The notes below the pieces were generated by a model. It was not told the DNA's origin, did not search any database, and was given only the letters and a program-made list of their open reading frames with translations. A stretch of DNA of 64,000 nt from a virus. The position numbers and the translations under genes were made by a program. The number at the start of each line of letters is the position of its first letter. Within the stretch, counting starts at the first letter, position 1. Below, piece by piece: positions 1 through 64,000 of the stretch. The stretch spans positions 16,470 through 80,469 of IMG/VR virus record IMGVR_UViG_3300025010_000007. One strand, written 5' to 3'.

Positions 1-75
1 GTAGGCGTACGACCGACCGTAGCTGAGGATCAAGGCGAACACACCCGCACTCGAACCGTAGCCCCAGGAGCCACC
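1..75 (-). other. Putative DGR variable region (VR) of the tail protein, partial
   Basis: Read on the minus strand, the codons after RGG are a conserved frame (GG-W-G-S-AGVFAL-L-RS) interrupted by residues whose codons are TCC, GGC, TAC, AGT, ATC, AGC, TAC, TAC, GCC and TAC. All can be derived from AAC or AAT by changing adenines only. That is the footprint of adenine-specific mutagenic retrohoming. The template repeat and reverse transcriptase are not in this window and would be expected just beyond its left edge. Confidence 0.7.
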
Positions 76-1188
76 ACGAAAGGGCACCCGCTCTCCGTAG
101 TTTCGTATTTGTAAGTTGTCGCCACCATGGGACGCATCAACAGAAGCTAAACCTAAAAGTTTTGCTATATTAGGTACCGTTATACCACCTGCAGCAGTAA
201 GACTTTCAAATAAAACCTGAGAATATCCATAGTCAAATTGACCTCCTGGGATATACATAGGGTTGCTTATTACTGTATTGATCTTAGGATCGCCGCCTAC
301 GTCATGGGATGTAGTAGTCGAATCTCCGGCAGACGTATTGTCATATTTAAGTGTACCTGCAGTGCCAGGAGCAACTAAACTTCCATCTGTTGCAAGTATC
401 GCTTTCCATTCTGCACTGCCCGCCGCTTGATCTTTAGTGTTATCAGCAGCATTATTATCGGCAAGGATCTGGATTTCACCGTTAAGACGAAGGCCACCGA
501 CCCACTCGGACACATTTCCGTTTAAGTCATAGATGCCGAAAGGACTTCCATCATGGCTCCACGCTACTGGACCGCTGCCGGTTGCTACCCTACCTGTCTT
601 GTTGACTCCGGTGTCTTTATGTGACGGTATGCCTTTTTCTGTTGCAACAGCGGCATCATATCCATAGTTGTTGTTACCGCGTGGCATAAATCCGTTTTTC
701 TTGCACCAAAGTGCAACGGCTGCCCACTCCGCGTTGGTCACGAGATGCCAACCTACACCTTTTAACTTGCAATTTGTTAGCGCAGAATCAATTGTCAATG
801 AGTTTGCCGGGTCTTGATATTTCAGTGATAGTGCCCTTGCTGCAGCTCCGCTGCCAACAACGATGTTTTGGTATTTTGACACATAAATAAATGGTTTAAT
901 CACACCATTTAAGATGAATGCCGAATGGGGATATTGTCCGCCACCGGTAAGGACATCTGCTTCATTGAAGCAAGGAACGACCACCATAACGGAAGGATTG
1001 CCCTGGTCATCAAATATTACAGTATTCCGACCAAAGCTGGCATCCTGTACCCGCTCACGCCAGGACCGCTGTTCTGCGGCATCGGTAATAACTCCGCTAC
1101 GCTGGAATCGCTCAGTAAGCGAGATTTCAATTTCGTTAATATCCCTAAGAAGTTGCCCCTGGGTATATGGACCACTAATGTATTGCAT
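1..1188 (-). CDS. Tail-tip/fibre protein with FGE-type C-lectin domain; DGR variable protein (3' end cut by window)
   Basis: The frame is open for 396 codons from ATG 1188 to the window edge with no stop, so the C-terminus lies outside. Residues about 130-240 carry formylglycine-generating-enzyme/sulfatase-modifying-factor hallmarks (GWHLVTNAEW, then YDLNGNVSEWVGGLRL near residue 225), the C-type-lectin-like fold used by phage receptor-binding proteins. The last residues read RGGSWGYGSSAGVFAL and SYGRSYAY, the layout of diversity-generating retroelement target proteins. It is the last gene seen in the tail operon and starts immediately after the stop of the 72-codon gene. By position and fold it is the host-recognition protein. 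FGE enzymatic activity is not expected. Confidence 0.85.
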   Translation of the reverse strand, partial: MQYISGPYTQGQLLRDINEIEISLTERFQRSGVITDAAEQRSWRERVQDASFGRNTVIFDDQGNPSVMVVVPCFNEADVLTGGGQYPHSAFILNGVIKPFIYVSKYQNIVVGSGAAARALSLKYQDPANSLTIDSALTNCKLKGVGWHLVTNAEWAAVALWCKKNGFMPRGNNNYGYDAAVATEKGIPSHKDTGVNKTGRVATGSGPVAWSHDGSPFGIYDLNGNVSEWVGGLRLNGEIQILADNNAADNTKDQAAGSAEWKAILATDGSLVAPGTAGTLKYDNTSAGDSTTTSHDVGGDPKINTVISNPMYIPGGQFDYGYSQVLFESLTAAGGITVPNIAKLLGLASVDASHGGDNLQIRNYGERVPFRGGSWGYGSSAGVFALILSYGRSYAY

Positions 1189-1407
1189 CTATTGTAACCC
1201 TCCCTCTGCTGCCACTGGCATTTCTGATATAGGGAATAATTCAATATTATTTCTACGTAAATCAGCTTCGTAGGTTGATAGATATGTTGATGCAGAAGTT
1301 TTATTGCCTTTGACAGAGGTTTCCCCCACTAGGTCAACGCCTTCATCCATGAAGTCAACTTTTATCGTGGTTGTACCGTCATCATTTTCGATAAATTCAT
1401 GCATCAT
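1189..1407 (-). CDS. Small tail-operon protein, function unknown
   Basis: A 72-codon acidic gene overlapping the upstream gene's stop by an ATGA junction (1407-1404), with a second ATG directly after the first. It sits between a putative fibre/baseplate protein and the DGR-type tail protein, the place where chaperones or small baseplate proteins lie in PBSX-like phages. No domain is recognised. Translational coupling through the overlap suggests it is made with its neighbours. Confidence 0.7.
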   Translation of the reverse strand: MMHEFIENDDGTTTIKVDFMDEGVDLVGETSVKGNKTSASTYLSTYEADLRRNNIELFPISEMPVAAEGGLQ

Positions 1408-2045
1408 GCTTCCATCACCGCCACATTAATATTTACACCTTCTGATATGACGTAGATCGGCACCATAATTGTAGGGTCGAATTTAAATGTTATCACGGTC
1501 CCAGACTCAACAGGGAAACCAGTTTGCTGAGTAACGCTAGACGGGCCAATCCGGAAGCGAAGCACGGGATCTTCGTTTTTAATAATCATCATACGCCTAC
1601 CTGTTTTTGCCGACGCCGCAGCAAATATTTCTGCCGCGGTAGTCGTTACTGTTTTAGTCCCAACGGACGGAGCTGCAACAATTTCATCTCCCGTGCCGGT
1701 AATAGTTGCACTTACTGACGCGTCTACTTTCAACTTTCCGTCAGAAGTCACTCCGACATCGTTTGAGCCATCTGTTATTTTTGCTTTACCAAGTAGTGCA
1801 GTCCCTGCTGGTAGACTACCAGTTAGCTTGGTAGGGATTGCCTCCGCATCCTGGTTAACAACCTTCACATTCCCGGGGCTTGCAGCCGTCAATAACGGGT
1901 TACCCTGGGCATCATACAGCAGCACTCTGCCAGCGCCGCCTTCACCTTTCCACATTTCAAATCCCGTCTCGTCACTATTTACATATTGGGGCACGGGCAA
2001 ACCTCTGTTGGTTACTAAAATATCCGCATCAATAACAGCCGGCAT
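1404..2045 (-). CDS. Tail appendage/baseplate-associated protein
   Basis: ATG 2045 was chosen because GAAAGGGGAG precedes it by about 8 nt; a longer reading to 2156 would run into the upstream gene. The 213-residue product is rich in Thr, Ala, Val and Gly, with beta-rich repeats (around KITDGSNDVGVTSDGKLKVD) and a C-terminal beta-domain ending VISEGVNINVAVMEA. This resembles small phage structural or decoration proteins placed between the XkdU-type protein and the fibre. The exact role is unknown. Confidence 0.65.
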   Translation of the reverse strand: MPAVIDADILVTNRGLPVPQYVNSDETGFEMWKGEGGAGRVLLYDAQGNPLLTAASPGNVKVVNQDAEAIPTKLTGSLPAGTALLGKAKITDGSNDVGVTSDGKLKVDASVSATITGTGDEIVAAPSVGTKTVTTTAAEIFAAASAKTGRRMMIIKNEDPVLRFRIGPSSVTQQTGFPVESGTVITFKFDPTIMVPIYVISEGVNINVAVMEA

Positions 2046-2080
2046 TTTTTTTCTCCCCTTTCTTCTAAAAACCATTTCTC

Positions 2081-2941
2081 CTAGAGTTCGTATAACAAAA
2101 CCTCTGCATCCAGTAGCTTTATACCGTCTAAACCGTAAGTACCGTCGAGAAACCACAAGTCGTGTTCAATTATTACCCTGGAGCTGATATTTTCCGTATT
2201 TTGGTTGCTTGCAGTATAGCCTAAATTTAAGTCATGTTCTTTTTGGATCTCCTTACTACTAAGGTTATACGTACTATCAAGTAAAGCCGCTACAGATTGC
2301 TGTGTAGGCATATAAAAACCCATACATGTTAAAATAGGTTCATTGGCGTAAAGAGACCCACTAAGTAACCAACTACCGTCCAAATACAATATACGCTCAT
2401 TCCAAAAATTGATTGTTGCCCGATAGGTAATAGTAAGTTCTATCTCTTTGGGGTTTGTTGCTAAAAAAGGCATAACCCACACTTTACCAACATGCGCACG
2501 GGTAACTCTTTCAACGAAGGCAGTTATTTGGTCAAAGCCAAAAACATCTGTGTAAGACGGATTAGTTCGGATCCACATCTCACTTAAGTTAAATATGTTT
2601 TCGATAGTCACTTCTATCCCATAAGAGCGCAGTGCATTAATCAGATCCGACTTTGTCATCGGACCGCCGGGTTCTCGCATTATGGCGATAATATTAGCAC
2701 GACGGACATCCAAGGATACAGCCGGATTTATAGGTATACCGTACTCAGTTTCACGAATAGGTATGGTTTCAACGGCTGTAGAGACTCGCATTTCCTGCTT
2801 AACTTGATTAACTAAGGCGTCATACTTATCCAAAACGGTTCCCAGACCTCCAAAAAGCCTTTGGTTCCCCTGACCTTTTAAATCCAGCCACCTGTGCGGG
2901 AAAAAACTCAATAAAAACAATTTAAACCCCAAGGCCATCAC
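2081..2941 (-). CDS. XkdU/YmfQ-like (DUF2313-type) baseplate-to-fibre connector
   Basis: About 286 residues, starting GTG-ATG just after the stop of the baseplate J gene. The N-terminal half fits the XkdU/YmfQ family, which sits next to gpJ-type proteins and links the baseplate to fibres: a putative helical segment followed by the dyad MREPGGPMTKSDLINALRSY. The C-terminal third is extra compared with the roughly 190-residue family size and contains similar short units (YLDGSWLLSGSLY and FLDGTYGLDGIKLLD), suggesting a duplicated beta-motif. Assignment rests largely on gene order. Confidence 0.7.
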   Translation of the reverse strand: MMALGFKLFLLSFFPHRWLDLKGQGNQRLFGGLGTVLDKYDALVNQVKQEMRVSTAVETIPIRETEYGIPINPAVSLDVRRANIIAIMREPGGPMTKSDLINALRSYGIEVTIENIFNLSEMWIRTNPSYTDVFGFDQITAFVERVTRAHVGKVWVMPFLATNPKEIELTITYRATINFWNERILYLDGSWLLSGSLYANEPILTCMGFYMPTQQSVAALLDSTYNLSSKEIQKEHDLNLGYTASNQNTENISSRVIIEHDLWFLDGTYGLDGIKLLDAEVLLYEL

Positions 2942-2944
2942 ATC

Positions 2945-4063
2945 CTACGATATTAAAATCGTTCCAGGTAGCGCCATCTCGGTATTATCCAGCACCTGGT
3001 TTGCTGCTGGTGTGGTCATATTAAAGTCAATCAGTACTGGCTTTTTATCAGTGTCAATCAGGTCATAAGCACCGCTCGCTGCAGTAATAAGGTTAACCAC
3101 ACGGATAATTCGGTCAAGGTTTGCCTGTCCGTTAATATATTCCTTCAAAGCAGCTTCTACAATTGGCCTTCCCGTGTCAACTGTGTATCCTTCCCGCCAC
3201 ACACAATCGGTTAAAGTAACATCCACTGCAACCCCCGTTGGTGAAATAACTAACACTCCTCCATCGGCAATATCGGCAGGTATTTTAGTGTCGATATACG
3301 CCTGCACATCATCAACAAGATCCTGGCTTGGTATCCCGTCAGGACCGGAAATCATAATATCAACTGTTCCATTACCACGATTGCGAGGAAAAACTGTAGC
3401 CGATACCACACCATTAACACTTTCAGCCCAGATCTTATAGTCTGATGAGGTTCCCCCGCGCTCCGGGTTGCGCTTACGGGCCAGGATCCTGGCCCGGTAT
3501 GGTTCATCGTCCTCTTTTTCTGTACCAGTCTGCAAAAGAGCCGAATCAGTTACAAAATCAAACCCGGCCTGAGCCACCAGGTTAATGGCACCATCGGGAA
3601 CGTTTCCAATTTCCCCTGTCTGGGTGCATTCAACCTGTACCCCTACTATAAAAGAACTACCGGTAGGGATATATTTACCCTGCCCAACCACTACCCGAAA
3701 CTGAACAGGTGGGTCATTACCAACCGGTGTGGTAGTTAATAAGAAATCATCTGGTACGAGTAGATCAGCAACCACAGGGGCACTTTTATGCAGCGTTACT
3801 GTATGAATGGACTTGGCAGCTAGTTTTCGGTCTACCCCATATTCATAACCCATTTCGTCTAATTTATCTTCTTTTGCTCCTATAGCTGTTAGCTGGTCAT
3901 AAACCATTTTAATTACAACTACCAGTATATAAATAGCTTCTCTTAGTCCTACGATCAGATGTTTAATAACCCATTGATTAGCTAAATCCTGAATGGTTTT
4001 ATTCGACCCAACAATGTCATTAACCAGGGTCTGTGTAATTTCGTCCTTTGTTGGCCATATCAA
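2945..4063 (-). CDS. Baseplate J-like protein (XkdT-type wedge component)
   Basis: A 372-residue product starting at TTG 4063, which overlaps the previous stop (TTGA) and has GGAGGTG 8 nt upstream. It shows the gpJ pattern: N-terminal helix, a central domain with the typical segments GTEKEDDEPYRARILARKRNPERGGTSSDY (split by variable loops) and a C-terminal region around TVDIMISGPDG. In contractile-tail phages this protein forms the wedge ring around the hub. Neighbours on both sides follow PBSX order (XkdS before, XkdU after). Confidence 0.9.
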   Translation of the reverse strand: MIWPTKDEITQTLVNDIVGSNKTIQDLANQWVIKHLIVGLREAIYILVVVIKMVYDQLTAIGAKEDKLDEMGYEYGVDRKLAAKSIHTVTLHKSAPVVADLLVPDDFLLTTTPVGNDPPVQFRVVVGQGKYIPTGSSFIVGVQVECTQTGEIGNVPDGAINLVAQAGFDFVTDSALLQTGTEKEDDEPYRARILARKRNPERGGTSSDYKIWAESVNGVVSATVFPRNRGNGTVDIMISGPDGIPSQDLVDDVQAYIDTKIPADIADGGVLVISPTGVAVDVTLTDCVWREGYTVDTGRPIVEAALKEYINGQANLDRIIRVVNLITAASGAYDLIDTDKKPVLIDFNMTTPAANQVLDNTEMALPGTILIS

Positions 4064-4476
4064 ATATTTTCACCTCCAAGCGATAATTGAAGTTCCTGTA
4101 GCTCAGTCTCGCCTCGGGGAAGGTATTTAACGTAAAGCATTTTGACCTGCTTACCTTCGATTGTGATTAACTGCAGCTGACATTCAAATACCTGCTCTAT
4201 CCACCCTTGCCCTCCACTCTGGGTACCAATAAGCAGCAGGGCTGCTCTAGCCTCAGCCTCTACCATTCTCGCATTCTCCTCGGTATATGGCTTGGTTAGC
4301 AAAGTATACAATGTTGTTCCATAGTTGAGGAAAAACACACTTTCACCCAGGTCGGTTAATAGTCGTAAATAGGCTTGCTGCTTGATATTATCTTCGCTGC
4401 TAACAGTTGATAGGTTGTCCATGTCAAAAACAATATCTCCGTTTAAAATTAAAATATCTGTTCCAGTATTTATCAT
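4060..4476 (-). CDS. gp25/XkdS-like (DUF2634-type) baseplate protein
   Basis: 138 residues, overlapping both neighbours by 4 nt. Contains the gp25/lysozyme-like baseplate signature DNIKQQAYLRLLTDLGES followed by NYGT, typical of the small wedge component that contacts the sheath base. Position between the DUF2577-like gene and baseplate J supports the call. Confidence 0.85.
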   Translation of the reverse strand: MINTGTDILILNGDIVFDMDNLSTVSSEDNIKQQAYLRLLTDLGESVFFLNYGTTLYTLLTKPYTEENARMVEAEARAALLLIGTQSGGQGWIEQVFECQLQLITIEGKQVKMLYVKYLPRGETELQELQLSLGGENI

Positions 4477-4883
4477 GTTTCAAACTCCGTTAACTTAGGT
4501 TCATCTTCAGCAACTAAGGGACCTTTATCAATGAGCCCCAAGACCACATATTGTTCACTGCCGAGGCTTCCTTGAACTGCGGCTGCCAGAACTTCTTGGC
4601 CTACCTTGTAGGGCCACTGAGGCAGGTGTATTGTATGATCCTCATGCGGGTGAGACGGTCCCGGGGGAACATGCTCAGGGTGCGTAGCATGGGTTTTATG
4701 CCGGCGAAACGGGTAAAAGGTATCCATAAGGCACCTACACCAGCCTGTTTCTGTTTCCCATGGCTGTATTAGAATCTTTAACAACCTGTTATCCTCGTCA
4801 ACGGCAACAATTTCAGCGAAGACAATAGGGGATTGAGGAATTAAATCTTCCATTGTTTTTTGCTGCTCAGTAAATAGTCTCAT
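4473..4883 (-). CDS. XkdR-like (DUF2577-type) baseplate protein
   Basis: 136 residues in the XkdR position. The middle is unusually rich in His and Pro (HKTHATHPEHVPPGPSHPHE), a plausible metal-binding or spike-tip-like segment. The rest has an OB-like pattern (VDEDNRLLKILIQPW and VGQEVLAAAVQGSLGSEQYVVLG), as in small baseplate spike or hub proteins. It overlaps the next gene by 4 nt and abuts the XkdQ-like hub gene. Confidence 0.75.
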   Translation of the reverse strand: MRLFTEQQKTMEDLIPQSPIVFAEIVAVDEDNRLLKILIQPWETETGWCRCLMDTFYPFRRHKTHATHPEHVPPGPSHPHEDHTIHLPQWPYKVGQEVLAAAVQGSLGSEQYVVLGLIDKGPLVAEDEPKLTEFET

Positions 4884-6010
4884 TAACCGAATTGCCCCCC
4901 TTCCTCAAAAGGTAGATTCGTAAAGCTAATTTCTGCCTTTAAACCTTCTTTTGATCCCAATACCACGATTTTAGGTGTAAAGTATACCTGACTCAACCCA
5001 ACCCCCACACCATTTAGACTAATGCGCCGGTCATTTGATAGCTCCGGAAACCAGTCAGTGTCAAATGAACCATATACCTGCTGCCGAGACAAATCCTCCA
5101 GGATACTTCTTGCTTTTCTCTGGCATTGATCCCGGGTAAGATTCGGGTAGTAATACCGTTGGGTGTACTTGTGCCCGGTCGATGAACCTGAAAAGGACGC
5201 CTTTTCTACTATACGCTGCCCTTTGCCTTTCTTTTTACCAGGTATCCAGGATATAACCTCCACTATAAGGTTACGTGCTGCGTTGGGGGCTCTTTCAATA
5301 CAAAAATGCTCATCAATGTTAAAGCCCCAGGTAAAAGAAATCGGGTCAAGGGTATAGCCGGGGAGATTTTCTTGCGGACCAAAATACCATTCCTCGCCCT
5401 TCACCCTTGTTGTAAATCCTTCATTTTGGGCCATATATAAAACAAAATCCCAGTGTGATATTTCACGCTTCGTGTCAACATGGTCTTCCTTTTCGTATCC
5501 ACCTATCAGAGTGGCTGTTTCCACCGGTACCACTGGAGTTAAACCATGAATAGCAGCAATTTGCTTAAACGCAGCTGTAGAAGTCTGGTTTTGCCACTTA
5601 GCTGTCTCCTTATAGTCAAATGGCTTTGCAGCATAAGAGCGACCATGGATAGTTACAATTTCCCCATCGCGCTTAGAGAAATCCCAAGTAGGCCTGTCCA
5701 TCATGCCTTCAATTAACAAAGCAGGATCTCCCTCGCCCTCGAAACCGGCTTCAATTTTAACTGCTGCTGTGCCAAAAACCAGTTCAGAGGATTTTGATGG
5801 ACCACTAAAGAGCAGTTCATCCCGAGGCTGGTTTTCGGTTACCTCCCATGGCAAAGTTACCTGAAAGGCATCAACTGCCCCCAATCCGTTAGCCTCTGCC
5901 TGAAAAGAAATCCAATCTACAACCCGCTTATCATTTATACTTATTATTACTATTGGTTTACCAATAGTACGAAATGGACCTTTACGGTTCACAAAGGGAT
6001 CCTTAAGCAC
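4883..6010 (-). CDS. XkdQ-like tail hub protein (phage late control D family)
   Basis: 375 residues, with an 8-nt overlap with the LysM gene. The order LysM protein, this gene, DUF2577-like gene is that of PBSX xkdP-xkdQ-xkdR. The sequence has a gpD/gp27-like hub pattern: an N-terminal beta-domain and a segment around YYYPNLTRDQCQRKARSIL typical of this family. It forms the central hub under the tail tube. Confidence 0.8.
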   Translation of the reverse strand: MLKDPFVNRKGPFRTIGKPIVIISINDKRVVDWISFQAEANGLGAVDAFQVTLPWEVTENQPRDELLFSGPSKSSELVFGTAAVKIEAGFEGEGDPALLIEGMMDRPTWDFSKRDGEIVTIHGRSYAAKPFDYKETAKWQNQTSTAAFKQIAAIHGLTPVVPVETATLIGGYEKEDHVDTKREISHWDFVLYMAQNEGFTTRVKGEEWYFGPQENLPGYTLDPISFTWGFNIDEHFCIERAPNAARNLIVEVISWIPGKKKGKGQRIVEKASFSGSSTGHKYTQRYYYPNLTRDQCQRKARSILEDLSRQQVYGSFDTDWFPELSNDRRISLNGVGVGLSQVYFTPKIVVLGSKEGLKAEISFTNLPFEEGGQFG

Positions 6011-6590
6011 TATTTATCACCAACTTCATGCCGGGTTGGATTTTATGCGGTCCATTAGCCAGAATGCCCTGATTATCCTGGTATATCTGTTCCCACTTAT
6101 TTGGGTCACCTAAAAGGTTTGCGGCAATTCGGCTTAATGTATCTCCCGACTTTACGATATATTCTTTATTACTTATTGTCGTTGACTCCGCTACCAGTGA
6201 AGTTGCCTTATCTACCGCATCTACCACCTGAGTTTGATTTGAACTGTTATCAACAACCCGGCGTACCGTAATGGAAAAAGGAATTCGCCGGGCAGTCTTG
6301 TAATCCGGTAAGAATTCCTCTATTACTACAGGTATCGTAAATTTCTCAGTAGTAAGCAGCACTGCCTTTCCAGCAGTTCTCATTAGGCCTATGGTCATCA
6401 TGCGTTCATAGGCATCAGTACCAGTAAACGTGCCACTCCAGCTTATAGGTCGGTAAGTCGGGCCAAAGTCCTGTATGCTCATACTGCCGCCCGGAAATTC
6501 CCGGATGGCTAACATCTGCTTGCCGCCTAACTGGATTAAATCGGGCTTTTCAAAATCCCTTAGCTCAACCCCTCCGAGAGAAACTTTCAT
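6003..6590 (-). CDS. XkdP-like LysM-domain tail protein
   Basis: 195 residues. Residues about 140-195 form a LysM module (YIVKSGDTLSRIAANLLGD then WEQIYQDNQ). In PBSX-like tails this protein caps the tape measure and baseplate hub. It sits between the tape measure gene and the XkdQ-like gene with almost no spacing. Confidence 0.9.
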   Translation of the reverse strand: MKVSLGGVELRDFEKPDLIQLGGKQMLAIREFPGGSMSIQDFGPTYRPISWSGTFTGTDAYERMMTIGLMRTAGKAVLLTTEKFTIPVVIEEFLPDYKTARRIPFSITVRRVVDNSSNQTQVVDAVDKATSLVAESTTISNKEYIVKSGDTLSRIAANLLGDPNKWEQIYQDNQGILANGPHKIQPGMKLVINSA

Positions 6591-6593
6591 CTA

Positions 6594-9500
6594 CTATACC
6601 CCCTGGAAGCTGGTATGCCGCCCTATAGTGAGTCGGGCTTGCTGGGCTTTAAAGCCACTTCTTCTTTCTAATATATCAGCCACGCGTTCGGCAAGTACCC
6701 TAGAATCCTCACCCGGCTGTTGATAAATGTTTATTGTCACATCTCCATGATTATACACTTCCTTCCTGCCCAACACATCTGACAGTCTATGATTAGGTGT
6801 AATTTGACTACCCCGCGGTACATTCATTAACTCAGGCCCTTTTTCACCTACCCAGGCTAAGCCACCAGGGGCAGAATCCGTACCTGCAGCAAATCGAGCT
6901 ATATTGTCATACATACTACCAGCTAATGCCTGACCACCAAACGAGCCCAAACCTGCACCAACTGCTGCACCAATCAGTGCTGTCAAAGGCGATAAAACAC
7001 CAGCGCCGACAAGCGATCCGGTTACAGCACCAGTTAAAGCCCCTACTCCTATGGAACCCAGTGAAGAGCCTAGTTCTTTTGCTAATGCTTGCTTTTTATC
7101 ATTTGCACTAATTATTTCCGATGCAGAAGCAAACAGTGCTAATGGTATAGCTAATCTTGAGAGTGTCTTAGTTATATCACTAAATCCCCGTGCAAGGTTT
7201 TTTGCTTGGTGGGCTATCCTGCGAACCTTATCCGCTTCTTCTATTGTGTTTGTTTTAGCTATTTTCTTCACATAGTCTTTATGAATTTCATGTACGGCTT
7301 TTTCATATCCAGTTCTACTAGATTCAAGCCCTACCGCCGCGTATTCAGCATTGTTAGCGCTATTTTGTATTTTTTCGCTACCGAAAAATCCTTTGACCCC
7401 ACCCCAGGCATTAGACATGAAATTTCCAATACCACCAAAGAAACCTCCTTCAGCGTGCATTGGAATCCCTAGCATCTCTCCAGCCCTTTGCCATAAGGCT
7501 AGTGCTCCACCTCTTCTGCTTAGGGACAGAGGAATAATGACCTCTGGGCCAGCCTCACCTACAAGCCCAAGGTGTGAGCTGGTTATAATGCCACCGGAAG
7601 CGTACTTTGCAAGTGTCGAACCAGTTTCGCCTGACGTAACACTTACACTTCCGCCTATACCTGCACTCCTTTTAATATTTGACCATATCTCTTGCACCGC
7701 ATGGACAGGGGACGTTGCCATGGACTTAATACCATCCACCAACATGCTTATTATATTGGCACCGAGATTATAAAAATCTGTTCCTAAGTTACCAAGAGTA
7801 GACTTCATATCAGTCCATGTATCGGAAAACATATTTTTGATGTCTGTCCAAGCCTTGCCCCATTTACCCGTTAAGATATCGCAACCAATAACAATAATAC
7901 CAGACACAATATCCCATGCAATTTTAATTACTCCCACAATATAATCCCAAGCTAGTTTGGCTGAACTTTTAATGACACTCCAAGCACCTTTTAGAAATGC
8001 AATTGCTGGCTGCACACCGTTTTTGATAAGCGGTCCTACCACTAACCATACATTTGCCATTGCCTGTTTTATAAGAGGCATATTAGTAATAAACCAGGAT
8101 TTAACCGTTGTCCATGCGCTTATCGTAGAACTTCTTACTGCGTTCCATGCTCCCATAATGGAATTCTTAATCTCATTAAATGCGGGCATAATCGCCGACT
8201 TAATAGTGTTCCAGAAACCAACCAATAATGGTCTTATGGTGTCCCAATTCTTGTACACAAGATAGGCAATACCTGCAACAGCAGCAATGGCAAGGACAGC
8301 TCCGCCAGAAAATAAGGCTATTTTACCGAAGGTGATACCAGCAACCGATAAGGCTAATTGTAGGGCTCTAAAAGATGTAACAACTACGGTAATTGCGCCA
8401 CCTATTGCCAAAAAAGCACTAACACCACCCGCAATAGCAAATATATATTTACTCACCTGGGGATGCTTATCAAAATATTTTGTTAGCACCTCCAGTTCAT
8501 CCCTTATAAGATTAAACATTTTCGATGTTCCATCAAGCAAAGGTGTGCCCAGCACGGTCAGAGATGTAACCCATGATTCTTTAGCTGTATCCATTATTTG
8601 GTTAAAATTCTGCATTTGCAAAGACACGCGCTCATTTAAGCTCAACTGATTTATTAAGCCATCTTGAATTTCCTCAAGCGAACCCTCCCCAGTTCGCAGT
8701 AGGGTGTATGCTGTCCTTCCGCCCTGTTCGCCGAACACTTTATGGAACAGTTTAATTAGTTTATCTGTACCCATCCCTTGCTCCGCCAGTTCAAATTGCC
8801 GCCCTATCTCTTTTTCATCGGCAATAATTTTGCCTCCACCGACAGTTTTTCGTAATATTTCCGCAATATCTTTAGCGGCTTTTAGTTGTCCTCGTGGATC
8901 TTTAGCGTAATCAAGGAATATAGACTTACCTGAACTGTCCAGCCAACCGACTTCGGCCATCATCTCTGTTTGTTTTTTTGTTTGCGGTACAAGGCGTTCC
9001 AGGAAGTTGCGTACAAATGTACCAGCGGAAGCACCTTCAGGTGTTTGAGTTCTGGTTAATGCAACCAGCACAGAAGAATCCAACACCTGTTCAGCTTTAC
9101 TCCTATTAAGCCACATTCGCGTAGCTACACCAGCCATATTACCCAGGCCCCGGTTAATATCTTCTGCATTTGCTGAAGAAGCTGCAGCTACTTTTGTTAC
9201 TGTATCAGCAGCTTCAAGCATTTGCTGGCCTGTCAACTGAAAACCAGCTCTAGTTTGAACCATAAGTTCTGCAGCAGATTCTGGAACCATTTTATTTAAC
9301 TGAGCAAATTTTATAGTGGCCTCAGCGGCTCCGTTCATAATATCCTGATACTGAATACCGCCCTTTTGAAGCTCAACAAAAACACGTCCGGCATCAAGAT
9401 TAGAAAATGTTGTTTCAAGACCTAACCTGGTGGTAAGGTTTTGAATGTCATGCATTTTTTGAGTAATTTCATTGGCCTTGGACGGGTCAAAAAGATCTTT

Positions 9501-9779
9501 ACCGAAAGTTAAGGACTTAATTTCAGTCATAACTTCCTGCAGGTCTCCAGCCTTACTCACCGCTTCCTTGGCAGCTGCAGCGGTAGCTAACATTCCTGCT
9601 GTACCAACTGCAGCAAGGGCTCCCCCGGCAAAGCTAATATTTCTTAAACGGTTCATTTGATCTTGAACTTGCTGAGTTGCGCCTTCCAGTAAGCGAAATT
9701 GTGAAATTATATTCCTGACACCGCTACTGATATGATCTGCTAGCGATATACTTATCGCTAAATCTAATATCGAACTCAT
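6594..9779 (-). CDS. Tail tape measure protein
   Basis: ATG 9779 has GGGAGGTG upstream; a reading to 9836 would add 19 residues overlapping a terminator and is rejected. About 1061 residues. The N-terminus has the TMP_2-type domain (AGDLQEVMTEIKSL, then TTRLGLETTFSNLDAG). Two hydrophobic segments lie near residues 440-510. Trp-containing helical repeats follow (FWNTIKSAIMPAFNEIKNSI, AWNAVRSSTISAWTTVKSW). The C-terminus has the GLVGEAGPEVIIPLS and WVGEKGPELMNVPRGS tail motifs. Length sets tail length, consistent with a moderately long contractile tail. Confidence 0.93.
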   Translation of the reverse strand: MSSILDLAISISLADHISSGVRNIISQFRLLEGATQQVQDQMNRLRNISFAGGALAAVGTAGMLATAAAAKEAVSKAGDLQEVMTEIKSLTFGKDLFDPSKANEITQKMHDIQNLTTRLGLETTFSNLDAGRVFVELQKGGIQYQDIMNGAAEATIKFAQLNKMVPESAAELMVQTRAGFQLTGQQMLEAADTVTKVAAASSANAEDINRGLGNMAGVATRMWLNRSKAEQVLDSSVLVALTRTQTPEGASAGTFVRNFLERLVPQTKKQTEMMAEVGWLDSSGKSIFLDYAKDPRGQLKAAKDIAEILRKTVGGGKIIADEKEIGRQFELAEQGMGTDKLIKLFHKVFGEQGGRTAYTLLRTGEGSLEEIQDGLINQLSLNERVSLQMQNFNQIMDTAKESWVTSLTVLGTPLLDGTSKMFNLIRDELEVLTKYFDKHPQVSKYIFAIAGGVSAFLAIGGAITVVVTSFRALQLALSVAGITFGKIALFSGGAVLAIAAVAGIAYLVYKNWDTIRPLLVGFWNTIKSAIMPAFNEIKNSIMGAWNAVRSSTISAWTTVKSWFITNMPLIKQAMANVWLVVGPLIKNGVQPAIAFLKGAWSVIKSSAKLAWDYIVGVIKIAWDIVSGIIVIGCDILTGKWGKAWTDIKNMFSDTWTDMKSTLGNLGTDFYNLGANIISMLVDGIKSMATSPVHAVQEIWSNIKRSAGIGGSVSVTSGETGSTLAKYASGGIITSSHLGLVGEAGPEVIIPLSLSRRGGALALWQRAGEMLGIPMHAEGGFFGGIGNFMSNAWGGVKGFFGSEKIQNSANNAEYAAVGLESSRTGYEKAVHEIHKDYVKKIAKTNTIEEADKVRRIAHQAKNLARGFSDITKTLSRLAIPLALFASASEIISANDKKQALAKELGSSLGSIGVGALTGAVTGSLVGAGVLSPLTALIGAAVGAGLGSFGGQALAGSMYDNIARFAAGTDSAPGGLAWVGEKGPELMNVPRGSQITPNHRLSDVLGRKEVYNHGDVTINIYQQPGEDSRVLAERVADILERRSGFKAQQARLTIGRHTSFQGV

Positions 9780-9796
9780 AAAATCACCTCCCTTAC

Positions 9797-9824
9797 TAAA
9801 ATAAAAGCATCCTATATAGGATGC
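9797..9824 (-). terminator. Rho-independent terminator after the lipoprotein gene
   Basis: On the minus strand an inverted repeat (GCATCCTA and TAGGATGC, positions 9807-9824) is followed by TTTTATTTTAG. It lies between the lipoprotein accessory gene and the tape measure gene, so the tape measure gene would need readthrough, antitermination or its own promoter. Confidence 0.7.
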
Positions 9825-9832
9825 CATAGCTT

Positions 9833-10702
9833 TCATCTTAACTTTATTGAGTTAAAAACACCTGTTATTTCATCTTTAACTGCTTGAACATTACCGCCAG
9901 TACCATCAAGGTCGTTCCACATTTCTTTAATTAAATCAACGTGTATTTTTATATACAAATCGTTTATACTAAATACGTTATTGGCATTTTCCGGCAATAC
10001 TAGTCCAACTGGAAACTCTTCAGTAAATATATTTCTGTTTTTATCAATATTAGCCCGGGTTTCATTGGCAAAACTTGCCCATTCAAGTTTATCATAGTTA
10101 TTTCTTTGTTCGTTATATTTTTGGTTAATGGAATTATAAATAGATTTTAAAAAGTCTACATGAATTTGCAACTTCTCACTTTCTACTACTGACTGAGGTT
10201 TTTGTGAGGAGGCTTTTAATTTTATATCCACCTCTCGCGATACCCTCATAATGTTAAAGCCAAACGACTCTTGGACACTATCTCCTTTCAAATACTCCCC
10301 ATCCTTACCAACCAATTTAAGTACAGAGTCTGACTGATTACGAGGAGTAAACAAAACTTCAACAACATAAGGACCTATGAATTCAGGGTGATTAGGTGGT
10401 AGCAACTCAGTTGAAAACTTTCCATTAATAACTTCCACCCCGCTAGTTACTCCTATATATGCTGCCGTTTCTGGACGTCCTGCAACATCAAGGCTAACAG
10501 AAAGTTTTGAACCTACAGGTAAATCTGTTGTACCGGCAATCAAGACTTTATCATTCTGGTAATCTACATCTAAGATTTCGAGTTTTGAAAATTCATTTGT
10601 TCTATCATTGCTTTTATTTCCAACTTCCTCTTTATCACCTTCACACCCCACCAAAACCACCATCAACAAAGCCATCATCACAAAAAGTAAAATTTTCCTC
10701 AC
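9833..10702 (-). CDS. Secreted lipoprotein, accessory (moron) gene
   Basis: 289 residues from a GTG start with AAGGAGGGG upstream. The N-terminus is a classical lipoprotein signal: MRKILL, a hydrophobic core, then lipobox LVGC at about residues 17-20, followed by a charged linker. The rest has a beta-sandwich-like part (residues 40-130) and a helical C-terminal part. It interrupts the tail chaperone to tape measure order and has its own terminator, so it is probably a lysogenic-conversion gene acting on the cell surface. Upstream (10724-10752) is GAAGGAAAT, 11 nt, then GTGGTATTA: a sigma-H-like layout with an imperfect -10. Confidence 0.85.
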   Translation of the reverse strand: MRKILLFVMMALLMVVLVGCEGDKEEVGNKSNDRTNEFSKLEILDVDYQNDKVLIAGTTDLPVGSKLSVSLDVAGRPETAAYIGVTSGVEVINGKFSTELLPPNHPEFIGPYVVEVLFTPRNQSDSVLKLVGKDGEYLKGDSVQESFGFNIMRVSREVDIKLKASSQKPQSVVESEKLQIHVDFLKSIYNSINQKYNEQRNNYDKLEWASFANETRANIDKNRNIFTEEFPVGLVLPENANNVFSINDLYIKIHVDLIKEMWNDLDGTGGNVQAVKDEITGVFNSIKLR

Positions 10703-10818
10703 AATACCCCTCCTTTTCAGTAATTAATACCACACCGGAGAGGTATTTCCTTCTTTTCCTGCTAGACAATCACCAAGCATCTAAGTTATATTATTTACTC
10801 ATAGCAATCACTTCCTCT

Positions 10819-10840
10819 AATTATTCCACGTGGAATAATT
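10819..10840. promoter_or_regulatory. parS: parS-like palindrome, site 1
   Basis: A perfect 22-bp palindrome with core ATTATTCCACGTGGAATAAT. The central TTCCACGTGGAA matches the half-sites of the Firmicute ParB/Spo0J target, apart from the outermost bases. It lies upstream of the small sigma-H gene at 10947 and is one of four copies in the window. Confidence 0.65.
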
Positions 10841-10877
10841 CTGTCACTCTTAATAATATTCGTCGACATTCTTTTAC

Positions 10878-10906
10878 AAAGGAATCACCTCACTGTTGTC
10901 GAATAT
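10878..10906 (+). promoter_or_regulatory. Sigma-H (Spo0H)-type promoter 1
   Basis: -35 AAAGGAATC (10878-10886), 11 nt, then -10 GTCGAATAT (10898-10906). The known sigma-H consensus is RnAGGAwwW, 11-12 nt, RnnGAATww. The start codon of the downstream small gene is about 40 nt after the -10. Confidence 0.65.
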
Positions 10907-10946
10907 TGCCATGGGGTGTAATTCGAGAGAAAGAGAGGTGATTAAT

Positions 10947-11090
10947 ATTAGCGATAAACCAAAAGATGCTGAGAAACCCAGACTAGTACCAATACTCGAC
11001 CATGCCTTAAATGAATCGTACCTAAAAGAAACTGCAAGATTAACAGAACAAGTGGATAACGATCCACCGCCACCACCCAAGAAGCCTTAA
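10947..11090 (+). CDS. Small Pro-rich peptide of accessory cassette 1 (ATT start)
   Basis: 47 codons. AGAGAGGTG is followed after 6 nt by ATT, then SDKPKDAEKP. A longer in-frame ATG at 10896 has no ribosome site and lies within the promoter -10 region. By alignment with the paralogous cassette (GGGAGGTG, spacer, ATG TCA AAA), the ATT sits exactly where the other gene has ATG. The product is hydrophilic, has a predicted helical middle (NESYLKETARLTEQV) and ends in DPPPPPKKP. It converges on, and stops 2 nt before, the membrane-protein gene's end. Function unknown. Confidence 0.55.
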   Translation: MSDKPKDAEKPRLVPILDHALNESYLKETARLTEQVDNDPPPPPKKP

Positions 11091-11091
11091 T

Positions 11092-11754
11092 TTATTGCCT
11101 GAATTCTTCGGCCCTCCGTTTAGCATCTTCGTATGCTGACGGAGGGAAAAATTCATAAACTGTTTTAGTAACTGTATCTACGTATGTTCTTTCAGGCTTC
11201 TCAAGCCATCCATTCCAAGCTTGAAACTGCTCCGTACAAATTAAAAGCATTCCCTTGTCTTGAGCCCCAGGAGTCCAGCTTGCTTCAAATAAACCTACTA
11301 TCGCACATTCCTTCTTATCAATTTGGTAAACTCGAATAATAGCTTCTTTTTCGCTACCAACAAACTTCTCCCAAGCAGATTCTGACGACAGTACTGGACG
11401 TAGCCCATCCCGTTTTTTGTATGTCCAATTGAGAATAAATCTTCTCCCCTGCTTTTCCCACCATAAAGCTATTAGTAAAGCAACGATAAAAACAGTAAGA
11501 ATATAAAAAATAAAACACGGCATTTTTAAAGTAATAGCTTCAAAATCTATTATAGAAAGTTTTTTATGAAATCTAATTGATGCTGCTCCCCAAGTAAGTA
11601 AGATGCCTGGGATACTGAAAAGCAATCCGATTACTGTTTTCTCAAAATCAGTGGAAGTCTTGCTCTCAGATGGACCAATCATCCGTGCCAAATATGAAGC
11701 GATTATGCCGGGCAGCACCAATAAAATAGTGCCAAGTAAATTAAAATTAGTCAT
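11092..11754 (-). CDS. Multi-pass membrane protein of accessory cassette 1 (DUF6338-like)
   Basis: 220 residues with an N-terminal membrane helix ending LVLPGIIASYLARMIG, a second hydrophobic segment (EKTVIGLLFSIPGILLTW), a third (FIFYILTVFIVALLIALWW) and a cytoplasmic C-terminal domain of about 100 residues. It is paralogous to the protein at 14851-15504 (shared LPG-x-x-A near residue 15, EKxVIxxLFSIP, matching domain ends YVDTxxxxxxY). The family is seen in prophages and near defence genes, but its function is not known to me. Convergent with the small sigma-H gene. Confidence 0.75.
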   Translation of the reverse strand: MTNFNLLGTILLVLPGIIASYLARMIGPSESKTSTDFEKTVIGLLFSIPGILLTWGAASIRFHKKLSIIDFEAITLKMPCFIFYILTVFIVALLIALWWEKQGRRFILNWTYKKRDGLRPVLSSESAWEKFVGSEKEAIIRVYQIDKKECAIVGLFEASWTPGAQDKGMLLICTEQFQAWNGWLEKPERTYVDTVTKTVYEFFPPSAYEDAKRRAEEFRQ

Positions 11755-11813
11755 TGTTTCACCTCAATACTAGAGTTCGATATAATTTCCATTTTCCCCT
11801 CCAGTATATTCTT

Positions 11814-11837
11814 AAATTATTTCACGTGGAATAATTT
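11814..11837. promoter_or_regulatory. parS: parS-like palindrome, site 2
   Basis: A 24-bp near-perfect palindrome whose core is ATTATTTCACGTGGAATAAT. It lies about 60 bp upstream of the membrane-protein gene (start 11754), so sites 1 and 2 bracket cassette 1. Confidence 0.65.
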
Positions 11838-11880
11838 AAACAACCCCCCTTCCCTTTTCATCGATAAACTCTATCAATAG

Positions 11881-11906
11881 AAAAACACCCTGGGAATGGG
11901 TGTTTT
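11881..11906 (-). terminator. Terminator after the nuclease-fold gene
   Basis: Inverted repeat AACACCC / GGGTGTT with a 9-nt loop followed on the minus strand by a T run. The T-rich tail is present on both strands, so it may work in both directions. Confidence 0.65.
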
Positions 11907-11929
11907 AATCTAAATTTATGTCACCAGTT

Positions 11930-12358
11930 TCATTTTCTCGAACACTCTATCTTATCTGGCAATGTCTCAAAATCATAATCATCGGGAAAAACATCAATTA
12001 CTTTCCATCCAAGTCTGTTAAGCTCCCCGTCTCTTACCCTAGCCTTTCTACTAGAAAATATGGTTTTTGAGGTCCATATCTCAATGCCTACGGAACAGGT
12101 AGGAATGCCTATATCAAGATAATATAAAGGCTTTTCTTCAAATCCCAATAGCACTGGAAATTCAATTGCTGCAACATAGCTATTTTGTATTATTTTAATA
12201 AATGCAGACATTTTTAAGAAATAGTGTAGATATGTTTCATTTCTATGTTTACCATATCTACTTCTCAATGATTTATACATATCTTTGAGCGGGAACCCTT
12301 CAAAAACACCATTCCTTAAATCTTCATTTAATTTTTCGATATTAATGGTATCTACCAC
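11930..12358 (-). CDS. Putative nuclease-fold (DUF559/VSR-like) protein
   Basis: 142 residues. The pattern YYLDIGIP, SVGIEIWTSK, then RVRDGELNRLGWKVIDVFPDD is that of DUF559/VSR-type restriction-like folds, in which the D, the E-x-W/K strand and the basic helix before LGWxV form the active site. The match is partial, so catalytic activity is inferred. An accessory gene in the tail region; roles in mobility or defence are possible. Confidence 0.5.
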   Translation of the reverse strand: MVDTINIEKLNEDLRNGVFEGFPLKDMYKSLRSRYGKHRNETYLHYFLKMSAFIKIIQNSYVAAIEFPVLLGFEEKPLYYLDIGIPTCSVGIEIWTSKTIFSSRKARVRDGELNRLGWKVIDVFPDDYDFETLPDKIECSRK

Positions 12359-12386
12359 TTCTTATTCCTCCATGGGTTAAAAGAGT

Positions 12387-12429
12387 TTTAAGTTAAAATT
12401 CCGTTATCGACCAAATCAATAACGGAATT
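12387..12429 (-). terminator. Terminator downstream of the ParB-like operon
   Basis: An 11-bp inverted repeat AATTCCGTTAT / ATAACGGAATT (12397-12429) followed on the minus strand by TTTTAACTT. It closes the ParB-like gene and its broken follower. Confidence 0.65.
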
Positions 12430-12454
12430 AATGAGAATAGGTATCTTGACTCCC

Positions 12455-12696
12455 CTACTTAACCCGCCTTAACTGGCCCGGAATATTCCCATTAGACCAG
12501 CTAAATACAACCTCGCCCTTTAGGTCTATCTCTGCCTTTACCCGACCCAGGAGAACCCCTACAATCATAATCTTACCTATTTCTGCACCTGCCAAATCGC
12601 CGCTATCAATATCCTTATCCACCTGCTCAGCGGCTTTGCGTAATACGGCTGTTCAAACTGTTCAATTTGAGCCTGATTAATTTGAGGCAGATTCAT
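12455..12696 (-). pseudogene. Small gene broken by a -1 frameshift, downstream of the ParB-like gene
   Basis: ATG 12696 has GGAGGTG upstream and begins MNLPQINQAQIEQFEQ. About 50 nt in, the coding sense moves to the -1 frame and continues for about 60 codons to TAG 12455 (VLRKAAEQVDKDIDSG..., ending PGQLRRVK). Neither frame alone makes a full protein. The switch region (GAACAGTTTGAACAGCC) has no classical slippery heptamer, so this is more likely a one-base loss than programmed frameshifting. It overlaps the end of the ParB-like gene by 20 nt. Function unknown. Confidence 0.55.
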
Positions 12697-13756
12697 GATA
12701 CACCTCCACATAATTATCATTTACGTTAAGCTCATTTTCGATCTTGTCCAGCCATTGACGGGCTTTTATAATCGCTGACCTACATTCCATTCTTAATTCG
12801 GGCCGACTAATTAACCGAAGTGAACTGTTAATTACAAGTAAAGGGGCGGTTTTTTCAATAAAACCATATATCTGCATTATTACGTCAGTTGCCGCCTGTT
12901 CTTCTTTACGAAGTTCCGCTTCAGGACTTTCCCTTAATACCCTCTGCTCCTCATTCAACTGCTTAATCTTTGCCTGGTACCACTTTTGCTCCTCTTTTAG
13001 TTTGGATAACTGATCCTTAACCTTTTCCGGCACTACCTCCACCGTTACGGTTTTTTCTATGATCTCTGGCTCCTTATTTTGTGCTTCAGTCAACTTTCTT
13101 TCTAAATCCTGCACCCGGTTCTGCTCTGCCTTTGCTTTGGCCTCTGCATCCTTGGCTTTTCTTTCGGCAGCATCAAGTTTAGCCTTTGTTTCAAGGTGAG
13201 CCTTATTAATGCTGATTTTTTCCTCGTTGAGCTGCTGAATGATTTCCGGTTCTGCATGTTCCGCTATGAATTTGGCTTTACGGTATTGTTCACCACTACC
13301 AAACCCGATCTGCTCTGCAACCTCGTCTCTTGAATTGCCTGCTGCCTTACTTCCTGCAAAATTTTGCAGAATGTCATTTCTTGCACCTTGCCTTTGCTTA
13401 GCTCGTTCTTTCTCAATTAGTTCAATCTTATTGGAAAGTTCCATCATTTCTGTAAAGGTAAAATTTTTCCGGTGTGCGTTTTCTGCACGTTCTGCTTTAA
13501 ATTGTTGTAAATAATCCTCAAATTCTACTATTCTAACTTCAATCTGCTTTAGTCCAAGCGACTGACAGGCTCTAATCCTTCTCTCGCCGGCTACCAAAAC
13601 ATATTCTTTAGTGATTACAGGAGGTTGGAGAAGCCCTATTTCCTTAATAGAATCGGCAAGTTCCTGTAAGTCTCCTAGATCTTTTCTTGCTCGGTCAACT
13701 ACTTTAATTTGATTTATATCTACAAGCAAACTTTCACCCCCACCTTGTCCATCCAT
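12677..13756 (-). CDS. ParB-domain protein with long coiled coil
   Basis: 359 residues as written. TTG 13729 is a better start than ATG 13756, because GGTGGGGGTG precedes TTG and nothing precedes the ATG. Residues about 10-90 are a ParB/Srx fold with VLVAGERRIRACQSLG (CTP-binding GERR motif). Box ENAHRKNFT follows, then an HTH-like region (NSRDEVAEQIGFGSGEQYRKAKF). Residues 185-290 form a long Lys/Glu coiled coil. The C-terminus is helical. It is placed alone among tail genes, so it may be a partition or regulatory accessory protein rather than the main phage ParB. Confidence 0.8.
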   Translation of the reverse strand: MDGQGGGESLLVDINQIKVVDRARKDLGDLQELADSIKEIGLLQPPVITKEYVLVAGERRIRACQSLGLKQIEVRIVEFEDYLQQFKAERAENAHRKNFTFTEMMELSNKIELIEKERAKQRQGARNDILQNFAGSKAAGNSRDEVAEQIGFGSGEQYRKAKFIAEHAEPEIIQQLNEEKISINKAHLETKAKLDAAERKAKDAEAKAKAEQNRVQDLERKLTEAQNKEPEIIEKTVTVEVVPEKVKDQLSKLKEEQKWYQAKIKQLNEEQRVLRESPEAELRKEEQAATDVIMQIYGFIEKTAPLLVINSSLRLISRPELRMECRSAIIKARQWLDKIENELNVNDNYVEVYHESASN

Positions 13757-13792
13757 CGCCCTAAAGGGTAACCGCCTAAAGGCGGCAATATT

Positions 13793-13824
13793 AAAAGGAG
13801 GGATTATTTACCCTCCTTTTTTTG
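13793..13824 (-). terminator. Terminator at the end of the toxin gene
   Basis: Stem AAGGAGGG / CCCTCCTT (13795-13818) whose loop contains the toxin gene's stop codon. T runs flank it on both strands, so it can act in both directions. Confidence 0.6.
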
Positions 13825-14160
13825 TCTCAACATTTTAAGTATGTTCGTTCGTTTCTTGACTTTTCCAAGAACTTTACTTTTCTTAATTAGTGGGTAAGCG
13901 TTTTTCCGAGGACCGCAATAAACAACTTTGACTTCGTATTCGCTTAGTATTTCATATACCGCCCTATACGATTCGTCGTTATAATCTATAACAAACTTAT
14001 AACAGCCGATCAAGTCTCCACTCAAAGCAATGCCCGCCTCTATATCCTCATAGATGGCGGACAGTTCGGCTTTAAATAGTTCCTTTAATTCCGATGGACA
14101 CTTCTTTAAAAATTTTTTAGCCTCACTCACAAATTCTACACTAATCACCGAAAACGTCAT
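13804..14160 (-). CDS. RelE/HigB-type toxin
   Basis: 118 residues with the RelE-superfamily pattern: FVSEAKKFLKKCPSELKELF at the start, then a central strand LIGCYKFVIDYNDESYRAVYE and EVKVVYCGPRKNAYPLI. Such proteins are usually ribosome-dependent mRNA interferases. It overlaps the 3' end of the small upstream gene by 20 nt, the usual antitoxin-toxin coupling. The C-terminal basic tail (VKKRTNILKMLRQKKEGK) is typical. Confidence 0.7.
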   Translation of the reverse strand: MTFSVISVEFVSEAKKFLKKCPSELKELFKAELSAIYEDIEAGIALSGDLIGCYKFVIDYNDESYRAVYEILSEYEVKVVYCGPRKNAYPLIKKSKVLGKVKKRTNILKMLRQKKEGK

Positions 14161-14371
14161 CCCAAGAATACGTCTTTCCCGTCCTTGCTTCCCTACGTCC
14201 TTTTTCTATTTTAGATATTGCTAGCTTGTCCCTTTTAAGTGATGCTGTAGCTGCTATGTCCGGTTTTTTCTTCCCTCTAAACTTCGTTTCTATTGTAGCA
14301 ATAGCAGGTGGCATAGTAACACCCCTCTTCCTTAGTAATCCCTTTACTTTGTATTTTTTTCTGTTACTCAT
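14141..14371 (-). CDS. Cognate antitoxin of the RelE-like toxin
   Basis: Up to 76 residues. Two starts are possible: ATG 14371 with a weak GGGTGG, or ATG 14314 with GAGGGGTG 5 nt upstream (57 residues, MPPAIATIETKF...). The shorter form has the better ribosome site. The C-terminus (REARTGKTYSWDDVFGD) resembles toxin-neutralising tails of RelB/Phd-like antitoxins. The pair lies inside the tail operon and would stabilise the element or protect it. Confidence 0.55.
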   Translation of the reverse strand: MSNRKKYKVKGLLRKRGVTMPPAIATIETKFRGKKKPDIAATASLKRDKLAISKIEKGRREARTGKTYSWDDVFGD

Positions 14372-14606
14372 AGATTACCACCCTTATCCAAAATATAGAA
14401 GTAATTTATAGTTATTATTTCCATATTATAGGCTAAAATCCTGCTAGGTCAGAAAATATTTTTTGATTTTATGTATCAACTACTTATATTTTTCATATAA
14501 TATATATTTACCTATTTGGGACTTAAACATATATACCATTGCACTGGAGTTCTACAACCCCCCCCCCGGTTATCTTTTAACCGGAATTAACTTTTTCCCT
14601 ACCATT
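14372..14606. other. Non-coding stretch with poly-C tract and hairpin
   Basis: AT-rich, with no gene seen. It holds a run of 10 C (14558-14567) followed directly by an inverted repeat CCGGTTA / TAACCGG. A TATAAT at about 14428-14436 (minus strand) could be the -10 of the antitoxin promoter. Confidence 0.4.
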
Positions 14607-14635
14607 AAAGGAAACACCCCCCAGCTGTCGAATAC
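14607..14635 (+). promoter_or_regulatory. Sigma-H-type promoter 2
   Basis: -35 AAAGGAAAC (14607-14615), 11 nt, -10 GTCGAATAC (14627-14635). Same spacing to the start codon (about 41 nt) as promoter 1. Confidence 0.65.
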
Positions 14636-14675
14636 TGCAATTAATGGAGCGGTTTCGAGGAAGGGAGGTGTATTT

Positions 14676-14831
14676 ATGTCAAAAATACCACAAAAGTCAA
14701 TTAGAGGTAGCGCTAATGACAGTGCGACAAAAGCTTCTATAGTTCCAGATAATTTCTCAGTTACTAGACAAAGTATTATTCCCGATAAGGCGCAACAACC
14801 AGATACAAACCAAACTTCTGATAAAAAATAA
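14676..14831 (+). CDS. Small hydrophilic peptide of accessory cassette 2
   Basis: 51 codons, ATG with GGGAGGTG 6 nt upstream. Ser/Thr/Asp/Lys-rich and probably unstructured (begins MSKIPQKSIRGS, ends NQTSDKK). It occupies the same place as the cassette 1 peptide, behind a matching sigma-H promoter and convergent with a paralogous membrane-protein gene. The two peptides share little beyond their start, so function may reside in expression or charge rather than a fold. Unknown role. Confidence 0.6.
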   Translation: MSKIPQKSIRGSANDSATKASIVPDNFSVTRQSIIPDKAQQPDTNQTSDKK

Positions 14832-14850
14832 GATTCAATTAATCATCCTT

Positions 14851-15504
14851 CTAGCCCTCTATTTCTATTGCCTTATTAAATTCATTGGCATTGTATATAA
14901 CTACAGCAACTCCCGATTTTGTATCCACATAAACCCTATCGACCGGGACATTGTATTTAGTTACAATGTCCTCAACTTTTTTAGAATCAGCTAGAAGAAG
15001 GCATCTTTCTTCTGAGATACTTTCTGACATATTTATTGGACTTCCATAAACTTTTGCATCTTTCAATATGACCTTTACTGCCTGTGATTCTTCACCATGA
15101 AAAGCATCTTCCCAAACCAAATTCCCCTCATTAAGCTCTGCTTTATTATTACTTTTTCTAAATTTATTAATTAGTTTAATTGCAAATTCCTTTTTGACAA
15201 AACCATTCCAACATCCACAAACTACATAAGCCATTAATAAACTCGAAAACATATATAATACTAAACCGCTTAACGACTTTATTTCTGTCTGCAATTTCGT
15301 AATATTTGCCGCCTCTAAACTACCCTCTTTTAATGCCAATAAAAACAAATTACCAATTAATACTGGTATTGAAAAAAGAACAGCTATTACCAACTTTTCT
15401 ATATTAGTATATTTGGCAGAGGGGTGTGAGCCGACTCGTTCATTTATCAGTATTGCAATTAGCCCCGGAGCCAACAATAATATGTATGCGAGCAAAGTAT
15501 CCAA
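14851..15504 (-). CDS. Multi-pass membrane protein of accessory cassette 2 (DUF6338-like)
   Basis: 217 residues, paralogous to 11092-11754: N-terminal helix LLAYILLLAPGLIAILINERVG, then EKLVIAVLFSIPVLIGNLFL, a third helix LVLYMFSSLLMAYVVCG and a cytoplasmic domain ending RVYVDTKSGVAVVIYNANEF. The upstream region has TTATAAT, suggesting ordinary sigma-A transcription, unlike the convergent partner. Could be a superinfection-exclusion or signalling membrane protein; this is inference. Confidence 0.7.
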   Translation of the reverse strand: MDTLLAYILLLAPGLIAILINERVGSHPSAKYTNIEKLVIAVLFSIPVLIGNLFLLALKEGSLEAANITKLQTEIKSLSGLVLYMFSSLLMAYVVCGCWNGFVKKEFAIKLINKFRKSNNKAELNEGNLVWEDAFHGEESQAVKVILKDAKVYGSPINMSESISEERCLLLADSKKVEDIVTKYNVPVDRVYVDTKSGVAVVIYNANEFNKAIEIEG

Positions 15505-15561
15505 AACTACACCCCTTATTAAATTATAACAAAATATGTACTTAAAAGCTTCAATTTAAAT

Positions 15562-15593
15562 CTAATCCCCCGGCTAAAATCTGACCGGGGGAT
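15562..15593 (-). terminator. Strong hairpin at the end of the tail chaperone frameshift product
   Basis: A 10-bp GC-rich stem AATCCCCCGG / CCGGGGGATT whose loop holds the TAG of the frameshifted reading frame. Only a weak T-rich tail follows. Confidence 0.55.
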
Positions 15594-16052
15594 TCTTTTC
15601 GTTCCAATCATTAACAACCTGCACGCATGCCAAAAGTTCAACCTCTGTCATGTCCATCGCTTCGGCATATGAAATACCTGCTCCGGAAGCCAAGGAAAGT
15701 TCGATCCGCAACTTGAACCATCCTTGATTTGCTAGTTTTTTGCCAGTTCCTCAAGCTTATCCTTTACAGACCTTGGCATGTTTTCTTTTTCAAATTCAGC
15801 CCATTCCTCATAAGTGAATTTATCCATCACCTCAAATATTTCAGCAAGGTTTTGAGGTACATCCACCTTTTCCCCATTAACGGCATCGACACTAATAATG
15901 TTCTGTACGGTCAAGGTTGACATAACGCCACCAATATTATGCCCACCTTCATCCATACTTGACGCTAAAAGTTTGCGCTCAATAAAATGGTGCTGGCCCT
16001 TCTTTTCCCGTAATTCAATTTTCTTACCGGTCGATAAAATAATTTCTAACAT
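15574..16052 (-). CDS. Tail assembly chaperone, -1 frameshift long form
   Basis: The 106-codon gene ends GCA AAA AAC TAG. At the slippery heptamer A AAA AAC (15741-15735) a -1 shift continues for 53 codons (LANQGWFKLRIE..., ending KNPPVRF) to TAG 15574, giving about 159 residues. The extension is clearly coding, and its position between tail tube and tape measure genes is where lambda G/GT-like chaperones lie. The long form recruits tape measure protein during tail assembly. Confidence 0.8.
15732..16052 (-). CDS. Tail assembly chaperone, short form (XkdN-like)
   Basis: 106 residues from ATG 16052 with CTGGAGG upstream. The sequence begins MLEIILSTGKKIELREKKGQ, contains a helical region (QNLAEIFEVMDKFTYEEW) and ends with the frameshift site. 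In PBSX-like phages XkdN occupies this place and serves as the G-like chaperone. Confidence 0.8.
   Translation of the reverse strand: MLEIILSTGKKIELREKKGQHHFIERKLLASSMDEGGHNIGGVMSTLTVQNIISVDAVNGEKVDVPQNLAEIFEVMDKFTYEEWAEFEKENMPRSVKDKLEELAKN
15735..15741 (-). promoter_or_regulatory. Programmed -1 frameshift slippery site
   Basis: A AAA AAC in the zero frame, immediately before the UAG stop of the short chaperone. A canonical X XXY YYZ heptamer. Confidence 0.8.
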
Positions 16053-16107
16053 GAACTATACCTCCAGAATTTTAATTTATTTTAACGTGGTTTTTCCACG
16101 CTCTTAC

Positions 16108-16545
16108 CTATGAGATTTTGCTACGCTTAACCGCATGCCAGTTTAATGTATTATTGAAAGGTTTATTATTACCGTCAACCGACTTCTTAAAGCCATCAAA
16201 GGTAACCCCTTCATATTTGTACTTTCGAACGGTGCCGTCCTTATAAGTCTCAGTAGTAAAAATCAAAAACTTAAGCGTACCGCCGTTTTGCTCCTGATAT
16301 TCGTTCTTTTTATCTACAATGTCATCGTAGGCTGTATTTACGCTTTGCCCTTCAATACTCCCCTTCCAGCCGCTTTGGATGACCTGGCGGTGCTCGGTTT
16401 CCTCACCAATGGGATTCTTTTTTTCTTCACTGGTTATTTCTTCAACCGACCATTTTAGGATTTCCGGTGTTTTCTCCAGAACATTACCTAATTCATCGGT
16501 TAGGGCAACTACAAGTTTTTTACCCAGCAATCCATCTTTGGCCAT
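16108..16545 (-). CDS. Tail tube protein (XkdM-like)
   Basis: 145 residues, ATG with GGAGGTG. Beta-rich with a DELGNVLEKTPEIL start and a typical tube end GFKKSVDGNNKPFNNTLNWH. It follows the sheath gene by 1 nt, the universal order in contractile tails. Confidence 0.85.
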   Translation of the reverse strand: MAKDGLLGKKLVVALTDELGNVLEKTPEILKWSVEEITSEEKKNPIGEETEHRQVIQSGWKGSIEGQSVNTAYDDIVDKKNEYQEQNGGTLKFLIFTTETYKDGTVRKYKYEGVTFDGFKKSVDGNNKPFNNTLNWHAVKRSKIS

Positions 16546-16546
16546 A

Positions 16547-18076
16547 TTAATTCACCTCCACATTTGTACCGCCTTGGAAATTAAGTAAAATCCACTCAGC
16601 GGTATTGTAGTGTTTGACCTTAATGTTCTGAACAAACTGATCGATAGCTGCTGCTGCATCATCGAAGGCGATTGAATACGCCTCGATTTTACTTGTTTCT
16701 TGTTCATCAACCGGTGCAACAAGGTTATCAAAAAAAGTTCGGATCCTGCGCTCTGCATTGCCTTTCATAACCTTCGTCATAGCCTTACCCTGCCAGGGAG
16801 CTGCCACAGCCTCTAATGCTTTTTCAATCCAGCTATTTAACCGGCGCTTATTTACTTTGCGGTTTTCATCATCACTGATTAGTTCACCTGCCACATCGGT
16901 CTTAGCAAGAGTGTAATCGTTAGCTATGCGCCAGGCCAAAGAACCATCACCGGCTGCCGAAGGTTTAAGCTGGAAGGCAGCAATCTGATGATTATATAAC
17001 TGGGAATACTGGTCAAAGTCAAGTTCCTGCTCTGCCCCGGATACCCAAGTACATTCTACGGCAAGGCCGGAATCTTCGATGTTTCCGATTACATGGGCAA
17101 TGGCCGACAAGCAAGCACCGGAGGTATATTGGTCTCCCACTGATTTATAACGACCATAGACCATCTGCATAAAGTCAGTGTCATAAGTATCCCGGTAAGT
17201 GACAGCAGCATCCACATTAGCTGCAGAACCGATACCACAATATGTCAAACAGTTGTACTTCTCACCGAAAGCATATAATGCAGCATCAGCCGTGGCCTCG
17301 GAGAAGTCGGCAAGGGCTACATCAGATACAACTGTTCCCACTAACTCCAAAAGTTTAAGACCGGTTCGTTTACCTGTACCAGAGTCGTAGGTACCAATAT
17401 AATCAGCTGCAGTAAGTGCTGCTCCGTTAGAACCACTGGTTAACTGTGTTTGAGCCAGTACAGCTGGACGGGCATCGGTAAAGGATGCAGCATCGGATTG
17501 TAAATCCTCCAAAACAAAATGCTCGCTGCGAGAATTGACATAGGTTACCGCATATCGAGCACTTGCCGGATCCATACTTAAGTTGTCATAGGTTTCAAAG
17601 CCACCGATATCAGACCATAACATCAGTTTAAATGTATTGGCATCGGTTCCATCGGCAGCTTGTACGGTAAAGATGTTGGCATACTCACCCGGACCGGCTT
17701 TTGGTGTCACCTTAAGAGTTGGATCCGGTGTTACTTGTCGGTCATTCAATGTTTTGCTGGCTATGGCGTATCCGGCACACAGAACCCGCACAAAAACAGC
17801 TTTTTTAACCCGTGCCCGGTGTAGATGGTCTAACAGGGCGTTACCCTTTTTGGATGCAGTTGTCAATCCCAGCACCGACGCTACAATCTCAGAAAGACGT
17901 TTGGTCGGCGTTTCGCTGGCGTAAACATACTGGTTAACTGGTCCCCGGTCGAAATCACCCACAAAACCCAACACAAAGTCCTTCAAGTCTACTGCATCCG
18001 ACTGCGGCACAGCTAACTCATTAATATATAAGCCTGGTGGGTACCCGGCTAAAGATGTTACTCCACGTAAAATCAA
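16547..18076 (-). CDS. Tail sheath protein (XkdK-like)
   Basis: 509 residues from TTG 18076 with AGGGGGG 6 nt upstream. The N-terminus GYPPGLYINE is the sheath handle arm. The C-terminal domain shows the conserved helix-strand region (NSWIEKALEAVAAPWQGKAM, then IEAYSIAFDDAAAAIDQFVQ, ending KHYNTAEWI). This is the contractile sheath surrounding the tube. Confidence 0.92.
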   Translation of the reverse strand: MILRGVTSLAGYPPGLYINELAVPQSDAVDLKDFVLGFVGDFDRGPVNQYVYASETPTKRLSEIVASVLGLTTASKKGNALLDHLHRARVKKAVFVRVLCAGYAIASKTLNDRQVTPDPTLKVTPKAGPGEYANIFTVQAADGTDANTFKLMLWSDIGGFETYDNLSMDPASARYAVTYVNSRSEHFVLEDLQSDAASFTDARPAVLAQTQLTSGSNGAALTAADYIGTYDSGTGKRTGLKLLELVGTVVSDVALADFSEATADAALYAFGEKYNCLTYCGIGSAANVDAAVTYRDTYDTDFMQMVYGRYKSVGDQYTSGACLSAIAHVIGNIEDSGLAVECTWVSGAEQELDFDQYSQLYNHQIAAFQLKPSAAGDGSLAWRIANDYTLAKTDVAGELISDDENRKVNKRRLNSWIEKALEAVAAPWQGKAMTKVMKGNAERRIRTFFDNLVAPVDEQETSKIEAYSIAFDDAAAAIDQFVQNIKVKHYNTAEWILLNFQGGTNVEVN

Positions 18077-18087
18077 TGTTATCCCCC

Positions 18088-18645
18088 CTAAAATTCTTGA
18101 ATCTTAGGCTTAAATTTACTTACATCAATGGCACTTACCAATTCCTCGGTGAATAACTTTCCGCGGCAGGAAAATGTTAAATCGCTTTGATACAGCCCTG
18201 TTTCTCCTCTGGGTGGAAGTGGTGAACCTTTGGTGAAAATTTGTACCGTTTCACCCCATTTATCATCCTGGATGGGGATTTCGTTTTCTGTTTCGATGTA
18301 AACCATAAATTCTGTAGCCAGGCGCAGTGCAGTTCCCTGTCGCTCGGCAAAAAAAGAAACCTGGATAAGGTAGTCAAACCGCAGGATTTCAGTTCCAACC
18401 GTGTAAGTACCGTCCCCGTTATCAATTAGTCCATGTGGCTCATACTCACGCATTAGAGCCTTTTCAGAAGTACCACTGACATATGAGATATTGGCCCCTG
18501 GAAGCACCGGTTTGTTATTATCCTTGGGATCTAGGGTAAATTCCGTTGGGTCGGGTTGCTCATCCCTTACTATAAACTCAGCCCCGTGAACTACTCGGAC
18601 TGCAGTTTTGATTGCCTTGTACATTTCAACTAACGGGTCTCTCAT
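18088..18645 (-). CDS. Head-tail/neck protein
   Basis: 185 residues, not confidently assigned to a family. Its place directly upstream of the sheath and downstream of a gp10-like gene is that of tail terminator or tail completion proteins. Segments such as DDKWGETVQIFTKGSPLPPRG and SDLTFSCRGKLFTEE agree with the beta-rich tail terminator fold. Overlaps the gp10-like gene by 4 nt. Confidence 0.6.
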   Translation of the reverse strand: MRDPLVEMYKAIKTAVRVVHGAEFIVRDEQPDPTEFTLDPKDNNKPVLPGANISYVSGTSEKALMREYEPHGLIDNGDGTYTVGTEILRFDYLIQVSFFAERQGTALRLATEFMVYIETENEIPIQDDKWGETVQIFTKGSPLPPRGETGLYQSDLTFSCRGKLFTEELVSAIDVSKFKPKIQEF

Positions 18646-19217
18646 CTTCCAAACCGCCTTAATTCATGCATTAGTTCCTTAGCCACGTCTTCTTTAATCT
18701 CTTCTTTGGACTCATGTAGAGCTGGCCTTAAATAGGGTCTCGGGGGTATTTTCTTCGGCGCATAACCAAACTCTTGGGCCGCAGCATAATCTCCTGGGCT
18801 TCCTTTGCCCTGAGTACCACTACCGGCAGCAACTCCCACATACATTACACCCTTGCTATCCAGTTGACTGTCATCTGTGGTTATTGCTTGTTTTAAATGC
18901 CCGGCAATACCTACTAACGGAGCATCATCATTCCCGCCAGCACCCCACGAACCGTGTTTTACGATGTACTTTTTCCCTGCCCCAGTTAGCTTTCCTTTAT
19001 TTTTGCCTGATTGAGACATGTGTTTCCGCTTAACCGTTTCAGGTTTTAGCTTAGGCCAGGCGGGATACCCACCGGATGCCGGTTGATAGGTGCCAAGCTT
19101 TTTCTTGGCCTTACCCATCACCCGTGCCGCACCTTTTTTGAGCCCTTTCTTTGTAGCTCGGTCAACACCACCGGGGATGCTGCTTAGTGCCTTATATAAA
19201 TCGCTAAAATCGGCCAA
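18642..19217 (-). CDS. HK97 gp10-like tail completion protein
   Basis: 191 residues with the gp10 pattern: a basic N-terminal helix (RATKKGLKKGAARVMGKAKK), a loop region, then YAAAQEFGYAPKKIPPRPYL, the conserved 'E-x-G-x-PPRP-x-LRPA' end. Adapts the tail to the connector. Confidence 0.85.
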   Translation of the reverse strand: MADFSDLYKALSSIPGGVDRATKKGLKKGAARVMGKAKKKLGTYQPASGGYPAWPKLKPETVKRKHMSQSGKNKGKLTGAGKKYIVKHGSWGAGGNDDAPLVGIAGHLKQAITTDDSQLDSKGVMYVGVAAGSGTQGKGSPGDYAAAQEFGYAPKKIPPRPYLRPALHESKEEIKEDVAKELMHELRRFGR

Positions 19218-19634
19218 TTAAATCACCCTCTTTGCCTGACATTCTTTAATTACCAACTGACCGGCCAAAGTAGCCGGGGCAACCAAAGTGATTTTAAATT
19301 CCTTCCCGTCATATTCCATAAGTCGACTTTCCTTTACCTTTCTTTCGTCAGGCTCTCCCGAATCATCCAGTACAATGAATTCTAGGACTTCATCCGGGTT
19401 ATCACCAAGCTCCATAGGATTTTCCTTGGTGTCATGGCCGGTTACCACGATCTTTATAGTCTCTTTATGAGGTTCGGGCTGCCCCTCGTCCTCAATACTT
19501 AACTCATCCCGGTTCTCCACACCGGTGGCAGGGGTTTTTAAGATAACATCCACCTCATATCCTTTTTGCCGGATATGTTTTTGAATTATATTTTTTACCT
19601 TGTCGGACAGCTTAAGTGCATCCATTAGGTGCAC
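19218..19634 (-). CDS. Head-tail connector-region protein
   Basis: 138 residues between the gp10-like gene and the gp6-like connector gene, overlapping the latter by 10 nt. N-terminal helix DALKLSDKVKNIIQKHIRQK, then a long beta-rich part. Probably a head-closure protein; no specific family is recognised. Confidence 0.55.
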   Translation of the reverse strand: MHLMDALKLSDKVKNIIQKHIRQKGYEVDVILKTPATGVENRDELSIEDEGQPEPHKETIKIVVTGHDTKENPMELGDNPDEVLEFIVLDDSGEPDERKVKESRLMEYDGKEFKITLVAPATLAGQLVIKECQAKRVI

Positions 19635-20158
19635 CCCCCAACGACTAGCTTGACGTTACGATTGTAGTTATCAAGTCGCCGGGCAGCCAGCTTAGAGATT
19701 TCATCGAAGTTATCAAACTTTATTTCCAACCCCTTACCCAGCTTAAGGCCGCTGATTTCGGCACCTTCGCGGACGATATCAGAGAGAAGCTTCCACATGC
19801 AGTAATCAATTAAGATTGCCGCATCTCGGACGGGGACTGTTTCAATAGTATGATCGCCTAAATAGGTGTATGAGATAGTTCCGGTACCCACCGGAGCCGC
19901 ATCAAGGTATAGTGTCTTATCCAATATCTCGTGATTCTCCAGGCCAGAAAGCCAGGTCTGGTAATCATCGGGAAACTGATATTCCACAGTACCCGGTACC
20001 AAGCTAAGAGCACCCTTCTTTTTCCTTGGCCGGTACCGGGAGTAGTCGCCTATAGTATCACTGATAATATCACTCAGCTGCGGGTCCGGAATCCTGTACG
20101 GTTCCTGATTGTCTCCTATTTCCCCGCGAAGCTTTCTTAATAGTTCCGCTTTCTCCAT
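19625..20158 (-). CDS. Head-tail connector protein (gp6-like)
   Basis: 177 residues, ATG with AGAGGTG. N-terminal motif LRGEIGDNQEPYRIPDPQLSD resembles gp6-like adaptors that sit under the portal. C-terminal helix KISKLAARRLDNYNRNVK (read approximately) ends with the small gene's junction. Immediately follows capsid genes. Confidence 0.75.
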   Translation of the reverse strand: MEKAELLRKLRGEIGDNQEPYRIPDPQLSDIISDTIGDYSRYRPRKKKGALSLVPGTVEYQFPDDYQTWLSGLENHEILDKTLYLDAAPVGTGTISYTYLGDHTIETVPVRDAAILIDYCMWKLLSDIVREGAEISGLKLGKGLEIKFDNFDEISKLAARRLDNYNRNVKLVVGGCT

Positions 20159-20309
20159 CAGATTTCACCTCTTTTTTTAGGGAAGAAGTAGAGGCTGTCT
20201 TATCTTTCGGGGCAGCCTCAAATTCTGCATACATTTGTCCGGGACCAATCATTTGACTAGTTACTGGATGGATAAACGCATGTCCTGTGTTCACTTTCAA
20301 ATAATCCAC
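20070..20309 (-). CDS. Small capsid-proximal protein
   Basis: 79 codons from GTG 20309, directly after the capsid gene. The first 35 residues (DYLKVNTGHAFIHPVTSQMI) look like a structured small phage protein; the last 25 are Ser/Arg/Gly-rich and overlap the connector gene by 89 nt in another frame. Function unknown, perhaps a head fibre or decoration protein. Confidence 0.6.
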   Translation of the reverse strand: MDYLKVNTGHAFIHPVTSQMIGPGQMYAEFEAAPKDKTASTSSLKKEVKSDGESGTIKKASRGNRRQSGTVQDSGPAAE

Positions 20310-20314
20310 CCGCC

Positions 20315-23300
20315 TTAAGAGTTGTAAAATTTAATGGTCCGGTACGGCGGGTTGTAAGTTACCCCATCTTTGTCCGTTACCAGCGGAGTGGCAATACTTA
20401 TTTGCTGTGTGGCGTGGTACTGCTTGGCTGAAGTGATTTTGCCATCCGTTGTATAATACGGATCCGGCCCCTCAATCTGCATCGGGGAACCAGTACCGAA
20501 GCGAGTTGCATTAATTTTGCCAAGTAGAATCCTTTTGTCCCCAGCCACCCAGGGAACGTTTACTTCACCTAGTTGTAAGCCATTTCTGGTTGCAAAATAC
20601 ATTCGGCCCTGCAATAGGTTTGTTCCTTCCGGAGAGGCAGACTTATAGAACAGTTCCGCAATCTTTGCATTTACCATGGCATTTAAACTGCCAATGCCGA
20701 AATTAGGTACCGAATATCTAGGGGCACCACCCATATAAGCTTTCTCGTAATCGAAAAGCTCTAATAGTCTGTTGTAATACTTGGCAGCTTCTACTCCGCT
20801 TGGTACTGTTAAATTAAAAAACGATATATTAGTAGCATAGCTGTAAGAGATGGTTGGCTTATTGGTATCATTGTCCACCCCGGACGCCTCAGTCAAATAG
20901 ACTTTTGCATTTTCAAAGTCAACTGCATAGTCAGCACCAGCAGATATTTTGCCGGTAACTGGGTCCCATGTGCCTCGTGTAAGGGTGGCAACCCCTAGCT
21001 TAGCAGTAATCGGTTTTGCGGTTGTAGTTTGCTTTTGGCCTGCCGGGTCAATGTACTGGCGAACCCTCGGTCGTACTACAGGTGGAACAGTTGCACCAAT
21101 AACTCCAGTAGAATAACCGCAAAGAAGACTCACAATCCATGCAGCATTTGAGCCAGTCGGGACATTGGTTCCAGGAACCGCAACAGCTATTTCTGCAGCA
21201 GCGACAGCTTCATTAGTCACAGCTACAGACTGGTATTCATCAGAGATGTGCAACATTTCAAGACTTAGGCGCTGGTCTATATAGCGAGAGAAACGCATGG
21301 CTAAATTAGCTAGGTTCCGAGCCAGCACATCATAATTAAAGGGGCCGGTCTGCAACTCGCGCATAGCCTCCTTAGTAACTACGGTACCGCGCTTCATCCA
21401 CTCAGCACCGAATTCCAGGGTTACAGTGGACACGCCTTCAGTGGGAATACCGTCAATTTCACCCACAATTAGGTCATCCTGAGAATATAGATCCATGGAT
21501 GTTATTTCAGACAGTATTTTATGAGTGGTACCACTAAACGGTTCAGCCATTACCAGTTGTAGGAACATGAGGTCCTGCCATACCTGTTCCATAATCGCTT
21601 GAGAGATAATAGGTGCCTGGGCAAAGTCTCCAGTAGTACTGATAGCAGAATCAGTAATAGCTCCATCCGTAATAACTTGGGCAGAATCAGTCAAAGTCTT
21701 CATGTATTTGGTATATTCCGGGTTATTTTCTCTGTCCATACGGGCTAAGATATTATTTAAGATAGATCTATTTGCTTTTCGCAAGTCGGGATCCGGTAAC
21801 GCACCTGTCCTAATTTTAATTTGGTCATCCAGTGCAGCTTGAAGATTATCGACAATAGGCCTCCAAGGCTGGGCAGCAGCACCTATCTGAATTTCCGGGT
21901 CAATAACTGCAACTCTACCCGCCATGGGAACACCCAGGGCAGCCAACTTGCTGCTTATGGCAATAGAATCAACAAAAGCCTTTTCCTGCTCAATAAACCC
22001 AACTACCTGTGCGGCATCGGTGATAGCCTCACCCTTTTTAATCAAGGCATCTTTGGTTTTTTGGTCATAAGGTAAGGCGGTTACAGCGTCAGTGAGTGCC
22101 TGCTGTGCGGCAGTTTTAGCTTGTGCGGCAACTACTTCTGCCTGGCGTGTTTCTTCTGCCTGCCTAAACTTGTTTAACTCATCGGTCAGTGCGGTGTGCT
22201 GATCTGCCTGTTCTTTTGCGGCGATCATGCTGTCGCAAATGCCAACATACTCATTGTCGGCGTTCTGCGCTTTCCATGCCTTAAGTTCTGCAAGGGTCAT
22301 TAAATGAAATTTGGGCACGTTATCGCCCTCCTTTTTGTTGAGTTGATCTAATATTTCGGATACTGCGGAATCGGTTAGCTGCTGTGGCGTATCAAAGGCG
22401 TCAACTTCTGCTGGATTCAACACGATATCCCAAGTGTAAAGAGTTAACTGCTTGGCCACACCAACTTGTTTTCCGTTAACCCTCGCGGGCACTAATTTAC
22501 CGGTCATACGGTTACTAAAACCTATAGGCAGTCCGGCATCCAGCATGGCCTGCACCTGCTTGCCCATATCGGTTTGTAGTGGTTTAAACTCAGCGATTAC
22601 GTTCCCTGCTGCGTCAATATCTGCCTTCCTGAACTTGACCGCCTGGTTAGGTACTTTGGAATCAAAAAGCACCCTGCCGTCAGCGCCTTTGAAGCTGCGG
22701 GGGTGTGGATGCTCTCCAGCGTACGGGAAACCTGCATCACTTAGTGCTTTTAGCGCTGGACCATAGACAGGACGTGGGTAAAGTCTGACATTGCCGTTTA
22801 TAGCGTCGACTTTAGACACCGTCTGCCGGTACCAACCAGACGGTTTTCCGGCATTATCAGTAATCGCTACTGCTGCACTAATACAAACGTCCTGCATCTC
22901 TCCTGCTTCGTCAGTTATTGCGCCGTGTTGTGCGTCAGAAACTACAGTAACAGTGGCATTTTGCATCTGAAAACCAGCTTGCGCCGCTATTTTTTGTGCT
23001 TCTTGCTCTTTTCTGACAGCATAGCCTATATCCCAATAACCAAATTCAGCGCTACATTTAGCACCTATAGCTTCGTAATAAATCCTCCGATCAACTTCTG
23101 TTAAGGCACTATTAGCGAGTTTCTTTTTAATGGCCAGAAGTCCGACCGCTGTTGTTGCGGCCAGTATTTCAGCCATTTGAGGATCATCGGTCAGCGCGTC
23201 AGTTACTGGAGCTGTATTGTCATCTGTTGCATTGTCGTTTATAACCTGCTCCTCGCCGGGCCTAAATCCGATTGTATTTCCTTTTTCGCCAGGCTCCAAG

Positions 23301-23344
23301 CTATCTAAAATAGCTTCTTCCCAGTCGCTATTTGGCAGTTTCAT
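20315..23344 (-). CDS. Fused prohead protease-scaffold-major capsid protein
   Basis: 1009 residues. Residues about 130-310 resemble prohead proteases: GEHPHPRSF supplies a His and GFSNRMTG a Ser at the expected spacing. Residues 370-460 form an Ala/Gln/Glu-rich helical segment like a scaffold (delta) domain. From about 560 onward is an HK97-type capsid: QVWQDLMFLQLVMAEPFSGT, GTVVTKEAMRELQTGPFNY and a C-terminal IATPLVTDKDGVTYNPPYRT. The order protease-scaffold-capsid in one polypeptide implies self-processing during head maturation. Confidence 0.82.
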   Translation of the reverse strand: MKLPNSDWEEAILDSLEPGEKGNTIGFRPGEEQVINDNATDDNTAPVTDALTDDPQMAEILAATTAVGLLAIKKKLANSALTEVDRRIYYEAIGAKCSAEFGYWDIGYAVRKEQEAQKIAAQAGFQMQNATVTVVSDAQHGAITDEAGEMQDVCISAAVAITDNAGKPSGWYRQTVSKVDAINGNVRLYPRPVYGPALKALSDAGFPYAGEHPHPRSFKGADGRVLFDSKVPNQAVKFRKADIDAAGNVIAEFKPLQTDMGKQVQAMLDAGLPIGFSNRMTGKLVPARVNGKQVGVAKQLTLYTWDIVLNPAEVDAFDTPQQLTDSAVSEILDQLNKKEGDNVPKFHLMTLAELKAWKAQNADNEYVGICDSMIAAKEQADQHTALTDELNKFRQAEETRQAEVVAAQAKTAAQQALTDAVTALPYDQKTKDALIKKGEAITDAAQVVGFIEQEKAFVDSIAISSKLAALGVPMAGRVAVIDPEIQIGAAAQPWRPIVDNLQAALDDQIKIRTGALPDPDLRKANRSILNNILARMDRENNPEYTKYMKTLTDSAQVITDGAITDSAISTTGDFAQAPIISQAIMEQVWQDLMFLQLVMAEPFSGTTHKILSEITSMDLYSQDDLIVGEIDGIPTEGVSTVTLEFGAEWMKRGTVVTKEAMRELQTGPFNYDVLARNLANLAMRFSRYIDQRLSLEMLHISDEYQSVAVTNEAVAAAEIAVAVPGTNVPTGSNAAWIVSLLCGYSTGVIGATVPPVVRPRVRQYIDPAGQKQTTTAKPITAKLGVATLTRGTWDPVTGKISAGADYAVDFENAKVYLTEASGVDNDTNKPTISYSYATNISFFNLTVPSGVEAAKYYNRLLELFDYEKAYMGGAPRYSVPNFGIGSLNAMVNAKIAELFYKSASPEGTNLLQGRMYFATRNGLQLGEVNVPWVAGDKRILLGKINATRFGTGSPMQIEGPDPYYTTDGKITSAKQYHATQQISIATPLVTDKDGVTYNPPYRTIKFYNS

Positions 23345-23447
23345 AATATCCCCCTTTCATAAGTTAAAGAAAGTTAATAGTAACGTGTCGGTTCTCTCGC
23401 CTTTGCCAAATCTATTCACCGTCCTTGCTATTTACTTTTTTAGCTTT

Positions 23448-26400
23448 TTAATCTACTGGCAATAAACTGCATCGGCAGTTGCCACACCAGGCAGCTTTTC
23501 CATTTCGTCTAACCCAGAGAATGTGGTTTTTCTCTAGTTCTACACAATAAACCTTATCGTCATAGTATTTATTGAGTATTTTAACGCCGTTCTTTCTACC
23601 TCGCTGATAGATTGAACACTTCTTGTTGTTGATGTAGATTACCCATATATCGTGGTTTATCGTGTATGTTCCGTTACTGAAAACCTGTTGTTTGCCCTTG
23701 GTTTTGCGCAAAGTAAAAGACGGGTAGAATCCCGCCTTCAAAATAACTTCACCGAGGTCTGATGCCATTAACGTTGAGTAGGTGTCAATTTTTCTACCAA
23801 TAGACTTAAATTCTTTTTCCTTCCAACTGGTTACTTTTATATTTCCATCCCCAAGCACATAAGCATCAAGGAATAGGTTTAACTGCTCTCTTGGTAGTTT
23901 CTTTATTTCTTCGGGAACATATCTTACATGTTGCTGTCCCATTTGCTCAAGATATTTACCAAGTGGAACGCTGTTAATATAAAACTTACCCTGTCCCCTA
24001 TTAACCTTAACTGGCATATCTTTAATGTCATTGTAAATCTTTTTATAATTATCCGTTTTTTCTTGGGTAATAGAAATTTGATAAGCATTTTCTCCACGCT
24101 TAACAGTAGAACCTTCACTCAGATAATAACCCATAAACTTAGTAAAAATATCTACAGGTATTTGCAGTCCGTTAATATCAATATGTCTTAAATACTCACC
24201 AGACCAATTACAAACTTTATTAACGTAAAACTCGGACAAATCCATTAATTTACCTGCATCAACAAGACCCCATCTTAGTTTTCTTTTAGCACCCTTACGC
24301 TCTCCAATATACATTTGATGATTAGGAGTAACCATCATGTCAAGACTATTAGATTTTAAACTTATCATATCGCCTTCATAGCTGTAGGAGATGTTTTTAA
24401 CACTTGATGTCCATTCCGGTTGATGCGTCTCTGGATTTAAGGATAAAAACTTCTCGTCACCAATCAGTTTGGAAAACTTTATCCAACCTCTATCAGTATA
24501 GACTTCTGTTTCTTTGTCGTAACAGCGCGGGTGAGCCGGACAATCTGGATGATTGTCTATCGGATACGTTTCCCCATTCCGCCCCCGGCATATAGGGCAC
24601 GTCCGTTGGTCTAACACTGCCGACCATTCTACACGAGCAAAGCCAGCGTCCCGGTATATTCGCTTAGCACTTCGATTATATGCCCAGCTGAGTTCCGTTC
24701 TCGCTATCATCTCTGCCCGAACTTCATTCACAATAATAGGCTGCAACTGCTTCATAATGTTTTTCCAGCCTAGATCCTGCTCAAAACCTTCGGTCAAGGC
24801 TCCTCGAATTTGTTTAAGGGTTGTATCTTTAATCCCCTTAATACGTTTTCCAGATTCATTAAACAAATCATCTCGGATGTCACTTTTTACAATACGAGGT
24901 TTGATTTTTACACCACTGGTACCGGGCGGGACATCACCACTACCACCTTGTCCGCCAGAACTACTTTTAGCCTCTACCAACTGCAAAGCTCTTACTGCAC
25001 CAATAACTGCAGCTTCGGTCATTTGATTTGTGATACCCACCTGGTATTTACTTTCTTTTTCGTCCCATGCATCCTCCAAAACCGTAATAATGGAATCCTC
25101 TGAGAATTCGTTGACCTCATCGGTTACTGAGACATCTCCACTATATTTAAGCATCCGAGTATAAACGGCACGAAAAAAACGCAGTACGGTTGCCTGCGCT
25201 TTCTGCTCTATCGCTTCCATGACCGGACGGTCTTCCAGGAGAACATCTGTAACCAGGTTATCCTCGCTTTCCTCTTCCTCCGGGTCTTCGCCAGGTTTTA
25301 GCTTGTCCCTTGCAATGTTGGGTTTAGCTGCAGCCATGACCGCCCTGTCCCGGGCCTCTTCCTCTTCAACCAGTCGGGCCATCTCTTCTGGATCCTCAAT
25401 ATCAAAATCGTTAGCAGATGCCTGGATAGCCTTTAACCGAGTAATAACTTTAACACCCTTGTTTGCACCCAGGGCTTTTTGAACCCTGTCCATGCGCTCA
25501 TTGGGTGTTTCGTCAGTTTTATCACTCCAAACAATGTCGTAACTAATAGCATCAGGGTTAATCCCGGTCAATAATAGCTGCAAATCAATAATTGCTCTTA
25601 ACCCAGAGAACGGTCCGGGATCACCATACTCCAACACATCAGTTATATCCTCCAGAGTCTGCAGGTAGTGCGGGTACTGGACTTTTAGCACATCCCGGTT
25701 AATGTCTGCACCGGCTGTCAGTACAGCTTTCGGTACACTTAGATTCAGCCAAAGCAGTTCCTCGAAATATTTAACGTCGTCCATCTCACTCAGGTTAGTA
25801 GTATCATTTAGTGCCGTTACTTGTGCAGTACCTACGAAGTCAGACAAGAGATGTGCGTTTTTTGTTGGGTTACCATCCTTATCAACAAGCCCAACGTTAC
25901 GCATGTACTCAACGACCTGAGTTTCCCCTGTATTGTCTGGAAGTTTATGACTCCTCTTTTTAACACTTCGGAATTCCCGCCTTATGGCCGTTGCTCGCTC
26001 CATCCTCTGTAGGATGCTAAATATAGCTCTGGCAGATTTATAGTGACTTGTGCCGTAATTTTCTGTTTCCTCACACAGCCACCGGATATGATTCATTTGA
26101 AACAGGGCAAAGTGTCCTCTTGCCTCGCTCGGAGGACCAATTTCCATTAGGGTATGTATTTGGGTTTTAGGGTCTATCTGACTGAACGCCTTTTCTGGGT
26201 CTGGGAATTCACCATACTCATCATTGTTTCTCTTGATTGTCAGTACCGGTCCTTGGCGAACATCCAAAATTAATCCGGCAGCTAAATCAACCAATGGATT
26301 TAGAAACAAGTCGCCATCCCGGACTAAACCCCTGGTATAACCTTTTGCCTTAGCCTGTAATTTAGTTCGCGTCAGTAAGTCGTCTATAACCTGCTGGGCT

Positions 26401-26750
26401 ATATTAGCACCCGGTGTTAGACGTTTTAGCACCGACTTCCCTTTCTTTCGCCTGGCCTGCCTATACGTTTCGCTGCCGTGTACCACAACCTTAAATCCCC
26501 CACGCGCTGCATCGGCGGCCAGCCTAAGATTAGTCATCGTAAAACGGAGATCATGCTTGACTAACTTTTGAACATCACGGACAACAGATATACGATCAGT
26601 TGCAAGCTTAAACTGCTCATATATATAAAGCTGTGGCGACTCAGCATAGCTTACTTTGGCTGATTCGGTTGTTTTTGTTGTACGGTCTGGTTCAGGAGTA
26701 ACCTTAGAGCGCCCAAAGAAATCCATAACTTTCGTGAATATATTAGCTAT
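23448..26750 (-). CDS. Portal-MuF (SPP1 gp7-like) fusion interrupted by an intein
   Basis: From ATG 26726 the product has 1092 residues. Extending to ATA 26750 gives MANIFTKVMDFFGRSK and places AAAGGTGG at the right distance, whereas ATG 26726 has no ribosome site. Residues 1-480 are portal-like. Residues 480-735 form the head-morphogenesis domain with VLDQRTCPICRGRNGETYPI. That domain's conserved end, HPxCRC, is split by a 349-residue intein, after which CRCSLLPVD completes it. The spliced protein is about 743 residues (751 with the ATA start). It follows TerL in the packaging block. Confidence 0.88.
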   Translation of the reverse strand: MANIFTKVMDFFGRSKVTPEPDRTTKTTESAKVSYAESPQLYIYEQFKLATDRISVVRDVQKLVKHDLRFTMTNLRLAADAARGGFKVVVHGSETYRQARRKKGKSVLKRLTPGANIAQQVIDDLLTRTKLQAKAKGYTRGLVRDGDLFLNPLVDLAAGLILDVRQGPVLTIKRNNDEYGEFPDPEKAFSQIDPKTQIHTLMEIGPPSEARGHFALFQMNHIRWLCEETENYGTSHYKSARAIFSILQRMERATAIRREFRSVKKRSHKLPDNTGETQVVEYMRNVGLVDKDGNPTKNAHLLSDFVGTAQVTALNDTTNLSEMDDVKYFEELLWLNLSVPKAVLTAGADINRDVLKVQYPHYLQTLEDITDVLEYGDPGPFSGLRAIIDLQLLLTGINPDAISYDIVWSDKTDETPNERMDRVQKALGANKGVKVITRLKAIQASANDFDIEDPEEMARLVEEEEARDRAVMAAAKPNIARDKLKPGEDPEEEESEDNLVTDVLLEDRPVMEAIEQKAQATVLRFFRAVYTRMLKYSGDVSVTDEVNEFSEDSIITVLEDAWDEKESKYQVGITNQMTEAAVIGAVRALQLVEAKSSSGGQGGSGDVPPGTSGVKIKPRIVKSDIRDDLFNESGKRIKGIKDTTLKQIRGALTEGFEQDLGWKNIMKQLQPIIVNEVRAEMIARTELSWAYNRSAKRIYRDAGFARVEWSAVLDQRTCPICRGRNGETYPIDNHPDCPAHPRCYDKETEVYTDRGWIKFSKLIGDEKFLSLNPETHQPEWTSSVKNISYSYEGDMISLKSNSLDMMVTPNHQMYIGERKGAKRKLRWGLVDAGKLMDLSEFYVNKVCNWSGEYLRHIDINGLQIPVDIFTKFMGYYLSEGSTVKRGENAYQISITQEKTDNYKKIYNDIKDMPVKVNRGQGKFYINSVPLGKYLEQMGQQHVRYVPEEIKKLPREQLNLFLDAYVLGDGNIKVTSWKEKEFKSIGRKIDTYSTLMASDLGEVILKAGFYPSFTLRKTKGKQQVFSNGTYTINHDIWVIYINNKKCSIYQRGRKNGVKILNKYYDDKVYCVELEKNHILWVRRNGKAAWCGNCRCSLLPVD
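23478..24524 (-). mobile_element. Intein with LAGLIDADG homing endonuclease in the portal-MuF gene
   Basis: 349 codons inserted before Cys+1 of CRC. Block A is CYDKETEVYTDRGWIKFSKL. Block B region is DMMVTPNHQMYIG (TPNH). The LAGLIDADG motifs are FMGYYLSEGS and FLDAYVLGDGN. The end is VELEKNHILWVRRNGKAAW then CGN followed by Cys. The penultimate residue is Gly in place of the usual His. Self-splicing of the precursor is expected from the family, and the endonuclease would copy the intein into empty alleles. Confidence 0.92.
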
Positions 26751-26771
26751 TTTTTATCACCACCTTTGCAA

Positions 26772-26801
26772 AAGAAAAACACCCGGTTATCCAGGTGTTA
26801 T
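26772..26801 (-). terminator. Terminator after the 111-residue gene
   Basis: Stem AACACCTGG / CCGGGTGTT with loop ATAA, followed on the minus strand by TTTTTCTTTTG. It stands directly before the portal gene, so it separates the sigma-H-driven gene from the portal. Confidence 0.7.
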
Positions 26802-27133
26802 CCGTATTTCTTTTTAGCCTTCTCCAGGTTTCCCCTAGCTTCAGTAGCTCCTTGTTCTATATTCCTATAGTGCTCAATCATTGCCCTGTAAGCTCTAATT
26901 GCTTTTTCATCATCAATCCCGACTACTTGCCCTGGACGTTTTTCCTCCAGCACCACAGACGCCTTTTCAAAACCATCGGCCAAGGATTTAACCGATTCCT
27001 CCAGCAGTGTAGCCTGCTCAATTAACTCATGCCAGTTGATATCCAGGCTTAACCTAAAAGATAAGGGGTTTTCTTGGTTTGCCTCATTTTTGTTCACAAT
27101 TCCAAGGGAAACGATTTTACCTTTATCAGCCAT
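26798..27133 (-). CDS. Sigma-H-driven accessory protein in the packaging block
   Basis: 111 residues with AGAGAGGTG before ATG 27133. Helical, with a central WHELIEQATLLEESVKSLAD and a charged helix EARGNLEKAKKKYG at the end. It splits TerL from portal, which are normally adjacent, has its own sigma-H-type promoter (27165-27193) and its own terminator, all signs of a self-contained accessory gene. Function unknown. Confidence 0.75.
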   Translation of the reverse strand: MADKGKIVSLGIVNKNEANQENPLSFRLSLDINWHELIEQATLLEESVKSLADGFEKASVVLEEKRPGQVVGIDDEKAIRAYRAMIEHYRNIEQGATEARGNLEKAKKKYG

Positions 27134-27164
27134 CAGAGCACCTCTCTTTATAGTTATTAGGACT

Positions 27165-27193
27165 ATATTCGACGCGCTCTGCCGCTTTCCTTT
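27165..27193 (-). promoter_or_regulatory. Sigma-H-type promoter 3
   Basis: On the minus strand -35 AAAGGAAAG (27193-27185), 11 nt, -10 GTCGAATAT (27173-27165). It fills the gap after the TerL gene and points to the 111-residue gene. Confidence 0.65.
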
Positions 27194-27196
27194 AAT

Positions 27197-28723
27197 TTAC
27201 CAATCATCTTCTGTATCTCCGAAAACTGCTGAAATATCAGCCTTGACAGACATGCCTACAATATGTTTAATGTTTTTCGCTGCTCGCATAAGGTACCCCA
27301 AACACTTCATAAAATCATCATGCCCCTCAGTCTCATTAACAAAAAACTTAAGCTTTTGATGAGCCTTTATTTCATAGCGGCAAAGCCTTACTTGTTCCCA
27401 AAATTCCTTATATTCCTCGCTGCTATCATCGGCAAACATTTTTAATAACCCGGTATTTACCCGAGCCAATATATCAAAACCATCCTCGCTATTCGTTACA
27501 TCAGTTGACTGATGCTCCTCTAATTGGTGATATTTTTTTGCCAGCCAGGAGGATATATCTGCACCAATACCACGGGCATCAGAAATAACAAACTCGGGCC
27601 GCCATAACTGCAGATCAGATAAAAGTTCCAACTTTTGCTGGTCGAAGTCATGACCAGTGCGGTAAGTTATCTCCACAACATTTATTCGGGGGTCGGTATT
27701 AATCGCATCACAAACTGAGAAATCAAGTTCCCCAATTATGAGCACCGTACTATCCTTTTGTGGCTTTAAACCCCGCAGGACTGCATCTTGAGCTTCCTCA
27801 TCCTTACCGGCAATATCTATCGCAGCTACATACCGGCGACCTACTTTAGGTTTATGGTATCGCTTATGTTCCCCCTGTAGCTTTGCCTTCTGCTGCTCGT
27901 TAAAAAACTTGCCAGCAGCGGCAATGGCCTTTAGCAAGTACTGAGTTTGAATAATCGGGTGCTCTAATCCAAGACGCTCAACTTCGCGGTTAAAGTATGT
28001 TTTATAATCCGGATTATGCTTGGCTACCTCATAGGCATCATATTCAAAATGGTACCTTTCCTCCGGTGGTAAATCCTTAACACGGCAGCCCAGTTCCCGA
28101 GCCCGGCCCTCATCCTTCTTAATATTTATCTGCCGCTGCTTTTCCAACATGTTGTCAGTGTCCCAGGCAGTACCCCAAAACACCGTTGTAACTGCTTTGT
28201 TAGCACCCATTGGAGCGAAGTCTTTATCATACTTCTGTTGATTTACGTCCTGAGCTTCGTCTATCTCCAGGAGTATATCAGCTGTAGCACCGACTACTTG
28301 AGCAGTTGGTTCGGCAGAAAAAAAGGCTATTCGTGCCTTACCCAGCACCCTCATAAATCCAAAGCTCCCCCGGTGAAGCTTACGAGTGAGCGGGTTATCC
28401 AAGACCTCCTGAAGCCGAATCATCGAGTTTACAATTTGCGGCTTCCAGGTAGGAGCCGCCTTCACAATGGTTCCACCCCGCTTTTTATTCCGGGTAAGCA
28501 AAAAACCCTCCAATTGTGCGGAGGATTCGTTTTTTCCACTTTGGCGGGACATCATCACAGTAATGATTTTGGATTTTTTATTTTCGATACTATCAATAGT
28601 GCAGAGTAATGGGTCTACCTGGTACGGACGAAGGGCTTTACTTTTTCTTAAGCGACGGGAGAATTGCCTAATATCCCGGATAATTAAACGAATAACCGCC
28701 TTTTTGCGTTCTCGTTTATCCAT
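27197..28723 (-). CDS. terL: Terminase large subunit
   Basis: 508 residues from ATG 28723 (overlaps the TerS stop by 8 nt; a TTG 7 codons upstream is less likely). ATPase: Walker A-like VMMSRQSGKNESS (about residues 50-62) and Walker B ILLEIDEAQD. Nuclease: YVAAIDIAGKDEEAQD, ISDARGIGAD and HDDFMKCLG supply the three acidic positions of the RNase H-like domain. It packages DNA with the portal. Confidence 0.93.
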   Translation of the reverse strand: MDKRERKKAVIRLIIRDIRQFSRRLRKSKALRPYQVDPLLCTIDSIENKKSKIITVMMSRQSGKNESSAQLEGFLLTRNKKRGGTIVKAAPTWKPQIVNSMIRLQEVLDNPLTRKLHRGSFGFMRVLGKARIAFFSAEPTAQVVGATADILLEIDEAQDVNQQKYDKDFAPMGANKAVTTVFWGTAWDTDNMLEKQRQINIKKDEGRARELGCRVKDLPPEERYHFEYDAYEVAKHNPDYKTYFNREVERLGLEHPIIQTQYLLKAIAAAGKFFNEQQKAKLQGEHKRYHKPKVGRRYVAAIDIAGKDEEAQDAVLRGLKPQKDSTVLIIGELDFSVCDAINTDPRINVVEITYRTGHDFDQQKLELLSDLQLWRPEFVISDARGIGADISSWLAKKYHQLEEHQSTDVTNSEDGFDILARVNTGLLKMFADDSSEEYKEFWEQVRLCRYEIKAHQKLKFFVNETEGHDDFMKCLGYLMRAAKNIKHIVGMSVKADISAVFGDTEDDW

Positions 28724-29684
28724 CGACCAACCCTTCTTCTTCAATCACTTCATCTAGAAGAATATCGTCATCCCCGCTACCTTTTGCCTTCTCGATATCA
28801 GCCTTCAGTTTTTCAATACGTAATCTGTGCTCTTCAACTACCAGGCCCTTAAGCTCATATCTTTCCACCATATCTTCATAACGCAAAATAAGACCCTCCA
28901 AGGTCTTCATAGCAGTGCTCTGGGCTTTCAAGAAACCAGCCTGCTTATCCCATGCAAATTGGAGCTCCCATTCTTTCTCCCAGCTATCACTTTGCATACC
29001 GCTGGTTTCCTTCTGGCGTTTCAAGACCTTAGTTAAATCATCCTGATCCTTAACAAACATAATCTTCTGCGCCCTGGCTATAGCTGTATACTGAATCACA
29101 ATTTGTTCCCAAAGAATATCCAGAGGACTTTTTTCTATAATCTCATTTACAATGGCCCTGGTCTCCTCATCATCGGGGAATATACGAGCAAAGAACCCGT
29201 GTTTCAGGTTGTTTTGTGTTCCCGGTGACGGACCCGTACTCTTCCCCCCGTGAAACTTGCACTTATCTTTACCCGGCTCCGCCTTCTTCTTACAGCGCTC
29301 CCCAGTCCCTTTACATTTCGCGGTACACTGGCCCGGTCGGCCATCCAGGTGAATCTGGCAGAAACGCTCCCCATCTAAAGCCTTATTACGGCAGCGTTCA
29401 CCAGACTTATGGCCCATAGCTTCACATTGGCCGGGGAAAGGATCTGTCTTGTTTTCTGTTGTAGTACTACACTCAGTATCTGTAGTACTACAGTTATTTT
29501 TTGTAGTACTACACTTTTCTTTTTGTGATACTACATTCCATTTATCCCGACACTTCCAGGCACTAATTGTTTTTTCTTTTTCTCCGAGCAGTTCAGCAAT
29601 TTGACGATTAGTTATGTTTCCATCATGTTCGATCCATATTTGACATGCCTTTTCTCTATTTGGATTACGAACTACACGGGACAT
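28716..29684 (-). CDS. terS: Terminase small subunit with Cys-rich insert
   Basis: 322 residues from ATG 29684. N-terminal HTH (NITNRQIAELLGEKEKTISAW), as in phage terminase small subunits. A 7-residue repeat CSTTxxx occurs at about residues 60-80, coded by the 21-bp DNA repeats. A Cys/His-rich section (GQCEAMGHKSGERCRNKA and a similar GQCTAKCKGTGERCKKKA) forms two related modules. The usual GPSPGTQNNLKHGFFA segment follows, then a helical C-terminus. The duplicated Cys module may bind metal; that is unusual for TerS. Confidence 0.85.
   Translation of the reverse strand: MSRVVRNPNREKACQIWIEHDGNITNRQIAELLGEKEKTISAWKCRDKWNVVSQKEKCSTTKNNCSTTDTECSTTTENKTDPFPGQCEAMGHKSGERCRNKALDGERFCQIHLDGRPGQCTAKCKGTGERCKKKAEPGKDKCKFHGGKSTGPSPGTQNNLKHGFFARIFPDDEETRAIVNEIIEKSPLDILWEQIVIQYTAIARAQKIMFVKDQDDLTKVLKRQKETSGMQSDSWEKEWELQFAWDKQAGFLKAQSTAMKTLEGLILRYEDMVERYELKGLVVEEHRLRIEKLKADIEKAKGSGDDDILLDEVIEEEGLVDG
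29460..29535. repeat. Four 12-bp palindromic repeats at 21-bp steps inside terS (candidate pac site)
   Basis: TGTAGTACTACA at 29460, 29481 and 29502, and TGTGATACTACA at 29524. The steps are 21, 21 and 22 bp, two helical turns, so the sites lie on one face of the DNA. Many headful phages carry pac within terS. Confidence 0.6.
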
Positions 29685-29715
29685 CACCTCACCTTCTTTG
29701 CTTCGATGTCAAACA

Positions 29716-29736
29716 GAAAAGAGCCCGAAGGCTCTC
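29716..29736 (-). terminator. Terminator after the 203-residue membrane gene
   Basis: AGAGCC TTC GGGCTCT followed by TTTTCTG on the minus strand, starting within the stop codon region. Confidence 0.75.
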
Positions 29737-30347
29737 TAATCTCTTGGTTGTTCTAACATTATATTTTTAATAATTGGCATTAAATCATAGTTAAAATTAT
29801 AGTGTTTTATTTGTTTTTTCTCATATGACTTATATCGCAATACAAAAGTTACATTTGATTCTTTTAGATGTGACTTAATATCAGGTATTTTATCTTGATA
29901 CTGAAAACCTTCTCCATAACCGTCTATCTCCAATTTTATTCCAAGTGATTTAACTATTTGTTGATATGGAGATAGTGGACATAAGCCAGTTGGATCTGAT
30001 ATTTCTAATTGTCGATATATTTCACCCCTAATAACTCCTTTGTGTTCTAATTTACATTTAATTTCTCCTAAGGCTATAGCATTTGCACCAATATTCCTTA
30101 TTAGTACAGGTATGCCGATAAGAAAGTGTACAGGAGTATTACAGTATCGACCACCAACCGCTTCAGTGTATTCTTTTGGGCTCATATAAAGATGTATTTC
30201 AGGTTTACCCTTTTTAAACCTTGTAAAATACAGTGCCATGCCAGAAAAAACCAATGATATAAACGATAGAACTACTGATATAGATGCTGGCAAATAATCT
30301 ATCCAAGTCTTGTGACTCGAATAAAAATTAAACACAAAAGGGAACAT
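29736..30347 (-). CDS. Sigma-H-driven membrane-anchored accessory protein
   Basis: 203 residues, ATG with AGGAGTG. One membrane helix at about residues 15-40 (WIDYLPASISVVLSFISLVF), then a basic stretch and a soluble beta-rich domain. A sigma-H-type promoter and its own terminator flank it. It sits between TerS and the sigma-like late regulator, where structural phages usually have no such gene. Function unknown. Confidence 0.75.
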   Translation of the reverse strand: MFPFVFNFYSSHKTWIDYLPASISVVLSFISLVFSGMALYFTRFKKGKPEIHLYMSPKEYTEAVGGRYCNTPVHFLIGIPVLIRNIGANAIALGEIKCKLEHKGVIRGEIYRQLEISDPTGLCPLSPYQQIVKSLGIKLEIDGYGEGFQYQDKIPDIKSHLKESNVTFVLRYKSYEKKQIKHYNFNYDLMPIIKNIMLEQPRD

Positions 30348-30385
30348 TAATAAACACTCCTAAAACACAATCTCTCCAACTACTG

Positions 30386-30414
30386 ATATTCGACATAAGG
30401 GGATGTTTTCCTCT
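30386..30414 (-). promoter_or_regulatory. Sigma-H-type promoter 4
   Basis: On the minus strand -35 AGAGGAAAA (30414-30406), 11 nt, -10 GTCGAATAT (30394-30386); start codon about 40 nt downstream. Confidence 0.6.
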
Positions 30415-30425
30415 ATAACCAATAT

Positions 30426-30447
30426 AAAAAGAGCCCGGAGGCTCTAA
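30426..30447 (-). terminator. Terminator after the 201-residue gene
   Basis: AGAGCC TCC GGGCTCT followed by TTTTTATATT on the minus strand; near-identical stem to the terminator at 29716. Confidence 0.75.
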
Positions 30448-31058
30448 TTATGCATTTCAGCTAACTGATGTATTTTTCTAAATAAGTTTTTATAGCTATG
30501 TTCCATTCCATCGATAAGTACTTCATAGATCATAACTCTATAATCTGTAAGTTTTGCAATATTAAAATATTTCCCCCCAAACAACTCAAGGCCAAGAATA
30601 TCAGCACTAAATTCGCACTTATCGTATGAATCTTTCATATAATCAACCGTACTAATATCATGCTTAATCCTATCCATAAGTCCATATAACTTATTTATTA
30701 AGACTAGTTCATCGAAAGTTAAATTCTCACTTAAGTTTGCTATATGCATTGAAAAACCGCCACATATTGAGATGTTCTCCGGTGCTCTTCCTACATTCGG
30801 CTTTTCATTTTGATTTCTTATCCTAATTATTTCCCTTACTGCAGTAAATGTATCAATAATAATTATCCTTGCGCTAGTTCTCACACTTTTATCTTGCTCT
30901 TCTTTTTCTTTTTCTTTTTGCTCATTAATTACTTCTTTATGGGCATTAATGCTATCTTTAGCTGCTCTTTTACTACCCCAATAACTCGCCAACCCACTCG
31001 CCAACCCACCAATTACTGAGCCTGCAAGACCTACTAATCCTGCTAACAATGTCGTTTC
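30444..31058 (-). CDS. Accessory membrane-associated protein (possible ATT start)
   Basis: 201 residues from TTG 31049. GGGAGGTG lies 7 nt before an in-frame ATT at 31058, which would add METT before LLAGLVGLAG. TTG 31049 is too far from that site. The N-terminus is a Gly-rich membrane segment (GLVGLAGSVIGGLASGLASY) followed by a basic, Glu/Lys-rich coil and a helical domain. An imperfect sigma-H-like element (ACAGGAAAA, 12 nt, GCCGAAGTA) is upstream at 31083-31113. Function unknown. Confidence 0.65.
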   Translation of the reverse strand, partial: ETTLLAGLVGLAGSVIGGLASGLASYWGSKRAAKDSINAHKEVINEQKEKEKEEQDKSVRTSARIIIIDTFTAVREIIRIRNQNEKPNVGRAPENISICGGFSMHIANLSENLTFDELVLINKLYGLMDRIKHDISTVDYMKDSYDKCEFSADILGLELFGGKYFNIAKLTDYRVMIYEVLIDGMEHSYKNLFRKIHQLAEMHN

Positions 31059-31096
31059 AATGTGAAATCACCTCCCAATTGTTTACTTCGGCAAGG

Positions 31097-31258
31097 TTAA
31101 GGATTTTTCCTGTTTTTTAACCATCTGTAGTTAAACCTTACTTTGGGCCGCATCTGGTTTGTTTCATAAGTGGCAACCATACGCGCCATAAAGTCTTTGG
31201 CTGTCAGGCCTGATTGCTCAATGAGCGCTGCCAGGCCCAACATATAGAATTTGTCCAT
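31097..31258 (-). CDS. Remnant of a small HTH gene or short ORF
   Basis: 53 codons (MDKFYMLGLAALIEQSGLTA..., end LKNRKNP). Directly upstream in another frame lies a clear HTH fragment QYDIAQELNIDRGTVYKW (31259-31312). Together they suggest a decayed or frameshifted regulator. The ATG lacks a good ribosome site. Confidence 0.35.
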   Translation of the reverse strand: MDKFYMLGLAALIEQSGLTAKDFMARMVATYETNQMRPKVRFNYRWLKNRKNP

Positions 31259-31318
31259 TTATAAACCGTCCCGCGGTCAATATTTAATTCTTGTGCTATA
31301 TCATACTGACATAAGAAC

Positions 31319-31341
31319 AAAAGAAGCCTCGCGGCCTCTCA
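31319..31341 (-). terminator. Terminator after the 55-codon gene
   Basis: AGAGGCC GCGA GGCTTCT followed by TTTG on the minus strand. Confidence 0.55.
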
Positions 31342-31506
31342 TTTCTTTTTATATTTATTTCTAAACTCTTCCAACATCTTCTCTTTCTCTGACTTTATAT
31401 CCTTATACCAGTTCGGAATAAGTTCCCACTTACCACCAACACATTTGAAATCATTGGGGTTAACCGGGCTCACTTTCAAGGGGTCTGCGCCAACCACTTT
31501 CCGCAT
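31339..31506 (-). CDS. Small phage protein, unknown
   Basis: 55 codons, ATG 31506 with GGGGGTAA upstream, directly after the sigma-like gene. Begins MRKVVGADPLKVSPVN; the middle contains CVGGKWELIPNWYKDIK and the C-terminus is a charged helix ending KYKKK. Too short for a domain call. Likely co-transcribed with the regulator. Confidence 0.6.
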   Translation of the reverse strand: MRKVVGADPLKVSPVNPNDFKCVGGKWELIPNWYKDIKSEKEKMLEEFRNKYKKK

Positions 31507-31968
31507 CTAAATTACCCCCTTATATATATGTTGCGATCGTATGACAAGCCCGATCTTTTTTTCTGCCCTAATAACAAATCTCTGTACACTGCCTTTTGTG
31601 CAGCCCATTAACTTCCCGGCCTGCGCGAATGAATAGCCTCTACCCCGAACCAAATCAAACGCATACCGTTCCCGCTCGGTCAGGTTTTTCATTAAACTAT
31701 CCAACAAATCTAGTACATGTTCGGGGGCAGATTCTGTAGATGTTCTGTTAGTGATGAACTGCGACAATTCAGTAGGATCAACTGATATTTCGCGCCTGTC
31801 TTTAGGCAGTCGCCCAACCTGCCAAGTGGTTCCTGGTATGCGCCCGGTCTCCATAATCTCAATCGCAAAGCTGGCGTCAGAGATCATGTTGCTGCTCTCC
31901 ACTGGTACCACTTTAGCTGTACGTAAGTTTTTTATTGACTGCTTGTATTCCTGGATCAGACTCTGCAT
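31507..31968 (-). CDS. Sigma-70 region 4-like regulator (late gene activator type)
   Basis: 153 residues from ATG 31968 with GGGGGTGG. Residues about 100-145 are a sigma region 4 HTH: LTERERYAFDLVRGRGYSFA, then QAGKLMGCTKGSVQRFVIRA. ArpU- and YqaQ-like phage proteins of this size often lie before terS and activate late transcription. That role is inferred from position. Confidence 0.7.
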   Translation of the reverse strand: MQSLIQEYKQSIKNLRTAKVVPVESSNMISDASFAIEIMETGRIPGTTWQVGRLPKDRREISVDPTELSQFITNRTSTESAPEHVLDLLDSLMKNLTERERYAFDLVRGRGYSFAQAGKLMGCTKGSVQRFVIRAEKKIGLVIRSQHIYKGVI

Positions 31969-32055
31969 CAAATCCACCCCCAAAAAAATATGTATTAGCC
32001 AGGCGTTAACCTGGCTTGTATTGCTTATTTAACTAACAATATCTCGCATTGCCTT

Positions 32056-32301
32056 TCAAGAAGGCGACTGACACCAAATTTCACGACGCCTGTCTTCGGG
32101 CAATAGCTCCATATTTATAGAAACATATTCACTTCCCAGCTCAATAAATCTTTCATAGTCCGATGTGGCTTCTTTGCTTTTCGCATCTTTTCCGTCACAC
32201 ATTTTAGAAAATGCTTTGCAGTGATTACTTTGCACATATCCGTACTTTTGGAGTATTTTATTTTGCTCCTGCACTATCTGCTCTTTCCTGCTTTGAGACA
32301 A
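32056..32301 (-). CDS. Small protein, unknown
   Basis: 81 residues with a helical start (KEQIVQEQNKILQKYGYVQS) and Cys at about 34. Overlaps the next gene by 28 nt; part of a train of small early/middle genes. No family recognised. Confidence 0.6.
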   Translation of the reverse strand: MSQSRKEQIVQEQNKILQKYGYVQSNHCKAFSKMCDGKDAKSKEATSDYERFIELGSEYVSINMELLPEDRRREIWCQSPS

Positions 32302-32483
32302 TGCAATCCACCTCTGCCCAATAAATTCTCAGCATACCTAAACTGCTGCTTTATAAAATCGTCTTCCGCACTGCCACCGCTGGCCAGCCAGTCCGTGATA
32401 CGTTTTTCGATATCGCGTACTGCTGCGGTCGGCAGGTGTTTTAGGTTTTCGTGAAGTTCGGAAATGCTGGTTATTTTGGTCAT
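32274..32483 (-). CDS. Small protein, unknown
   Basis: 69 residues; helical TSISELHENLKHLPTAAVRD then SAEDDFIKQQFRYAENLLGR. Overlaps neighbours on both sides, consistent with translational coupling. Confidence 0.6.
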   Translation of the reverse strand: MTKITSISELHENLKHLPTAAVRDIEKRITDWLASGGSAEDDFIKQQFRYAENLLGRGGLHCLKAGKSR

Positions 32484-32725
32484 TCTTTTTCTTCCTCAAT
32501 GTAGAAATCATCTAAATGACTTTCCTGCACATTTCCTTGTTCTGGTTCATATACCATATGCCATTGTATTTCATTTATTTCGCACACTGGTTTCTCGTCA
32601 TCATCAGCGAGACTCAAAGGCATATTAGCATTGAATAACTTTTCCTCTGCCTCTTCCTTGCTGTTAGCTTCGATGCAGAAGTTAATTCTAGCAACTACGC
32701 TTACTGCCCCGTAAAACTCTTTCAT
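32480..32725 (-). CDS. Small acidic protein, unknown
   Basis: 81 residues, strongly acidic (ends HLDDFYIEEEKE). An RNF-like beta-alpha start, VSVVARINFCIEANSKEEAE, resembles the DpnD/PcfM-type small fold seen in plasmids and phages. Identity uncertain. Confidence 0.6.
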   Translation of the reverse strand: MKEFYGAVSVVARINFCIEANSKEEAEEKLFNANMPLSLADDDEKPVCEINEIQWHMVYEPEQGNVQESHLDDFYIEEEKE

Positions 32726-32994
32726 TACCTACACCTCCGATTCCTCACCCTGGACGCCTTAGCAAGTTTGCGCCTGCGCCGCTTAAGCCTTACGATAACA
32801 CGCTTATTGTTGCGCTTGGCCTGTAACTGTGACTTAAGCTTGTCCTTACTGCGCTTAATTGGCTTAACTTTCCGCTCTGTCCTGATACCACCCAAAAAGC
32901 TCTGCTCTCCTACAACGGGCATTGCTCCAAGCAGCCTTGCTCCAAGTGAAGTTAGATGCCCAAATCCACCATAACCGAATCTACCTATCATCAA
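32725..32994 (-). CDS. Small very basic protein
   Basis: 89 residues; the C-terminal half is Arg/Lys-rich (RLKRRRRKLAKASRVRNRRCR at the end, read in part). Probably binds nucleic acid. It overlaps the acidic neighbour by 1 nt, an opposite-charge pair worth noting. Confidence 0.5.
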   Translation of the reverse strand: MMIGRFGYGGFGHLTSLGARLLGAMPVVGEQSFLGGIRTERKVKPIKRSKDKLKSQLQAKRNNKRVIVRLKRRRRKLAKASRVRNRRCR

Positions 32995-33040
32995 TCACGC
33001 CTCCCTTTTCCTCTCGCCTGACCAAAGCCTGCTCCTTAGC

Positions 33041-33355
33041 CTATGCGTAATTAATCTTACATCCGCATGTCGGGCAATGTGATGCGCGGTGGTTTTCTGC
33101 GCTTACCGTAATAAATTTCTTGCCACATGCCCCGCATTTATATGTTTCTAGCACCTTGTCTGTACTGATTAAAAATGTTTTAGCTATTTCTCCCGAAGAC
33201 TTATGTTTAGTAAAACGGTCAAAACGTTCGTTAAATATTTCAGTTCGGTAGTTTTCTAATATTTCTGCCGGAGACTTTGGGTTATGAGTGCATGTCCAGC
33301 AAGGATTTCCGTAGTAAGTGCTTAATATCGTACACTTGTCGCAAGGATGCTTCAT
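33041..33355 (-). CDS. Double zinc-ribbon protein
   Basis: 104 residues with CDKCTILSTYYGNPCWTC at the start and CGACGKKFITVSAENHRASH then CPTCGC at the end: two four-Cys zinc sites. The middle is a short helix region that may be an HTH (SGEIAKTFLISTDKVLETY). Likely a nucleic-acid-binding regulator. Confidence 0.7.
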   Translation of the reverse strand: MKHPCDKCTILSTYYGNPCWTCTHNPKSPAEILENYRTEIFNERFDRFTKHKSSGEIAKTFLISTDKVLETYKCGACGKKFITVSAENHRASHCPTCGCKINYA

Positions 33356-33659
33356 GCCGTTTTCTCAACCTCCCTCTTGCCACCCCGCAAAATTATCGTC
33401 CTAACAGACAACACCCCTTGCTCAATCCTCAAAGCTGCAATATATCCACCACCCAAATGAAGCAGGGCCGTACCATTGCGCGAAAACTTTAGTCCTCCAG
33501 CGGATCTAATCGTGTCGTTAACCAGGTTAACCACCTTGTTGAGCAGCTTCTTGCGGTTCCTGTACCCCCCCGCTCACGGTAACGATTGTAGGCATGATTT
33601 GTAAGTTCTACTTTATACTCACGATATCCGTACACCCCGCCCCCTCCTTCGGTATCCAT
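33352..33659 (-). CDS. Small protein split by a frameshift in a G7 tract
   Basis: ATG 33659 opens MDTEGGGGVYGYREYKVELT, then NHAYNRYRERGG. Beyond a run of seven G (about 33566-33572) the coding sense moves to the -1 frame: YRNRKKLLNKVVNLVNDTIR, and so on to the stop at 33352. Together about 102 residues. The G7 tract could be a mutation, a phase-variable switch or a slippery site. As it stands the full product needs a -1 shift. Confidence 0.55.
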
Positions 33660-33660
33660 T

Positions 33661-34065
33661 CTAGCCCTTAGTAAGGGCCATTGCGGCAAATGTTCCGGCA
33701 TATTTTGTACGCATAAATCCTAGTTCCTTAAGCACCTTCATATAGGCAGTGAGGTGCATTTTTATAGTTTCATGAATTTTATTACCATCTTTTAGTTTTG
33801 CGAGTGCCTTTTCAAAATGCGGAAAATAAGTTTCGTCAAACTCGGAATCGTCGTTCATAAATATCCGAATAATAAGGACATCTTCGTCCGTTCCGTTCTC
33901 ATAAACAGGCTTTAGTTGCTCATTTATGTCCTTCATGGAAAACATATTGTATTCTGGATTGTACCGCTTAACTATATCGTCGACGTAAAATCCACAGCAA
34001 AGACCGTGTGTTGCTTGGCCGATTTTTTTTCCGTTTTTATCGAGTATGTTAATGCAATTACCCAT
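33661..34065 (-). CDS. Phage protein, unknown
   Basis: 134 residues from ATG 34065 (GGGAGGTTGG upstream; TAATG overlap with rusA). Begins MGNCINILDKNGKKIGQATH. No family recognised. The middle is acidic (FMNDDSEFDETYF) with a helical end. Confidence 0.6.
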   Translation of the reverse strand: MGNCINILDKNGKKIGQATHGLCCGFYVDDIVKRYNPEYNMFSMKDINEQLKPVYENGTDEDVLIIRIFMNDDSEFDETYFPHFEKALAKLKDGNKIHETIKMHLTAYMKVLKELGFMRTKYAGTFAAMALTKG

Positions 34066-34415
34066 TATCCAACCTCCCAAACCTCAACCTCTGCCCTCTC
34101 CTGGTGTTTCTTACAGTTATGCCGCCAGACATGGGCCTCAACGATCTGTCGATCATCAACATAAGCAATCCCGTTCAATCCATCACATATGGCTTTACTG
34201 ATATTGTCCCAGTCTCCCGGATGTCCGGATACGTAAAGCTTTATCCTAATACCTACGTTTCCCGTAATCATCTTTACCTTAGCCTCTTTAGCCTTCCATC
34301 CAACAGCTAATTTATAGTCAAGATATCTCTGAGCAGAGGGCTTCCATTTGTCCTTCTGCGTCATTCTAACGGCAGGTACTGGCCTTCCTGTTACGGTAAA
34401 ACTAATTACTGTCAT
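34065..34415 (-). CDS. rusA: RusA-like Holliday junction resolvase
   Basis: 116 residues from ATG 34415 with GGTGGAG. Shows the RusA pattern: FTVTGRPVPAVRMTQKDKW at the start, then HPGDWDNISKAICDGLNGIA and YVDDRQI, where the D residues in GDWDN, D of CDGLN and VDD form the active site. Resolves branched DNA before packaging. Confidence 0.88.
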   Translation of the reverse strand: MTVISFTVTGRPVPAVRMTQKDKWKPSAQRYLDYKLAVGWKAKEAKVKMITGNVGIRIKLYVSGHPGDWDNISKAICDGLNGIAYVDDRQIVEAHVWRHNCKKHQERAEVEVWEVG

Positions 34416-34536
34416 AATACGACTCCACCGCCTCCCGCCAATCCTCCGGCCAATCGCCACAATGCACACAATGTTCACAGTCATCCCGGCAGCCAGTATG
34501 ATGCAACCAGCAGCCGGGTTCTCCTGAGCTAAGCAC
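34402..34536 (-). CDS. Small Cys-rich (zinc) protein
   Basis: 44 codons from GTG 34536 to TAG 34402, overlapping both neighbours. CxxxxxxxCxxxCxxCxxC pattern (GCRDDCEHCVHCGDWPEDW) then REAVESYYDSN. The ribosome site is weak, but the Cys-rich sequence and neat tiling indicate a real gene. Confidence 0.55.
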   Translation of the reverse strand: MLSSGEPGCWLHHTGCRDDCEHCVHCGDWPEDWREAVESYYDSN

Positions 34537-34714
34537 TTTTCAACCAGCGCGCCATGCCCTTCAAAATCAGATCCAGAGCCACATCCACAAACTGGCACTT
34601 CAAGTGATCCAGTGCCTTGACCTTGGTCATTTTATTCATGCTCTCATGGTTCTTCTGGCAAAATTCCCTGACTTCCTCAACCTGCTGTTCTTCCTGCTCA
34701 GTCCTCTTAGCCAT
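34529..34714 (-). CDS. Small helical protein, unknown
   Basis: 61 residues, starting in a TAATG junction with the large parB gene. Charged helix (RTEQEEQQVEEVREFCQKNH) and an amphipathic C-terminal helix. Probably co-expressed with ParB. Confidence 0.6.
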   Translation of the reverse strand: MAKRTEQEEQQVEEVREFCQKNHESMNKMTKVKALDHLKCQFVDVALDLILKGMARWLKSA

Positions 34715-37158
34715 TACATGTACCCCCCCCCTATGCCAACTATCTGACTATTAACCTGTGCCAACAATCTCCTGTCCTTCTCCTGCTGAATCCTGAACTT
34801 TCCGTTTTCCCGGCAATCCCGGAACAGTACCATGTCTAACTCCTTTTCGCTCGCTGCGCGAAGTTGAAATCTATACTCATCACTGTCCAAAGGAAATTGC
34901 AGTAACTTATCGACAGTGGACATCATTTCACATCCATTGGGTGCTTGTCCTCTAAATCCGGGTAGATATATGCCATTGCCTTGGTTTTCTTGCTGCCCTG
35001 GCACTTCCTCCCCAACCCTCTTCCAGCCCCTCTTTGTCGCATATTCCACAAGGTTCCTCTCAGCCTCTTCCCTGGTCGGGACGTACGGCATCGACGTTGA
35101 TTTCATGCAGGTAGGCGCATCTTCTCCGTCCTTTTGGTAGAACGTTCTGTACCCGATTATCCTGCCGCGAGAATTGTAAGTAATAAACAGTATCCGTCCC
35201 GTATCGTCTATGTGGTGGCAGGTCTCTCCGAAAGGATTAAATAGCTCCTGTTTCTGCCCCAAAACTGAAGGTTCCTGTTGCGGTTTTTCCTTCTCCGCCA
35301 AAGCTGGGGCTGAAAAACCTCTACAGGCGTGAAACAGCTTGCTATTTTCCTCGAAACCATGCCAGTTCGTTGCTTTAATACTAAAGTCAGCGTTGATGCA
35401 CCGGTCCCGTAAAAATCCATTAGTCCCTGCTGGAGACTTAAATATGCAACCATCCGGGCAGTTGTCGTGAGTGTTATGAGTGCTTTTGTGGTTAAATTCG
35501 GGATTTTCTTTTAAAGGCAAAACATTGGATTCTGATACTGCAGTTTCAAAAACTCCCCGGCAGTTCTTCCACTTTTCTTCCGGATCCTCAGTGTAACTGT
35601 CGTTAAATAATTCTGGATTACTGCACCGGTAATGTTCTCTCTCCAAGTGCATCACTTTAACTTTATATTTACATTTATCAGGGCAGTCGAAGTGTGTATT
35701 CATTGTATTTTGCATGGTATATTCACTGTCCACTTCGACTACTACCGGTACCGGCTTATTGTGTTTACACTCGCCGTTTGAACACATCTTAAACGGCTGT
35801 CCCTCATTCATCACTGTAACGACGTGTTCACAGTTCACCTGGCATTTTGCCGTATACAGGAATGTGTTTTCCATGGTGTAAACTGGTTCCTGCTCCTGCA
35901 TCTTAAGTTCCCAGCACTCAGGCTCGGTGCAGCGGAGTGTATGCGTCTCTCCGTCATTCGGGTCAATCAGATATGACTGGCCAATACTGCAGTCGCTGCA
36001 GTCAGCATGATCTGGCAGCGGCCTTGATTCTTCCCAATCCTCTTGTCTACTGGCTTGCAGATCAGCAGCTAATAAATCCCTGCGTTTTTTAGCCTCTGCC
36101 AGGAGTATTAGTAGATATTCCTTATCAACTTCAGTGCTGATGTGGCTGCCAAGCTGCTCTTCTGTCAAACCTTCCGCTACCTGCCTGAGAGTCTCCTTCT
36201 GCTCCTCGGATAGTGACTCTTGTTCCATATCGCCCAGCAACATCACATCATTCCACACGCACCCAATGCCTATCTGTTCCCTATGCATTGCAAGTTTTTT
36301 ATACTCGCAAACTTCACATTTAAGTGTAATTTCTTGTTCCTGCACTCCTGCTGCCACTAAAGCCAATCTGCGGGCCTGTTCTGCTGTGACAGTATCTATT
36401 GCTGCAGCTATCTCCTGAGAGGATTTTAGTCCTTCCCTTTCCGCCTCACGCTCTGCTCTCAGCCTCTGCCGTTCTTCCTCTTGTCGTGCCAGTTCTTCCT
36501 CCAGTAGCCTTTTTCGCTCGTTTTCAGCAGCTATCTCCTTGGCCACTTCCTCGCTCTGAACAGCTATTTCTCTGGCTATCTCCCTGACTGGTAGCCCCTT
36601 AACAACACTTTCAGCCACACGCTCCATAATTTCTTGACCAAACATTAACTTTTTGGCGGCCAAAAGTTCTTTGGCGTGACCGGGCCCAATTATTCCACGT
36701 GAAATATTTTCCCTCACACTCTCCGGCAGCTCTAACAATCGCAACCGGTTTGCTATATGACTTTGGCTCTTACCCAGTCGCTCGGCTAACTCCTCCTGCT
36801 TCAGTCCGGCATCCAGGAGCAACCGGAACCCCTGCGCCTCTTCGATGGGGTTTACGTCCTTGCGCTGCAGGTTCTCGACAACCATAATTTCAAGCTCCTG
36901 CACTTCATCCAGGCCGTATCGGATAATTGCAGGTATTGCAGACAGCCCTACTTCCCGTGCGGCTCTCCAACGACGTTCCCCTGCTATCAGGCGGTATGTT
37001 CTTGGGGTTATTTCAGCCTCAACTACCACTACCGGCTGCAGTATTCCGACACTACGAATACTGGCGGCAAGCTCGGTCAAAGAGTTGTCATCAAAGATTT
37101 TTCTCGGATTCTGCGGATTCGGAATTATCATGTCAAGCGGTATGTTCATCATGCTCAT
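34714..37158 (-). CDS. parB: Large ParB/Spo0J-family protein with tandem Cys-rich modules
   Basis: 814 residues, ATG with GGGGTGAG. Residues 1-200 form a full Spo0J-type core: PNPQNPRKIFDD, GERRWRAAREVG (60-71, CTP motif), ENLQRKDVNPIEEA (95-108) and HTH QEELAERLGKSQSHIANRLR. A coiled coil covers 200-260. From 275 onward come four or five modules with a CxxxC pair, a later Cys and NTxxxxC starts (CQVNCEHVV, CPDKCKYKV, CPDGCIFKS). The C-terminal part (after 650) is not recognised. Typical Spo0J is about 285 residues. A parS-like site lies within residues 150-157. Confidence 0.85.
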   Translation of the reverse strand: MSMMNIPLDMIIPNPQNPRKIFDDNSLTELAASIRSVGILQPVVVVEAEITPRTYRLIAGERRWRAAREVGLSAIPAIIRYGLDEVQELEIMVVENLQRKDVNPIEEAQGFRLLLDAGLKQEELAERLGKSQSHIANRLRLLELPESVRENISRGIIGPGHAKELLAAKKLMFGQEIMERVAESVVKGLPVREIAREIAVQSEEVAKEIAAENERKRLLEEELARQEEERQRLRAEREAEREGLKSSQEIAAAIDTVTAEQARRLALVAAGVQEQEITLKCEVCEYKKLAMHREQIGIGCVWNDVMLLGDMEQESLSEEQKETLRQVAEGLTEEQLGSHISTEVDKEYLLILLAEAKKRRDLLAADLQASRQEDWEESRPLPDHADCSDCSIGQSYLIDPNDGETHTLRCTEPECWELKMQEQEPVYTMENTFLYTAKCQVNCEHVVTVMNEGQPFKMCSNGECKHNKPVPVVVEVDSEYTMQNTMNTHFDCPDKCKYKVKVMHLEREHYRCSNPELFNDSYTEDPEEKWKNCRGVFETAVSESNVLPLKENPEFNHKSTHNTHDNCPDGCIFKSPAGTNGFLRDRCINADFSIKATNWHGFEENSKLFHACRGFSAPALAEKEKPQQEPSVLGQKQELFNPFGETCHHIDDTGRILFITYNSRGRIIGYRTFYQKDGEDAPTCMKSTSMPYVPTREEAERNLVEYATKRGWKRVGEEVPGQQENQGNGIYLPGFRGQAPNGCEMMSTVDKLLQFPLDSDEYRFQLRAASEKELDMVLFRDCRENGKFRIQQEKDRRLLAQVNSQIVGIGGGYM
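36688..36709. promoter_or_regulatory. parS: parS-like site 3, inside parB
   Basis: Core ATTATTCCACGTGAAATATT, matching the other sites with one change in the outer arm. A parS inside the parB gene also occurs on the B. subtilis chromosome. Confidence 0.6.
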
Positions 37159-37216
37159 ATTCTCACCCCGTTCTGTTTATGTGGCCGGATCGGCTCCGGT
37201 CGGCTATGTATTTTGT

Positions 37217-37465
37217 CTAATAAGCGTATTCATAACACCCAAGGGCATCCCGCAAACCAGTTTTCCTTTCTGAAACTTTTTTCTGCTTTGTCTTCCTGGT
37301 TTTATAATTCCTTGGGCGGCATTTTCCGTTGTTTAGCCGCCAAGCCTTTATACTGCCTTCGCTCCGGTCCGTATATCCTGCCTCAATAAACTGTCTGTGC
37401 AGCTCCTTGGAAGGCAAATTCTGACTGGCTATGCGTTTTTCTTCGTCAGAATAGTGTTTACCCAT
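37217..37465 (-). CDS. Small basic protein
   Basis: 82 residues from ATG 37465, the second of two adjacent ATGs. The N-terminal half (HYSDEEKRIASQNLPSKELH, then QFIEAGYTDRSEGSIKAWRL) looks like a homeodomain-type HTH similar to those of terminase-like or SANT domains. The C-terminus is basic. Possibly DNA-binding. Confidence 0.55.
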   Translation of the reverse strand: MGKHYSDEEKRIASQNLPSKELHRQFIEAGYTDRSEGSIKAWRLNNGKCRPRNYKTRKTKQKKVSERKTGLRDALGCYEYAY

Positions 37466-37701
37466 CAAACAGCCCTCCTGACTTGGTCGACCAACCTAAC
37501 AACGTCTCCATATTTCTCAATTCCGTACCTAGCCAATTCAAGAAATACGTAATATGCGCTTCGATGTTTAGGCGTGGCCCGACCGGACATTTTTTTCTTG
37601 ACGATATCCTCAATTTTTAGGCTAACCTTGCCGGGATCCACTGTCCCGGCCTCGTGAATTGCCTGAATAACCAAATCTAAGGCGCTAACCTTAGCCATCA
37701 A
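37465..37701 (-). CDS. Small protein, unknown
   Basis: 78 residues. Winged-helix-like pattern: ALDLVIQAIHEAGTVDPGKV, SLKIEDIVKKKMS and HRSAYYVFLELARYGI. Possibly DNA-binding. Tightly tiled with its neighbours. Confidence 0.55.
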   Translation of the reverse strand: MMAKVSALDLVIQAIHEAGTVDPGKVSLKIEDIVKKKMSGRATPKHRSAYYVFLELARYGIEKYGDVVRLVDQVRRAV

Positions 37702-38131
37702 TGCTCACCTTCTTTCGTGTGAGATATAGTTGGAGTTTGGCCAAAAATCCTACGGGTGCAGATTCAAGTTTATCCAGTCTGGCAGTATGGCTATTGATTA
37801 TGTCCTTTTTGAATCCATTATTTTCCTGCATTATTTCGAGGACGCGCTCAATAAGTTCTATGTCCTCGGTTAGTTTACCGACAAGAACAGTAAGATTGGG
37901 AAGTTGTTCCAGGTTTACAAGCCGCATACTATGCCCTGATATATTTTCCTCATGAAACCTGCTGATTTTCTTGAGTTTTATAATCTCTTGCTTTAAAGAG
38001 ACATTTTCATCAACCAAAGAACTAATTTTTTGATACAATTGAGCGGACCATTTAGAGTTTACTAAAGCCAAATCTGTGGCCGCTTTAACTTTCCGCTCTA
38101 AACGTTGGATGCGTGTTTTTCGCTGTTTCAT
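37691..38131 (-). CDS. Coiled-coil protein
   Basis: 146 residues, almost entirely heptad-like helices (basic N-terminus RKTRIQRLERKVKAATDLAL, then repeated NSHTARLDKLE/ SGHSMRLVNLE phrases), ending in a basic tail. Structural or adaptor role possible; not recognised. Confidence 0.55.
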   Translation of the reverse strand: MKQRKTRIQRLERKVKAATDLALVNSKWSAQLYQKISSLVDENVSLKQEIIKLKKISRFHEENISGHSMRLVNLEQLPNLTVLVGKLTEDIELIERVLEIMQENNGFKKDIINSHTARLDKLESAPVGFLAKLQLYLTRKKVSIDG

Positions 38132-38155
38132 ATCGCTTTAGCCTCCTGCCCATAT

Positions 38156-39937
38156 TTACGAATATACCAGGTCATCCTTAACAGGCATTACCCAAATCTC
38201 CTGATTACTCAATTCCCAAGCATCAAGCTTACTCAGTAGCAGTGTCCGTAGTATTTGCTCCCCGATGGCTCGTGCTGCCGGTGGCGGTACCGCATTTCCG
38301 ATCCTCTCACGCCACTTGGCATCTGATTTGCCTGCCAGTACTACTGGGCTTCCGTCCGGCATGTAAAGCGGGAATCCTTGGAGTGCAAGCAGTTCCCATG
38401 TTGTCAAAGGCCTATGCCAACTACCGTCTAGTGCTATGATTACCCATACTCCGCTTTCGGTGTCTTTCGGGATCCTGGGATCTGCTACTGCCGTATTGCC
38501 GGAATGAATATCAGCACCCGTGACCGTCTTTGCCGGGTCTGACCAATCCTGTACACCGTAACTGCCTGACCTGCATTTACAACTTAGTCTCGGATCCGCT
38601 ATGGTTATAGCCCCGCTGTTTGGCCTGTGCGCCCCGGTTACTGTCGGCGCCGACTTATCCCACCTATACACCCGATATATAGCGTGATGGGTACCGTCTT
38701 TAAATCCGGTCCTTGGGTCCGCAATGGCTGAAGCTCCCGAACCAAAACGGGTACCAGTAACGCACGGGCCCGGCTCTGTCCAGTTGACTACTTGGTAAAC
38801 TGCCGGGTGACGACCATCTCTCTTTGACAGCCTTGGGTCCGCAACTACAGCAGGGCAGTTGCTGCTTGATGCTGAGGCACTTCCGGTAATTGCCTGTGTC
38901 GGTTTATCCCAATCCAGAACACCCATAAGTCCTGGACTGCCATTAAACGTTTTTCCCATTTTTTCTGAGAGCCTTGGATCCGCTACTGCGGACGCTTGAC
39001 TTCCTCCTACCCGCGTTTGTCCTATCACTGTGCCGGAAGGCTTTTCCCAATCCAAAACTCCCAAGGCTGCATTTCTCGGTATATGTTCAAGCCGGTATTC
39101 TTCCGGCGCTATTTTTTCAAGGTCTCGCCAGTCCCCACCAGCCGGGATAAGAGCTAACCTTACCCACGTTTTCCACTGCAACCGCGGTAGTCTGTGCATT
39201 ATTCCACCTGCTAGACTGTCCGGCATAGGCAGCGGCCCTAAGATTTCACCAATTGACCGAACCTGCAGTTTTGGTGGTTGGTAGATGAAGTTTTGCACTT
39301 TTGCAGGGTTCCTGGCTATGAGCAGGTACCGCTTTCTGTGCTGTCCCAGTCCACCCAGCTCTCCACAGTCGTGATATCCTTCATGAAAAACATACCCGGC
39401 ACGGCTCAGCAGGCTTTTAATTTCATGCAGCAGCTCCTTACCCCGGGTCGTTATTCGCGGGACGTTTTCCAGAAGAATTATGCCGGGCAGATCATCGGCA
39501 AATGCCTCCAAGGTTAGCCGTAAGCCTCTCACTGTCAAGCGATTAAGCGCCTGATATTTCTCGCTTGCCGCTGATTTACTGGGAAGTAGACCTGAGAAAC
39601 CTTTGCATGGCGGGGAAGTAAAAACCACATCCGGAGCTATTCCCCGGGCCACTTCCCGTACATCTTCCGGGGTGACTTCTCGCCAACTTTCAGGCGGCTC
39701 TTTGCCGTGAAATGCTCGGTAGTCATTACGGCTAAACAGGTCCATCTGCACCGCTGGGGCTCCGGTCAACATCTCAAAATCATTGCAGGCATCAGGATCA
39801 CAATCTATGCCAGCTAAGGTGATAAAGTTTGCAGATACTCCCCGGTATTCTGTTTCAGCGGCCTGCATCCCCAAAGCGGCCCCGCCTATACCGGCGAAAA
39901 GATGCAGGACTGCATATGTGTGCTCTATACTGTTCAC
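38156..39937 (-). CDS. C5 DNA methyltransferase with five tandem repeats in the recognition region
   Basis: 593 residues from GTG 39937. Motif I LHLFAGIGGA (11-20), motif IV TSPPCKGFSG with catalytic Cys111, ENV (157-159), motif VIII QHRKRYLLIA (199-208), and motif X IGNAVPP (546-552). Between 290 and 490 are five units of about 40 residues, each with a Trp (297, 343, 386, 426, 465), a G-T-V-x-G-like strand and ADPR (319, 366, 406, 447, 485). Ordinary enzymes of this family are 330-450 residues. The enzyme probably protects phage DNA from host restriction; the repeats may each act as recognition units. Confidence 0.87.
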   Translation of the reverse strand: MNSIEHTYAVLHLFAGIGGAALGMQAAETEYRGVSANFITLAGIDCDPDACNDFEMLTGAPAVQMDLFSRNDYRAFHGKEPPESWREVTPEDVREVARGIAPDVVFTSPPCKGFSGLLPSKSAASEKYQALNRLTVRGLRLTLEAFADDLPGIILLENVPRITTRGKELLHEIKSLLSRAGYVFHEGYHDCGELGGLGQHRKRYLLIARNPAKVQNFIYQPPKLQVRSIGEILGPLPMPDSLAGGIMHRLPRLQWKTWVRLALIPAGGDWRDLEKIAPEEYRLEHIPRNAALGVLDWEKPSGTVIGQTRVGGSQASAVADPRLSEKMGKTFNGSPGLMGVLDWDKPTQAITGSASASSSNCPAVVADPRLSKRDGRHPAVYQVVNWTEPGPCVTGTRFGSGASAIADPRTGFKDGTHHAIYRVYRWDKSAPTVTGAHRPNSGAITIADPRLSCKCRSGSYGVQDWSDPAKTVTGADIHSGNTAVADPRIPKDTESGVWVIIALDGSWHRPLTTWELLALQGFPLYMPDGSPVVLAGKSDAKWRERIGNAVPPPAARAIGEQILRTLLLSKLDAWELSNQEIWVMPVKDDLVYS

Positions 39938-39955
39938 CCCTCTTCATGAAGTTAT

Positions 39956-40186
39956 TTAAGCAGTGCCTCGTCTCGGATAAGCCATATCCTCGCGGGCTTC
40001 ACGTATCATGCCATCAGTTATAGAAAAGCTCCGGCCTATCGTAAACCCCTGCATTTCTCCTGTTTCCCCGCAATTGCAGCAGGTGACTATTGCTCTACCA
40101 GGTGATTTCCAGGAGTTTACATCCACCATGGGACTTCCGCAGCCCATACAGAAAAGTATCCCTGCTGTGCAAAGTTTGCTATCCTG
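39956..40186 (-). CDS. Zinc-ribbon protein
   Basis: 76 residues from ATG 40186 with GAGGTGG (a longer reading would lie inside dnaB). CMGCGSPM and TCCNCG give a four-Cys zinc site. Overlaps the dnaB end by 8 nt. Probably binds nucleic acid. Confidence 0.6.
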   Translation of the reverse strand, partial: QDSKLCTAGILFCMGCGSPMVDVNSWKSPGRAIVTCCNCGETGEMQGFTIGRSFSITDGMIREAREDMAYPRRGTA

Positions 40187-41483
40187 CATCAATTTCCACC
40201 TCGCTTTTGCCGCCACCAAGATCACTAAACCTGGTGTATTCTTTTTCCCATTTCAATTCCAATGTTCCAGTTGGGCCCTCACGCTGCTTAGATATCATGA
40301 TTTCTGCAATGCCTTTTTTTAGAGTCTCAGGGTTGTAATACTCCTCCCGGTAGATAAAAGCTATCACGTCAGCATTGTTCTCAATCCCGCCACTCTCCCG
40401 TAGGTCTGACATTTGCGGGTGCTTGTCTGCCCGATTCTCCACACTCCGGCTAAGCTGTGCCAAAGCGACAACCGGAACGTCCAACTCCTTCGCTAGTGCC
40501 TTCAAGGAGGTAGCTATTTCAGTTATTTCCTGGTCCCTAGTCCCTACTTTTCTGTGGCACTTAATAAGCTGCAGGTAATCAATAACTACCAAGTCCAGTC
40601 CGTCACGTCTTTTAATTGCCCGACATTTTAAGCGTATCTCTGGAACGGTAACCACCGAAGCATCTTCGATAACCAGATTTGATTTATGCAATTTCTCCCC
40701 AAGATTATTAACCTCGTTCCACTCCTGCTGATTCAGGTTGCCGATTCTGAACCGGGAACCATTTAACAAGCAGTGCTGGACAAAAATCCTGTTAAGAATC
40801 TGCTCTTTGCTCATTTCTAGGCTGAAAAAAGCTACCCCCTTGCCCCCAAGTGCTGAATATTTCGCTATTTCTGTGAGTAGCGATGTCTTGCCCATACTTG
40901 GCCTGGCAGCTATAATTATCAGGTCTTTTCGTTGTAGGCCGTTGGTCATGTATTCAAATCTTTTAAACGGCATTTTCAGTCCGGTTATACCAGGTTTTCT
41001 GTCCTCGATGCTCCGTATATAGCCTAGAACATTATCTTTGACCCGGTATAACTCAGCGCTTTTTTCCTGTCCAAGTTCGTGAAAATACTGTTCGGCCTCT
41101 GCGATCAGTTCTTCCGCCGTCTCATAGTCTCCGTCATAAGCCTTGTTTGATATTCTCCCTGCTCCAGCAACCGCTTTGCGTAAAAGGCTATACTCCCTAA
41201 CCTGTTTGGCGTAATAACCGGCATTTGCTGCTGTTGGCGAATAGGTTATGAGCTCTGCTATGTAGGTTGCTGATATGTCAGCAGCTTTGGCCGATACAGA
41301 TACCAGATCCGGGGCTATGTTTTCAGCTTCAAGCTCCAAGATAGTACGAAATATCGCGCCATTCCGGTTGTCGTAAAAATCATTTTGGGTTAATATGCCG
41401 CTGATCTCGTCGATGATTTCTTTGTCGCGAAAGACAGCACCAAGCAGGGTTTTTTCTGCCTCCAAATTTGCAAGTGTTTTCAT
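40179..41483 (-). CDS. dnaB: Replicative DNA helicase, DnaB family
   Basis: 434 residues. N-terminal DnaB domain (EAEKTLLGAVFRDKEIIDEI). RecA-like C-terminal domain with Walker A AARPSMGKTSLL, then VAFFSLEMSKEQI, Walker B DLVVIDYLQLI, VVALAQLSR and the arginine finger region REGPTGTLELKW. Unwinds DNA at the phage fork. It follows the replication initiator gene with a 4-nt overlap. Confidence 0.95.
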   Translation of the reverse strand: MKTLANLEAEKTLLGAVFRDKEIIDEISGILTQNDFYDNRNGAIFRTILELEAENIAPDLVSVSAKAADISATYIAELITYSPTAANAGYYAKQVREYSLLRKAVAGAGRISNKAYDGDYETAEELIAEAEQYFHELGQEKSAELYRVKDNVLGYIRSIEDRKPGITGLKMPFKRFEYMTNGLQRKDLIIIAARPSMGKTSLLTEIAKYSALGGKGVAFFSLEMSKEQILNRIFVQHCLLNGSRFRIGNLNQQEWNEVNNLGEKLHKSNLVIEDASVVTVPEIRLKCRAIKRRDGLDLVVIDYLQLIKCHRKVGTRDQEITEIATSLKALAKELDVPVVALAQLSRSVENRADKHPQMSDLRESGGIENNADVIAFIYREEYYNPETLKKGIAEIMISKQREGPTGTLELKWEKEYTRFSDLGGGKSEVEIDAG

Positions 41484-42334
41484 TTGCGATCACCCAACGT
41501 TTTTAGGTAAAACTGGTAGTTTTCGTCGTCTTCAAAAGACGGTTTTGGGCTGGCTGGCTGTTGTATCACAGTAGGGCTTGCCCTGGTTTTACCATTTTTC
41601 TTTTTCTTAAATTCTGCATCCACCCTAACAACACCGGCCATTGTGGTTACCTGATTGTCTACCCAGTCATTTAGTATAGTCACGGTATAGCTTAACCTGG
41701 TCTTGCCTTGCAATCTTGTTCTCCTAATTGCCTCGCAGACAACTGACTTCTCCATGCCATCATCGACATAGCTTTGCAGATTCTCCATTTCGTTAGGACT
41801 AATAAGCCTACCAAATTCCTGTTCGTAAACTTTAACGAAACTTTCCTCTTCGCGATCATGATCATTATGATCTTTTAGTTTAGTTTCGTTTAGTTTATTT
41901 AATGCGGCATGGTTGTCGGCATGGTTGTCGGCATGGTTGTCGGCATGGTTGTCGGCATGGTTGTCGGCATTAGATGCCGACAAATCATCTACCGTCTTTT
42001 TGTCGGTACATTTGTAGGCATTAGATGCCTGCTTTTGTACCGACTTTTCTTCTACGTAAAAGGGTATTATTGAATATAAAGCAGCTTGGCTTCCTTTGCG
42101 CTGTCGCCACTTAATTCTGCCCTTCTGCGCTAGTTCGTTCCTGGCAGATGATACAGTCCTGGGTGCAAGTCCAGACTTAACGCATAGCACCGATACGGCC
42201 ACAGCAAACTCATCCATCCATGCTGTTTTATTGTTTATGTGCATAAGCGCATGCCATAAAGCAATGCCAGATAGTGATAGTCCGTTTGTTTCGAGCCAAT
42301 CATAGAATGCGTTAAGTTCTTTGATATAGTTCAT
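41480..42334 (-). CDS. Replication initiator (DnaD-like / helix-turn-helix type)
   Basis: 284 residues. N-terminal winged-helix part (GIALWHALMHINNKTAWMDE, then SGLAPRTVSSARNELAQKGR) as in phage replisome organisers, an Asp/Asn/His repeat (ADNH)5 at about residues 124-143, then a DnaD-like C-terminal domain (EQEFGRLISPNEMENLQSYV, then RTRLQGKTRLSYTVTILNDW). Position just before dnaB supports loading of the helicase at an origin. Confidence 0.82.
   Translation of the reverse strand: MNYIKELNAFYDWLETNGLSLSGIALWHALMHINNKTAWMDEFAVAVSVLCVKSGLAPRTVSSARNELAQKGRIKWRQRKGSQAALYSIIPFYVEEKSVQKQASNAYKCTDKKTVDDLSASNADNHADNHADNHADNHADNHAALNKLNETKLKDHNDHDREEESFVKVYEQEFGRLISPNEMENLQSYVDDGMEKSVVCEAIRRTRLQGKTRLSYTVTILNDWVDNQVTTMAGVVRVDAEFKKKKNGKTRASPTVIQQPASPKPSFEDDENYQFYLKTLGDRK
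41906..41965. repeat. Five exact 12-bp direct repeats within the initiator gene (candidate origin iterons)
   Basis: GGCATGGTTGTC repeated five times without gaps, followed by GGCATTAGATGCC (seen again near 42017-42029). An AT-rich stretch (41870-41900) with GATCATGATCATTATGATC flanks it. Lambda O-type genes place the origin iterons inside the initiator gene in this way. Confidence 0.55.
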
Positions 42335-42347
42335 ATTTGCACCCCTG

Positions 42348-42839
42348 TTATCCGTTTGCTATATCTAACTCAATAACCATGTCAATCGCCTTTTCTAAGC
42401 ATTTGCATGGATTTTTATAAATCTCACTTCCGGTAAATCTAGCTATCAACCAACCTTGGGATTGTAAATATCGATCTTTTTTCTTATCCCTTCTAGCCTG
42501 TTTTTCAGTTCTCTCGTGATAGTCATGACCATCACATTCAATAGCCAGTTTGTATGAATTACTTCCAAGTTCTAAAAATAAAGCTATATCAATCCTGTAG
42601 ACACCTACTTTGTATTGCGGGCAAAAACGATCAAATGGCTTTCCATTATTAATCCCATCACGCATACCAATGGCAAATATTTCAGCTATCATTAATTGCT
42701 CAATTGGTGATTCGCAAGCATTAGCACAGTGGTAAAAATAATCATCAGTATGTTTTATGGATTCTTTCTTGCGTTTTTCGTAATAATTAAGTATGTTATT
42801 TTGTATGTTTGAAGGATCTATATTGGGTTTATATGTCAT
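42348..42839 (-). CDS. DUF559-type endonuclease-fold protein
   Basis: 163 residues. Core RIDIALFLELGSNSYKLAIE then CDGHDYHERTEKQARRDKKK, DRYLQSQGWLIARFTGSEI: the D / E-C-D-G / H-x-R pattern of DUF559/VSR-like nucleases with K/R helix and the LxxxGW turn. Likely a DNA nuclease acting in recombination or exclusion. Confidence 0.7.
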   Translation of the reverse strand: MTYKPNIDPSNIQNNILNYYEKRKKESIKHTDDYFYHCANACESPIEQLMIAEIFAIGMRDGINNGKPFDRFCPQYKVGVYRIDIALFLELGSNSYKLAIECDGHDYHERTEKQARRDKKKDRYLQSQGWLIARFTGSEIYKNPCKCLEKAIDMVIELDIANG

Positions 42840-42922
42840 AAATATCCCTCTTTAAAAGAAAGTTTCCCCGGAACCGGCTGCCACACCGGTCCCGGATATA
42901 TAGGAGGTTTAGGCATTATGCC

Positions 42923-43111
42923 TTAAGCTTTTTCTTCAATCTCCTTGGGTAATATCCCACAAAAACAATGTTTCTGGTATTCAACTATAAGCTTGTCCAA
43001 CTTTTCCGAAGTCTCTAAAAGCCTCTCCGGTGGGCAGCTATAGAGCTTATTTCTCAGTCGCTCAATTTTAATCCTAAGCTTGGCTTTTTCTCTTTCGTCT
43101 ATTATTGCCAC
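42923..43111 (-). CDS. Spo0E-like aspartyl-phosphate phosphatase (sporulation modulator)
   Basis: 62 residues. The short helical hairpin with LRIKIERLRNKLYSCPPERL, then LETSEKLDKLIVEYQK, carries the Spo0E-family signature (IExLRxxL and S-x-x-LDxLIxxY) within the usual 50-80 residues. Members dephosphorylate Spo0A~P and delay sporulation. A CFCG end, shared with the next gene, is an addition. Confidence 0.75.
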   Translation of the reverse strand: MAIIDEREKAKLRIKIERLRNKLYSCPPERLLETSEKLDKLIVEYQKHCFCGILPKEIEEKA

Positions 43112-43115
43112 CTAC

Positions 43116-43292
43116 TTAAAGTTCGTACTTATCAAGCAACGTACCGCAAAAACACTGACCTTTACGTATCTTCTTATGCCTTGCACCAGCACTACACGAT
43201 TTATCCCCGTTGCCTCCGCGAGTACATTCAGCACAATCAACATACAGTTTTCCTCTTGAATCTTTTCCGCTACTCTTAGGCTTTACCGCCAT
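43116..43292 (-). CDS. Small Cys-rich protein
   Basis: 58 residues from ATG 43292 (GGAGGTG upstream). Cys pairs CAECTRGGNGDKSCSAG and a CFCG end (GQCFCGTLLDKYEL) that echoes the end of the Spo0E-like neighbour. Probably binds zinc; role unknown. Confidence 0.55.
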   Translation of the reverse strand: MAVKPKSSGKDSRGKLYVDCAECTRGGNGDKSCSAGARHKKIRKGQCFCGTLLDKYEL

Positions 43293-43464
43293 TGCGCACA
43301 CCTCCATGACTCTTCTTAAACTGCCTATCGCGCCAGTTAACCTTTATCTCAACGGTTATTTTGTGGCAGCACCCTGGGCACTCATAATCCTGCTTGCCGT
43401 CTTCCGGTGCCATAACCACTGAGATGTGACATTCACACTTCGGGCAGAAATATCTAATTTCCAA
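43276..43464 (-). CDS. Zinc-ribbon protein
   Basis: 62 residues from TTG 43464 with GGTGGTG. CPKCECHI and CPGCCHKI form a four-Cys ribbon; basic C-terminus. Probably nucleic-acid-binding. Confidence 0.55.
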   Translation of the reverse strand: MEIRYFCPKCECHISVVMAPEDGKQDYECPGCCHKITVEIKVNWRDRQFKKSHGGVRNGGKA

Positions 43465-43478
43465 CTACTTCACCACCA

Positions 43479-44225
43479 TCACTCTGGTTCATGTATCGGC
43501 ATTGCTGTAGCCGTTATCCTATCGCTCTTAAAAATTATAGGAGTTAAGCCGCCTTTGCAGCATATATCAAATACCTCATCCCCCATGACCATAAGAGCGG
43601 TATCAAGATACTCTTTATTAACTGTCATGCGAGCTTTAGCAGTATTCAACTTTACCGCATAATCTAGCTTCCCAGAAGGATATACTTGTACTAAATCGGT
43701 TAATGTACCGGCAGTGCAGTCGCTAACTATTAACTCAGTGTCCGCCATTACTTCTAGGAGTTTTTTGATATTGATGGCCGATACTTTGCGATCAACATGT
43801 TCCTCAAATCCACTCCTGGCGTCCCATTTTATGCGAGTATTTTTAAGATTGTCCGGTATGCAGTCAGACTTTATAATTACTGCTATCTGACCACCATTAC
43901 AGGCTATTAACTCGTTTTCTGTAAGGTTGATATAATAGAACGATGCAGGTAAATCATCTTCTTTAGCCGCAAAATACGACGCTCTAATAAAGTCATTAGT
44001 AAACGGATCGTCTGTGAATACGTTAATATCTTTAACCCTGGACTGCAAAAGCTGCTTTTTAATGTCATAAATCCTTAAGTCCAAGGTATCCATTCTTCTT
44101 TCGACGTTATCCCTTTCTTCTGTCACATCAAATATTTGCTCATCCAACTCATCATAGCGACTAGACAATACTGCACGTTCCTTAGTTAACTTAATGAGTT
44201 TTTGGTCTAGCTCTAAATTGTTCAT
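43479..44225 (-). CDS. Coiled coil plus DNA sliding-clamp-like domain
   Basis: 248 residues from ATG 44225 with GAGGTG. Residues 1-65 form a coiled coil. The C-terminal half (from about 130) has a DnaN-like fold pattern: VSAINIKKLLEVMADTELIV, then KARMTVNKEYLDTALMVMGD and the end LTPIIFKSDRITATAMPI, close to the clamp's last strand and xxPxR end. It might be a phage clamp or clamp-binding protein. Similarity is by pattern only. Confidence 0.5.
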   Translation of the reverse strand: MNNLELDQKLIKLTKERAVLSSRYDELDEQIFDVTEERDNVERRMDTLDLRIYDIKKQLLQSRVKDINVFTDDPFTNDFIRASYFAAKEDDLPASFYYINLTENELIACNGGQIAVIIKSDCIPDNLKNTRIKWDARSGFEEHVDRKVSAINIKKLLEVMADTELIVSDCTAGTLTDLVQVYPSGKLDYAVKLNTAKARMTVNKEYLDTALMVMGDEVFDICCKGGLTPIIFKSDRITATAMPIHEPE

Positions 44226-44425
44226 ATTAAACACCTCACGACCTGTCCTACTACAAACAAAAACGCTACCACAATAACACCGTACCCGATAACCAGATCC
44301 CCCGACCTGTCCTTACCCTCCAACCACTCCTGGGTTCGTGTTACTACCCGCTCAAGATATTTAACTAACTGCTTAATTAGGGAGGCTTTCCGATAACTTC
44401 TCCTGATCTGTAAACGGCAGTGCAT
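44222..44425 (-). CDS. Small protein with one C-terminal membrane helix
   Basis: 67 residues from ATG 44425 with GGAGGAGG 9 nt upstream. Basic N-terminus, then C-terminal hydrophobic helix VIGYGVIVVAFLFVVGQVVR. Overlaps the metallopeptidase gene by 53 nt. Confidence 0.5.
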   Translation of the reverse strand: MHCRLQIRRSYRKASLIKQLVKYLERVVTRTQEWLEGKDRSGDLVIGYGVIVVAFLFVVGQVVRCLI

Positions 44426-44921
44426 TGCTGTCATCCTCCTCCCGCTCCAATTCAACATCCTCTAAACCAAATTCCAGGAGAGAAGGCTCGCTATGCTGTT
44501 CAATGGCCCTAGCAATCTTCCGCACGTCTTCCGACCACAAGCCATGCCGACGTACTGCCGCAGCAAAATCCTCTATGTCATGGCTTACCTCGTACCATAT
44601 CGGATTTCCGTCTTTGTCATCGTCGGCCTTTCTCCCGCAGTGGCTGAGTTCGTGGTCTATTAGTGCTGTCTTCTGGTGCTGCTCCAATAAACGCCACACT
44701 TTACTGTTAATCACGACACAGAAGTCATAGTCGGTGAGGTGCCTTTCCCGTGCGGTCACCTTTAGAGCTCTGCCCCAGGTAGTGCGGTCTTTGCTTGACC
44801 ACGGCCCTTCCCGAAAAAGGTACTTAATTCTAGCCTCTACCAAGTGCCCATGATGTTTACCTATGCACTTTCGCGCAATCATTTCAACCTCATAAGCATC
44901 ATCAAACTCAATTAATGCCAT
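44373..44921 (-). CDS. Putative phage metallopeptidase (HExxH)
   Basis: 182 residues from ATG 44921 with GGTGAG. Contains ALIDHELSHCG: an H-E-x-x-H zinc motif. The family of phage 'putative metallopeptidases' has this motif near residue 110, followed by a DIEDFAAAVRRHGLW-like end. Possibly cleaves a host regulator or anti-phage protein; substrate unknown. Confidence 0.75.
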   Translation of the reverse strand: MALIEFDDAYEVEMIARKCIGKHHGHLVEARIKYLFREGPWSSKDRTTWGRALKVTARERHLTDYDFCVVINSKVWRLLEQHQKTALIDHELSHCGRKADDDKDGNPIWYEVSHDIEDFAAAVRRHGLWSEDVRKIARAIEQHSEPSLLEFGLEDVELEREEDDSNALPFTDQEKLSESLPN

Positions 44922-44923
44922 TC

Positions 44924-45040
44924 TCAACTCACCTTCTTGCGATTGTTTTTCGTGGGCGCCGCGTTCATCTTCTGAAGCGCCTTATCTACCGAATATCCAG
45001 TAATAATGCTCAAATATAGCGCAAGATAATTAGCTTTCAC
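44924..45040 (-). CDS. Very small protein, unknown
   Basis: 38 codons, GTG 45040 with AAGGTGG, starting in a 4-nt overlap with the previous gene. Begins with VKANYLALYLSIITGYSVDK and ends NNRKKVS. Spacing and the ribosome site support translation. Confidence 0.5.
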   Translation of the reverse strand: MKANYLALYLSIITGYSVDKALQKMNAAPTKNNRKKVS

Positions 45041-45411
45041 CGAGCCACCTTCTTTAGCCCATCAGTTATCCGTGCCATCATGTTGGTGTCATGGTCAATA
45101 AGTAGTTGTTTTATCTCTCCGCTCCTCAACTCAACACCAATAGAGCAGTTATTTTCAAGCATCAGTCTATTTACCGCATTTGAAACTCTAGTTAGCTTTT
45201 CCTTAGCTGCGTCAGTCTTCCTGTGCTCATCTTGAGTGTCTATATTGAATTGCTTGATAACATCCTTGACGGCTTTAATTAGCTGCTCACGACTAAGCTT
45301 CGCATAACCTTTGACCTTATTCTTCCGACAGCACTTCCGCAAATCGGTTAATGTCCAATCATCAACGGAAGGTATATTTAAAACGATTTCCTTCGTTGCA
45401 ATTTCTGTCAT
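45037..45411 (-). CDS. Rho-N/SAP-like small protein
   Basis: 124 residues from ATG 45411 with GAGGTG. Residues 15-55 (DDWTLTDLRKCCRKNKVKGY, then AKLSREQLIKAVKDV) have the L-x-x-LRx-x-x-K-x-x-x-x-G-Y-x-K-L-x-R-x-x-L pattern of Rho N-terminal/SAP-type DNA- or RNA-binding domains. Rest helical. Confidence 0.6.
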   Translation of the reverse strand: MTEIATKEIVLNIPSVDDWTLTDLRKCCRKNKVKGYAKLSREQLIKAVKDVIKQFNIDTQDEHRKTDAAKEKLTRVSNAVNRLMLENNCSIGVELRSGEIKQLLIDHDTNMMARITDGLKKVAR

Positions 45412-45434
45412 AAATATTTTCACCTCGCAATTAA

Positions 45435-46394
45435 CTAACTGACTATATCCTCCCAGCCAACACCGATGTAATCAAGTACGGCACCCCAACCCATTTTGTA
45501 CATCCAAAAATTCCACTCTGCCGGACTGTCCTCTCTAAGCCTATCGAACCTATGGGGTCTCTTTTCCATATGAATACCAAACCCGCACATGGTGCATCCG
45601 GTACGCTTCGCCCTGGTAGTGTCCAAAGTCCCGTCAGGCAACCTAACTATTTCTCCGTATATCTCAGGTACCTGAACCCGCAGGTCAAGCGATAACTGCA
45701 GTAAATCGGTTTTTGAGAATATCGCAAACGGGCAACTTCGACTAACTGTTTTTCCGTAGTAGTTGCATCCATGAGCAACAAGCGCTTTAGCCCGTCGCCC
45801 CCCCTCAGAGGCCATGAGTCCCATATAGACGTATGATTTATTTTCCCTCGCAAACCTGTCGCAAGGCTTTTCCTTCATGTGGTAGCAGCAGTCGGCACTT
45901 ACTTTAAAAGGCGCCTCCTGCTCTGCAAACAGCTTTAGCCACTTCTGAGGTAGTTTCATGTATGAGGAATACTTAAATCCTCCCTGCGCCCCTGTCTGGC
46001 CTGTCAGAATCGCATGTCTGACGGTAGCGTTCTTTTCTGTCGGGTTTTGTAGTAGCTTTATTTTGTCGGCAACAGCCTTACTTATGACCGGGTACCCGTG
46101 TTCCTTTAGAACCTGAGTTTTAGTCTTGCACGGCTTCAGCAGGACCATGTTATCCATGTTTTTGTGTATCCGCTGAATGCTCCGGTCCTCCAGAGCGGAT
46201 ACGGAAACGCCGACAATATCTTTATTAACGAATTCTCTAAGAAAGGCAAGCAGCGTGATGCTGTCCAATCCCCCGACACTACAGAAAACTTTTCCGTCCA
46301 TCTTCTCGTAAAACTCACGACCTATAAGCTTTGCGTGATCTACTTTTAGTTCGTAAGGCAATGTCTGTCTGAACATAAATTCTTGTGGAGTCAT
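45435..46394 (-). CDS. PAPS-reductase-superfamily protein
   Basis: 319 residues. The N-terminal PP-loop is VFCSVGGLDSITLLAFL, where canonical enzymes have SGGKDS; Lys is replaced by Leu. Two Cys groups follow: KVSADCCYHMKEKPCDRFA and KRTGCTMCGFGIHMEKRPHR. Related phage proteins are common near DNA-modification genes, and DndC-type relatives supply sulfur to DNA. Whether this one is active is uncertain given the altered PP-loop. Confidence 0.75.
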   Translation of the reverse strand: MTPQEFMFRQTLPYELKVDHAKLIGREFYEKMDGKVFCSVGGLDSITLLAFLREFVNKDIVGVSVSALEDRSIQRIHKNMDNMVLLKPCKTKTQVLKEHGYPVISKAVADKIKLLQNPTEKNATVRHAILTGQTGAQGGFKYSSYMKLPQKWLKLFAEQEAPFKVSADCCYHMKEKPCDRFARENKSYVYMGLMASEGGRRAKALVAHGCNYYGKTVSRSCPFAIFSKTDLLQLSLDLRVQVPEIYGEIVRLPDGTLDTTRAKRTGCTMCGFGIHMEKRPHRFDRLREDSPAEWNFWMYKMGWGAVLDYIGVGWEDIVS

Positions 46395-46461
46395 AACATG
46401 TACTCCTTTCGCATATGAATAATTAGAGGAAGATTGTTCCAGTGCAGGAGATTAAAAAAAA

Positions 46462-46653
46462 TTAATCATCTCTACATTTACACCTAGGACATTGCTTAAC
46501 CGTAAATGATCCGAAACTAGGTTCTCGGTCATGGTCAAAATAGATGTGTTTTATGCGATAATAAGTAGCTCTTTTCGGTATTACCTCTCCACAAAAGTCA
46601 CATAAATGATCTTTTCTGCTCCTTGGAATACGTTTAACTGACTTACGATCCAC
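46462..46653 (-). CDS. Zinc-ribbon protein
   Basis: 63 residues, CDFCGEVIPKRATYY and CPRCKCRDD form a four-Cys site. Similar to the gene at 52170. Start overlaps the stop of the upstream gene. Confidence 0.6.
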   Translation of the reverse strand: MDRKSVKRIPRSRKDHLCDFCGEVIPKRATYYRIKHIYFDHDREPSFGSFTVKQCPRCKCRDD

Positions 46654-46835
46654 TAAACCACCTTATTTCTTACCGCACCGAATACCCACCGGGCAACCAC
46701 GGCATTTTTTCTTGCCGATATACGCCCTTCACGGTATCCAGTGCAGTATATTTCTTTCTCATGCTTTCCGATGGGAGGCAGTTTTGGCCTACCCAGGAAT
46801 CCAGCGTTAAAACCGCTCTGATATGGATTTTCCAA
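46653..46835 (-). CDS. Small protein, unknown
   Basis: 60 residues from TTG with GGGGAGG. Begins MENPYQSGFNAGFLGRPKLP and has a short motif GYREGRIS seen in small phage proteins; C-terminus basic. Confidence 0.5.
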   Translation of the reverse strand: MENPYQSGFNAGFLGRPKLPPIGKHEKEIYCTGYREGRISARKNAVVARWVFGAVRNKVV

Positions 46836-46899
46836 TGTTCTGCCTCCCCTTGTGTATTTTTTAAAACGACTGTATAATTATCCAGAGTGTTTATTTTTG

Positions 46900-46924
46900 C
46901 GGCGGGAGTTCTGGCTCCCGTCTT
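46900..46924. terminator. Hairpin downstream of the Mre11-Rad50 fusion gene
   Basis: CGGGAG / CTCCCG stem with a TTCTGG-type loop. T-rich sequence follows on the plus side only, so its action on the minus-strand operon is uncertain. Confidence 0.4.
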
Positions 46925-46926
46925 TC

Positions 46927-49900
46927 TTATGTAATCATCACCTTGCTTCCACCCTCTCCGGTATCAATAACCTCAATCACCTGTGGGAACCTGGCTTTCA
47001 GAGAAGGATCGTGACTTATTGCAATCACCTTCATATTACTATTTACAGCAGAGATAACTTCTAGGGCATCACAGTAAGCGTCAATTGCATCTGCACTTAA
47101 AAATGGTGGTTCGTCCAAAAAGAGCATTCCTAACTGAATACCTGCCCGCTGCGCCTTTAGTGCTGCTATTGCAAATGCCATACTAAGCGCTGAACTAACC
47201 TTCTGCCCACCTGAACGTGACAAATACGGCAGACTACCGCGAATATAGTCGATGATCTTTATATCCAGAGTATTAACTTCACGTTTATTAGACTTCTGGA
47301 TTCTCTCGGTTTCAATAACAAGCGACATCTTACCGCCCGTCATCTGCCCTAGAATATCGTTAGCCTTCGCGCTTAACTCCGCAACAACCGACCGGATAAC
47401 GGCAAACGGTACTCCATCCTGTCCAAACGCCTTCGCAAGCACCTGATACTGCACAAGTAGCTTAGCTTTGGGTTCCATATCCTTGGCTAACTCCGCACGT
47501 TCAAACTCTAACTTTTCGAGTACTTCGAGTTTTGTCTTTAACCCGCCGATCTGAGCGTGAATAGAGTTTTGTCGATCTCTTAAGTCTGCCAGCTCCGTAG
47601 TTGTGCGCTCAGCATAAACTTTTTTCTCAGACCGTTCTGGAAACGCCGTAACTAAGCTATCTATCTGTAACTCAATATCTGCCTGTTGCAATGACTTACT
47701 ATTAATTTCAACCCTCAACTGCTCAATGCGTTCCTCGGAACTAATCTTAAGTTGTCGGGCCTGGGGTAGTTCATCCTTAGCCGCAACCCACGCCTTTAGC
47801 TTCGGGAGGCGTTCCTCCATCGTCGATAGGGGTTTTAGTTCCTCAGTCAATTTAGATGTTTCAATGATACTGCAATGATGTTGTTCTACTAACTTGGTGC
47901 GCTGTTCTTCCTCTCGTTCGCTTTGCTTCTTTAAATTTTCAAGGAGTTCAACCTTCGCCTGGAGTGCTGCGGCAAGTTCCGCTTTACCTCTTAGCTTTTT
48001 AATGGTCTGATCGGCTTCAAAGTGAGCATCCATATCATAACCTATGGCTTTTTCATCCTTTTCTAGCGCCTGCACCTGCTCATAAAGCGCCTTATGCTCT
48101 GCCTTTTTCTCGTCAATTATTGCCTCGATTCTTGATATACTTGCCTTGGCTTCCTGTGCATCAGCAAGGAACAGGCACGTTGCTTTTTCTGAATCAATAC
48201 ATCCCGAATCTTCCAGCATCTTAACTTTATTCTTGGTTTCGTCAAGGTTACTTTGCCAATGCGTTACTAAATCACTTATGCGATCAGTATTTTTTTCGAT
48301 CTCCATGATCTTGAGGTTAATCTCGGATCTTTTATTATTTAATTCTGACTGCCGATCAAATACAATAACCGCCTGTTTGTACTGCTCCGCCGCCTGTTCC
48401 AGTTCTGTCCGATTAGATAAAAACTTTTCTAATTCAGCGAGCTGTGAATTGACGTTTAAAATGCGCTGCTCGGTCTGTGATAAGTCTGTATTTAACTTCT
48501 GATTCTCTTTTCTTAACTCTGCCAATCTAGGTTCCTTAGCCTTCAAAACAGTAACAGCAACATTGACCTGCTCATACTCTGCTGCCTTCTCTAAAATCTT
48601 TTCTTCCATTTCCAGCCTCTTACCAGCACCATCAAACAATGCTTGCTGCTTCGCCTTCTCCGCTTCTTTCGCGGCGATCTCCTGTGCCAGCACATCAACC
48701 TGCTTTTTCAATTCCTCCGCCCGGTCAACCTTGGTCTGCAACTCCCGGATCTGTGCTTCGAGTGCTTGCAGTTCCAATTCTTTCATAGTAACTGCCTGCT
48801 CCGATTCCTTTAATTCTGCCTCAACGGTTGCCAAGTTTTCTTTGACCGCCGGCTTTTCTTTTAATTCATTATCAATATCCGCAACCTTCTGCTTTAACTT
48901 TTCAAGTTCCCGATTGGTCTCGGTTATTTTATCCTTGGCCAACTTCTCCAACTGATCATAAACACCAAGTCCCAAAATATTACCGAGTACACTCATTCGA
49001 TCTTCGCGATCTGCTTCCAAAAACAAACCATACGCACCTTGCATAATCAGACCACAGCACTTAAAAGTCATGGCGTCCATGCCTAACAGTGCAACGATCT
49101 TCTTCTGTGTATCGTCCTTCTTCGGCTCACTACGGTCAACCCACTGCCCCTCTACCTGCTCCTGTAAGGATAAAGTAACCTTGCCGCTCCTAAGCCTTGT
49201 TCTGACCACCTTCCAAACCGTCTCTCCCATGCCAAATTCAAAATCAATCATACCGGACTTTTCGCCGTTACTGATCCAGCCGGTCAAGTCGCCCTCTCTT
49301 GGTTCTTCATACAGGCAGTCATTCGGTGCATCCATGAACAGTGAGGATTTGCCGGTTCCAATGTCACCCGTCACCACAGCGAAGTTAATTTTTTCAAAGT
49401 CCATAGATTCTTCGCTATATGAGCGGTAGTTTCTGACCGTTATCCGACGCGGCACAAATAGTCCTGAGAGTTTACCTGCTGGCAGTTTAACTGACACAGT
49501 GTCGATAAGGGGTTTTGATAACTCAATTAAGGGTGCCGCGTCTTCTAGGCTACTCCCGTTATCCTCCAACCACTGCAGTAGGTTGTCCAAGGGATCTGAA
49601 TTTTCAGACATGCCCTCCTTGATAAGTGCCACATTGTCCATTTCTCGCTTGATTTCCGATACCCAGAACGCCCCGGCATCATGCAGTGCTTTTTCAAGTG
49701 CTTTGCGGTTAAGTTGTTTGTCTAAGTCGTCACTACAGGCATAATGGACGCGGACAACGGCATTTTCTACCGACTCGTAATATGGAGCACCTTCATTATC
49801 TAGTTCGTACCAAACTTTTGTTCCATTCTCAATAAAGTGCTTTACGTCATAATCATCCATTTTTTGCGTTAAGAATCTGCGGTAAGGAGCTGTAATAAAT

Positions 49901-50745
49901 TTTGTAATAACGTCGCGTTTCATAGTGCCATCAATGTATCTTGTGAGTGAAGTTATCTCATGCACCAAAAACCCTTTCGCCTGCCCTGACTCTCCGTGAG
50001 TAAAGCAATTAATTCCCCCGCTGTACCATGTCGGTCTGCCGCAATTATCTAAAAACTGTACCGCGTGAATATGGCCCAAGCACACCAGATCAAAGCTACT
50101 CGTTTGCAACGCTTCTCTCGGCAACACAACTTCCTGCTGCTGGAATACATGCTCACCGTTGTCTAGCTGACATCCAACGACAGTATAGTGGGACATTAGC
50201 ACCGAAGGGTATTCCTCGGTTAACTGTGCGTTCAACCCCATAACCATATCGCCAAGTAACCTCGAACATTCTATATTCTCCTGCGTTGCATCCATTCCGG
50301 GGAACTGAGCCCTAAAGTAACCTTTATCAAATCCCGGTAGCGTTGCGACTTGCAGCATCCCAGAATTAGTTGATACAAATAACAGTTCTGGCGCAGTGGA
50401 TACGATAAGATCAGGTATTTGCATTGCTCGTATGTTTTCAAATGCCTGCCGCGAATCGTGATTTTCAGTGCCAAACATTAATATTACCGGGCATATTTCG
50501 GTTAACAGCCTAAGATATTTAACCGCTATACTAATCTCTTTCAGCATCTGATCCGCCCATAACTTGCTTTTATGAAACAGGTCTCCGCTGATTAATACAA
50601 CATCAACCTTCTCTAACTGCGCCTGTTCAACCAAGAATTCGATACATTTTACCGTATCCATCATCCGCGCATTCTCACCGCTAATAACTGGACCAGGGAA
50701 GGCACCAATGTGCCAATCCCCTGAATGTAGTATCTTAATTGACAT
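46927..50745 (-). CDS. Single-chain Mre11-Rad50 (SbcD-SbcC) fusion
   Basis: 1272 residues from ATG 50745. N-terminal metallophosphoesterase: HSGDWHIG (7-14), ISGDLFHKS (52-60), GTENHD (92-97), MSHYTV and LGHIHAV (to about 240) supply the metal ligands of Mre11. At about 450 begins the Rad50 part: RNYRSYSEESM, Walker A VTGDIGTGKSSLF, a long coiled coil (630-1080), signature YLSRSGGQKVSSALSMAFA and Walker B MLFLDEPPFL. The coil tip has CIDSEKATC rather than the usual CxxC hook. Both subunits are normally separate genes. Probably a DNA-end processing nuclease for recombination. Confidence 0.9.
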   Translation of the reverse strand: MSIKILHSGDWHIGAFPGPVISGENARMMDTVKCIEFLVEQAQLEKVDVVLISGDLFHKSKLWADQMLKEISIAVKYLRLLTEICPVILMFGTENHDSRQAFENIRAMQIPDLIVSTAPELLFVSTNSGMLQVATLPGFDKGYFRAQFPGMDATQENIECSRLLGDMVMGLNAQLTEEYPSVLMSHYTVVGCQLDNGEHVFQQQEVVLPREALQTSSFDLVCLGHIHAVQFLDNCGRPTWYSGGINCFTHGESGQAKGFLVHEITSLTRYIDGTMKRDVITKFITAPYRRFLTQKMDDYDVKHFIENGTKVWYELDNEGAPYYESVENAVVRVHYACSDDLDKQLNRKALEKALHDAGAFWVSEIKREMDNVALIKEGMSENSDPLDNLLQWLEDNGSSLEDAAPLIELSKPLIDTVSVKLPAGKLSGLFVPRRITVRNYRSYSEESMDFEKINFAVVTGDIGTGKSSLFMDAPNDCLYEEPREGDLTGWISNGEKSGMIDFEFGMGETVWKVVRTRLRSGKVTLSLQEQVEGQWVDRSEPKKDDTQKKIVALLGMDAMTFKCCGLIMQGAYGLFLEADREDRMSVLGNILGLGVYDQLEKLAKDKITETNRELEKLKQKVADIDNELKEKPAVKENLATVEAELKESEQAVTMKELELQALEAQIRELQTKVDRAEELKKQVDVLAQEIAAKEAEKAKQQALFDGAGKRLEMEEKILEKAAEYEQVNVAVTVLKAKEPRLAELRKENQKLNTDLSQTEQRILNVNSQLAELEKFLSNRTELEQAAEQYKQAVIVFDRQSELNNKRSEINLKIMEIEKNTDRISDLVTHWQSNLDETKNKVKMLEDSGCIDSEKATCLFLADAQEAKASISRIEAIIDEKKAEHKALYEQVQALEKDEKAIGYDMDAHFEADQTIKKLRGKAELAAALQAKVELLENLKKQSEREEEQRTKLVEQHHCSIIETSKLTEELKPLSTMEERLPKLKAWVAAKDELPQARQLKISSEERIEQLRVEINSKSLQQADIELQIDSLVTAFPERSEKKVYAERTTTELADLRDRQNSIHAQIGGLKTKLEVLEKLEFERAELAKDMEPKAKLLVQYQVLAKAFGQDGVPFAVIRSVVAELSAKANDILGQMTGGKMSLVIETERIQKSNKREVNTLDIKIIDYIRGSLPYLSRSGGQKVSSALSMAFAIAALKAQRAGIQLGMLFLDEPPFLSADAIDAYCDALEVISAVNSNMKVIAISHDPSLKARFPQVIEVIDTGEGGSKVMIT

Positions 50746-51697
50746 TTTGAGCACCTGCCTGTGTGATAAGTTTCTGGCAATTCATGCAGTAGCACTTACC
50801 ACCAAAGTTATCCTCTGAGAATTTTTTAATCCTCTGCGTAACCTTTGCCTTACAGTGAATGCAGGCAAGAGGGTTATTTTCTTCCTCATTTAATTGTCCT
50901 GAAGAAGCTTCATCATCGGATGGTGGCAAATCATCATCGCCATCATCTGGCGGTAAAGCTACTGTGCCATCTTCCATGACAACTCCACCTCCAGCAGGTG
51001 GCAGTGCTGGTACTTCAGTAGTAGTAAGTTGCGGTGATGTTCTTGGCGCAAATAAAGCGTTCCTGCTGTTGGCATAGCTTTCAATGAGTGCCTTCTTCAT
51101 GTCTGGGTCATGTGTGTTTAGAACGACTACCGCCACCGCAAACGGTTTAGCAAGTTCGGTGGCAGAATATACTCCCTTAATCCCCAACCCGGCACGGAGT
51201 GCCCTAAGTAACGCCTTTGTTTCGCACTGCGCAGCCATGTGCTCAATTTGTCCCTTGTAGTTGGCCTTGTTTAACTCTTTCGTCGCCGTATACCTACGGT
51301 AACCACCTGACGGTTCTGGTACCATAATACTGACCTGATACCCACAATCACTTTTAGTGGCGCAGTTACCGCATTGAGGAGCTTGTCTTATTGAAGCCGC
51401 CACTTGCATACACCTCTGGCAAGCTCGCGGGAAAATCGTCTCACTCTTTTCCATAATCACGTTGGCTGCTGTCATAAGTTTTAAACAGCCAATCTTTGTT
51501 AAGGCTAAACCGTCACCCTGCTTATAAACGTCACCCTTGCCGTCCAATTGTTGGGTGTCTAACTGCACTAAGTTCACCATAACCTTGTGTAGCGGTGATA
51601 ACTCAGTTAAAGTGCAAGGAAATAAGCGATTAAATTTAGTTTCTGGGTAGTTATTGATCTCAGCTACTACCGGTAAGTTTTGCTCGGGCATTGCCAT
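50735..51697 (-). CDS. Phage recombination/annealing-associated protein with zinc ribbon
   Basis: 320 residues. Residues 20-200 contain a Cys group (CQRCMQVAASIRQAPQCGNC) and the segment CETKALLRALRAGLGIKGVY, similar to RecT/Erf-type single-strand annealing proteins (ETxAxxRALRxxLGIxG). A low-complexity acidic linker (PPDDGDDDLPPSDDE) follows. The C-terminal ribbon is CIHCKAKV / CYCMNC. It is translationally coupled to the Mre11-Rad50 gene. Confidence 0.6.
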   Translation of the reverse strand: MAMPEQNLPVVAEINNYPETKFNRLFPCTLTELSPLHKVMVNLVQLDTQQLDGKGDVYKQGDGLALTKIGCLKLMTAANVIMEKSETIFPRACQRCMQVAASIRQAPQCGNCATKSDCGYQVSIMVPEPSGGYRRYTATKELNKANYKGQIEHMAAQCETKALLRALRAGLGIKGVYSATELAKPFAVAVVVLNTHDPDMKKALIESYANSRNALFAPRTSPQLTTTEVPALPPAGGGVVMEDGTVALPPDDGDDDLPPSDDEASSGQLNEEENNPLACIHCKAKVTQRIKKFSEDNFGGKCYCMNCQKLITQAGAQNVN

Positions 51698-51698
51698 A

Positions 51699-52040
51699 TT
51701 AAACCGCCTCCCCGGCCATTAACGAAGCCACAACCCTGTATGCCTTAAGTTCGTTCTGTAATTTGTTTAATGCTGCCCTAGCAACACTAAGCGCACGTTC
51801 ATCAGTAGCTAAAACCACTCTCTCCTCTTCCGTAGCCTGGAGAACCTGAGCCTGACGTTGCTCCGCATTTTTCCCGTCAATCTTTGTACTCAACTGTCCT
51901 AAAATAAGCCTAGCTTCGAGCTCAACTAAAGCGTTTTTAGCTGAAACCATATTTTCGTGAATCTCTATAACATCCTGCTCAGCTGCTTCGATAAGCGATG
52001 GCAGTTCCAATAAACGACCAATAACTAAAGTTTTATCCAT
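51699..52040 (-). CDS. Helical partner of the recombination genes
   Basis: 113 residues, ATG with AAGGAGG. Predicted all-helical coil (EAAEQDVIEIHENMVSAKNA, then AALNKLQNELKAYRVV). Located first in the recombination operon, immediately downstream of the tRNA-like element. Confidence 0.6.
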   Translation of the reverse strand: MDKTLVIGRLLELPSLIEAAEQDVIEIHENMVSAKNALVELEARLILGQLSTKIDGKNAEQRQAQVLQATEEERVVLATDERALSVARAALNKLQNELKAYRVVASLMAGEAV

Positions 52041-52068
52041 GAGGATTCCTCCTTATATAAAATTGATA

Positions 52069-52164
52069 CAGAGCGGGCAGGGATTTGCACCCTGCAAGCT
52101 ATGGGATTCAGCCTGTCCTGGCGGCCCATTGCCAAATATCGTTTACCTATTCCGCCACCGCTCC
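52069..52164 (-). tRNA. tRNA-like gene, anomalous (class II-like), anticodon uncertain
   Basis: The minus strand shows 5' GGAGCGG pairing with 3' CCGCTCT (7 bp), TGGCGGAATAGGTAAAC typical of the D-arm of Leu-type tRNAs, and a T-arm GCAGGG TGCAAAT CCCTGC (6-bp stem). The arm in anticodon position, TTGGC / GCCAG, has an 8-nt loop AATGGGCC. A small arm (GGCT...AGCT) could be a long variable arm. The D-stem is imperfect. It may be a divergent or suppressor-type phage tRNA, or a decoy of tRNA structure. Confidence 0.45.
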
Positions 52165-52169
52165 GTAAA

Positions 52170-52481
52170 CTATAAAATCTTTCCACATAAAGTGCAGTAG
52201 CTATAATCAGGTTCCATGACTGCCTCACCAGGAATGTAGCACCATTTTTCGTCTATAAACTTATCTGGATGAGGACAGTTAGTTTTAAACCTGCTGCAAC
52301 GCTCCTTGCGCCGCTCTTGCTTATACTTACATTTCGGACAAGCAAGGAATTCAAACCCCATTACTAATCCTTCTTCAACAAAGACTTCGCGTTTCTTGTA
52401 ATAAACATCCCCCTTAGAAAACTTTTTGCCGCAATGCGTGCAGCATCTTTTAAGTTTTCTTTTGACAACAAGGCGCTTCAT
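52170..52481 (-). CDS. Multi-zinc-ribbon protein
   Basis: 103 residues with CTHCGKKFSKGDVYY, CPKCKYKQERRKERC and CTLCGKIL. The first ribbon resembles the gene at 46462. Probable RNA or DNA binder in the early operon. Confidence 0.6.
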   Translation of the reverse strand: MKRLVVKRKLKRCCTHCGKKFSKGDVYYKKREVFVEEGLVMGFEFLACPKCKYKQERRKERCSRFKTNCPHPDKFIDEKWCYIPGEAVMEPDYSYCTLCGKIL

Positions 52482-52741
52482 TAAGCCACCTCGGAACTTT
52501 CAATAACCCAATAACCCTCCCAAAATACAAACTCGGTTCCCATAAACTTCTTTGAATACTCTTTGAATCCACCCTTGGCCTCACATTTCAACTCTCCCGG
52601 GATCTGCTCCAAATCCCTGAGAGACATGACATTGATAACCTTCCTGTTACCGCAAATTTCAGTATCAAGAACATTCATAACCTCATCCAGTTCAGTTAAG
52701 CCGTCCTGGATTTTATTAAGAGCGTCTGCAAGTTTACTCAT
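52481..52741 (-). CDS. Small early protein, unknown
   Basis: 86 residues, ATG with AAAGGAGG. N-terminal helix DALNKIQDGLTELDEVMNVL; the rest beta-rich (EFVFWEGYWVIESSEVA). Confidence 0.55.
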   Translation of the reverse strand: MSKLADALNKIQDGLTELDEVMNVLDTEICGNRKVINVMSLRDLEQIPGELKCEAKGGFKEYSKKFMGTEFVFWEGYWVIESSEVA

Positions 52742-52877
52742 CTTTGCAGCCCTCCTTTACCTCAAATGCGTAACACGGATAAGCTGCTCCAGATTGTAAA
52801 TTTAGGCCGTGTTTAGTGCACTTGTACTTAAAGTTGCCTTTCTGAGTAACGCAAAACCTACAGTCAATACAAGCCAA
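52734..52877 (-). CDS. Small Cys-rich protein
   Basis: 47 codons from TTG 52877 with AGGGAGG 8 nt upstream; a longer ATG at 52931 lacks a ribosome site. CIDCRFCVTQKGNFKYKCTK and later PCYAF make a Cys cluster similar to small Fe-S or zinc proteins. Confidence 0.5.
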   Translation of the reverse strand: MACIDCRFCVTQKGNFKYKCTKHGLNLQSGAAYPCYAFEVKEGCKDE

Positions 52878-52924
52878 ATCTTTCGCCTCCCTTGACCACA
52901 CCAACGCGACATGGTACAATATTC

Positions 52925-53428
52925 CTAACATTTTTCTACAGCCCCCATGCGGTTTGCCCGCTTGGAGGTTTTTTCTTTTTGCCGCTGAATCATCTTGTCC
53001 AACGGTAGCACCTTGGCGGCCAGTAACTTCATGGCCATGATAGACCTTTCCAGCCCCAGCAGCTCCTCCATGATATTTTCAAAGTCCGGCATTTCATCAG
53101 AGTCAATAATCCCGTCCTCTGCTATCTCAGTAAGCCTGTCGCGGATAAGCCTTACATCCGTGTGATTTTTCAATAGCCTTAGTACGGCCACTTCTAACTC
53201 TTTCTCCTCGACATCCTGAGCAAATTTTTGCCCAATTGGACAGTTTTTTGAGCAATGTTTTGCACAGAGGCTAGGCTGCTCGTATTCCTCGGCCATTTTT
53301 AATACCACTTCAGGCGGTATTGTGCTACTGCCGCCTTCATAGTTGATCAGTGTCCTTCTGCCTATATGAATCCTGAATGATGCGGCTTCCGCGCTCAATC
53401 CAGCTTTGTTTCGTGCAGCTTTGTACAT
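52925..53428 (-). CDS. XRE-family regulator with Cys motif
   Basis: 167 residues. N-terminal HTH_3 (RNKAGLSAEAASFRIHIGRR, then TLINYEGGSSTIPPEVVLKM). Followed by CAKHCSKNCPIGQKF and a helical C-terminal domain with LEELLGLERSIMAMKLLAAK. Early regulator in the leftward operon. Confidence 0.7.
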   Translation of the reverse strand: MYKAARNKAGLSAEAASFRIHIGRRTLINYEGGSSTIPPEVVLKMAEEYEQPSLCAKHCSKNCPIGQKFAQDVEEKELEVAVLRLLKNHTDVRLIRDRLTEIAEDGIIDSDEMPDFENIMEELLGLERSIMAMKLLAAKVLPLDKMIQRQKEKTSKRANRMGAVEKC

Positions 53429-53534
53429 TTCCTACACCCCCTTCCTCATGGTGTAATATACCTATAAAACAAATACTTGCTTGCTGACCGCAAACACCTC
53501 TGCGCTGGGTTCCCGCCCAGCCAAGGCCGACCGG

Positions 53535-53756
53535 CTACTTCCTCGGAACAAAAGACATACTTTTGTATTCAGCATAAATTTCCATCCTGCCCGGCAACTC
53601 GTAGTGATTGGCTACCACGAACCAAGCTGAAATTGCTCCCCGGAGTTCGCCCAGTGCGTGAATCCTGGGGCGTTCGGTATTACACTTAGCCCAGTCCTCA
53701 GCGCAGAGCATGATTACAAAATGGAGTTTGTCGAAAAGCTCTTTGTTATCTGGCAA
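53535..53756 (-). CDS. Small early protein, unknown
   Basis: 73 residues from TTG 53756 with AAGGAGGG. Contains HFVIMLCAEDWAKC-type helix and ends SMSFVPRK. No family recognised. A hairpin GCTGGG / CCCAGC lies just downstream (53502-53521). Confidence 0.5.
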   Translation of the reverse strand: MPDNKELFDKLHFVIMLCAEDWAKCNTERPRIHALGELRGAISAWFVVANHYELPGRMEIYAEYKSMSFVPRK

Positions 53757-53772
53757 TGCTTGTCCCTCCTTT

Positions 53773-54111
53773 CTACCTAGCCAAGCGCAAAGGCTTTGCA
53801 GTAGCTATAGATTTTTTCTCCTGCTCAGCCATCCAAGCAATAAGAGACTCTTCGCGAAGCAGTATTTTTACGCCAAAGCGTGAACAAGGTATTTCACCTT
53901 TATTTATCAGTTCACGCAATTTTGTCTCACCTATAGCACCCTGAAAAAACTCTTTTGCTGCCGTTTTGACGGTGTATATATTTTGAGGCTTATGTTCCTG
54001 TGCTTCCGGCTTCGGCTCAGGTTTTGGTTCTGGGCGTTGAATCATTCGGCCACACTCTGGGCAGAATTTAGCTCTGTCCGGTACCTTAAAACCGCATTTG
54101 CACTTTAGCAA
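53773..54111 (-). CDS. xis: Excisionase-like protein with N-terminal zinc ribbon
   Basis: 112 residues: CKCGFKVPDRAKFCPECG ribbon, a PEPKPEPKP linker, then a MerR/Xis-type HTH (VKTAAKEFFQGAIGETKLRE, then LINKGEIPCSRFGVKILLRE). HTH_17 proteins of this kind are phage excisionases; in the early leftward operon it would be made on induction. Confidence 0.65.
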   Translation of the reverse strand: MLKCKCGFKVPDRAKFCPECGRMIQRPEPKPEPKPEAQEHKPQNIYTVKTAAKEFFQGAIGETKLRELINKGEIPCSRFGVKILLREESLIAWMAEQEKKSIATAKPLRLAR

Positions 54112-54150
54112 TGTTCTCCCTCCTTTCGTGGCATACTATTATTGCTTGTC

Positions 54151-54399
54151 CTACCACCCCGCAAAGCATGACAAGAAACTTTTTAGTTTCGTTCTGAAGC
54201 TTTTCCCGCCCGGCAACGGCTTGTTGCGGGGTATATAAATAAACAGAACACAGTAGGTATACTCAGCCCCATCAGCTACGAACTGGCATTTAATGATTCT
54301 CTCTGGACGATCTTCCCTGAGCCAACCGGATACTAAAAATTCCAGCTCGGTATGATCGTTTGAGGCTAGTGTCTTAACGTCGTAATGCACCAGATTCAC
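54151..54399 (-). CDS. Small early protein, unknown
   Basis: 82 residues, ATG in an 'ACATTACG'-type context with GGAGGTGAAT upstream. Beta-rich with a basic hydrophobic end (LKSFLSCFAGW). Second gene of the Cro-side operon. Confidence 0.5.
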   Translation of the reverse strand: MNLVHYDVKTLASNDHTELEFLVSGWLREDRPERIIKCQFVADGAEYTYCVLFIYIPRNKPLPGGKSFRTKLKSFLSCFAGW

Positions 54400-54402
54400 C
54401 TC

Positions 54403-54639
54403 CTAACGTCCCTCGGTTCCGGTTGATTGGTGCGTTTCGCAACAATCGTCATCAAAAAATTTTGTCCATTTAAATCCGAGAACTTTACCAATTGCCTTTG
54501 CTGCCGAAACGCTGGCATTCCTAAGACCTGTTTCTATTCCTGTATAGTAAGAACGGCTTATCCCTGCCATATCTGCAACCTGTTGCTGTGTTAAGTCGCC
54601 CCTAAGAACCATTAACCATTCGCGAGCTTTTATTTTCAT
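54403..54639 (-). CDS. Cro-like repressor
   Basis: 78 residues from ATG 54639 (GAAGGTGG upstream). XRE HTH (LTQQQVADMAGISRSYYTGI). First gene of the leftward early operon, divergent from the CI-like gene, with operators between them. Confidence 0.75.
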   Translation of the reverse strand: MKIKAREWLMVLRGDLTQQQVADMAGISRSYYTGIETGLRNASVSAAKAIGKVLGFKWTKFFDDDCCETHQSTGTEGR

Positions 54640-54664
54640 AGATACCACCTTCTTAAAAAATTAT

Positions 54665-54771
54665 GTTGCGTTTTGTGACTTCCTAATACTTATTATAATG
54701 TTGCGTTTCGTGACTGTCAAGCCTTTTTGTTGAGATTTGTGACAAATACTTTAAATGTTGCATTTTGAGAC
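54665..54771. promoter_or_regulatory. Four-operator switch region
   Basis: GTTGCGTTTTGTGAC (54665), GTTGCGTTTCGTGAC (54700), GTTGAGATTTGTGAC (54729) and GTTGCATTTTGAGAC (54757), all in one orientation and with step sizes 35, 29 and 28. They overlap the divergent promoters, as expected for CI/Cro binding sites. Confidence 0.75.
54692..54720 (-). promoter_or_regulatory. Early leftward promoter (Cro side)
   Basis: Perfect TTGACA (54720-54715), 17-bp spacer and TATAAT (54697-54692) on the minus strand. One operator copy lies within the spacer. Confidence 0.85.
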
Positions 54772-54777
54772 TATAAT
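54748..54777 (+). promoter_or_regulatory. Promoter of the CI-like gene
   Basis: TATAAT (54772-54777) directly after operator 4; the -35 is weak (TTTAAA about 16 bp upstream), so a repressor-stimulated maintenance promoter is possible. Confidence 0.5.
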
Positions 54778-54795
54778 AATAGTGAGGTGAGATTA

Positions 54796-55245
54796 ATGCG
54801 GTTAGGGGAAAGACTTACAAAGCTTAGAAATAATAAGGGGTTAACACAAAAAGAGTTATCACGCATATTCTCTATGTCAAGAAGCACATATGCCCAGTAT
54901 GAAACTAATAACAGACAACCAGATTATGAAACTCTTTCGCGCATAGCAGATTACTATAGCGTAACTACTGATTATCTTTTGGGTAGAACAGATAATCCAA
55001 ATCAACCCCAAAAACAAGATCCGCCTAACTACGATGAAATGGTTTTATCTGCCCCAACTCTCCCCGACGCTCTTAGTTTAGCTGCCGCATTAGAGGTTGA
55101 ATATAACCTACCTAAAGAGTGGTTACATAAAGCCTGGGCCAAGGCAATAGAAAAGTTTGGCGTACCGAAGCCAGTAAAGTATTCAGATCCAGCTGCACAT
55201 AATAACGGTTTACCGGGTACAGGAATTTTTAATAATAAGGAATGA
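54796..55245 (+). CDS. CI-like repressor
   Basis: 149 residues from ATG 54796 with AGGTGAG. Residues 1-60 are an XRE HTH (LGERLTKLRNNKGLTQKELS, then SMSRSTYAQYETNNRQPDYE). The remainder is a helical dimerisation part. There is no S24-type peptidase domain, so inactivation probably depends on the ImmA-type neighbour rather than RecA-stimulated self-cleavage. Confidence 0.8.
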   Translation: MRLGERLTKLRNNKGLTQKELSRIFSMSRSTYAQYETNNRQPDYETLSRIADYYSVTTDYLLGRTDNPNQPQKQDPPNYDEMVLSAPTLPDALSLAAALEVEYNLPKEWLHKAWAKAIEKFGVPKPVKYSDPAAHNNGLPGTGIFNNKE

Positions 55246-55254
55246 TGCGCTACG

Positions 55255-55764
55255 ATAACACTCGACGATCTTTTTTTATTGGCAGAACAACTCGGTATAA
55301 ATATTATTTGGGATAATCTTAAATTAATAAATCCGTCCTTTTTGGGTATGGCGGATGCGTCAATTAATACCGTTACTCTCGATGTGTCGCTGAAAAATAA
55401 GAACAGAGAATGTAAATGCGTATTTGCTGAAGAAATTGGACATATACTTTTCCCTCCTCGTCCAGGACACATAAGATACCATAGTAGAGGGTATTGGCAA
55501 ATAGACAACCATGACAGGAGTTTAATGGGTGTTATAGTGGCTCAGGATGAAAGAAAAGCACTTGATTGGGCAACAAGCACACTTATGCCCGACAAAGAGT
55601 TTTGGAAGGCTAATAAAGAGTGTGGTATGGACAAGATATATTTATTGGCTGATTGGTTCGATGTAGAGCCATGGGTGATAAACCTGAAGATAGGTTATCT
55701 TAGACGAAAGCGCAAGGCAGCAGGGGAAAAATTAAAGTGGAGAGACATAATAAAACGAGAATAG
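55255..55764 (+). CDS. immA: ImmA/IrrE-family metallopeptidase (possible ATA start)
   Basis: From TTG 55279 about 161 residues, but no ribosome site precedes it. Reading upstream in frame gives ATA ACA CTC GAC GAT (ITLDDLFLLAEQL), a normal N-terminus for the family, only 10 bases after the repressor stop. Motif VFAEEIGHIL: the first His of HExxH is Glu, a common variant in phage ImmA-like proteins. Acts on the repressor in ICEBs1-type systems. Confidence 0.75.
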   Translation: MTLDDLFLLAEQLGINIIWDNLKLINPSFLGMADASINTVTLDVSLKNKNRECKCVFAEEIGHILFPPRPGHIRYHSRGYWQIDNHDRSLMGVIVAQDERKALDWATSTLMPDKEFWKANKECGMDKIYLLADWFDVEPWVINLKIGYLRRKRKAAGEKLKWRDIIKRE

Positions 55765-55778
55765 AAATCAAGTAAAAG

Positions 55779-55806
55779 GCACCCATAACGGGTGATTTTG
55801 TATTTT
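55779..55806 (+). terminator. Terminator after immA
   Basis: CACCC ATAAC GGGTG followed by ATTTTGTATTTT. Confidence 0.65.
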
Positions 55807-55855
55807 CGGGGTGTTTCGACAAAATAATATTAAATTATGAACAGGAGGTTTTATT

Positions 55856-56929
55856 TTGAGCTTTAGAGAAAATATTCAGAAGTTATCAGTTCAAGTTATA
55901 GAACGCAAGAAGCATATCACAAATGAAGAAATGACTAAACAGGCTTTAATAATCCCGTTTCTTCAGGTGCTTGGATTTGATGTGTTTAATCCTCTAGAAG
56001 TAAAATCAGAATATGATGCTGATTTTGGAAAGAAAAAGGGCGAAAAGGTAGACTATGCTATTTTTAAAGATGACATGCCTATTATGTTTATTGAAGCCAA
56101 GACGGTAAATGAAAATCTTGAAAACCATGACGCACAGCTTTCTAGATATTTTAATACTACCCCCAATGTTAAGTTAGCCGTACTTACTAATGGCATGCAG
56201 TATAAATTTTTTACTGATCTTAAATCTAATAATATGATGGATGAAGATCCGTTTATTCAGTTAGATATAACTAATTTATCAGATAATGATATTGAAGTTT
56301 TATCTAAATTTAGGAAAGAATCTTTTGAAAAAGATGAACTCCTTAAGTATGCCGAGGATATTATTTATACCTCAACACTTAACAGTAAATTAAGAGAATT
56401 ATTCAGGAATCCATCCGATGATTTTGTTAGGTATTTGATTAAGGATTTTAGTGATACCCGCATAACTGCCAATGTTGTGGACAGGTTTAGGCCTATTGTG
56501 AAAAAGGCTATATCTAATGCAGTTCTGGATATTGTCAGTCAGGGTTTACTGCAGCAGGGTGGGGATGCAGAAGAAGTTAAATCTGAGGAGAGTCAACCCG
56601 AAGACAACTGCACACATAAGCCCAAGAAGGAGATTATTACAACCGAGGAAGAATTGAGCGGATTTAGTATTGTTAAAGAAATATTGGCTGAAGCTGGCAA
56701 AGATTTGTCAGAGGTTAATTACAGAGATACAACCGCTTACTTCGGTATTTTTATAAAAAATGCATTAAGCTGGATTGTGCGCTTTAATTTTGATAGTAAT
56801 AAAGGCAAGCATATACTAACTAAACTACCTCTGGAGAGGTCTAAAATGCTGGCCGCTAACTTTAACTGCGAAACCGCACCCAAGGGTCATGGTGAAAGCA
56901 GAATATACATAAATTCCATGATGATCTGA
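55856..56929 (+). CDS. Orphan HsdR_N-type nuclease-domain protein
   Basis: 357 residues from TTG 55856 with AGGAGG. Residues 25-130 have the type I restriction R-subunit N-terminal pattern: KQALIIPFLQVLGFDVFNP, then EKVDYAIFKDDMPIMFIEAK (D and E-x-K nuclease residues), and NVKLAVLTNGMQYKFFTD. No helicase follows. Such stand-alone proteins are common in phages and host defence islands. As a gene of the lysogen side it may protect the host; not proven. Confidence 0.72.
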   Translation: MSFRENIQKLSVQVIERKKHITNEEMTKQALIIPFLQVLGFDVFNPLEVKSEYDADFGKKKGEKVDYAIFKDDMPIMFIEAKTVNENLENHDAQLSRYFNTTPNVKLAVLTNGMQYKFFTDLKSNNMMDEDPFIQLDITNLSDNDIEVLSKFRKESFEKDELLKYAEDIIYTSTLNSKLRELFRNPSDDFVRYLIKDFSDTRITANVVDRFRPIVKKAISNAVLDIVSQGLLQQGGDAEEVKSEESQPEDNCTHKPKKEIITTEEELSGFSIVKEILAEAGKDLSEVNYRDTTAYFGIFIKNALSWIVRFNFDSNKGKHILTKLPLERSKMLAANFNCETAPKGHGESRIYINSMMI

Positions 56930-57002
56930 GAAATTTAAAAGAATTATTGGTTGAGTGTTTTGATATTGCTTTATAGATTATTTAATAATTGGCGGTGATG
57001 CC

Positions 57003-57170
57003 TTGGTTACCGTAACGCTATTTGGAATTATTCTAAATAGCTTATTTATTATATTAGCCACTTACTCCGTACTTATGAAAAACGCTGGGGATACAAAATT
57101 ATATTTAATGCTGGCTATGATAAGTGTTGTAATAACTATTTTAAGCGCTCAATTATTCCACGTGAAATAA
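57003..57170 (+). CDS. Small two-helix membrane peptide
   Basis: 55 codons from TTG 57003 (GGCGGTG 5 nt upstream). Two hydrophobic helices: TLFGIILNSLFIILATYSVL and LYLMLAMISVVITILSAQLF. The last codons are read from the parS-like palindrome. Could be a toxin-like or exclusion peptide, or small holin-like protein. Confidence 0.5.
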   Translation: MVTVTLFGIILNSLFIILATYSVLMKNAGDTKLYLMLAMISVVITILSAQLFHVK

Positions 57171-57171
57171 T
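57151..57171. promoter_or_regulatory. parS: parS-like palindrome, site 4
   Basis: Core ATTATTCCACGTGAAATAAT, identical to the others but one base. Lies at the end of the membrane peptide gene and 0.2 kb before the integrase gene. Confidence 0.6.
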
Positions 57172-57249
57172 CCCGCCCCATGCCGGGTATAATTTTATTC
57201 CACATTGCAATTACCTGCTTGGCAGTATAAAATTACTGTCAACTAAAGC

Positions 57250-57294
57250 CGAAAGCCACCCCTTAACTTTGGCCGGTTAGGGTGGCTTTTAAAT
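57250..57294 (+). terminator. Bidirectional terminator before the integrase gene
   Basis: Stem AAAGCCACCC / GGGTGGCTTT with a loop TTTGGCC-type interior; T run on the plus strand. Confidence 0.7.
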
Positions 57295-57386
57295 CTAAGC
57301 AGAAGGTTTAATTTCTGCCAGCTTTGCTTTTCATTTTAAGCAATAGCAGGCGAAAAGTCAATCCTTCTGTAATAGGGGGTTTGATA

Positions 57387-58547
57387 ATGGGCACGGTAAA
57401 ATATAACGAGAAAAAGAAATTCTACGAAGTAAGATACGATGCCCCACTTGACGGAGAGGGTAAGAGGGCACAGAAGTATAAGGGCGGGTTTAAGAAAAGG
57501 AAGGATGCCGATGCGTTTCTAGCTGAACAAACTGTTAGCCTTAATCACGGAACCTATATTGATCCGCAAAAAATGTTTATGTTTCAGTACCTCAATGACT
57601 GGCTAGAAGATAAAAAGCAAGGTATTTCACCCACCACATACAACGGCTATGAGATAAATATAAGGTGTCACATCAACCCTTATATCGGCGGTATCCGACT
57701 GCAGGACTTAAAGGCTACGCACATTAGAAAATTATACTCTCAGTTACAGCAAGAACGGGATATTAAGGTGGATGGAGAAAAGAGAAATTTTAAAGCACTT
57801 TCAGGCACATCTATTCAATATGTTCACCGTGTATTATCTAAGGCGTTGGAAGATGCGTACATGGAAGAAACTATTTTTAAAAACCCTGCCAAGCTGGTTA
57901 AGCCACCAGCAAAGGAAAAATTTGAGGCTGGCTTCTTGTCTGTAGATCAGATAAGGGAAATGCTAGTCAGATTTGAAGATGATAGTATGTACCTACCGGT
58001 ATATTTGTCAGTTGTTTTAGGTGCTCGTCGCGGTGAAGTGCTGGGCCTGCAGTGGTCAAACATAGATTTTGATCATAAAGTTATCAAGATTCGCAACAAC
58101 TACATTATGAATAATGGCAAGCCTGAATTAAGAGAAAAGACTAAAACTGATTCATCTACCAGGGATATAGTTGTCACGGATAGAATGATGAGAGCACTTA
58201 AAGACCACCGAAGAAAGCAAAAGGAAATGCGACTGCAACATGGAAAAATGTATCATGTTTCGGATTTTGTTTGTACCTGGCCGGATGGAAAGCCATTTAA
58301 TCCGTCTCATGTATCCAGGGCATTCAGTTTGCGGATGGAAAAGTATGAACTACCGGTTATTCGATTCCATGATCTCAGGCACTCGAATGCCTCATTAATG
58401 TTATCCAGGAATGCCCCTATGAAAGGAGCAAGTGACCGACTGGGACATAGCACCATAACAATCACAAATGATTTTTATGGCCACATTGAGCGATCGGTAC
58501 AGGAGGAAATAGCAAATATAATAGACCAAGCTATATGGGGCGAATAA
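57387..58547 (+). CDS. int: Tyrosine recombinase, phage integrase
   Basis: 386 residues from ATG 57387 (GGGGG at -11; a TTG at 57324 is less likely). Arm-binding domain (1-55), core-binding SAM-like domain (60-160) and catalytic domain. Catalytic residues: Arg in GARRGEVLGLQW (about 213), Lys in EKTKTDSSTRD, HDLRH (about 327-331), LGHSTI (353) and Tyr in NDFYGHIE (about 363). Lies next to the att site. Confidence 0.95.
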   Translation: MGTVKYNEKKKFYEVRYDAPLDGEGKRAQKYKGGFKKRKDADAFLAEQTVSLNHGTYIDPQKMFMFQYLNDWLEDKKQGISPTTYNGYEINIRCHINPYIGGIRLQDLKATHIRKLYSQLQQERDIKVDGEKRNFKALSGTSIQYVHRVLSKALEDAYMEETIFKNPAKLVKPPAKEKFEAGFLSVDQIREMLVRFEDDSMYLPVYLSVVLGARRGEVLGLQWSNIDFDHKVIKIRNNYIMNNGKPELREKTKTDSSTRDIVVTDRMMRALKDHRRKQKEMRLQHGKMYHVSDFVCTWPDGKPFNPSHVSRAFSLRMEKYELPVIRFHDLRHSNASLMLSRNAPMKGASDRLGHSTITITNDFYGHIERSVQEEIANIIDQAIWGE

Positions 58548-58565
58548 GCCCTTATTTTTTTACCC

Positions 58566-58606
58566 ATTTCACAACCTAAAAATAATGTGAAATGAATGTG
58601 AAATTA
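58566..58606. promoter_or_regulatory. Integrase arm-type sites, left arm
   Basis: TGTGAAAT at 58586 and 58597 (11-bp step), with an inverted copy ATTTCACA at 58566. Confidence 0.7.
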
Positions 58607-58652
58607 CAGTGAAAAAGCCACCTTACTTTAGTTAAGTAAAGTGGCCTCTAGG

Positions 58653-58717
58653 TGGCGGAGAGACAGGGATTCGAACCCTGGAGACGCTGTTAACGTCTAC
58701 TCGATTTCGAGTCGAGC
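58653..58717 (-). other. att: att core: 3' half of tRNA-Ser(CGA)
   Basis: The minus strand holds the anticodon arm CTCGACTCGAAATCGAG, a variable arm, the T-arm GGTTCGAATCC and the acceptor 3' strand with CCA, but no D-arm or 5' acceptor half. It is the recombination core, not a functional tRNA. Confidence 0.85.
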
Positions 58718-58824
58718 AATTAGTTTATCATATATTATCATATCAATCACAAACCTAGATATAGCGGGTTTTTTAAAATTATTAGTATTATTTTTTTCAT
58801 AAAATCTAATGAAAAAGTTTATAT

Positions 58825-58845
58825 TTTGTGAAATACCTGTGAAAT
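58825..58845. promoter_or_regulatory. Integrase arm-type sites, right arm
   Basis: TGTGAAAT at 58827 and 58838, the same orientation and 11-bp step as on the left. Arms on both sides indicate an attP-type arrangement. Confidence 0.65.
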
Positions 58846-58849
58846 CAAT

Positions 58850-59722
58850 TTAAGCTTTTAGTTTATCTATTAGATCAAGATCATATTGAGAGGGCATTAT
58901 CTTGCACTTTAAACCATTCCAAGTAAATTCATTTGCTCCTCGGAGATGTTTAATGACTTTTACTTTCTCTACTTCGCTAATACTGCGGTTTTTGCGATAA
59001 TGTTCGCATACCCAATGTTTTAGCGCTGTTCTTCTTTTCTTGCCTTCTGGTATATCTCTAAGTCTAAAAATTTCACGCGCACCAATTGGATCTGTTCTAA
59101 AAGATAAACCAGACCATCCCTCAAAAGATAGATAAACCGTCCAATTGTAATACCTAGAAAATTGCCAACCCAAAGACGCTCTTATCATATTAGAATCCTT
59201 TAAAATATTATCTTGGTTTAAATGCTTGTCAGTAGTTAAGCAAATCCAGTAACCAGGATTTTGAAACCCATAGCCTGCTTCTTTTGGTTTTATATTTTTA
59301 TCTGGTACAAATCCAAAAATACTTTTAGCCGTTAAAATATTAGATTTATTGATATTTACATAACCGACATACATTTCTACCATTATCGGACAATATCTAT
59401 TGATTAGTCCACGTACCTTTTTAGGGTTTGCTGTTCTATACCTTATTAATGAAAAATCATCCTCGTTATCTAATGAGTTAACAATTAGCTTTTGGTCAAA
59501 ATGACAATTGAGATCAGACGGCAATACGTCCATAAAAACTAGGGAATTGTCATTAACTATATCATTTTTTAAAAATGTATCAAGGTACAGCATTGGTTCG
59601 GCCCCATCCCAGGCATTTACCTCTATTTTTTGCGATTTGCTGCCATGAATAGGCTTAATATCAGATAAGTTCATAAAAATTAATAAATTCTCAATGGCTT
59701 CATCAATGTTTTTTGGGTTCAT
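58850..59722 (-). CDS. Accessory protein coupled to a ribbon-helix-helix gene
   Basis: 290 residues; AGGAGG at the stop of the RHH gene serves as its ribosome site. No known domain. It has a mixed alpha/beta pattern with Trp-rich sections (YGFQNPGYWICLTTDK, then SFEGWSGLSFRTDPIG). The two-gene operon with a small RHH regulator resembles toxin-antitoxin or plasmid accessory modules. Function unknown. Confidence 0.6.
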   Translation of the reverse strand: MNPKNIDEAIENLLIFMNLSDIKPIHGSKSQKIEVNAWDGAEPMLYLDTFLKNDIVNDNSLVFMDVLPSDLNCHFDQKLIVNSLDNEDDFSLIRYRTANPKKVRGLINRYCPIMVEMYVGYVNINKSNILTAKSIFGFVPDKNIKPKEAGYGFQNPGYWICLTTDKHLNQDNILKDSNMIRASLGWQFSRYYNWTVYLSFEGWSGLSFRTDPIGAREIFRLRDIPEGKKRRTALKHWVCEHYRKNRSISEVEKVKVIKHLRGANEFTWNGLKCKIMPSQYDLDLIDKLKA

Positions 59723-59728
59723 TTATTA

Positions 59729-59860
59729 TTACCTCCTTTTCTTTAGCCATTCATCAATAATTCTTCGTACTAACTCAGATACTTTTAATTTCTGTTTTCC
59801 AGCTTCTTCCTTTAATTTCTCATACCTTTCGTCGTCCATAAAAATACTCCGACGTTTCAA
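59729..59860 (-). CDS. CopG/Arc-type ribbon-helix-helix protein
   Basis: 43 codons from TTG 59860 with GAGGTG 7 nt upstream. KRRSIFMDDERYEKLKEEAG, then KQKLKVSELVRRIIDEWLKK is a full RHH fold. It precedes and is coupled to the gene at 58850-59722, so it is probably its autorepressor or antitoxin. Confidence 0.65.
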   Translation of the reverse strand: MKRRSIFMDDERYEKLKEEAGKQKLKVSELVRRIIDEWLKKRR

Positions 59861-59879
59861 TGTATTTCACCTCAAATAA

Positions 59880-59908
59880 ATTATATATCGTTTAGGTATA
59901 CATATCAA
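59880..59908 (-). promoter_or_regulatory. Promoter of the RHH operon
   Basis: On the minus strand TTGATA (59908-59903), 17-bp spacer, TATAAT (59885-59880). GTATAC and AATTG repeats nearby could be operator half-sites. Confidence 0.75.
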
Positions 59909-59918
59909 TTGTTTACCA

Positions 59919-59960
59919 ATAAAAATAGGTCGAAATAACCATCGACCTATTTTTATTGTA
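59919..59960. terminator. Bidirectional terminator
   Basis: A 16-bp perfect stem AATAAAAATAGGTCGA / TCGACCTATTTTTATT with an 7-nt loop, between the RHH operon and the ATPase gene. Confidence 0.8.
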
Positions 59961-60003
59961 TTTATTTTTTTTACTTACGACTATTGACGACGGGTGGCGA
60001 CTA

Positions 60004-62646
60004 TTATTTTTTCTTCCGTGACTCCTTGACCTCTGCTTGCCTTTCCTCCCGCCAAGCCTCATCCTGTAGTGTGATCCGTCTTTTGTTTTGTATATACTCA
60101 GTCACTTCTTTCCAATGCCGCCCAAACATTTTCGAACATTCAGACCGTCGATAACTCCGATCCTTAACTTGTTTAGGCGGTGCTGTCATGTGACAGATAA
60201 AAGCAGGTAGCGAATCAGCCCCTGGCAGCTCCATCTTGCAAGCAGCAACCCAACGCTTGGGTAGTTGCTCATATAGTTTTTTGGCTTCCAGCGGGTTAAG
60301 TTTCTCCGCATGGTCAGTAAAAGTTTTCTGCAGTTCCGTTTTGAAAAAGTTAAAGAACGGCCCACCGGCATAAATCCCGGCTTTGTATTTACCAAACTGT
60401 TCGGCTGAGTGGGCAAGAAAGATCATCTTATTCCGATACTTCCGGGCCTCCACTCCTATTTCCCCGTCCAGGAGTGGCCCGGTTCCCTCCAGGCAATTAT
60501 GAGGCTCGTCAATGATGGTATAGAACGGCCTGCGCTTTTGTTGGGGAGTATCCAACCGGCTAAGAGTAGCAAGCCATATTTTAGCCATCAAAAATGATGC
60601 TACCCGGTTAACCCCGTCTTTGCCTAGTTCGGCCTTGGGGATGCGGAGCCCGACAAAGTACCCGCCTTCATCCATCATTTGCCGAAAATCAAGCGCAGGC
60701 TTGCCGTCCGGACGTAACTTCTCCGACTGCAGAAAAATATTAGCAAGCGTCCTTTTCCCGGCAAGTAGATTCAACCTGTCTAATATAGGCTGTACCAGGC
60801 TTTTGTCGGTGCCTTTAATAGCCTTGGCTTGCAGCTCCCGGAGTACGTCAACGACTTCCGACTGAGACTGGATAACCGGGTCTTGTAATAGTTCCTCTCG
60901 GTAAACCGGTGAGGACAAAGCCAGCACCACATCCAGCAGTCCCCGCTTAGGGTCTGTGAGTACACCCTTGCCCACCGGAGATAAGAAGTATTCCATCCGG
61001 TCGGAAAATTCGCTAGAAGCTAACTGGTTGATAAAGGTATATATGTAGTCGGTCATTCGCTCTGCTGCATCCAGCGCGGCAAGTTCGTCCTCCCCCGCCT
61101 GCATCCCGCGCAAAGCAACGTCAGTCAAGGTTAAAGGGATAGGCCAGTGTTTATTTCCAAAATCTAAGTCAAGAATTTTGTGATCTGGCATATCAGCCGG
61201 TAAAGCGTCTCTGACTGAGTTAATAGCATCACCATCGGCCATGTCGAAAAGGAATACCGTTCTGTTATTTTTAACACCTTCGACAGCAAGCACAATCCCC
61301 CTCCCTGTTTTCCCGCATCCCATATTTCCGTAGTCAATCTCTGTTTTGCACTCAATATCTGGGTCGCTGATAGGCAGTTTAGCCTCACGCGTAACACCCC
61401 GGTCTGTTACCCTGCCCAAAGGAATGCCAACAGTACCAAATAATTCGGCCGGCAAGGTGACCTCCTGGAGCTTAATCCCGTTAACTTGCGGGTAATCCTC
61501 CTGCAGTTCCCGGCCTGGGATCTGTATAAGCTTCCCAGCCTCTGCGGTCGATAGAATGCTATGGTTAAATTTCAGCTTCGGCAGGCGCTTAGTGGTTATG
61601 GCCTTGATAGCAGCGGCCTTTTTCTTCTTATTTTTTACCTCCCGGGCCTCAAATTCATTATCACTGGCAAGGTCAGCAAAAGCCCCTGCCAACGTCCTGG
61701 CCGTCGATTCCCGCCTTCCCCTATCGTCAGACTGGGCGACTATCCAGAGGTATGTTCTCATGGCCCCCATGCCGCCTTTGCGCTTTGTGGCCGATGTTAA
61801 GTTTTCGATAGCAAACAAACCGGCTTCGGGATCTACTTCTTTCTTGGCGTACCGATTCTCCTGCTTGTCGGACTTGATCATGTCAGCTACACTCAGCATA
61901 GTCTCTTGCATGAACTGCCCGGCGCACGTCAGGCCCAACCTAAAATACGCTCGAGCATCACCGTTGCGCTTTATCGGTTGCCGTCCGTTACGCAGTATTT
62001 CCCAGGCTTCCTGGTATGTCGCGTTCCAGTCCAGGCGGCCAACAGGATCGAAAAATACAAAAACTTTTGCCTTGTCGCCTGCCTCGAGAGATTTTACGGC
62101 TTGGAGCAGGGACGGCAAAGGTAGGTTGTTTTTGCTGTCGGTCAGGAGCGAATACATATCATGCTTTCTTAGCACCAGTTCATAGATAACGGTCGTTTCT
62201 TTGTCCCATTCCTCGCTGTATCCTTCATCTACCGTGATAGTTGACTTATCCCAAATGCCGGACAGCCGACGAATCCAGCTATCGACACGATCCCCCGGCA
62301 CTGCCAGGAGAAAATCAATACTTTCGGCAGTATAATCGATCTCCCACGTTGCCCGGTCAGGTGCTCTGTAGCGAAGTTTCCAGCCGTCCTCAAAATAGAA
62401 GCGATCCAAAGGTATTTTGAAAGCATCTGTGATTGATTTAGCTATATCCTCAGTGTGCCAGTTCCGGGCCGATGTGTCAGGACGGATACGGATAACTTTA
62501 TGCTCAGGTGCAACGATCTGGTAGTGGTCGCGGAAATTAAAACGCTGTTTTTGCTCCGTTTCGTACCATTCTGCGTCGATGAAATCGGGCTGATTATTTC
62601 GAGGAACCAAAGCCGTAGACTGAAAAAACTTTTTAATAAAAATCAC
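60004..62646 (-). CDS. HerA/VirD4-VirB4-like DNA translocase ATPase
   Basis: 880 residues from GTG 62646. Walker A IDYGNMGCGKTGRG (about residues 455-468). Walker B FYTIIDEPHNCL (about 730), followed by ARKYRNKMIFLAHSAEQFGK, the sensor strand of conjugative ATPases. No membrane helix at the N-terminus, unlike typical coupling proteins. Such single ATPases are carried by conjugative or mobilisable elements of Gram-positives. The divergent RHH genes may form the partner DNA-binding proteins. Confidence 0.75.
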   Translation of the reverse strand: MIFIKKFFQSTALVPRNNQPDFIDAEWYETEQKQRFNFRDHYQIVAPEHKVIRIRPDTSARNWHTEDIAKSITDAFKIPLDRFYFEDGWKLRYRAPDRATWEIDYTAESIDFLLAVPGDRVDSWIRRLSGIWDKSTITVDEGYSEEWDKETTVIYELVLRKHDMYSLLTDSKNNLPLPSLLQAVKSLEAGDKAKVFVFFDPVGRLDWNATYQEAWEILRNGRQPIKRNGDARAYFRLGLTCAGQFMQETMLSVADMIKSDKQENRYAKKEVDPEAGLFAIENLTSATKRKGGMGAMRTYLWIVAQSDDRGRRESTARTLAGAFADLASDNEFEAREVKNKKKKAAAIKAITTKRLPKLKFNHSILSTAEAGKLIQIPGRELQEDYPQVNGIKLQEVTLPAELFGTVGIPLGRVTDRGVTREAKLPISDPDIECKTEIDYGNMGCGKTGRGIVLAVEGVKNNRTVFLFDMADGDAINSVRDALPADMPDHKILDLDFGNKHWPIPLTLTDVALRGMQAGEDELAALDAAERMTDYIYTFINQLASSEFSDRMEYFLSPVGKGVLTDPKRGLLDVVLALSSPVYREELLQDPVIQSQSEVVDVLRELQAKAIKGTDKSLVQPILDRLNLLAGKRTLANIFLQSEKLRPDGKPALDFRQMMDEGGYFVGLRIPKAELGKDGVNRVASFLMAKIWLATLSRLDTPQQKRRPFYTIIDEPHNCLEGTGPLLDGEIGVEARKYRNKMIFLAHSAEQFGKYKAGIYAGGPFFNFFKTELQKTFTDHAEKLNPLEAKKLYEQLPKRWVAACKMELPGADSLPAFICHMTAPPKQVKDRSYRRSECSKMFGRHWKEVTEYIQNKRRITLQDEAWREERQAEVKESRKKK

Positions 62647-62664
62647 CTCTTTTTATTTGAAATT

Positions 62665-62727
62665 GTATTGACGTTATCAATTCATCATACTATAATTCAA
62701 TTATAGAAATCGTACTGACGAAATCAA
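62665..62727. promoter_or_regulatory. Divergent promoters with two operator copies
   Basis: Plus: TTGACG (62668), 17 bp, TATAAT (62691). Minus: TTGATT (62727-62722), 16 bp, TATAAT (62705-62700). The two -10 elements share the palindrome TATAATTCAATTATA. Direct repeats GTATTGACGTTATCAA (62665) and GTACTGACGAAATCAA (62712) flank it, probable RHH binding sites. Confidence 0.75.
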
Positions 62728-62741
62728 AGGAGGAGCGTAAA

Positions 62742-62921
62742 ATGAAAACAATGATAGAAAAGGTCAAGATTGAAAACGTCGAAAAAGGTAATCAGGTTGT
62801 CGGTAAAGGCGAAGTATCAACTGTAATCAATCGTGCACATGCTAGATTTATCAGGCTATGTTTGGTGGGCGGCAGTGTAGTAGAAGGAACATATGGCAAA
62901 GAGCTAGCGGTTATAAGATAA
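62742..62921 (+). CDS. Small protein of the plasmid-like module
   Basis: 59 codons, ATG with AAAGGAGG. Begins MKTMIEKVKIENVEKGNQVV; the middle has FIRLCLVGGSVVEGTYGKEL. Beta-rich, possibly an OB- or AbrB-like fold. First gene of the rightward operon. Function unknown. Confidence 0.6.
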   Translation: MKTMIEKVKIENVEKGNQVVGKGEVSTVINRAHARFIRLCLVGGSVVEGTYGKELAVIR

Positions 62922-62933
62922 GGAGTTGATACA

Positions 62934-63128
62934 ATGTCACCACGCGGAGGCAAGCGGTCTAACTCAGGCCGCAAAGCCCCGGAAGGGGTAAGAACTAACA
63001 GAAGTATTAAGATGTCGGATGCAGAATGGCAAAACCTCCAAGCCCTCGCTGATAAAAATAATATGACTGCCAGCGAATATGTGAGGGATTTTATTAAAAA
63101 GGAGATTGAGAATAATGAAAAAAGTTAG
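62934..63128 (+). CDS. Ribbon-helix-helix protein A
   Basis: 64 residues. Basic N-terminus GGKRSNSGRK, then RSIKMSDAEWQNLQALADKN and MTASEYVRDFIKKEIENNE: an Arc/MetJ-type fold. Overlaps the next gene (ATGA). Paralogous to 63533-63730, with 29 identical bases at the start of each. MobC- or ParG-like DNA-binding role is plausible. Confidence 0.7.
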   Translation: MSPRGGKRSNSGRKAPEGVRTNRSIKMSDAEWQNLQALADKNNMTASEYVRDFIKKEIENNEKS

Positions 63129-63576
63129 AATATCTAATACACCTAGAAAACTTGAAGATACTAGTTGGTTAGCTCAACTAATCCAAGATAAGATGGATGT
63201 TGAGTTCAGCAAGAATGAGGCGTCTAGTCGCTGGAGTTGCTTGCAAACACTACACATAATCGTCAATGAGGCAGATGACCAGGACAATCAGAGTATCTAC
63301 TATGACAACTATAACGGCAAACGGTCAATTGTAATATGTGATATACCCTCCCTAATGAAGCACGGAACGGACTTCGACAGGTACGGGATGCAGTGCAGGT
63401 TAAGAGGACTTTCCGAGCGCTACAAAGACGATGACGGGATGTATATAGTTTATGTATCAACCACACACGACCTTAACAGCGCAACTATAAAAGATGTATC
63501 AGAGTTAATGTACCAAATAGGAGGCTAAACATATGACAAATAAACATGGAGGCAAGCGGTCTAACTCAGGCCGCAA
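62946..63576 (+). repeat. Direct repeat of the RHH gene 5' segment
   Basis: A 29-bp identical stretch occurs at 62946-62974 and 63548-63576. It begins GGAGGCAAGCGG and encodes GGKRSNSGR in both RHH genes. AAGGAGATTGAGAATAATGA also recurs at both gene ends. Confidence 0.75.
63115..63528 (+). CDS. Partner of RHH protein A, unknown
   Basis: 137 residues from ATG 63115, overlapping the RHH gene stop by ATGA. Alpha/beta pattern (QTLHIIVNEADDQDNQSIYY, then RSIVICDIPSLMKHGTDFD). Could be a toxin or relaxosome component; no family recognised. Confidence 0.55.
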   Translation: MKKVRISNTPRKLEDTSWLAQLIQDKMDVEFSKNEASSRWSCLQTLHIIVNEADDQDNQSIYYDNYNGKRSIVICDIPSLMKHGTDFDRYGMQCRLRGLSERYKDDDGMYIVYVSTTHDLNSATIKDVSELMYQIGG

Positions 63577-63730
63577 GCCTTTGACGGAAGAACTAATTCG
63601 CCGTAATCACTCAATTAAGTTTACGGATCAGGAGTGGTTAACAGTTCAGGGTCTGGCTGCTAAAAGTGGTATGGACGTGAGCAAGTATATTAGAAGTTTA
63701 ATTGAGAAGGAGATTGAGAATAATGACTAG
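63533..63730 (+). CDS. Ribbon-helix-helix protein B
   Basis: 65 residues, GGKRSNSGRKP at the N-terminus, then HSIKFTDQEWLTVQGLAAKS and DVSKYIRSLIEKEIENND. Paralogue of protein A. Overlaps the next gene at ATGA in the same way, so the RHH-plus-partner unit is duplicated. Confidence 0.7.
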   Translation: MTNKHGGKRSNSGRKPLTEELIRRNHSIKFTDQEWLTVQGLAAKSGMDVSKYIRSLIEKEIENND

Positions 63731-63974
63731 ACGAGAAATTAATAAGATTGCCAGCAGAATAAAAAAGGCCAACTTAGTAATTTGGGCAGCAATACATTAT
63801 GCCGAAGAAATCTACGGAATCATGGATAGTGCAACAGAAGAAGAAGTTAGGAAAATTTCTCTTAGACTAAAAGAAATTGATCAAGAAGTTTTAGCCGATC
63901 CGGAAACTTACGCCTTGTTCTTTCAAGAATACCAGGAAATGGCGAAAAAAATAGAGAAATATCAAAATAATTGA
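63723..63974 (+). CDS. Partner of RHH protein B, unknown
   Basis: 83 residues from ATG 63723. All-helical (NKIASRIKKANLVIWAAIHY, then EEEVRKISLRLKEIDQEVL). Unrelated to the partner of protein A, so the two RHH genes were duplicated without their partners. Confidence 0.6.
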   Translation: MTRREINKIASRIKKANLVIWAAIHYAEEIYGIMDSATEEEVRKISLRLKEIDQEVLADPETYALFFQEYQEMAKKIEKYQNN

Positions 63975-63978
63975 TAAT

Positions 63979-64000
63979 ACTAACCGCTTCGGCGGTTTTT
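63979..64000 (+). terminator. Terminator of the plasmid-like operon
   Basis: AACCGC TTCG GCGGTT followed by TTT at the window edge. Confidence 0.75.

Follow-up and report, generated by a model that had tools for sequence, protein, structure and literature searches.

Promoter-like elements and the genes behind them

The window analysed here is a stretch of 64,000 nucleotides, bases 16470-80469 of a virus record of 80,469 bases. It contains a tyrosine integrase gene and a gene for a Spo0E-like protein, the latter already recognized in an earlier, sequence-only reading and real by its match to PF09388 (24.9 bits, the cut-off being 23). Together these two genes indicate that the phage is temperate, probably of a host that belongs to the Bacillota. 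A search for the host by means of the terminase found none in genome contigs and 399 genomes of one phylum, a result of little weight since it had no positive control.

The sequence-only reading described four elements, here sites 1 to 4, and inspection of the sequence confirmed their presence, position and form, RnAGGAww-N12-GTCGAATA, in which N12 corresponds to an 11-nt spacer in the convention of that reading. All coordinates are collected in Table 1. AGGA-N14/15-GTCGAAT is matched four times in the 64 kb against 0.06 matches expected, and none of 100 shuffles reached four. Over the whole 80-kb record, four matches to the GTC form have no mismatch, and the number is still four when up to one mismatch is allowed, compared with means of 0 and 0.22, respectively, in 60 Markov-resampled sequences. 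Shuffles and resampling rule out a chance origin of the four sites.

Table 1. Position and description of the promoter-like elements, their arms and the associated genes in the window.
Feature	Position	Strand	Description
Site 1	10878..10906	+	Putative sigma-H-type promoter, -35 AGGA, 11-nt spacer, -10 GTCGAATA; sequence AAAGGAATCACCTCACTGTTGTCGAATA
Site 2	14607..14635	+	Putative sigma-H-type promoter; sequence AAAGGAAACACCCCCCAGCTGTCGAATA
Site 3	27165..27193	-	Putative sigma-H-type promoter directly past the terminase stop codon; sequence AAAGGAAAGCGGCAGAGCGCGTCGAATA
Site 4	30386..30414	-	Sole mismatch-free full sigma-H consensus; sequence AGAGGAAAACATCCCCTTATGTCGAATA
Imperfect copy, lipoprotein-like gene 9833-10702	10725..10753	-	One mismatch; arm AATACCTCTCC pairs with GGAGGGGTATT; fold z -2.8
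Weak copy, gene 30444-31049	31084..31113	-	One mismatch, spacer 12, GAAG; no hairpin, fold z +0.2
Site 1 anti-RBS arm AATCACCTC	10883..10891	+	Pairs with 10935-10943 GAGGTGATT; fold z -2.2
Site 2 spacer arm ACACCCCCC		+	Pairs with 14663-14671 GGGAGGTGT; fold z -3.0, 0/200 shuffles
Site 3 arm CAGAGC		-	Pairs with GCTCTG at RBS/start; fold z -3.8
Cargo ORF 1, 47 aa	10947..11090	+	Likely start ATT 10947, alternative GTG 10938; convergent with DUF6338 gene 11092-11754
Cargo ORF 2, 51 aa	14676..14831	+	Convergent with DUF6338 gene 14851-15504; homologue with same promoter in L076
Cargo gene 3, 111 aa	26798..27133	-	Lies between terminase and portal; L007/L008 lack it
Cargo gene 4, 203 aa	29736..30347	-	Predicted N-terminal membrane segment (by eye)
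Spo0E-like gene, 62 aa	42923..43111	-	PF09388, E 2e-5
Tyrosine integrase	57324..58547	+	PF00589, E 5.5e-18

About 31-40 nt separate the sites from the start codons downstream, slightly less than the 33-42 nt originally given. The sites had been placed within late operons; this is true of sites 3 and 4, codirectional inside the packaging operon, whereas sites 1 and 2 are on the plus strand and oppose the surrounding late genes. Two additional, imperfect copies had also been suggested, and sites with at most one mismatch to the full consensus number 11 in 80 kb against about three expected. The copy preceding the lipoprotein-like gene is probably a real site, because it combines a single mismatch with a strong RBS hairpin, while the copy preceding the gene at 30444 is weak, lacks a hairpin and may be a chance match.

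That the genes behind the sites are accessory cargo is borne out where relatives permit a comparison. In L007 and L008, the terminase of which is 82% identical, both site 3 and the 111-aa gene are missing between terminase and portal; this presence/absence pattern of a moron was found at site 3 only, the one site with comparable relatives. In L076 the 51-aa ORF (85% identical) recurs together with its DUF6338 neighbour (80% identical) and a site again stands before the small ORF, and in L185 a DUF6338 relative (26% identical) lies beyond a site in what by coordinates is the same convergent layout. We scanned 38 proteins, nearly all encoded behind such sites: 35 from site 3 and from sites of other phages that bear a hairpin or are related, the one of site 4, and those of the two genes here that follow an imperfect copy. 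No PHROG family with a known function was matched by any of them, and the Pfam matches comprised zinc ribbons, a PIN domain and domains that are uncharacterised. Defence-system models gave no match to the cargo, and searches with the DUF6338 protein and the 203-aa protein gave none in named phages.

Form of the elements and known sigma-H targets

Core boxes and a spacing of 11-12 nt were found in all four sites, whereas only 30414 agrees in full with the consensus RnAGGAwwW-N11/12-RnnGAATww, with which the sequence-only reading had compared them; 10878 and 27193 deviate at one position and 14607 at more. Viral contigs were scanned with the pattern AGGAAA...GTCGAATA...GGAGGTG and a spacing left free between 6 and 20, by which 35 sites were obtained. 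A spacing of 11 was found in 22 of these and of 12 in another seven; the remaining six have scattered spacings and the other features are absent from them. Since the spacing is this rigid, the elements are best understood as promoters. Of the 29 sites with a spacing of 11 or 12, 28 have a purine two bases 5' of AGGA, although the scan did not impose it, and two A/T follow AGGA in nearly all sites of a larger set, part of which was chosen with AGGAAA. With nn left free in GNNGAAT, TC occupies these positions in 22 of 28 viral sites, several of them being related; it appears preferred rather than absolute, as at least one arm-bearing site (L270) has AC in its place. Among Bacilli spoVG promoters TC was found in one of eight, most having other letters, and 30 chromosomal matches obtained with nn free show mixed letters.

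The same promoter form precedes genes with a known place in the sigma-H regulon. It stands before spo0A in L153 and L158 (TIGR02875, E 7e-118 and 2.5e-115), before a partial spo0A in L141 and, in Clostridia, before dnaG (L133 and relatives, L268), where several uncultured Clostridia show AAATACCT...AGGTATTT in a search that itself fixed ACCT. The SigH promoters of Clostridioides difficile, with mapped starts and lowered expression in a sigH mutant, include that of spo0A, AGGAATATAATTTTGGAGTGTCGAATA (PMC7438776, Table 3), and that of lplA, AGGAGTTTTTATATTATTGTCGAATTA, assigned by the same two means (PMC7438776). The form combined with a downstream GGAGG was detected in 142 of 301 Bacilli genomes, the reversed pattern yielding only about a dozen matches, and in Clostridia the form was detected in 37 of 291 genomes. 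The identification of the four elements as putative sigma-H-type promoters is well supported by this form and by these known targets.

An anti-RBS arm in the putative promoter spacer

The spacer between -35 and -10 is complementary to the RBS of the gene downstream, a feature that is new here and absent from the sequence-only reading. RNA folds of sites 1 to 3 and of the lipoprotein leader are better than those of shuffled sequences (z -2.2 to -3.8), and each of these has, 5' of the expected start, an arm that pairs with the RBS of its gene, as in the hairpins of phage T4; site 4 shows no such arm and no convincing hairpin against shuffles (z +0.16). The predicted probability that the SD is unpaired rises from 0.14 in the long transcript to 0.65 in the sigma-H transcript at site 1 and from 0.29 to 0.70 at site 3, which is a clear switch. 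At site 2 it rises from 0.13 to 0.33, a partial switch by which the RBS stays partly paired, and at site 4, with 0.23 and 0.26, there is no switch.

Other phage contigs have the same layout with other letters, such as TATATCCCTCC/GGGAGGGATATA in L020, AACCCCCTTTCA/TGAAAGGGGGTT in L094 and ACACCTTCCTT/AAGGAGGTGT in L052, and the complementarity is gene-specific across unrelated phages. For 67 strictly dereplicated viral sites the mean spacer:RBS energy is -8.76 kcal/mol for the true partners versus -7.18 for swapped partners (sd 0.26; 0 of 5000 permutations as low), with controls at -6.21 kcal/mol for the stretch upstream of the -35 and -4.22 for other genes of the same phages. An energy of -11 kcal/mol or lower is reached by 33% of these sites versus 3% of control genes. 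Another set, 128 sites after dereplication at 85%, is mostly viral but includes some chromosomal loci; here true partners give -8.9, swapped partners -7.35 (sd 0.19) and the sequence 5' of the -35 gives -5.4. For viral sites the SD unpaired probability is 0.28 in long transcripts and 0.52 in those from the sigma-H promoter; control genes have 0.44 and 0.53.

An explanation that must be weighed here is that the elements are plain sigma-H promoters without a functional hairpin, in which a pyrimidine-rich spacer suits the polymerase or simply drifts and the complementarity to the purine-rich SD is incidental. It agrees with the lack of a strong arm at site 4 and in about half of the viral sites, because of which the RBS lock is to be called common rather than universal. 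It also agrees with the weak gene-specific pairing at Bacilli chromosomal sites (z -2.0), where such pairing was rejected as a general trait, and with operon context: over the 67 sites the orientation of cargo towards its neighbours is random and uncorrelated with arm strength, as far as crude gene calling shows. Incidental complementarity does not account, however, for the 1.6 kcal/mol by which a swap of partners weakens pairing on average, nor for perfect, gene-specific helices that extend beyond the SD core, as in L020 and L094, and we consider the explanation rather unlikely.

Overlap with the 0A-box core and proposed control of the cargo

TGTCGAA is the published 7-bp core of the 0A box (PMC3485338). 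It lies inside or overlaps the -10 of sites 1, 2 and 4, which the sequence-only reading had overlooked, and is CGTCGAA in site 3; among viral sites with a strong arm, 96% have a T before GTCGAAT. The DNA-binding domain of Spo0A binds upstream DNA of C. difficile ssuA and lplA (PMC3485338), the SigH promoters of which contain TGTCGAA (PMC7438776). However, C. difficile SigH promoters that are no 0A boxes, TGTAGAAT, commonly have a T before the G as well (PMC7438776). Because the T is this general, a second role of TGTCGAA, as a Spo0A box, is no more than possible. It seems quite unlikely that a portable, double-locked cassette is common to temperate phages whose hosts are spore-forming Bacillota, with transcription under a host sigma-H promoter, translation under the spacer and a Spo0A box in the -10, by which cargo would be expressed only in a starvation pulse before commitment to sporulation, the length of the pulse being set by the Spo0E-like protein.

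TGTCGAA might even be a Spo0A box in the first place, Spo0A~P governing the genes alone or together with sigma-H. The 0A core, the frequent T, the binding at ssuA and lplA and the Spo0E-like gene of the phage are all consistent with it, but it leaves the AGGA at a fixed distance unexplained, does not suit site 3 and has to contend with the T that also commonly precedes GTAGAAT in C. difficile SigH promoters; we regard it as very improbable. Least credible is a regulator made of RNA, a riboswitch-like or protein-bound leader of an upstream transcript in which AGGA and GUCGAAUA would be conserved letters of the RNA and a signal would open the hairpin: conserved letters do occur on both sides of the 5' arm, and GTC (22 of 28) is more constant than the sigma-H consensus needs, but the spacing of 11-12 is fixed regardless of the stem, the same form is present without the arm upstream of spo0A and dnaG and also in C. 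difficile SigH promoters with mapped starts, the window has no Rfam match and TC is replaced by AC in at least the arm-bearing site of L270.

As is established for sigma-H promoters, their transcript starts after the -10, so the arm would be present only in longer transcripts. We favour, with a probability of about 0.68, that the elements are sigma-H-type promoters by which single cargo genes of the temperate phage are expressed as its Bacillota host passes from growth to starvation, most of these promoters with a built-in arm that masks the RBS. The promoter would gate transcription of the cargo gene at this transition of the host. A transcript from an upstream start would carry the arm, which would fold over the RBS and leave the cargo untranslated in vivo, and a transcript from the sigma-H promoter, being without the arm, would be translated.

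As to the purpose of the lock, we prefer, with lower confidence, a portable cassette that needs to be silent in any context and would be so wherever it is inserted. Insulation of the cargo from late read-through is partly supported: it fits sites 3 and 4, which a longer codirectional transcript could cross in the packaging operon by the terminase genes, and not sites 1 and 2. Since these are antisense to the late genes and orientation over the 67 sites is random, protection from read-through cannot be the whole reason, and a tie between the hairpin and codirectional late operons is not supported.

Comparison with known systems

What we describe is a combination of the known sigma-H promoter with the known logic of a promoter within a hairpin, placed on phage cargo and found repeatedly among the phages searched. 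If the proposed control is true, many Bacillota phages would sense the starvation decision of the host via its sigma factor and keep their cargo silent otherwise. The layout recurs in many Bacillota viruses, where it marks genes of unknown function; the signature AGGAww-[anti-RBS]-GTCGAAT-RBS would flag such genes in phage genomes as expressed in the lysogen and makes testable which dark phage genes act there, and when. Within our incomplete coverage of the open-access literature we found no earlier sigma-H prophage promoters with RBS masking, and two-layer control of such kind described only for T4.

With the sigma-H promoters of Bacillus and Clostridioides the phage sites share the -35 AGGAww, the spacer of 11-12 nt, the -10 GNNGAAT and the purine of RnAGGA, and with the C. 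difficile spo0A promoter the GTCGAATA form itself. They differ in that they stand on phage cargo genes, in a -10 that is nearly always GTCGAAT and in a spacer complementary to the RBS of the gene.

Phage morons are lysogenic cargo with a promoter of their own. The genes studied here resemble them as single accessory genes among phage genes, each with its own promoter and, in the one case compared, absent in a relative, but they would have one starvation-tied promoter type across unrelated cargo, combined with a translational lock, and some are antisense to their neighbours.

In T4 genes e, soc, 49 and I-TevI the RBS is hidden in early transcripts and not in transcripts from the late promoter (PMC3014915, PMC2988022). 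Both systems have the promoter between the 5' arm and the RBS, such that long transcripts mask the RBS, here by prediction, and promoter-proximal ones leave it free. In the phage studied here, the function of which in this respect we infer, a promoter of the host's starvation type takes the place of the phage late promoter, the genes are temperate-phage cargo, the arm is located between the -35 and the -10, and the layout recurs over unrelated genes and phages.

Possibly paired genes around the window's sigma-H-type sites

A DUF6338 membrane-protein gene and a small ORF preceded by a sigma-H-type site are arranged tail-to-tail in three to four occurrences on divergent DNA, and the two products may form a functional pair. 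Between the two such units of the window lies a ParE-like toxin gene, overlapped by a small gene upstream of it; together they probably encode a toxin and its antitoxin. Near its end, the portal frame seems, judged by eye, to carry an intein (CYDKETEVYTDRGW ... CGNCRCSLLPVD).

Features located in the window and at other loci (L-numbers)
Feature	Coordinates or loci	Location
Small ORF/DUF6338 unit	10896-11754	window
Small ORF/DUF6338 unit	14463-15504	window
Small ORF/DUF6338 unit	330-1258	L076
Small ORF/DUF6338 unit	about 5489-6512	L185
ParB_N protein, adjoining the toxin gene pair	12677-13756	window
ParE-like toxin (PF15781) and overlapping small upstream gene	13804-14371	window
Portal domain plus Mu F-like (head morphogenesis) domain, single 1092-aa frame	23448-26726	window
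dnaG promoter with arm	L133-L135, L137, L139, L143-L147	uncultured Clostridia

Other layouts and pattern matches

At L028 (7448-7492), L236 and L169 the RBS partner consists of the bases just 3' of the -10, e.g. GTCACCTTAAAGGGAGGTGAC, so that, in contrast to sites with a spacer arm, the hairpin would remain in the sigma-H transcript. The pattern AAAGGA...ACCT...GTCGAATA also matched two Bacteroidota loci (L142 and L149; Spirosoma, Saprospiraceae), both with a complementary stretch nearby; since these organisms to our knowledge lack sigma-H, the matches are probably due to chance.

Chromosomal counterparts

The spacer-arm layout also occurs on chromosomes: in uncultured Clostridia the promoter, with a AAATACCT/AGGTATTT arm, precedes the dnaG RBS. 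Among the SigH promoters of C. difficile (PMC7438776 Table 3), those of fusA1 and CD1543.1 have anti-Shine-Dalgarno-like spacers, ACCTCC and AAACCTCTTTT respectively, which could possibly pair with the RBS.

Follow-up and report, generated by a model that had tools for sequence, protein, structure and literature searches.

A Probable Intact attP Built on the 3' Part of a tRNA-Ser(CGA) Gene in an Uncultivated Temperate Myovirus

RESULTS

A partial tRNA gene beside a phage integrase gene may mark one end of an integrated prophage or, alternatively, the attachment site of a phage in circular form. Which of these applies is the question raised by positions 58566 to 58845 of a 64,000-nucleotide stretch of viral DNA, here called the window. 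The window covers positions 16470 to 80469 of the 80,469-bp IMG/VR record IMGVR_UViG_3300025010_000007 and includes the right end of that record. A preliminary description, made from the window's sequence, had read this locus as an attP rather than as part of a simple integrated prophage, and had proposed a circular form or a tandem of elements as its source.

The candidate core is the 3' part of a tRNA-Ser(CGA) gene (58653 to 58717, minus strand), starting with the 5' strand of the anticodon stem and ending in CCA. In the minus-strand direction, from 58717 to 58653, it comprises the anticodon arm (CTCGA-CTCGAAA-TCGAG, anticodon CGA), a long variable arm, the T arm, the 3' acceptor strand, and CCA, but has neither a 5' acceptor strand nor a D arm. 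The tRNA-Ser 3' half lacking its 5' half, as originally noted, is therefore real, and an ARAGORN search of the window and of the record's left 16.5 kb detects no complete tRNA. Just past the tRNA 3' end, the fold predicts a phage-borne intrinsic terminator with a 16-bp stem and a U run (about 58612 to 58649, minus strand); the fold of the tRNA part together with the terminator has a z score of -4.6. Two Rfam matches in this region, “sX4” and “Plastid-psbl-rps4,” were rejected, as both fall short of their gathering scores and stem from the tRNA remnant. The sX4 model, an Rfam sRNA, aligns over its full length to the remnant (58616 to 58753, minus strand; 28.7 bits versus a gathering score of 70 bits), which raises the separate question of whether sX4 is itself a tRNA-Ser attachment-site remnant.

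The core lies 105 bp from the end of a gene for a 407-amino-acid tyrosine integrase (57324 to 58547, plus strand), as assigned by Pfam (PF14657, PF14659, and PF00589) and by PHROG 1, integrase (E = 1e-69). The protein has an N-terminal arm-binding domain (Arm-DNA-bind_4), a SAM-like core-binding domain, and a catalytic domain, and the catalytic R, K, HxxR, H, and Y motifs are legible in its translation. Upstream of the integrase gene are a metalloprotease-like gene and a gene for a Cro/CI-type HTH protein, the likely lysogeny repressor (54787 to 55245, plus strand; Pfam HTH_3, E = 6e-15). A zinc-ribbon and HTH_17 protein (53773 to 54111, minus strand) is a candidate excisionase, a guess from its fold family alone. 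Between the repressor region and the integrase gene, positions 55856 to 56929 encode a protein with an N-terminal nuclease domain resembling that of type I restriction R subunits.

Both sides of the core carry short direct repeats. On the plus strand, TGTGAAAT starts at 58586 and 58597 on the integrase side (58586 to 58604) and at 58827 and 58838 on the distal side (58827 to 58845), and an inverted copy lies on the integrase side at 58566 to 58573 (minus strand). Each pair has an 11-bp step and is a candidate pair of arm-type sites that the integrase would bind. The pairs reported previously are thus exact to the base. The window holds eight copies of TGTGAAAT, versus 3.1 expected, and five of the eight fall within the 280 bp at attP. 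A first-order Markov model of the 302-bp intergenic region, simulated 20,000 times, never produced any 8-mer as two pairs sharing one step of 9 to 13 bp. Sister phages, found via a gene for an 880-amino-acid protein, have different integration modules, so homologous arms could not be aligned. One of them, with a different integrase (27% identity), has GTTGGGC repeats of its own after the integrase gene, likewise at an 11-bp step (8305 and 8316, plus a third copy at 8573, on the reverse complement of contig L077), and this suggests that such repeats belong to the integration module.

Arms on both sides of a tRNA 3' part that lacks the 5' half point to an attP. We consider it very probable that this locus is an intact attP and that the phage, temperate, contractile-tailed, and about 80.3 kb in length, was assembled from DNA in circular form, whether excised, replicating, or newly injected.

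If so, a chromosomal partner should carry the complete gene. When 84,980 genomes were scanned with a pattern derived from the core, a single one matched, the metagenome-assembled genome (MAG) Pelotomaculum sp. UBA3103. There, a complete tRNA-Ser(CGA) gene adjoins a tadA-like gene and matches the phage core at 64 of 65 bases; the match spans CCA to the anticodon arm inclusive and stops at the expected places. The complete tRNA-Ser(CGA) that the preliminary description had suggested seeking elsewhere is thus present in this MAG and absent from the record. When attP and this segment, the predicted attB, were joined in silico, the integrase-side junction formed a full 92-nucleotide tRNA-Ser(CGA) recognized by ARAGORN, while attP alone gave no tRNA. 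Since the attB genome is a MAG and the core has one mismatch, UBA3103 is possibly not the true host. No relatives of the phage's capsid/protease-like protein were found in 25 genomes of the predicted host family, so the host call derives from the tRNA core only. The host group is likely Pelotomaculum relatives, with the exact host a matter of inference. Downstream of the attB tRNA, the MAG contains a second, poorly paired tRNA-Ser(CGA)-like structure (L006, 1289 to 1374), possibly the remnant of a further integration at this site.

Elements integrated at tRNA-Ser(CGA) do occur in relatives of the predicted host. In G010:C127, from the same family as UBA3103, an element whose integrase is 38% identical to that of the phage lies between a full tRNA-Ser(CGA) (721 to 814) and a 3' fragment (23248 to 23309). 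This tRNA, too, adjoins a tadA-like segment, and both tRNA ends are followed by a terminator-like sequence. Judged by its sequence, this layout is the one expected of an integrated copy. It lends some plausibility to the idea that our site is one end of an ordinary prophage, with similar repeats by chance on the other flank, or a junction of two adjacent elements. Yet the window shows neither of that element's two marks, the complete tRNA and the far-end 3' fragment, on either side: the tRNA 5' half is missing on either side, and the same 8-mer recurs with the same 11-bp step on both flanks. In addition, the DNA beyond the right arm pair leads into a phage-family gene (phrog_5156) that is also present in sister phages, and the contig ends overlap exactly (see below). 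Chromosomal genes with a complete tRNA-Ser at the distal end, which the preliminary description had named as speaking against its reading, were looked for; the record contains no tRNA and no recognized host block. An ordinary prophage end is thereby largely refuted, and we give it almost no weight compared with an intact attP. The phrog_5156 gene (60004 to 62646) encodes the 880-amino-acid protein mentioned above, which has no Pfam match and is 86 to 90% identical in sister contigs. Its flanking genes differ among these contigs, so that the gene behaves as a unit within a mosaic genome, whether by moving or by staying in place.

Whether the contig circularizes had been proposed as a check. The first 164 bases of the record are the same as its last 164, and the record would thus close as an 80,305-bp circle; the right-hand copy, at 63837 to 64000 of the window, has the same bases as record positions 1 to 164 and is the predicted closure point. 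On the basis of this overlap of contig ends, the record is very probably a closed viral circle. Three other contigs carry the overlap sequence (L008 and L052 from the right-end side, L053 from the left-end side), and each terminates within it; among the contigs found to contain the sequence, none crosses it. The overlap consists of the conserved end of a small open reading frame and a terminator, and it is near-identical in co-occurring sister phages, between which its flanks diverge more than the block itself. Because of this, assembly may break there or join falsely. A terminal repeat physically present in virion DNA was also considered as the source of the overlap, but identity is high through the end of the reading frame and the terminator and falls beyond; a conserved gene end shared among co-occurring sister phages fits this pattern better.

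A circular map may also arise from an internal junction of a chromosomal tandem (polylysogenic) array of the same phage, which would likewise show both arms and only the 3' part of the tRNA. A contig of one repeat unit would look circular as well, so the end overlap fits both forms. Against this, none of the contigs found for this phage shows a chromosomal junction, and a monomer circle is the simpler state for an excised or replicating temperate phage. Two more IMG/VR contigs from other datasets span attP with both arms (UViG_3300025154_001031, 99.99% identity; UViG_3300001242_000811, 100% identity), and an integrase search of viral contigs returned near-identical contigs only. The original reading of the locus, as an attP in a circular form or a tandem, agrees with the arms on both sides and with the end overlap; monomer and tandem are inseparable from contigs, and we regard the tandem array as improbable relative to a single circle carrying an intact attP.

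The gene content of the record is that of a temperate myovirus (with a contractile tail) with an integrase and a repressor. Head and packaging genes include those for a terminase small subunit, a T4-like portal/Mu-F-like protein, and a head-protease-like capsid protein that is 58% identical to a protein of Brevibacillus phage Emery. Tail sheath, tape measure, baseplate, amidase, replicative helicase, and ParB genes are present as well, as is a diversity-generating retroelement. The latter spans record positions 14674 to 16423 and window positions 1 to 1188 and encodes a reverse transcriptase, a bAvd-like accessory protein, and a target with an FGE-sulfatase fold. Its 87-bp template and variable repeats (TR, record 15894 to 15980; VR, window 1 to 87) differ at 14 positions, 13 of which are template adenines on the coding strand.

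The ParB gene (34714 to 37158; 814 amino acids) and parS-like sites had been cited in support of a plasmid-like circular form. Both are real. The near-palindrome TATTCCACGTGRAATA occurs in the window at 10822, 11818, 36691, and 57154 and in the left part of the record at 10920, with a weaker match at 1834; one copy is within the ParB gene, and another is just upstream of the integrase gene. These features would suit a phage-plasmid maintained as a partitioned circle, in which integration is rare or vestigial. However, no ParA ATPase (PF13614) was found in the record, leaving the ParA, ParB, and parS partition set incomplete, and orphan ParB genes are common in phages. Moreover, the integrase, attP, and repressor are all intact. 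A plasmid lifestyle is therefore not shown by ParB and the parS-like sites, and the partition argument is weak, unneeded, and not evidence for the circle. We consider a phage-plasmid unlikely, if slightly less so than the tandem array. The same low probability is given to a mixed lifestyle, in which a temperate Bacillota myovirus without a ParA of its own would alternate tRNA-Ser integration with a ParB/parS-assisted circle, perhaps using a host ParA.

DISCUSSION

An intact attP in a circular temperate phage suggests the following scheme. The N-terminal domain of the integrase would hold the paired 11-bp-step arm sites on both sides, while the remaining domains would bind and cut the tRNA-derived core. 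Through strand exchange, probably with a crossover near the anticodon, the core would recombine with the host tRNA-Ser(CGA) gene. Since the phage brings the tRNA 3' part together with its own terminator, the host tRNA would remain functional beside the integrase gene. After integration, the phage terminator would end the restored tRNA transcript ahead of the convergent integrase gene, and the displaced 3' part of the host tRNA would mark the far end of the element.

The outcome is an uncultivated 80-kb temperate phage, very probably caught as a circle, with an attP located to the base and a predicted attB. The latter provides this phage, which carries a diversity-generating retroelement, with a testable host: Pelotomaculum relatives, which are anaerobic syntrophs.

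The type of site is well known and its mechanism standard; what is gained is a cleanly resolved further example. Three features of a lambda-type attP are found here: a three-domain integrase, a core near-identical to the predicted attB in a predicted host, and repeats placed like arm sites on both sides; a fourth, integrase binding to arms and core with recombination of attP and attB, is predicted. In lambda, a separate N-terminal domain of Int binds arm-type sites that flank the core on either side (PMC4880445). The phage shares this plan of putative arm-type sites flanking the core and a separate Int N-terminal domain, with binding here predicted from the sequence. In contrast, lambda (PMC4880445) uses a non-tRNA target, and its IHF, Xis, and Fis sites are without demonstrated counterparts in the phage.

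Among cyanophages, Synechococcus phages Yong-L1-251 and Ssp-JY37 carry a 48-bp tRNA 3' remnant with 90% identity, located directly after the integrase gene in Yong-L1-251. Both differ in being unrelated 34-kb phages, and the region after the Yong-L1-251 integrase gene showed no matching pairs with an 11-bp step.

The closest published layout is that of the Cluster J mycobacteriophages, such as Omega and BAKA. These integrate at a tRNA-Leu attB, with a 44-bp common core about 100 bp downstream of the integrase gene and paired direct-repeat arm sites of about 10 bp flanking the core on both sides; their integration was shown experimentally (PMC3706429). Cluster J phages and the phage described here thus have in common a tyrosine integrase, a tRNA core about 100 bp on, and arm pairs on both sides (PMC3706429). 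Here, however, the host is another, the target is tRNA-Ser(CGA) rather than tRNA-Leu, the core is 65 bp, the arm motif is TGTGAAAT with an 11-bp step, and integration is predicted.

The Islander catalogue lists islands and prophages integrated in tRNA genes and includes an anticodon-centered, 3'-fragment class (PMC4383910). As the core extends to the anticodon arm, the phage belongs with this class of tRNA-targeting elements (PMC4383910). In both cases, an attP-borne tRNA 3' fragment that starts in the anticodon arm restores the gene upon integration (PMC4383910), and this restoration, the mark of tRNA-targeting elements, was obtained in silico for the phage. For the Islander elements, the circular form was inferred from the integrated copy (PMC4383910), whereas in our case it was assembled directly.
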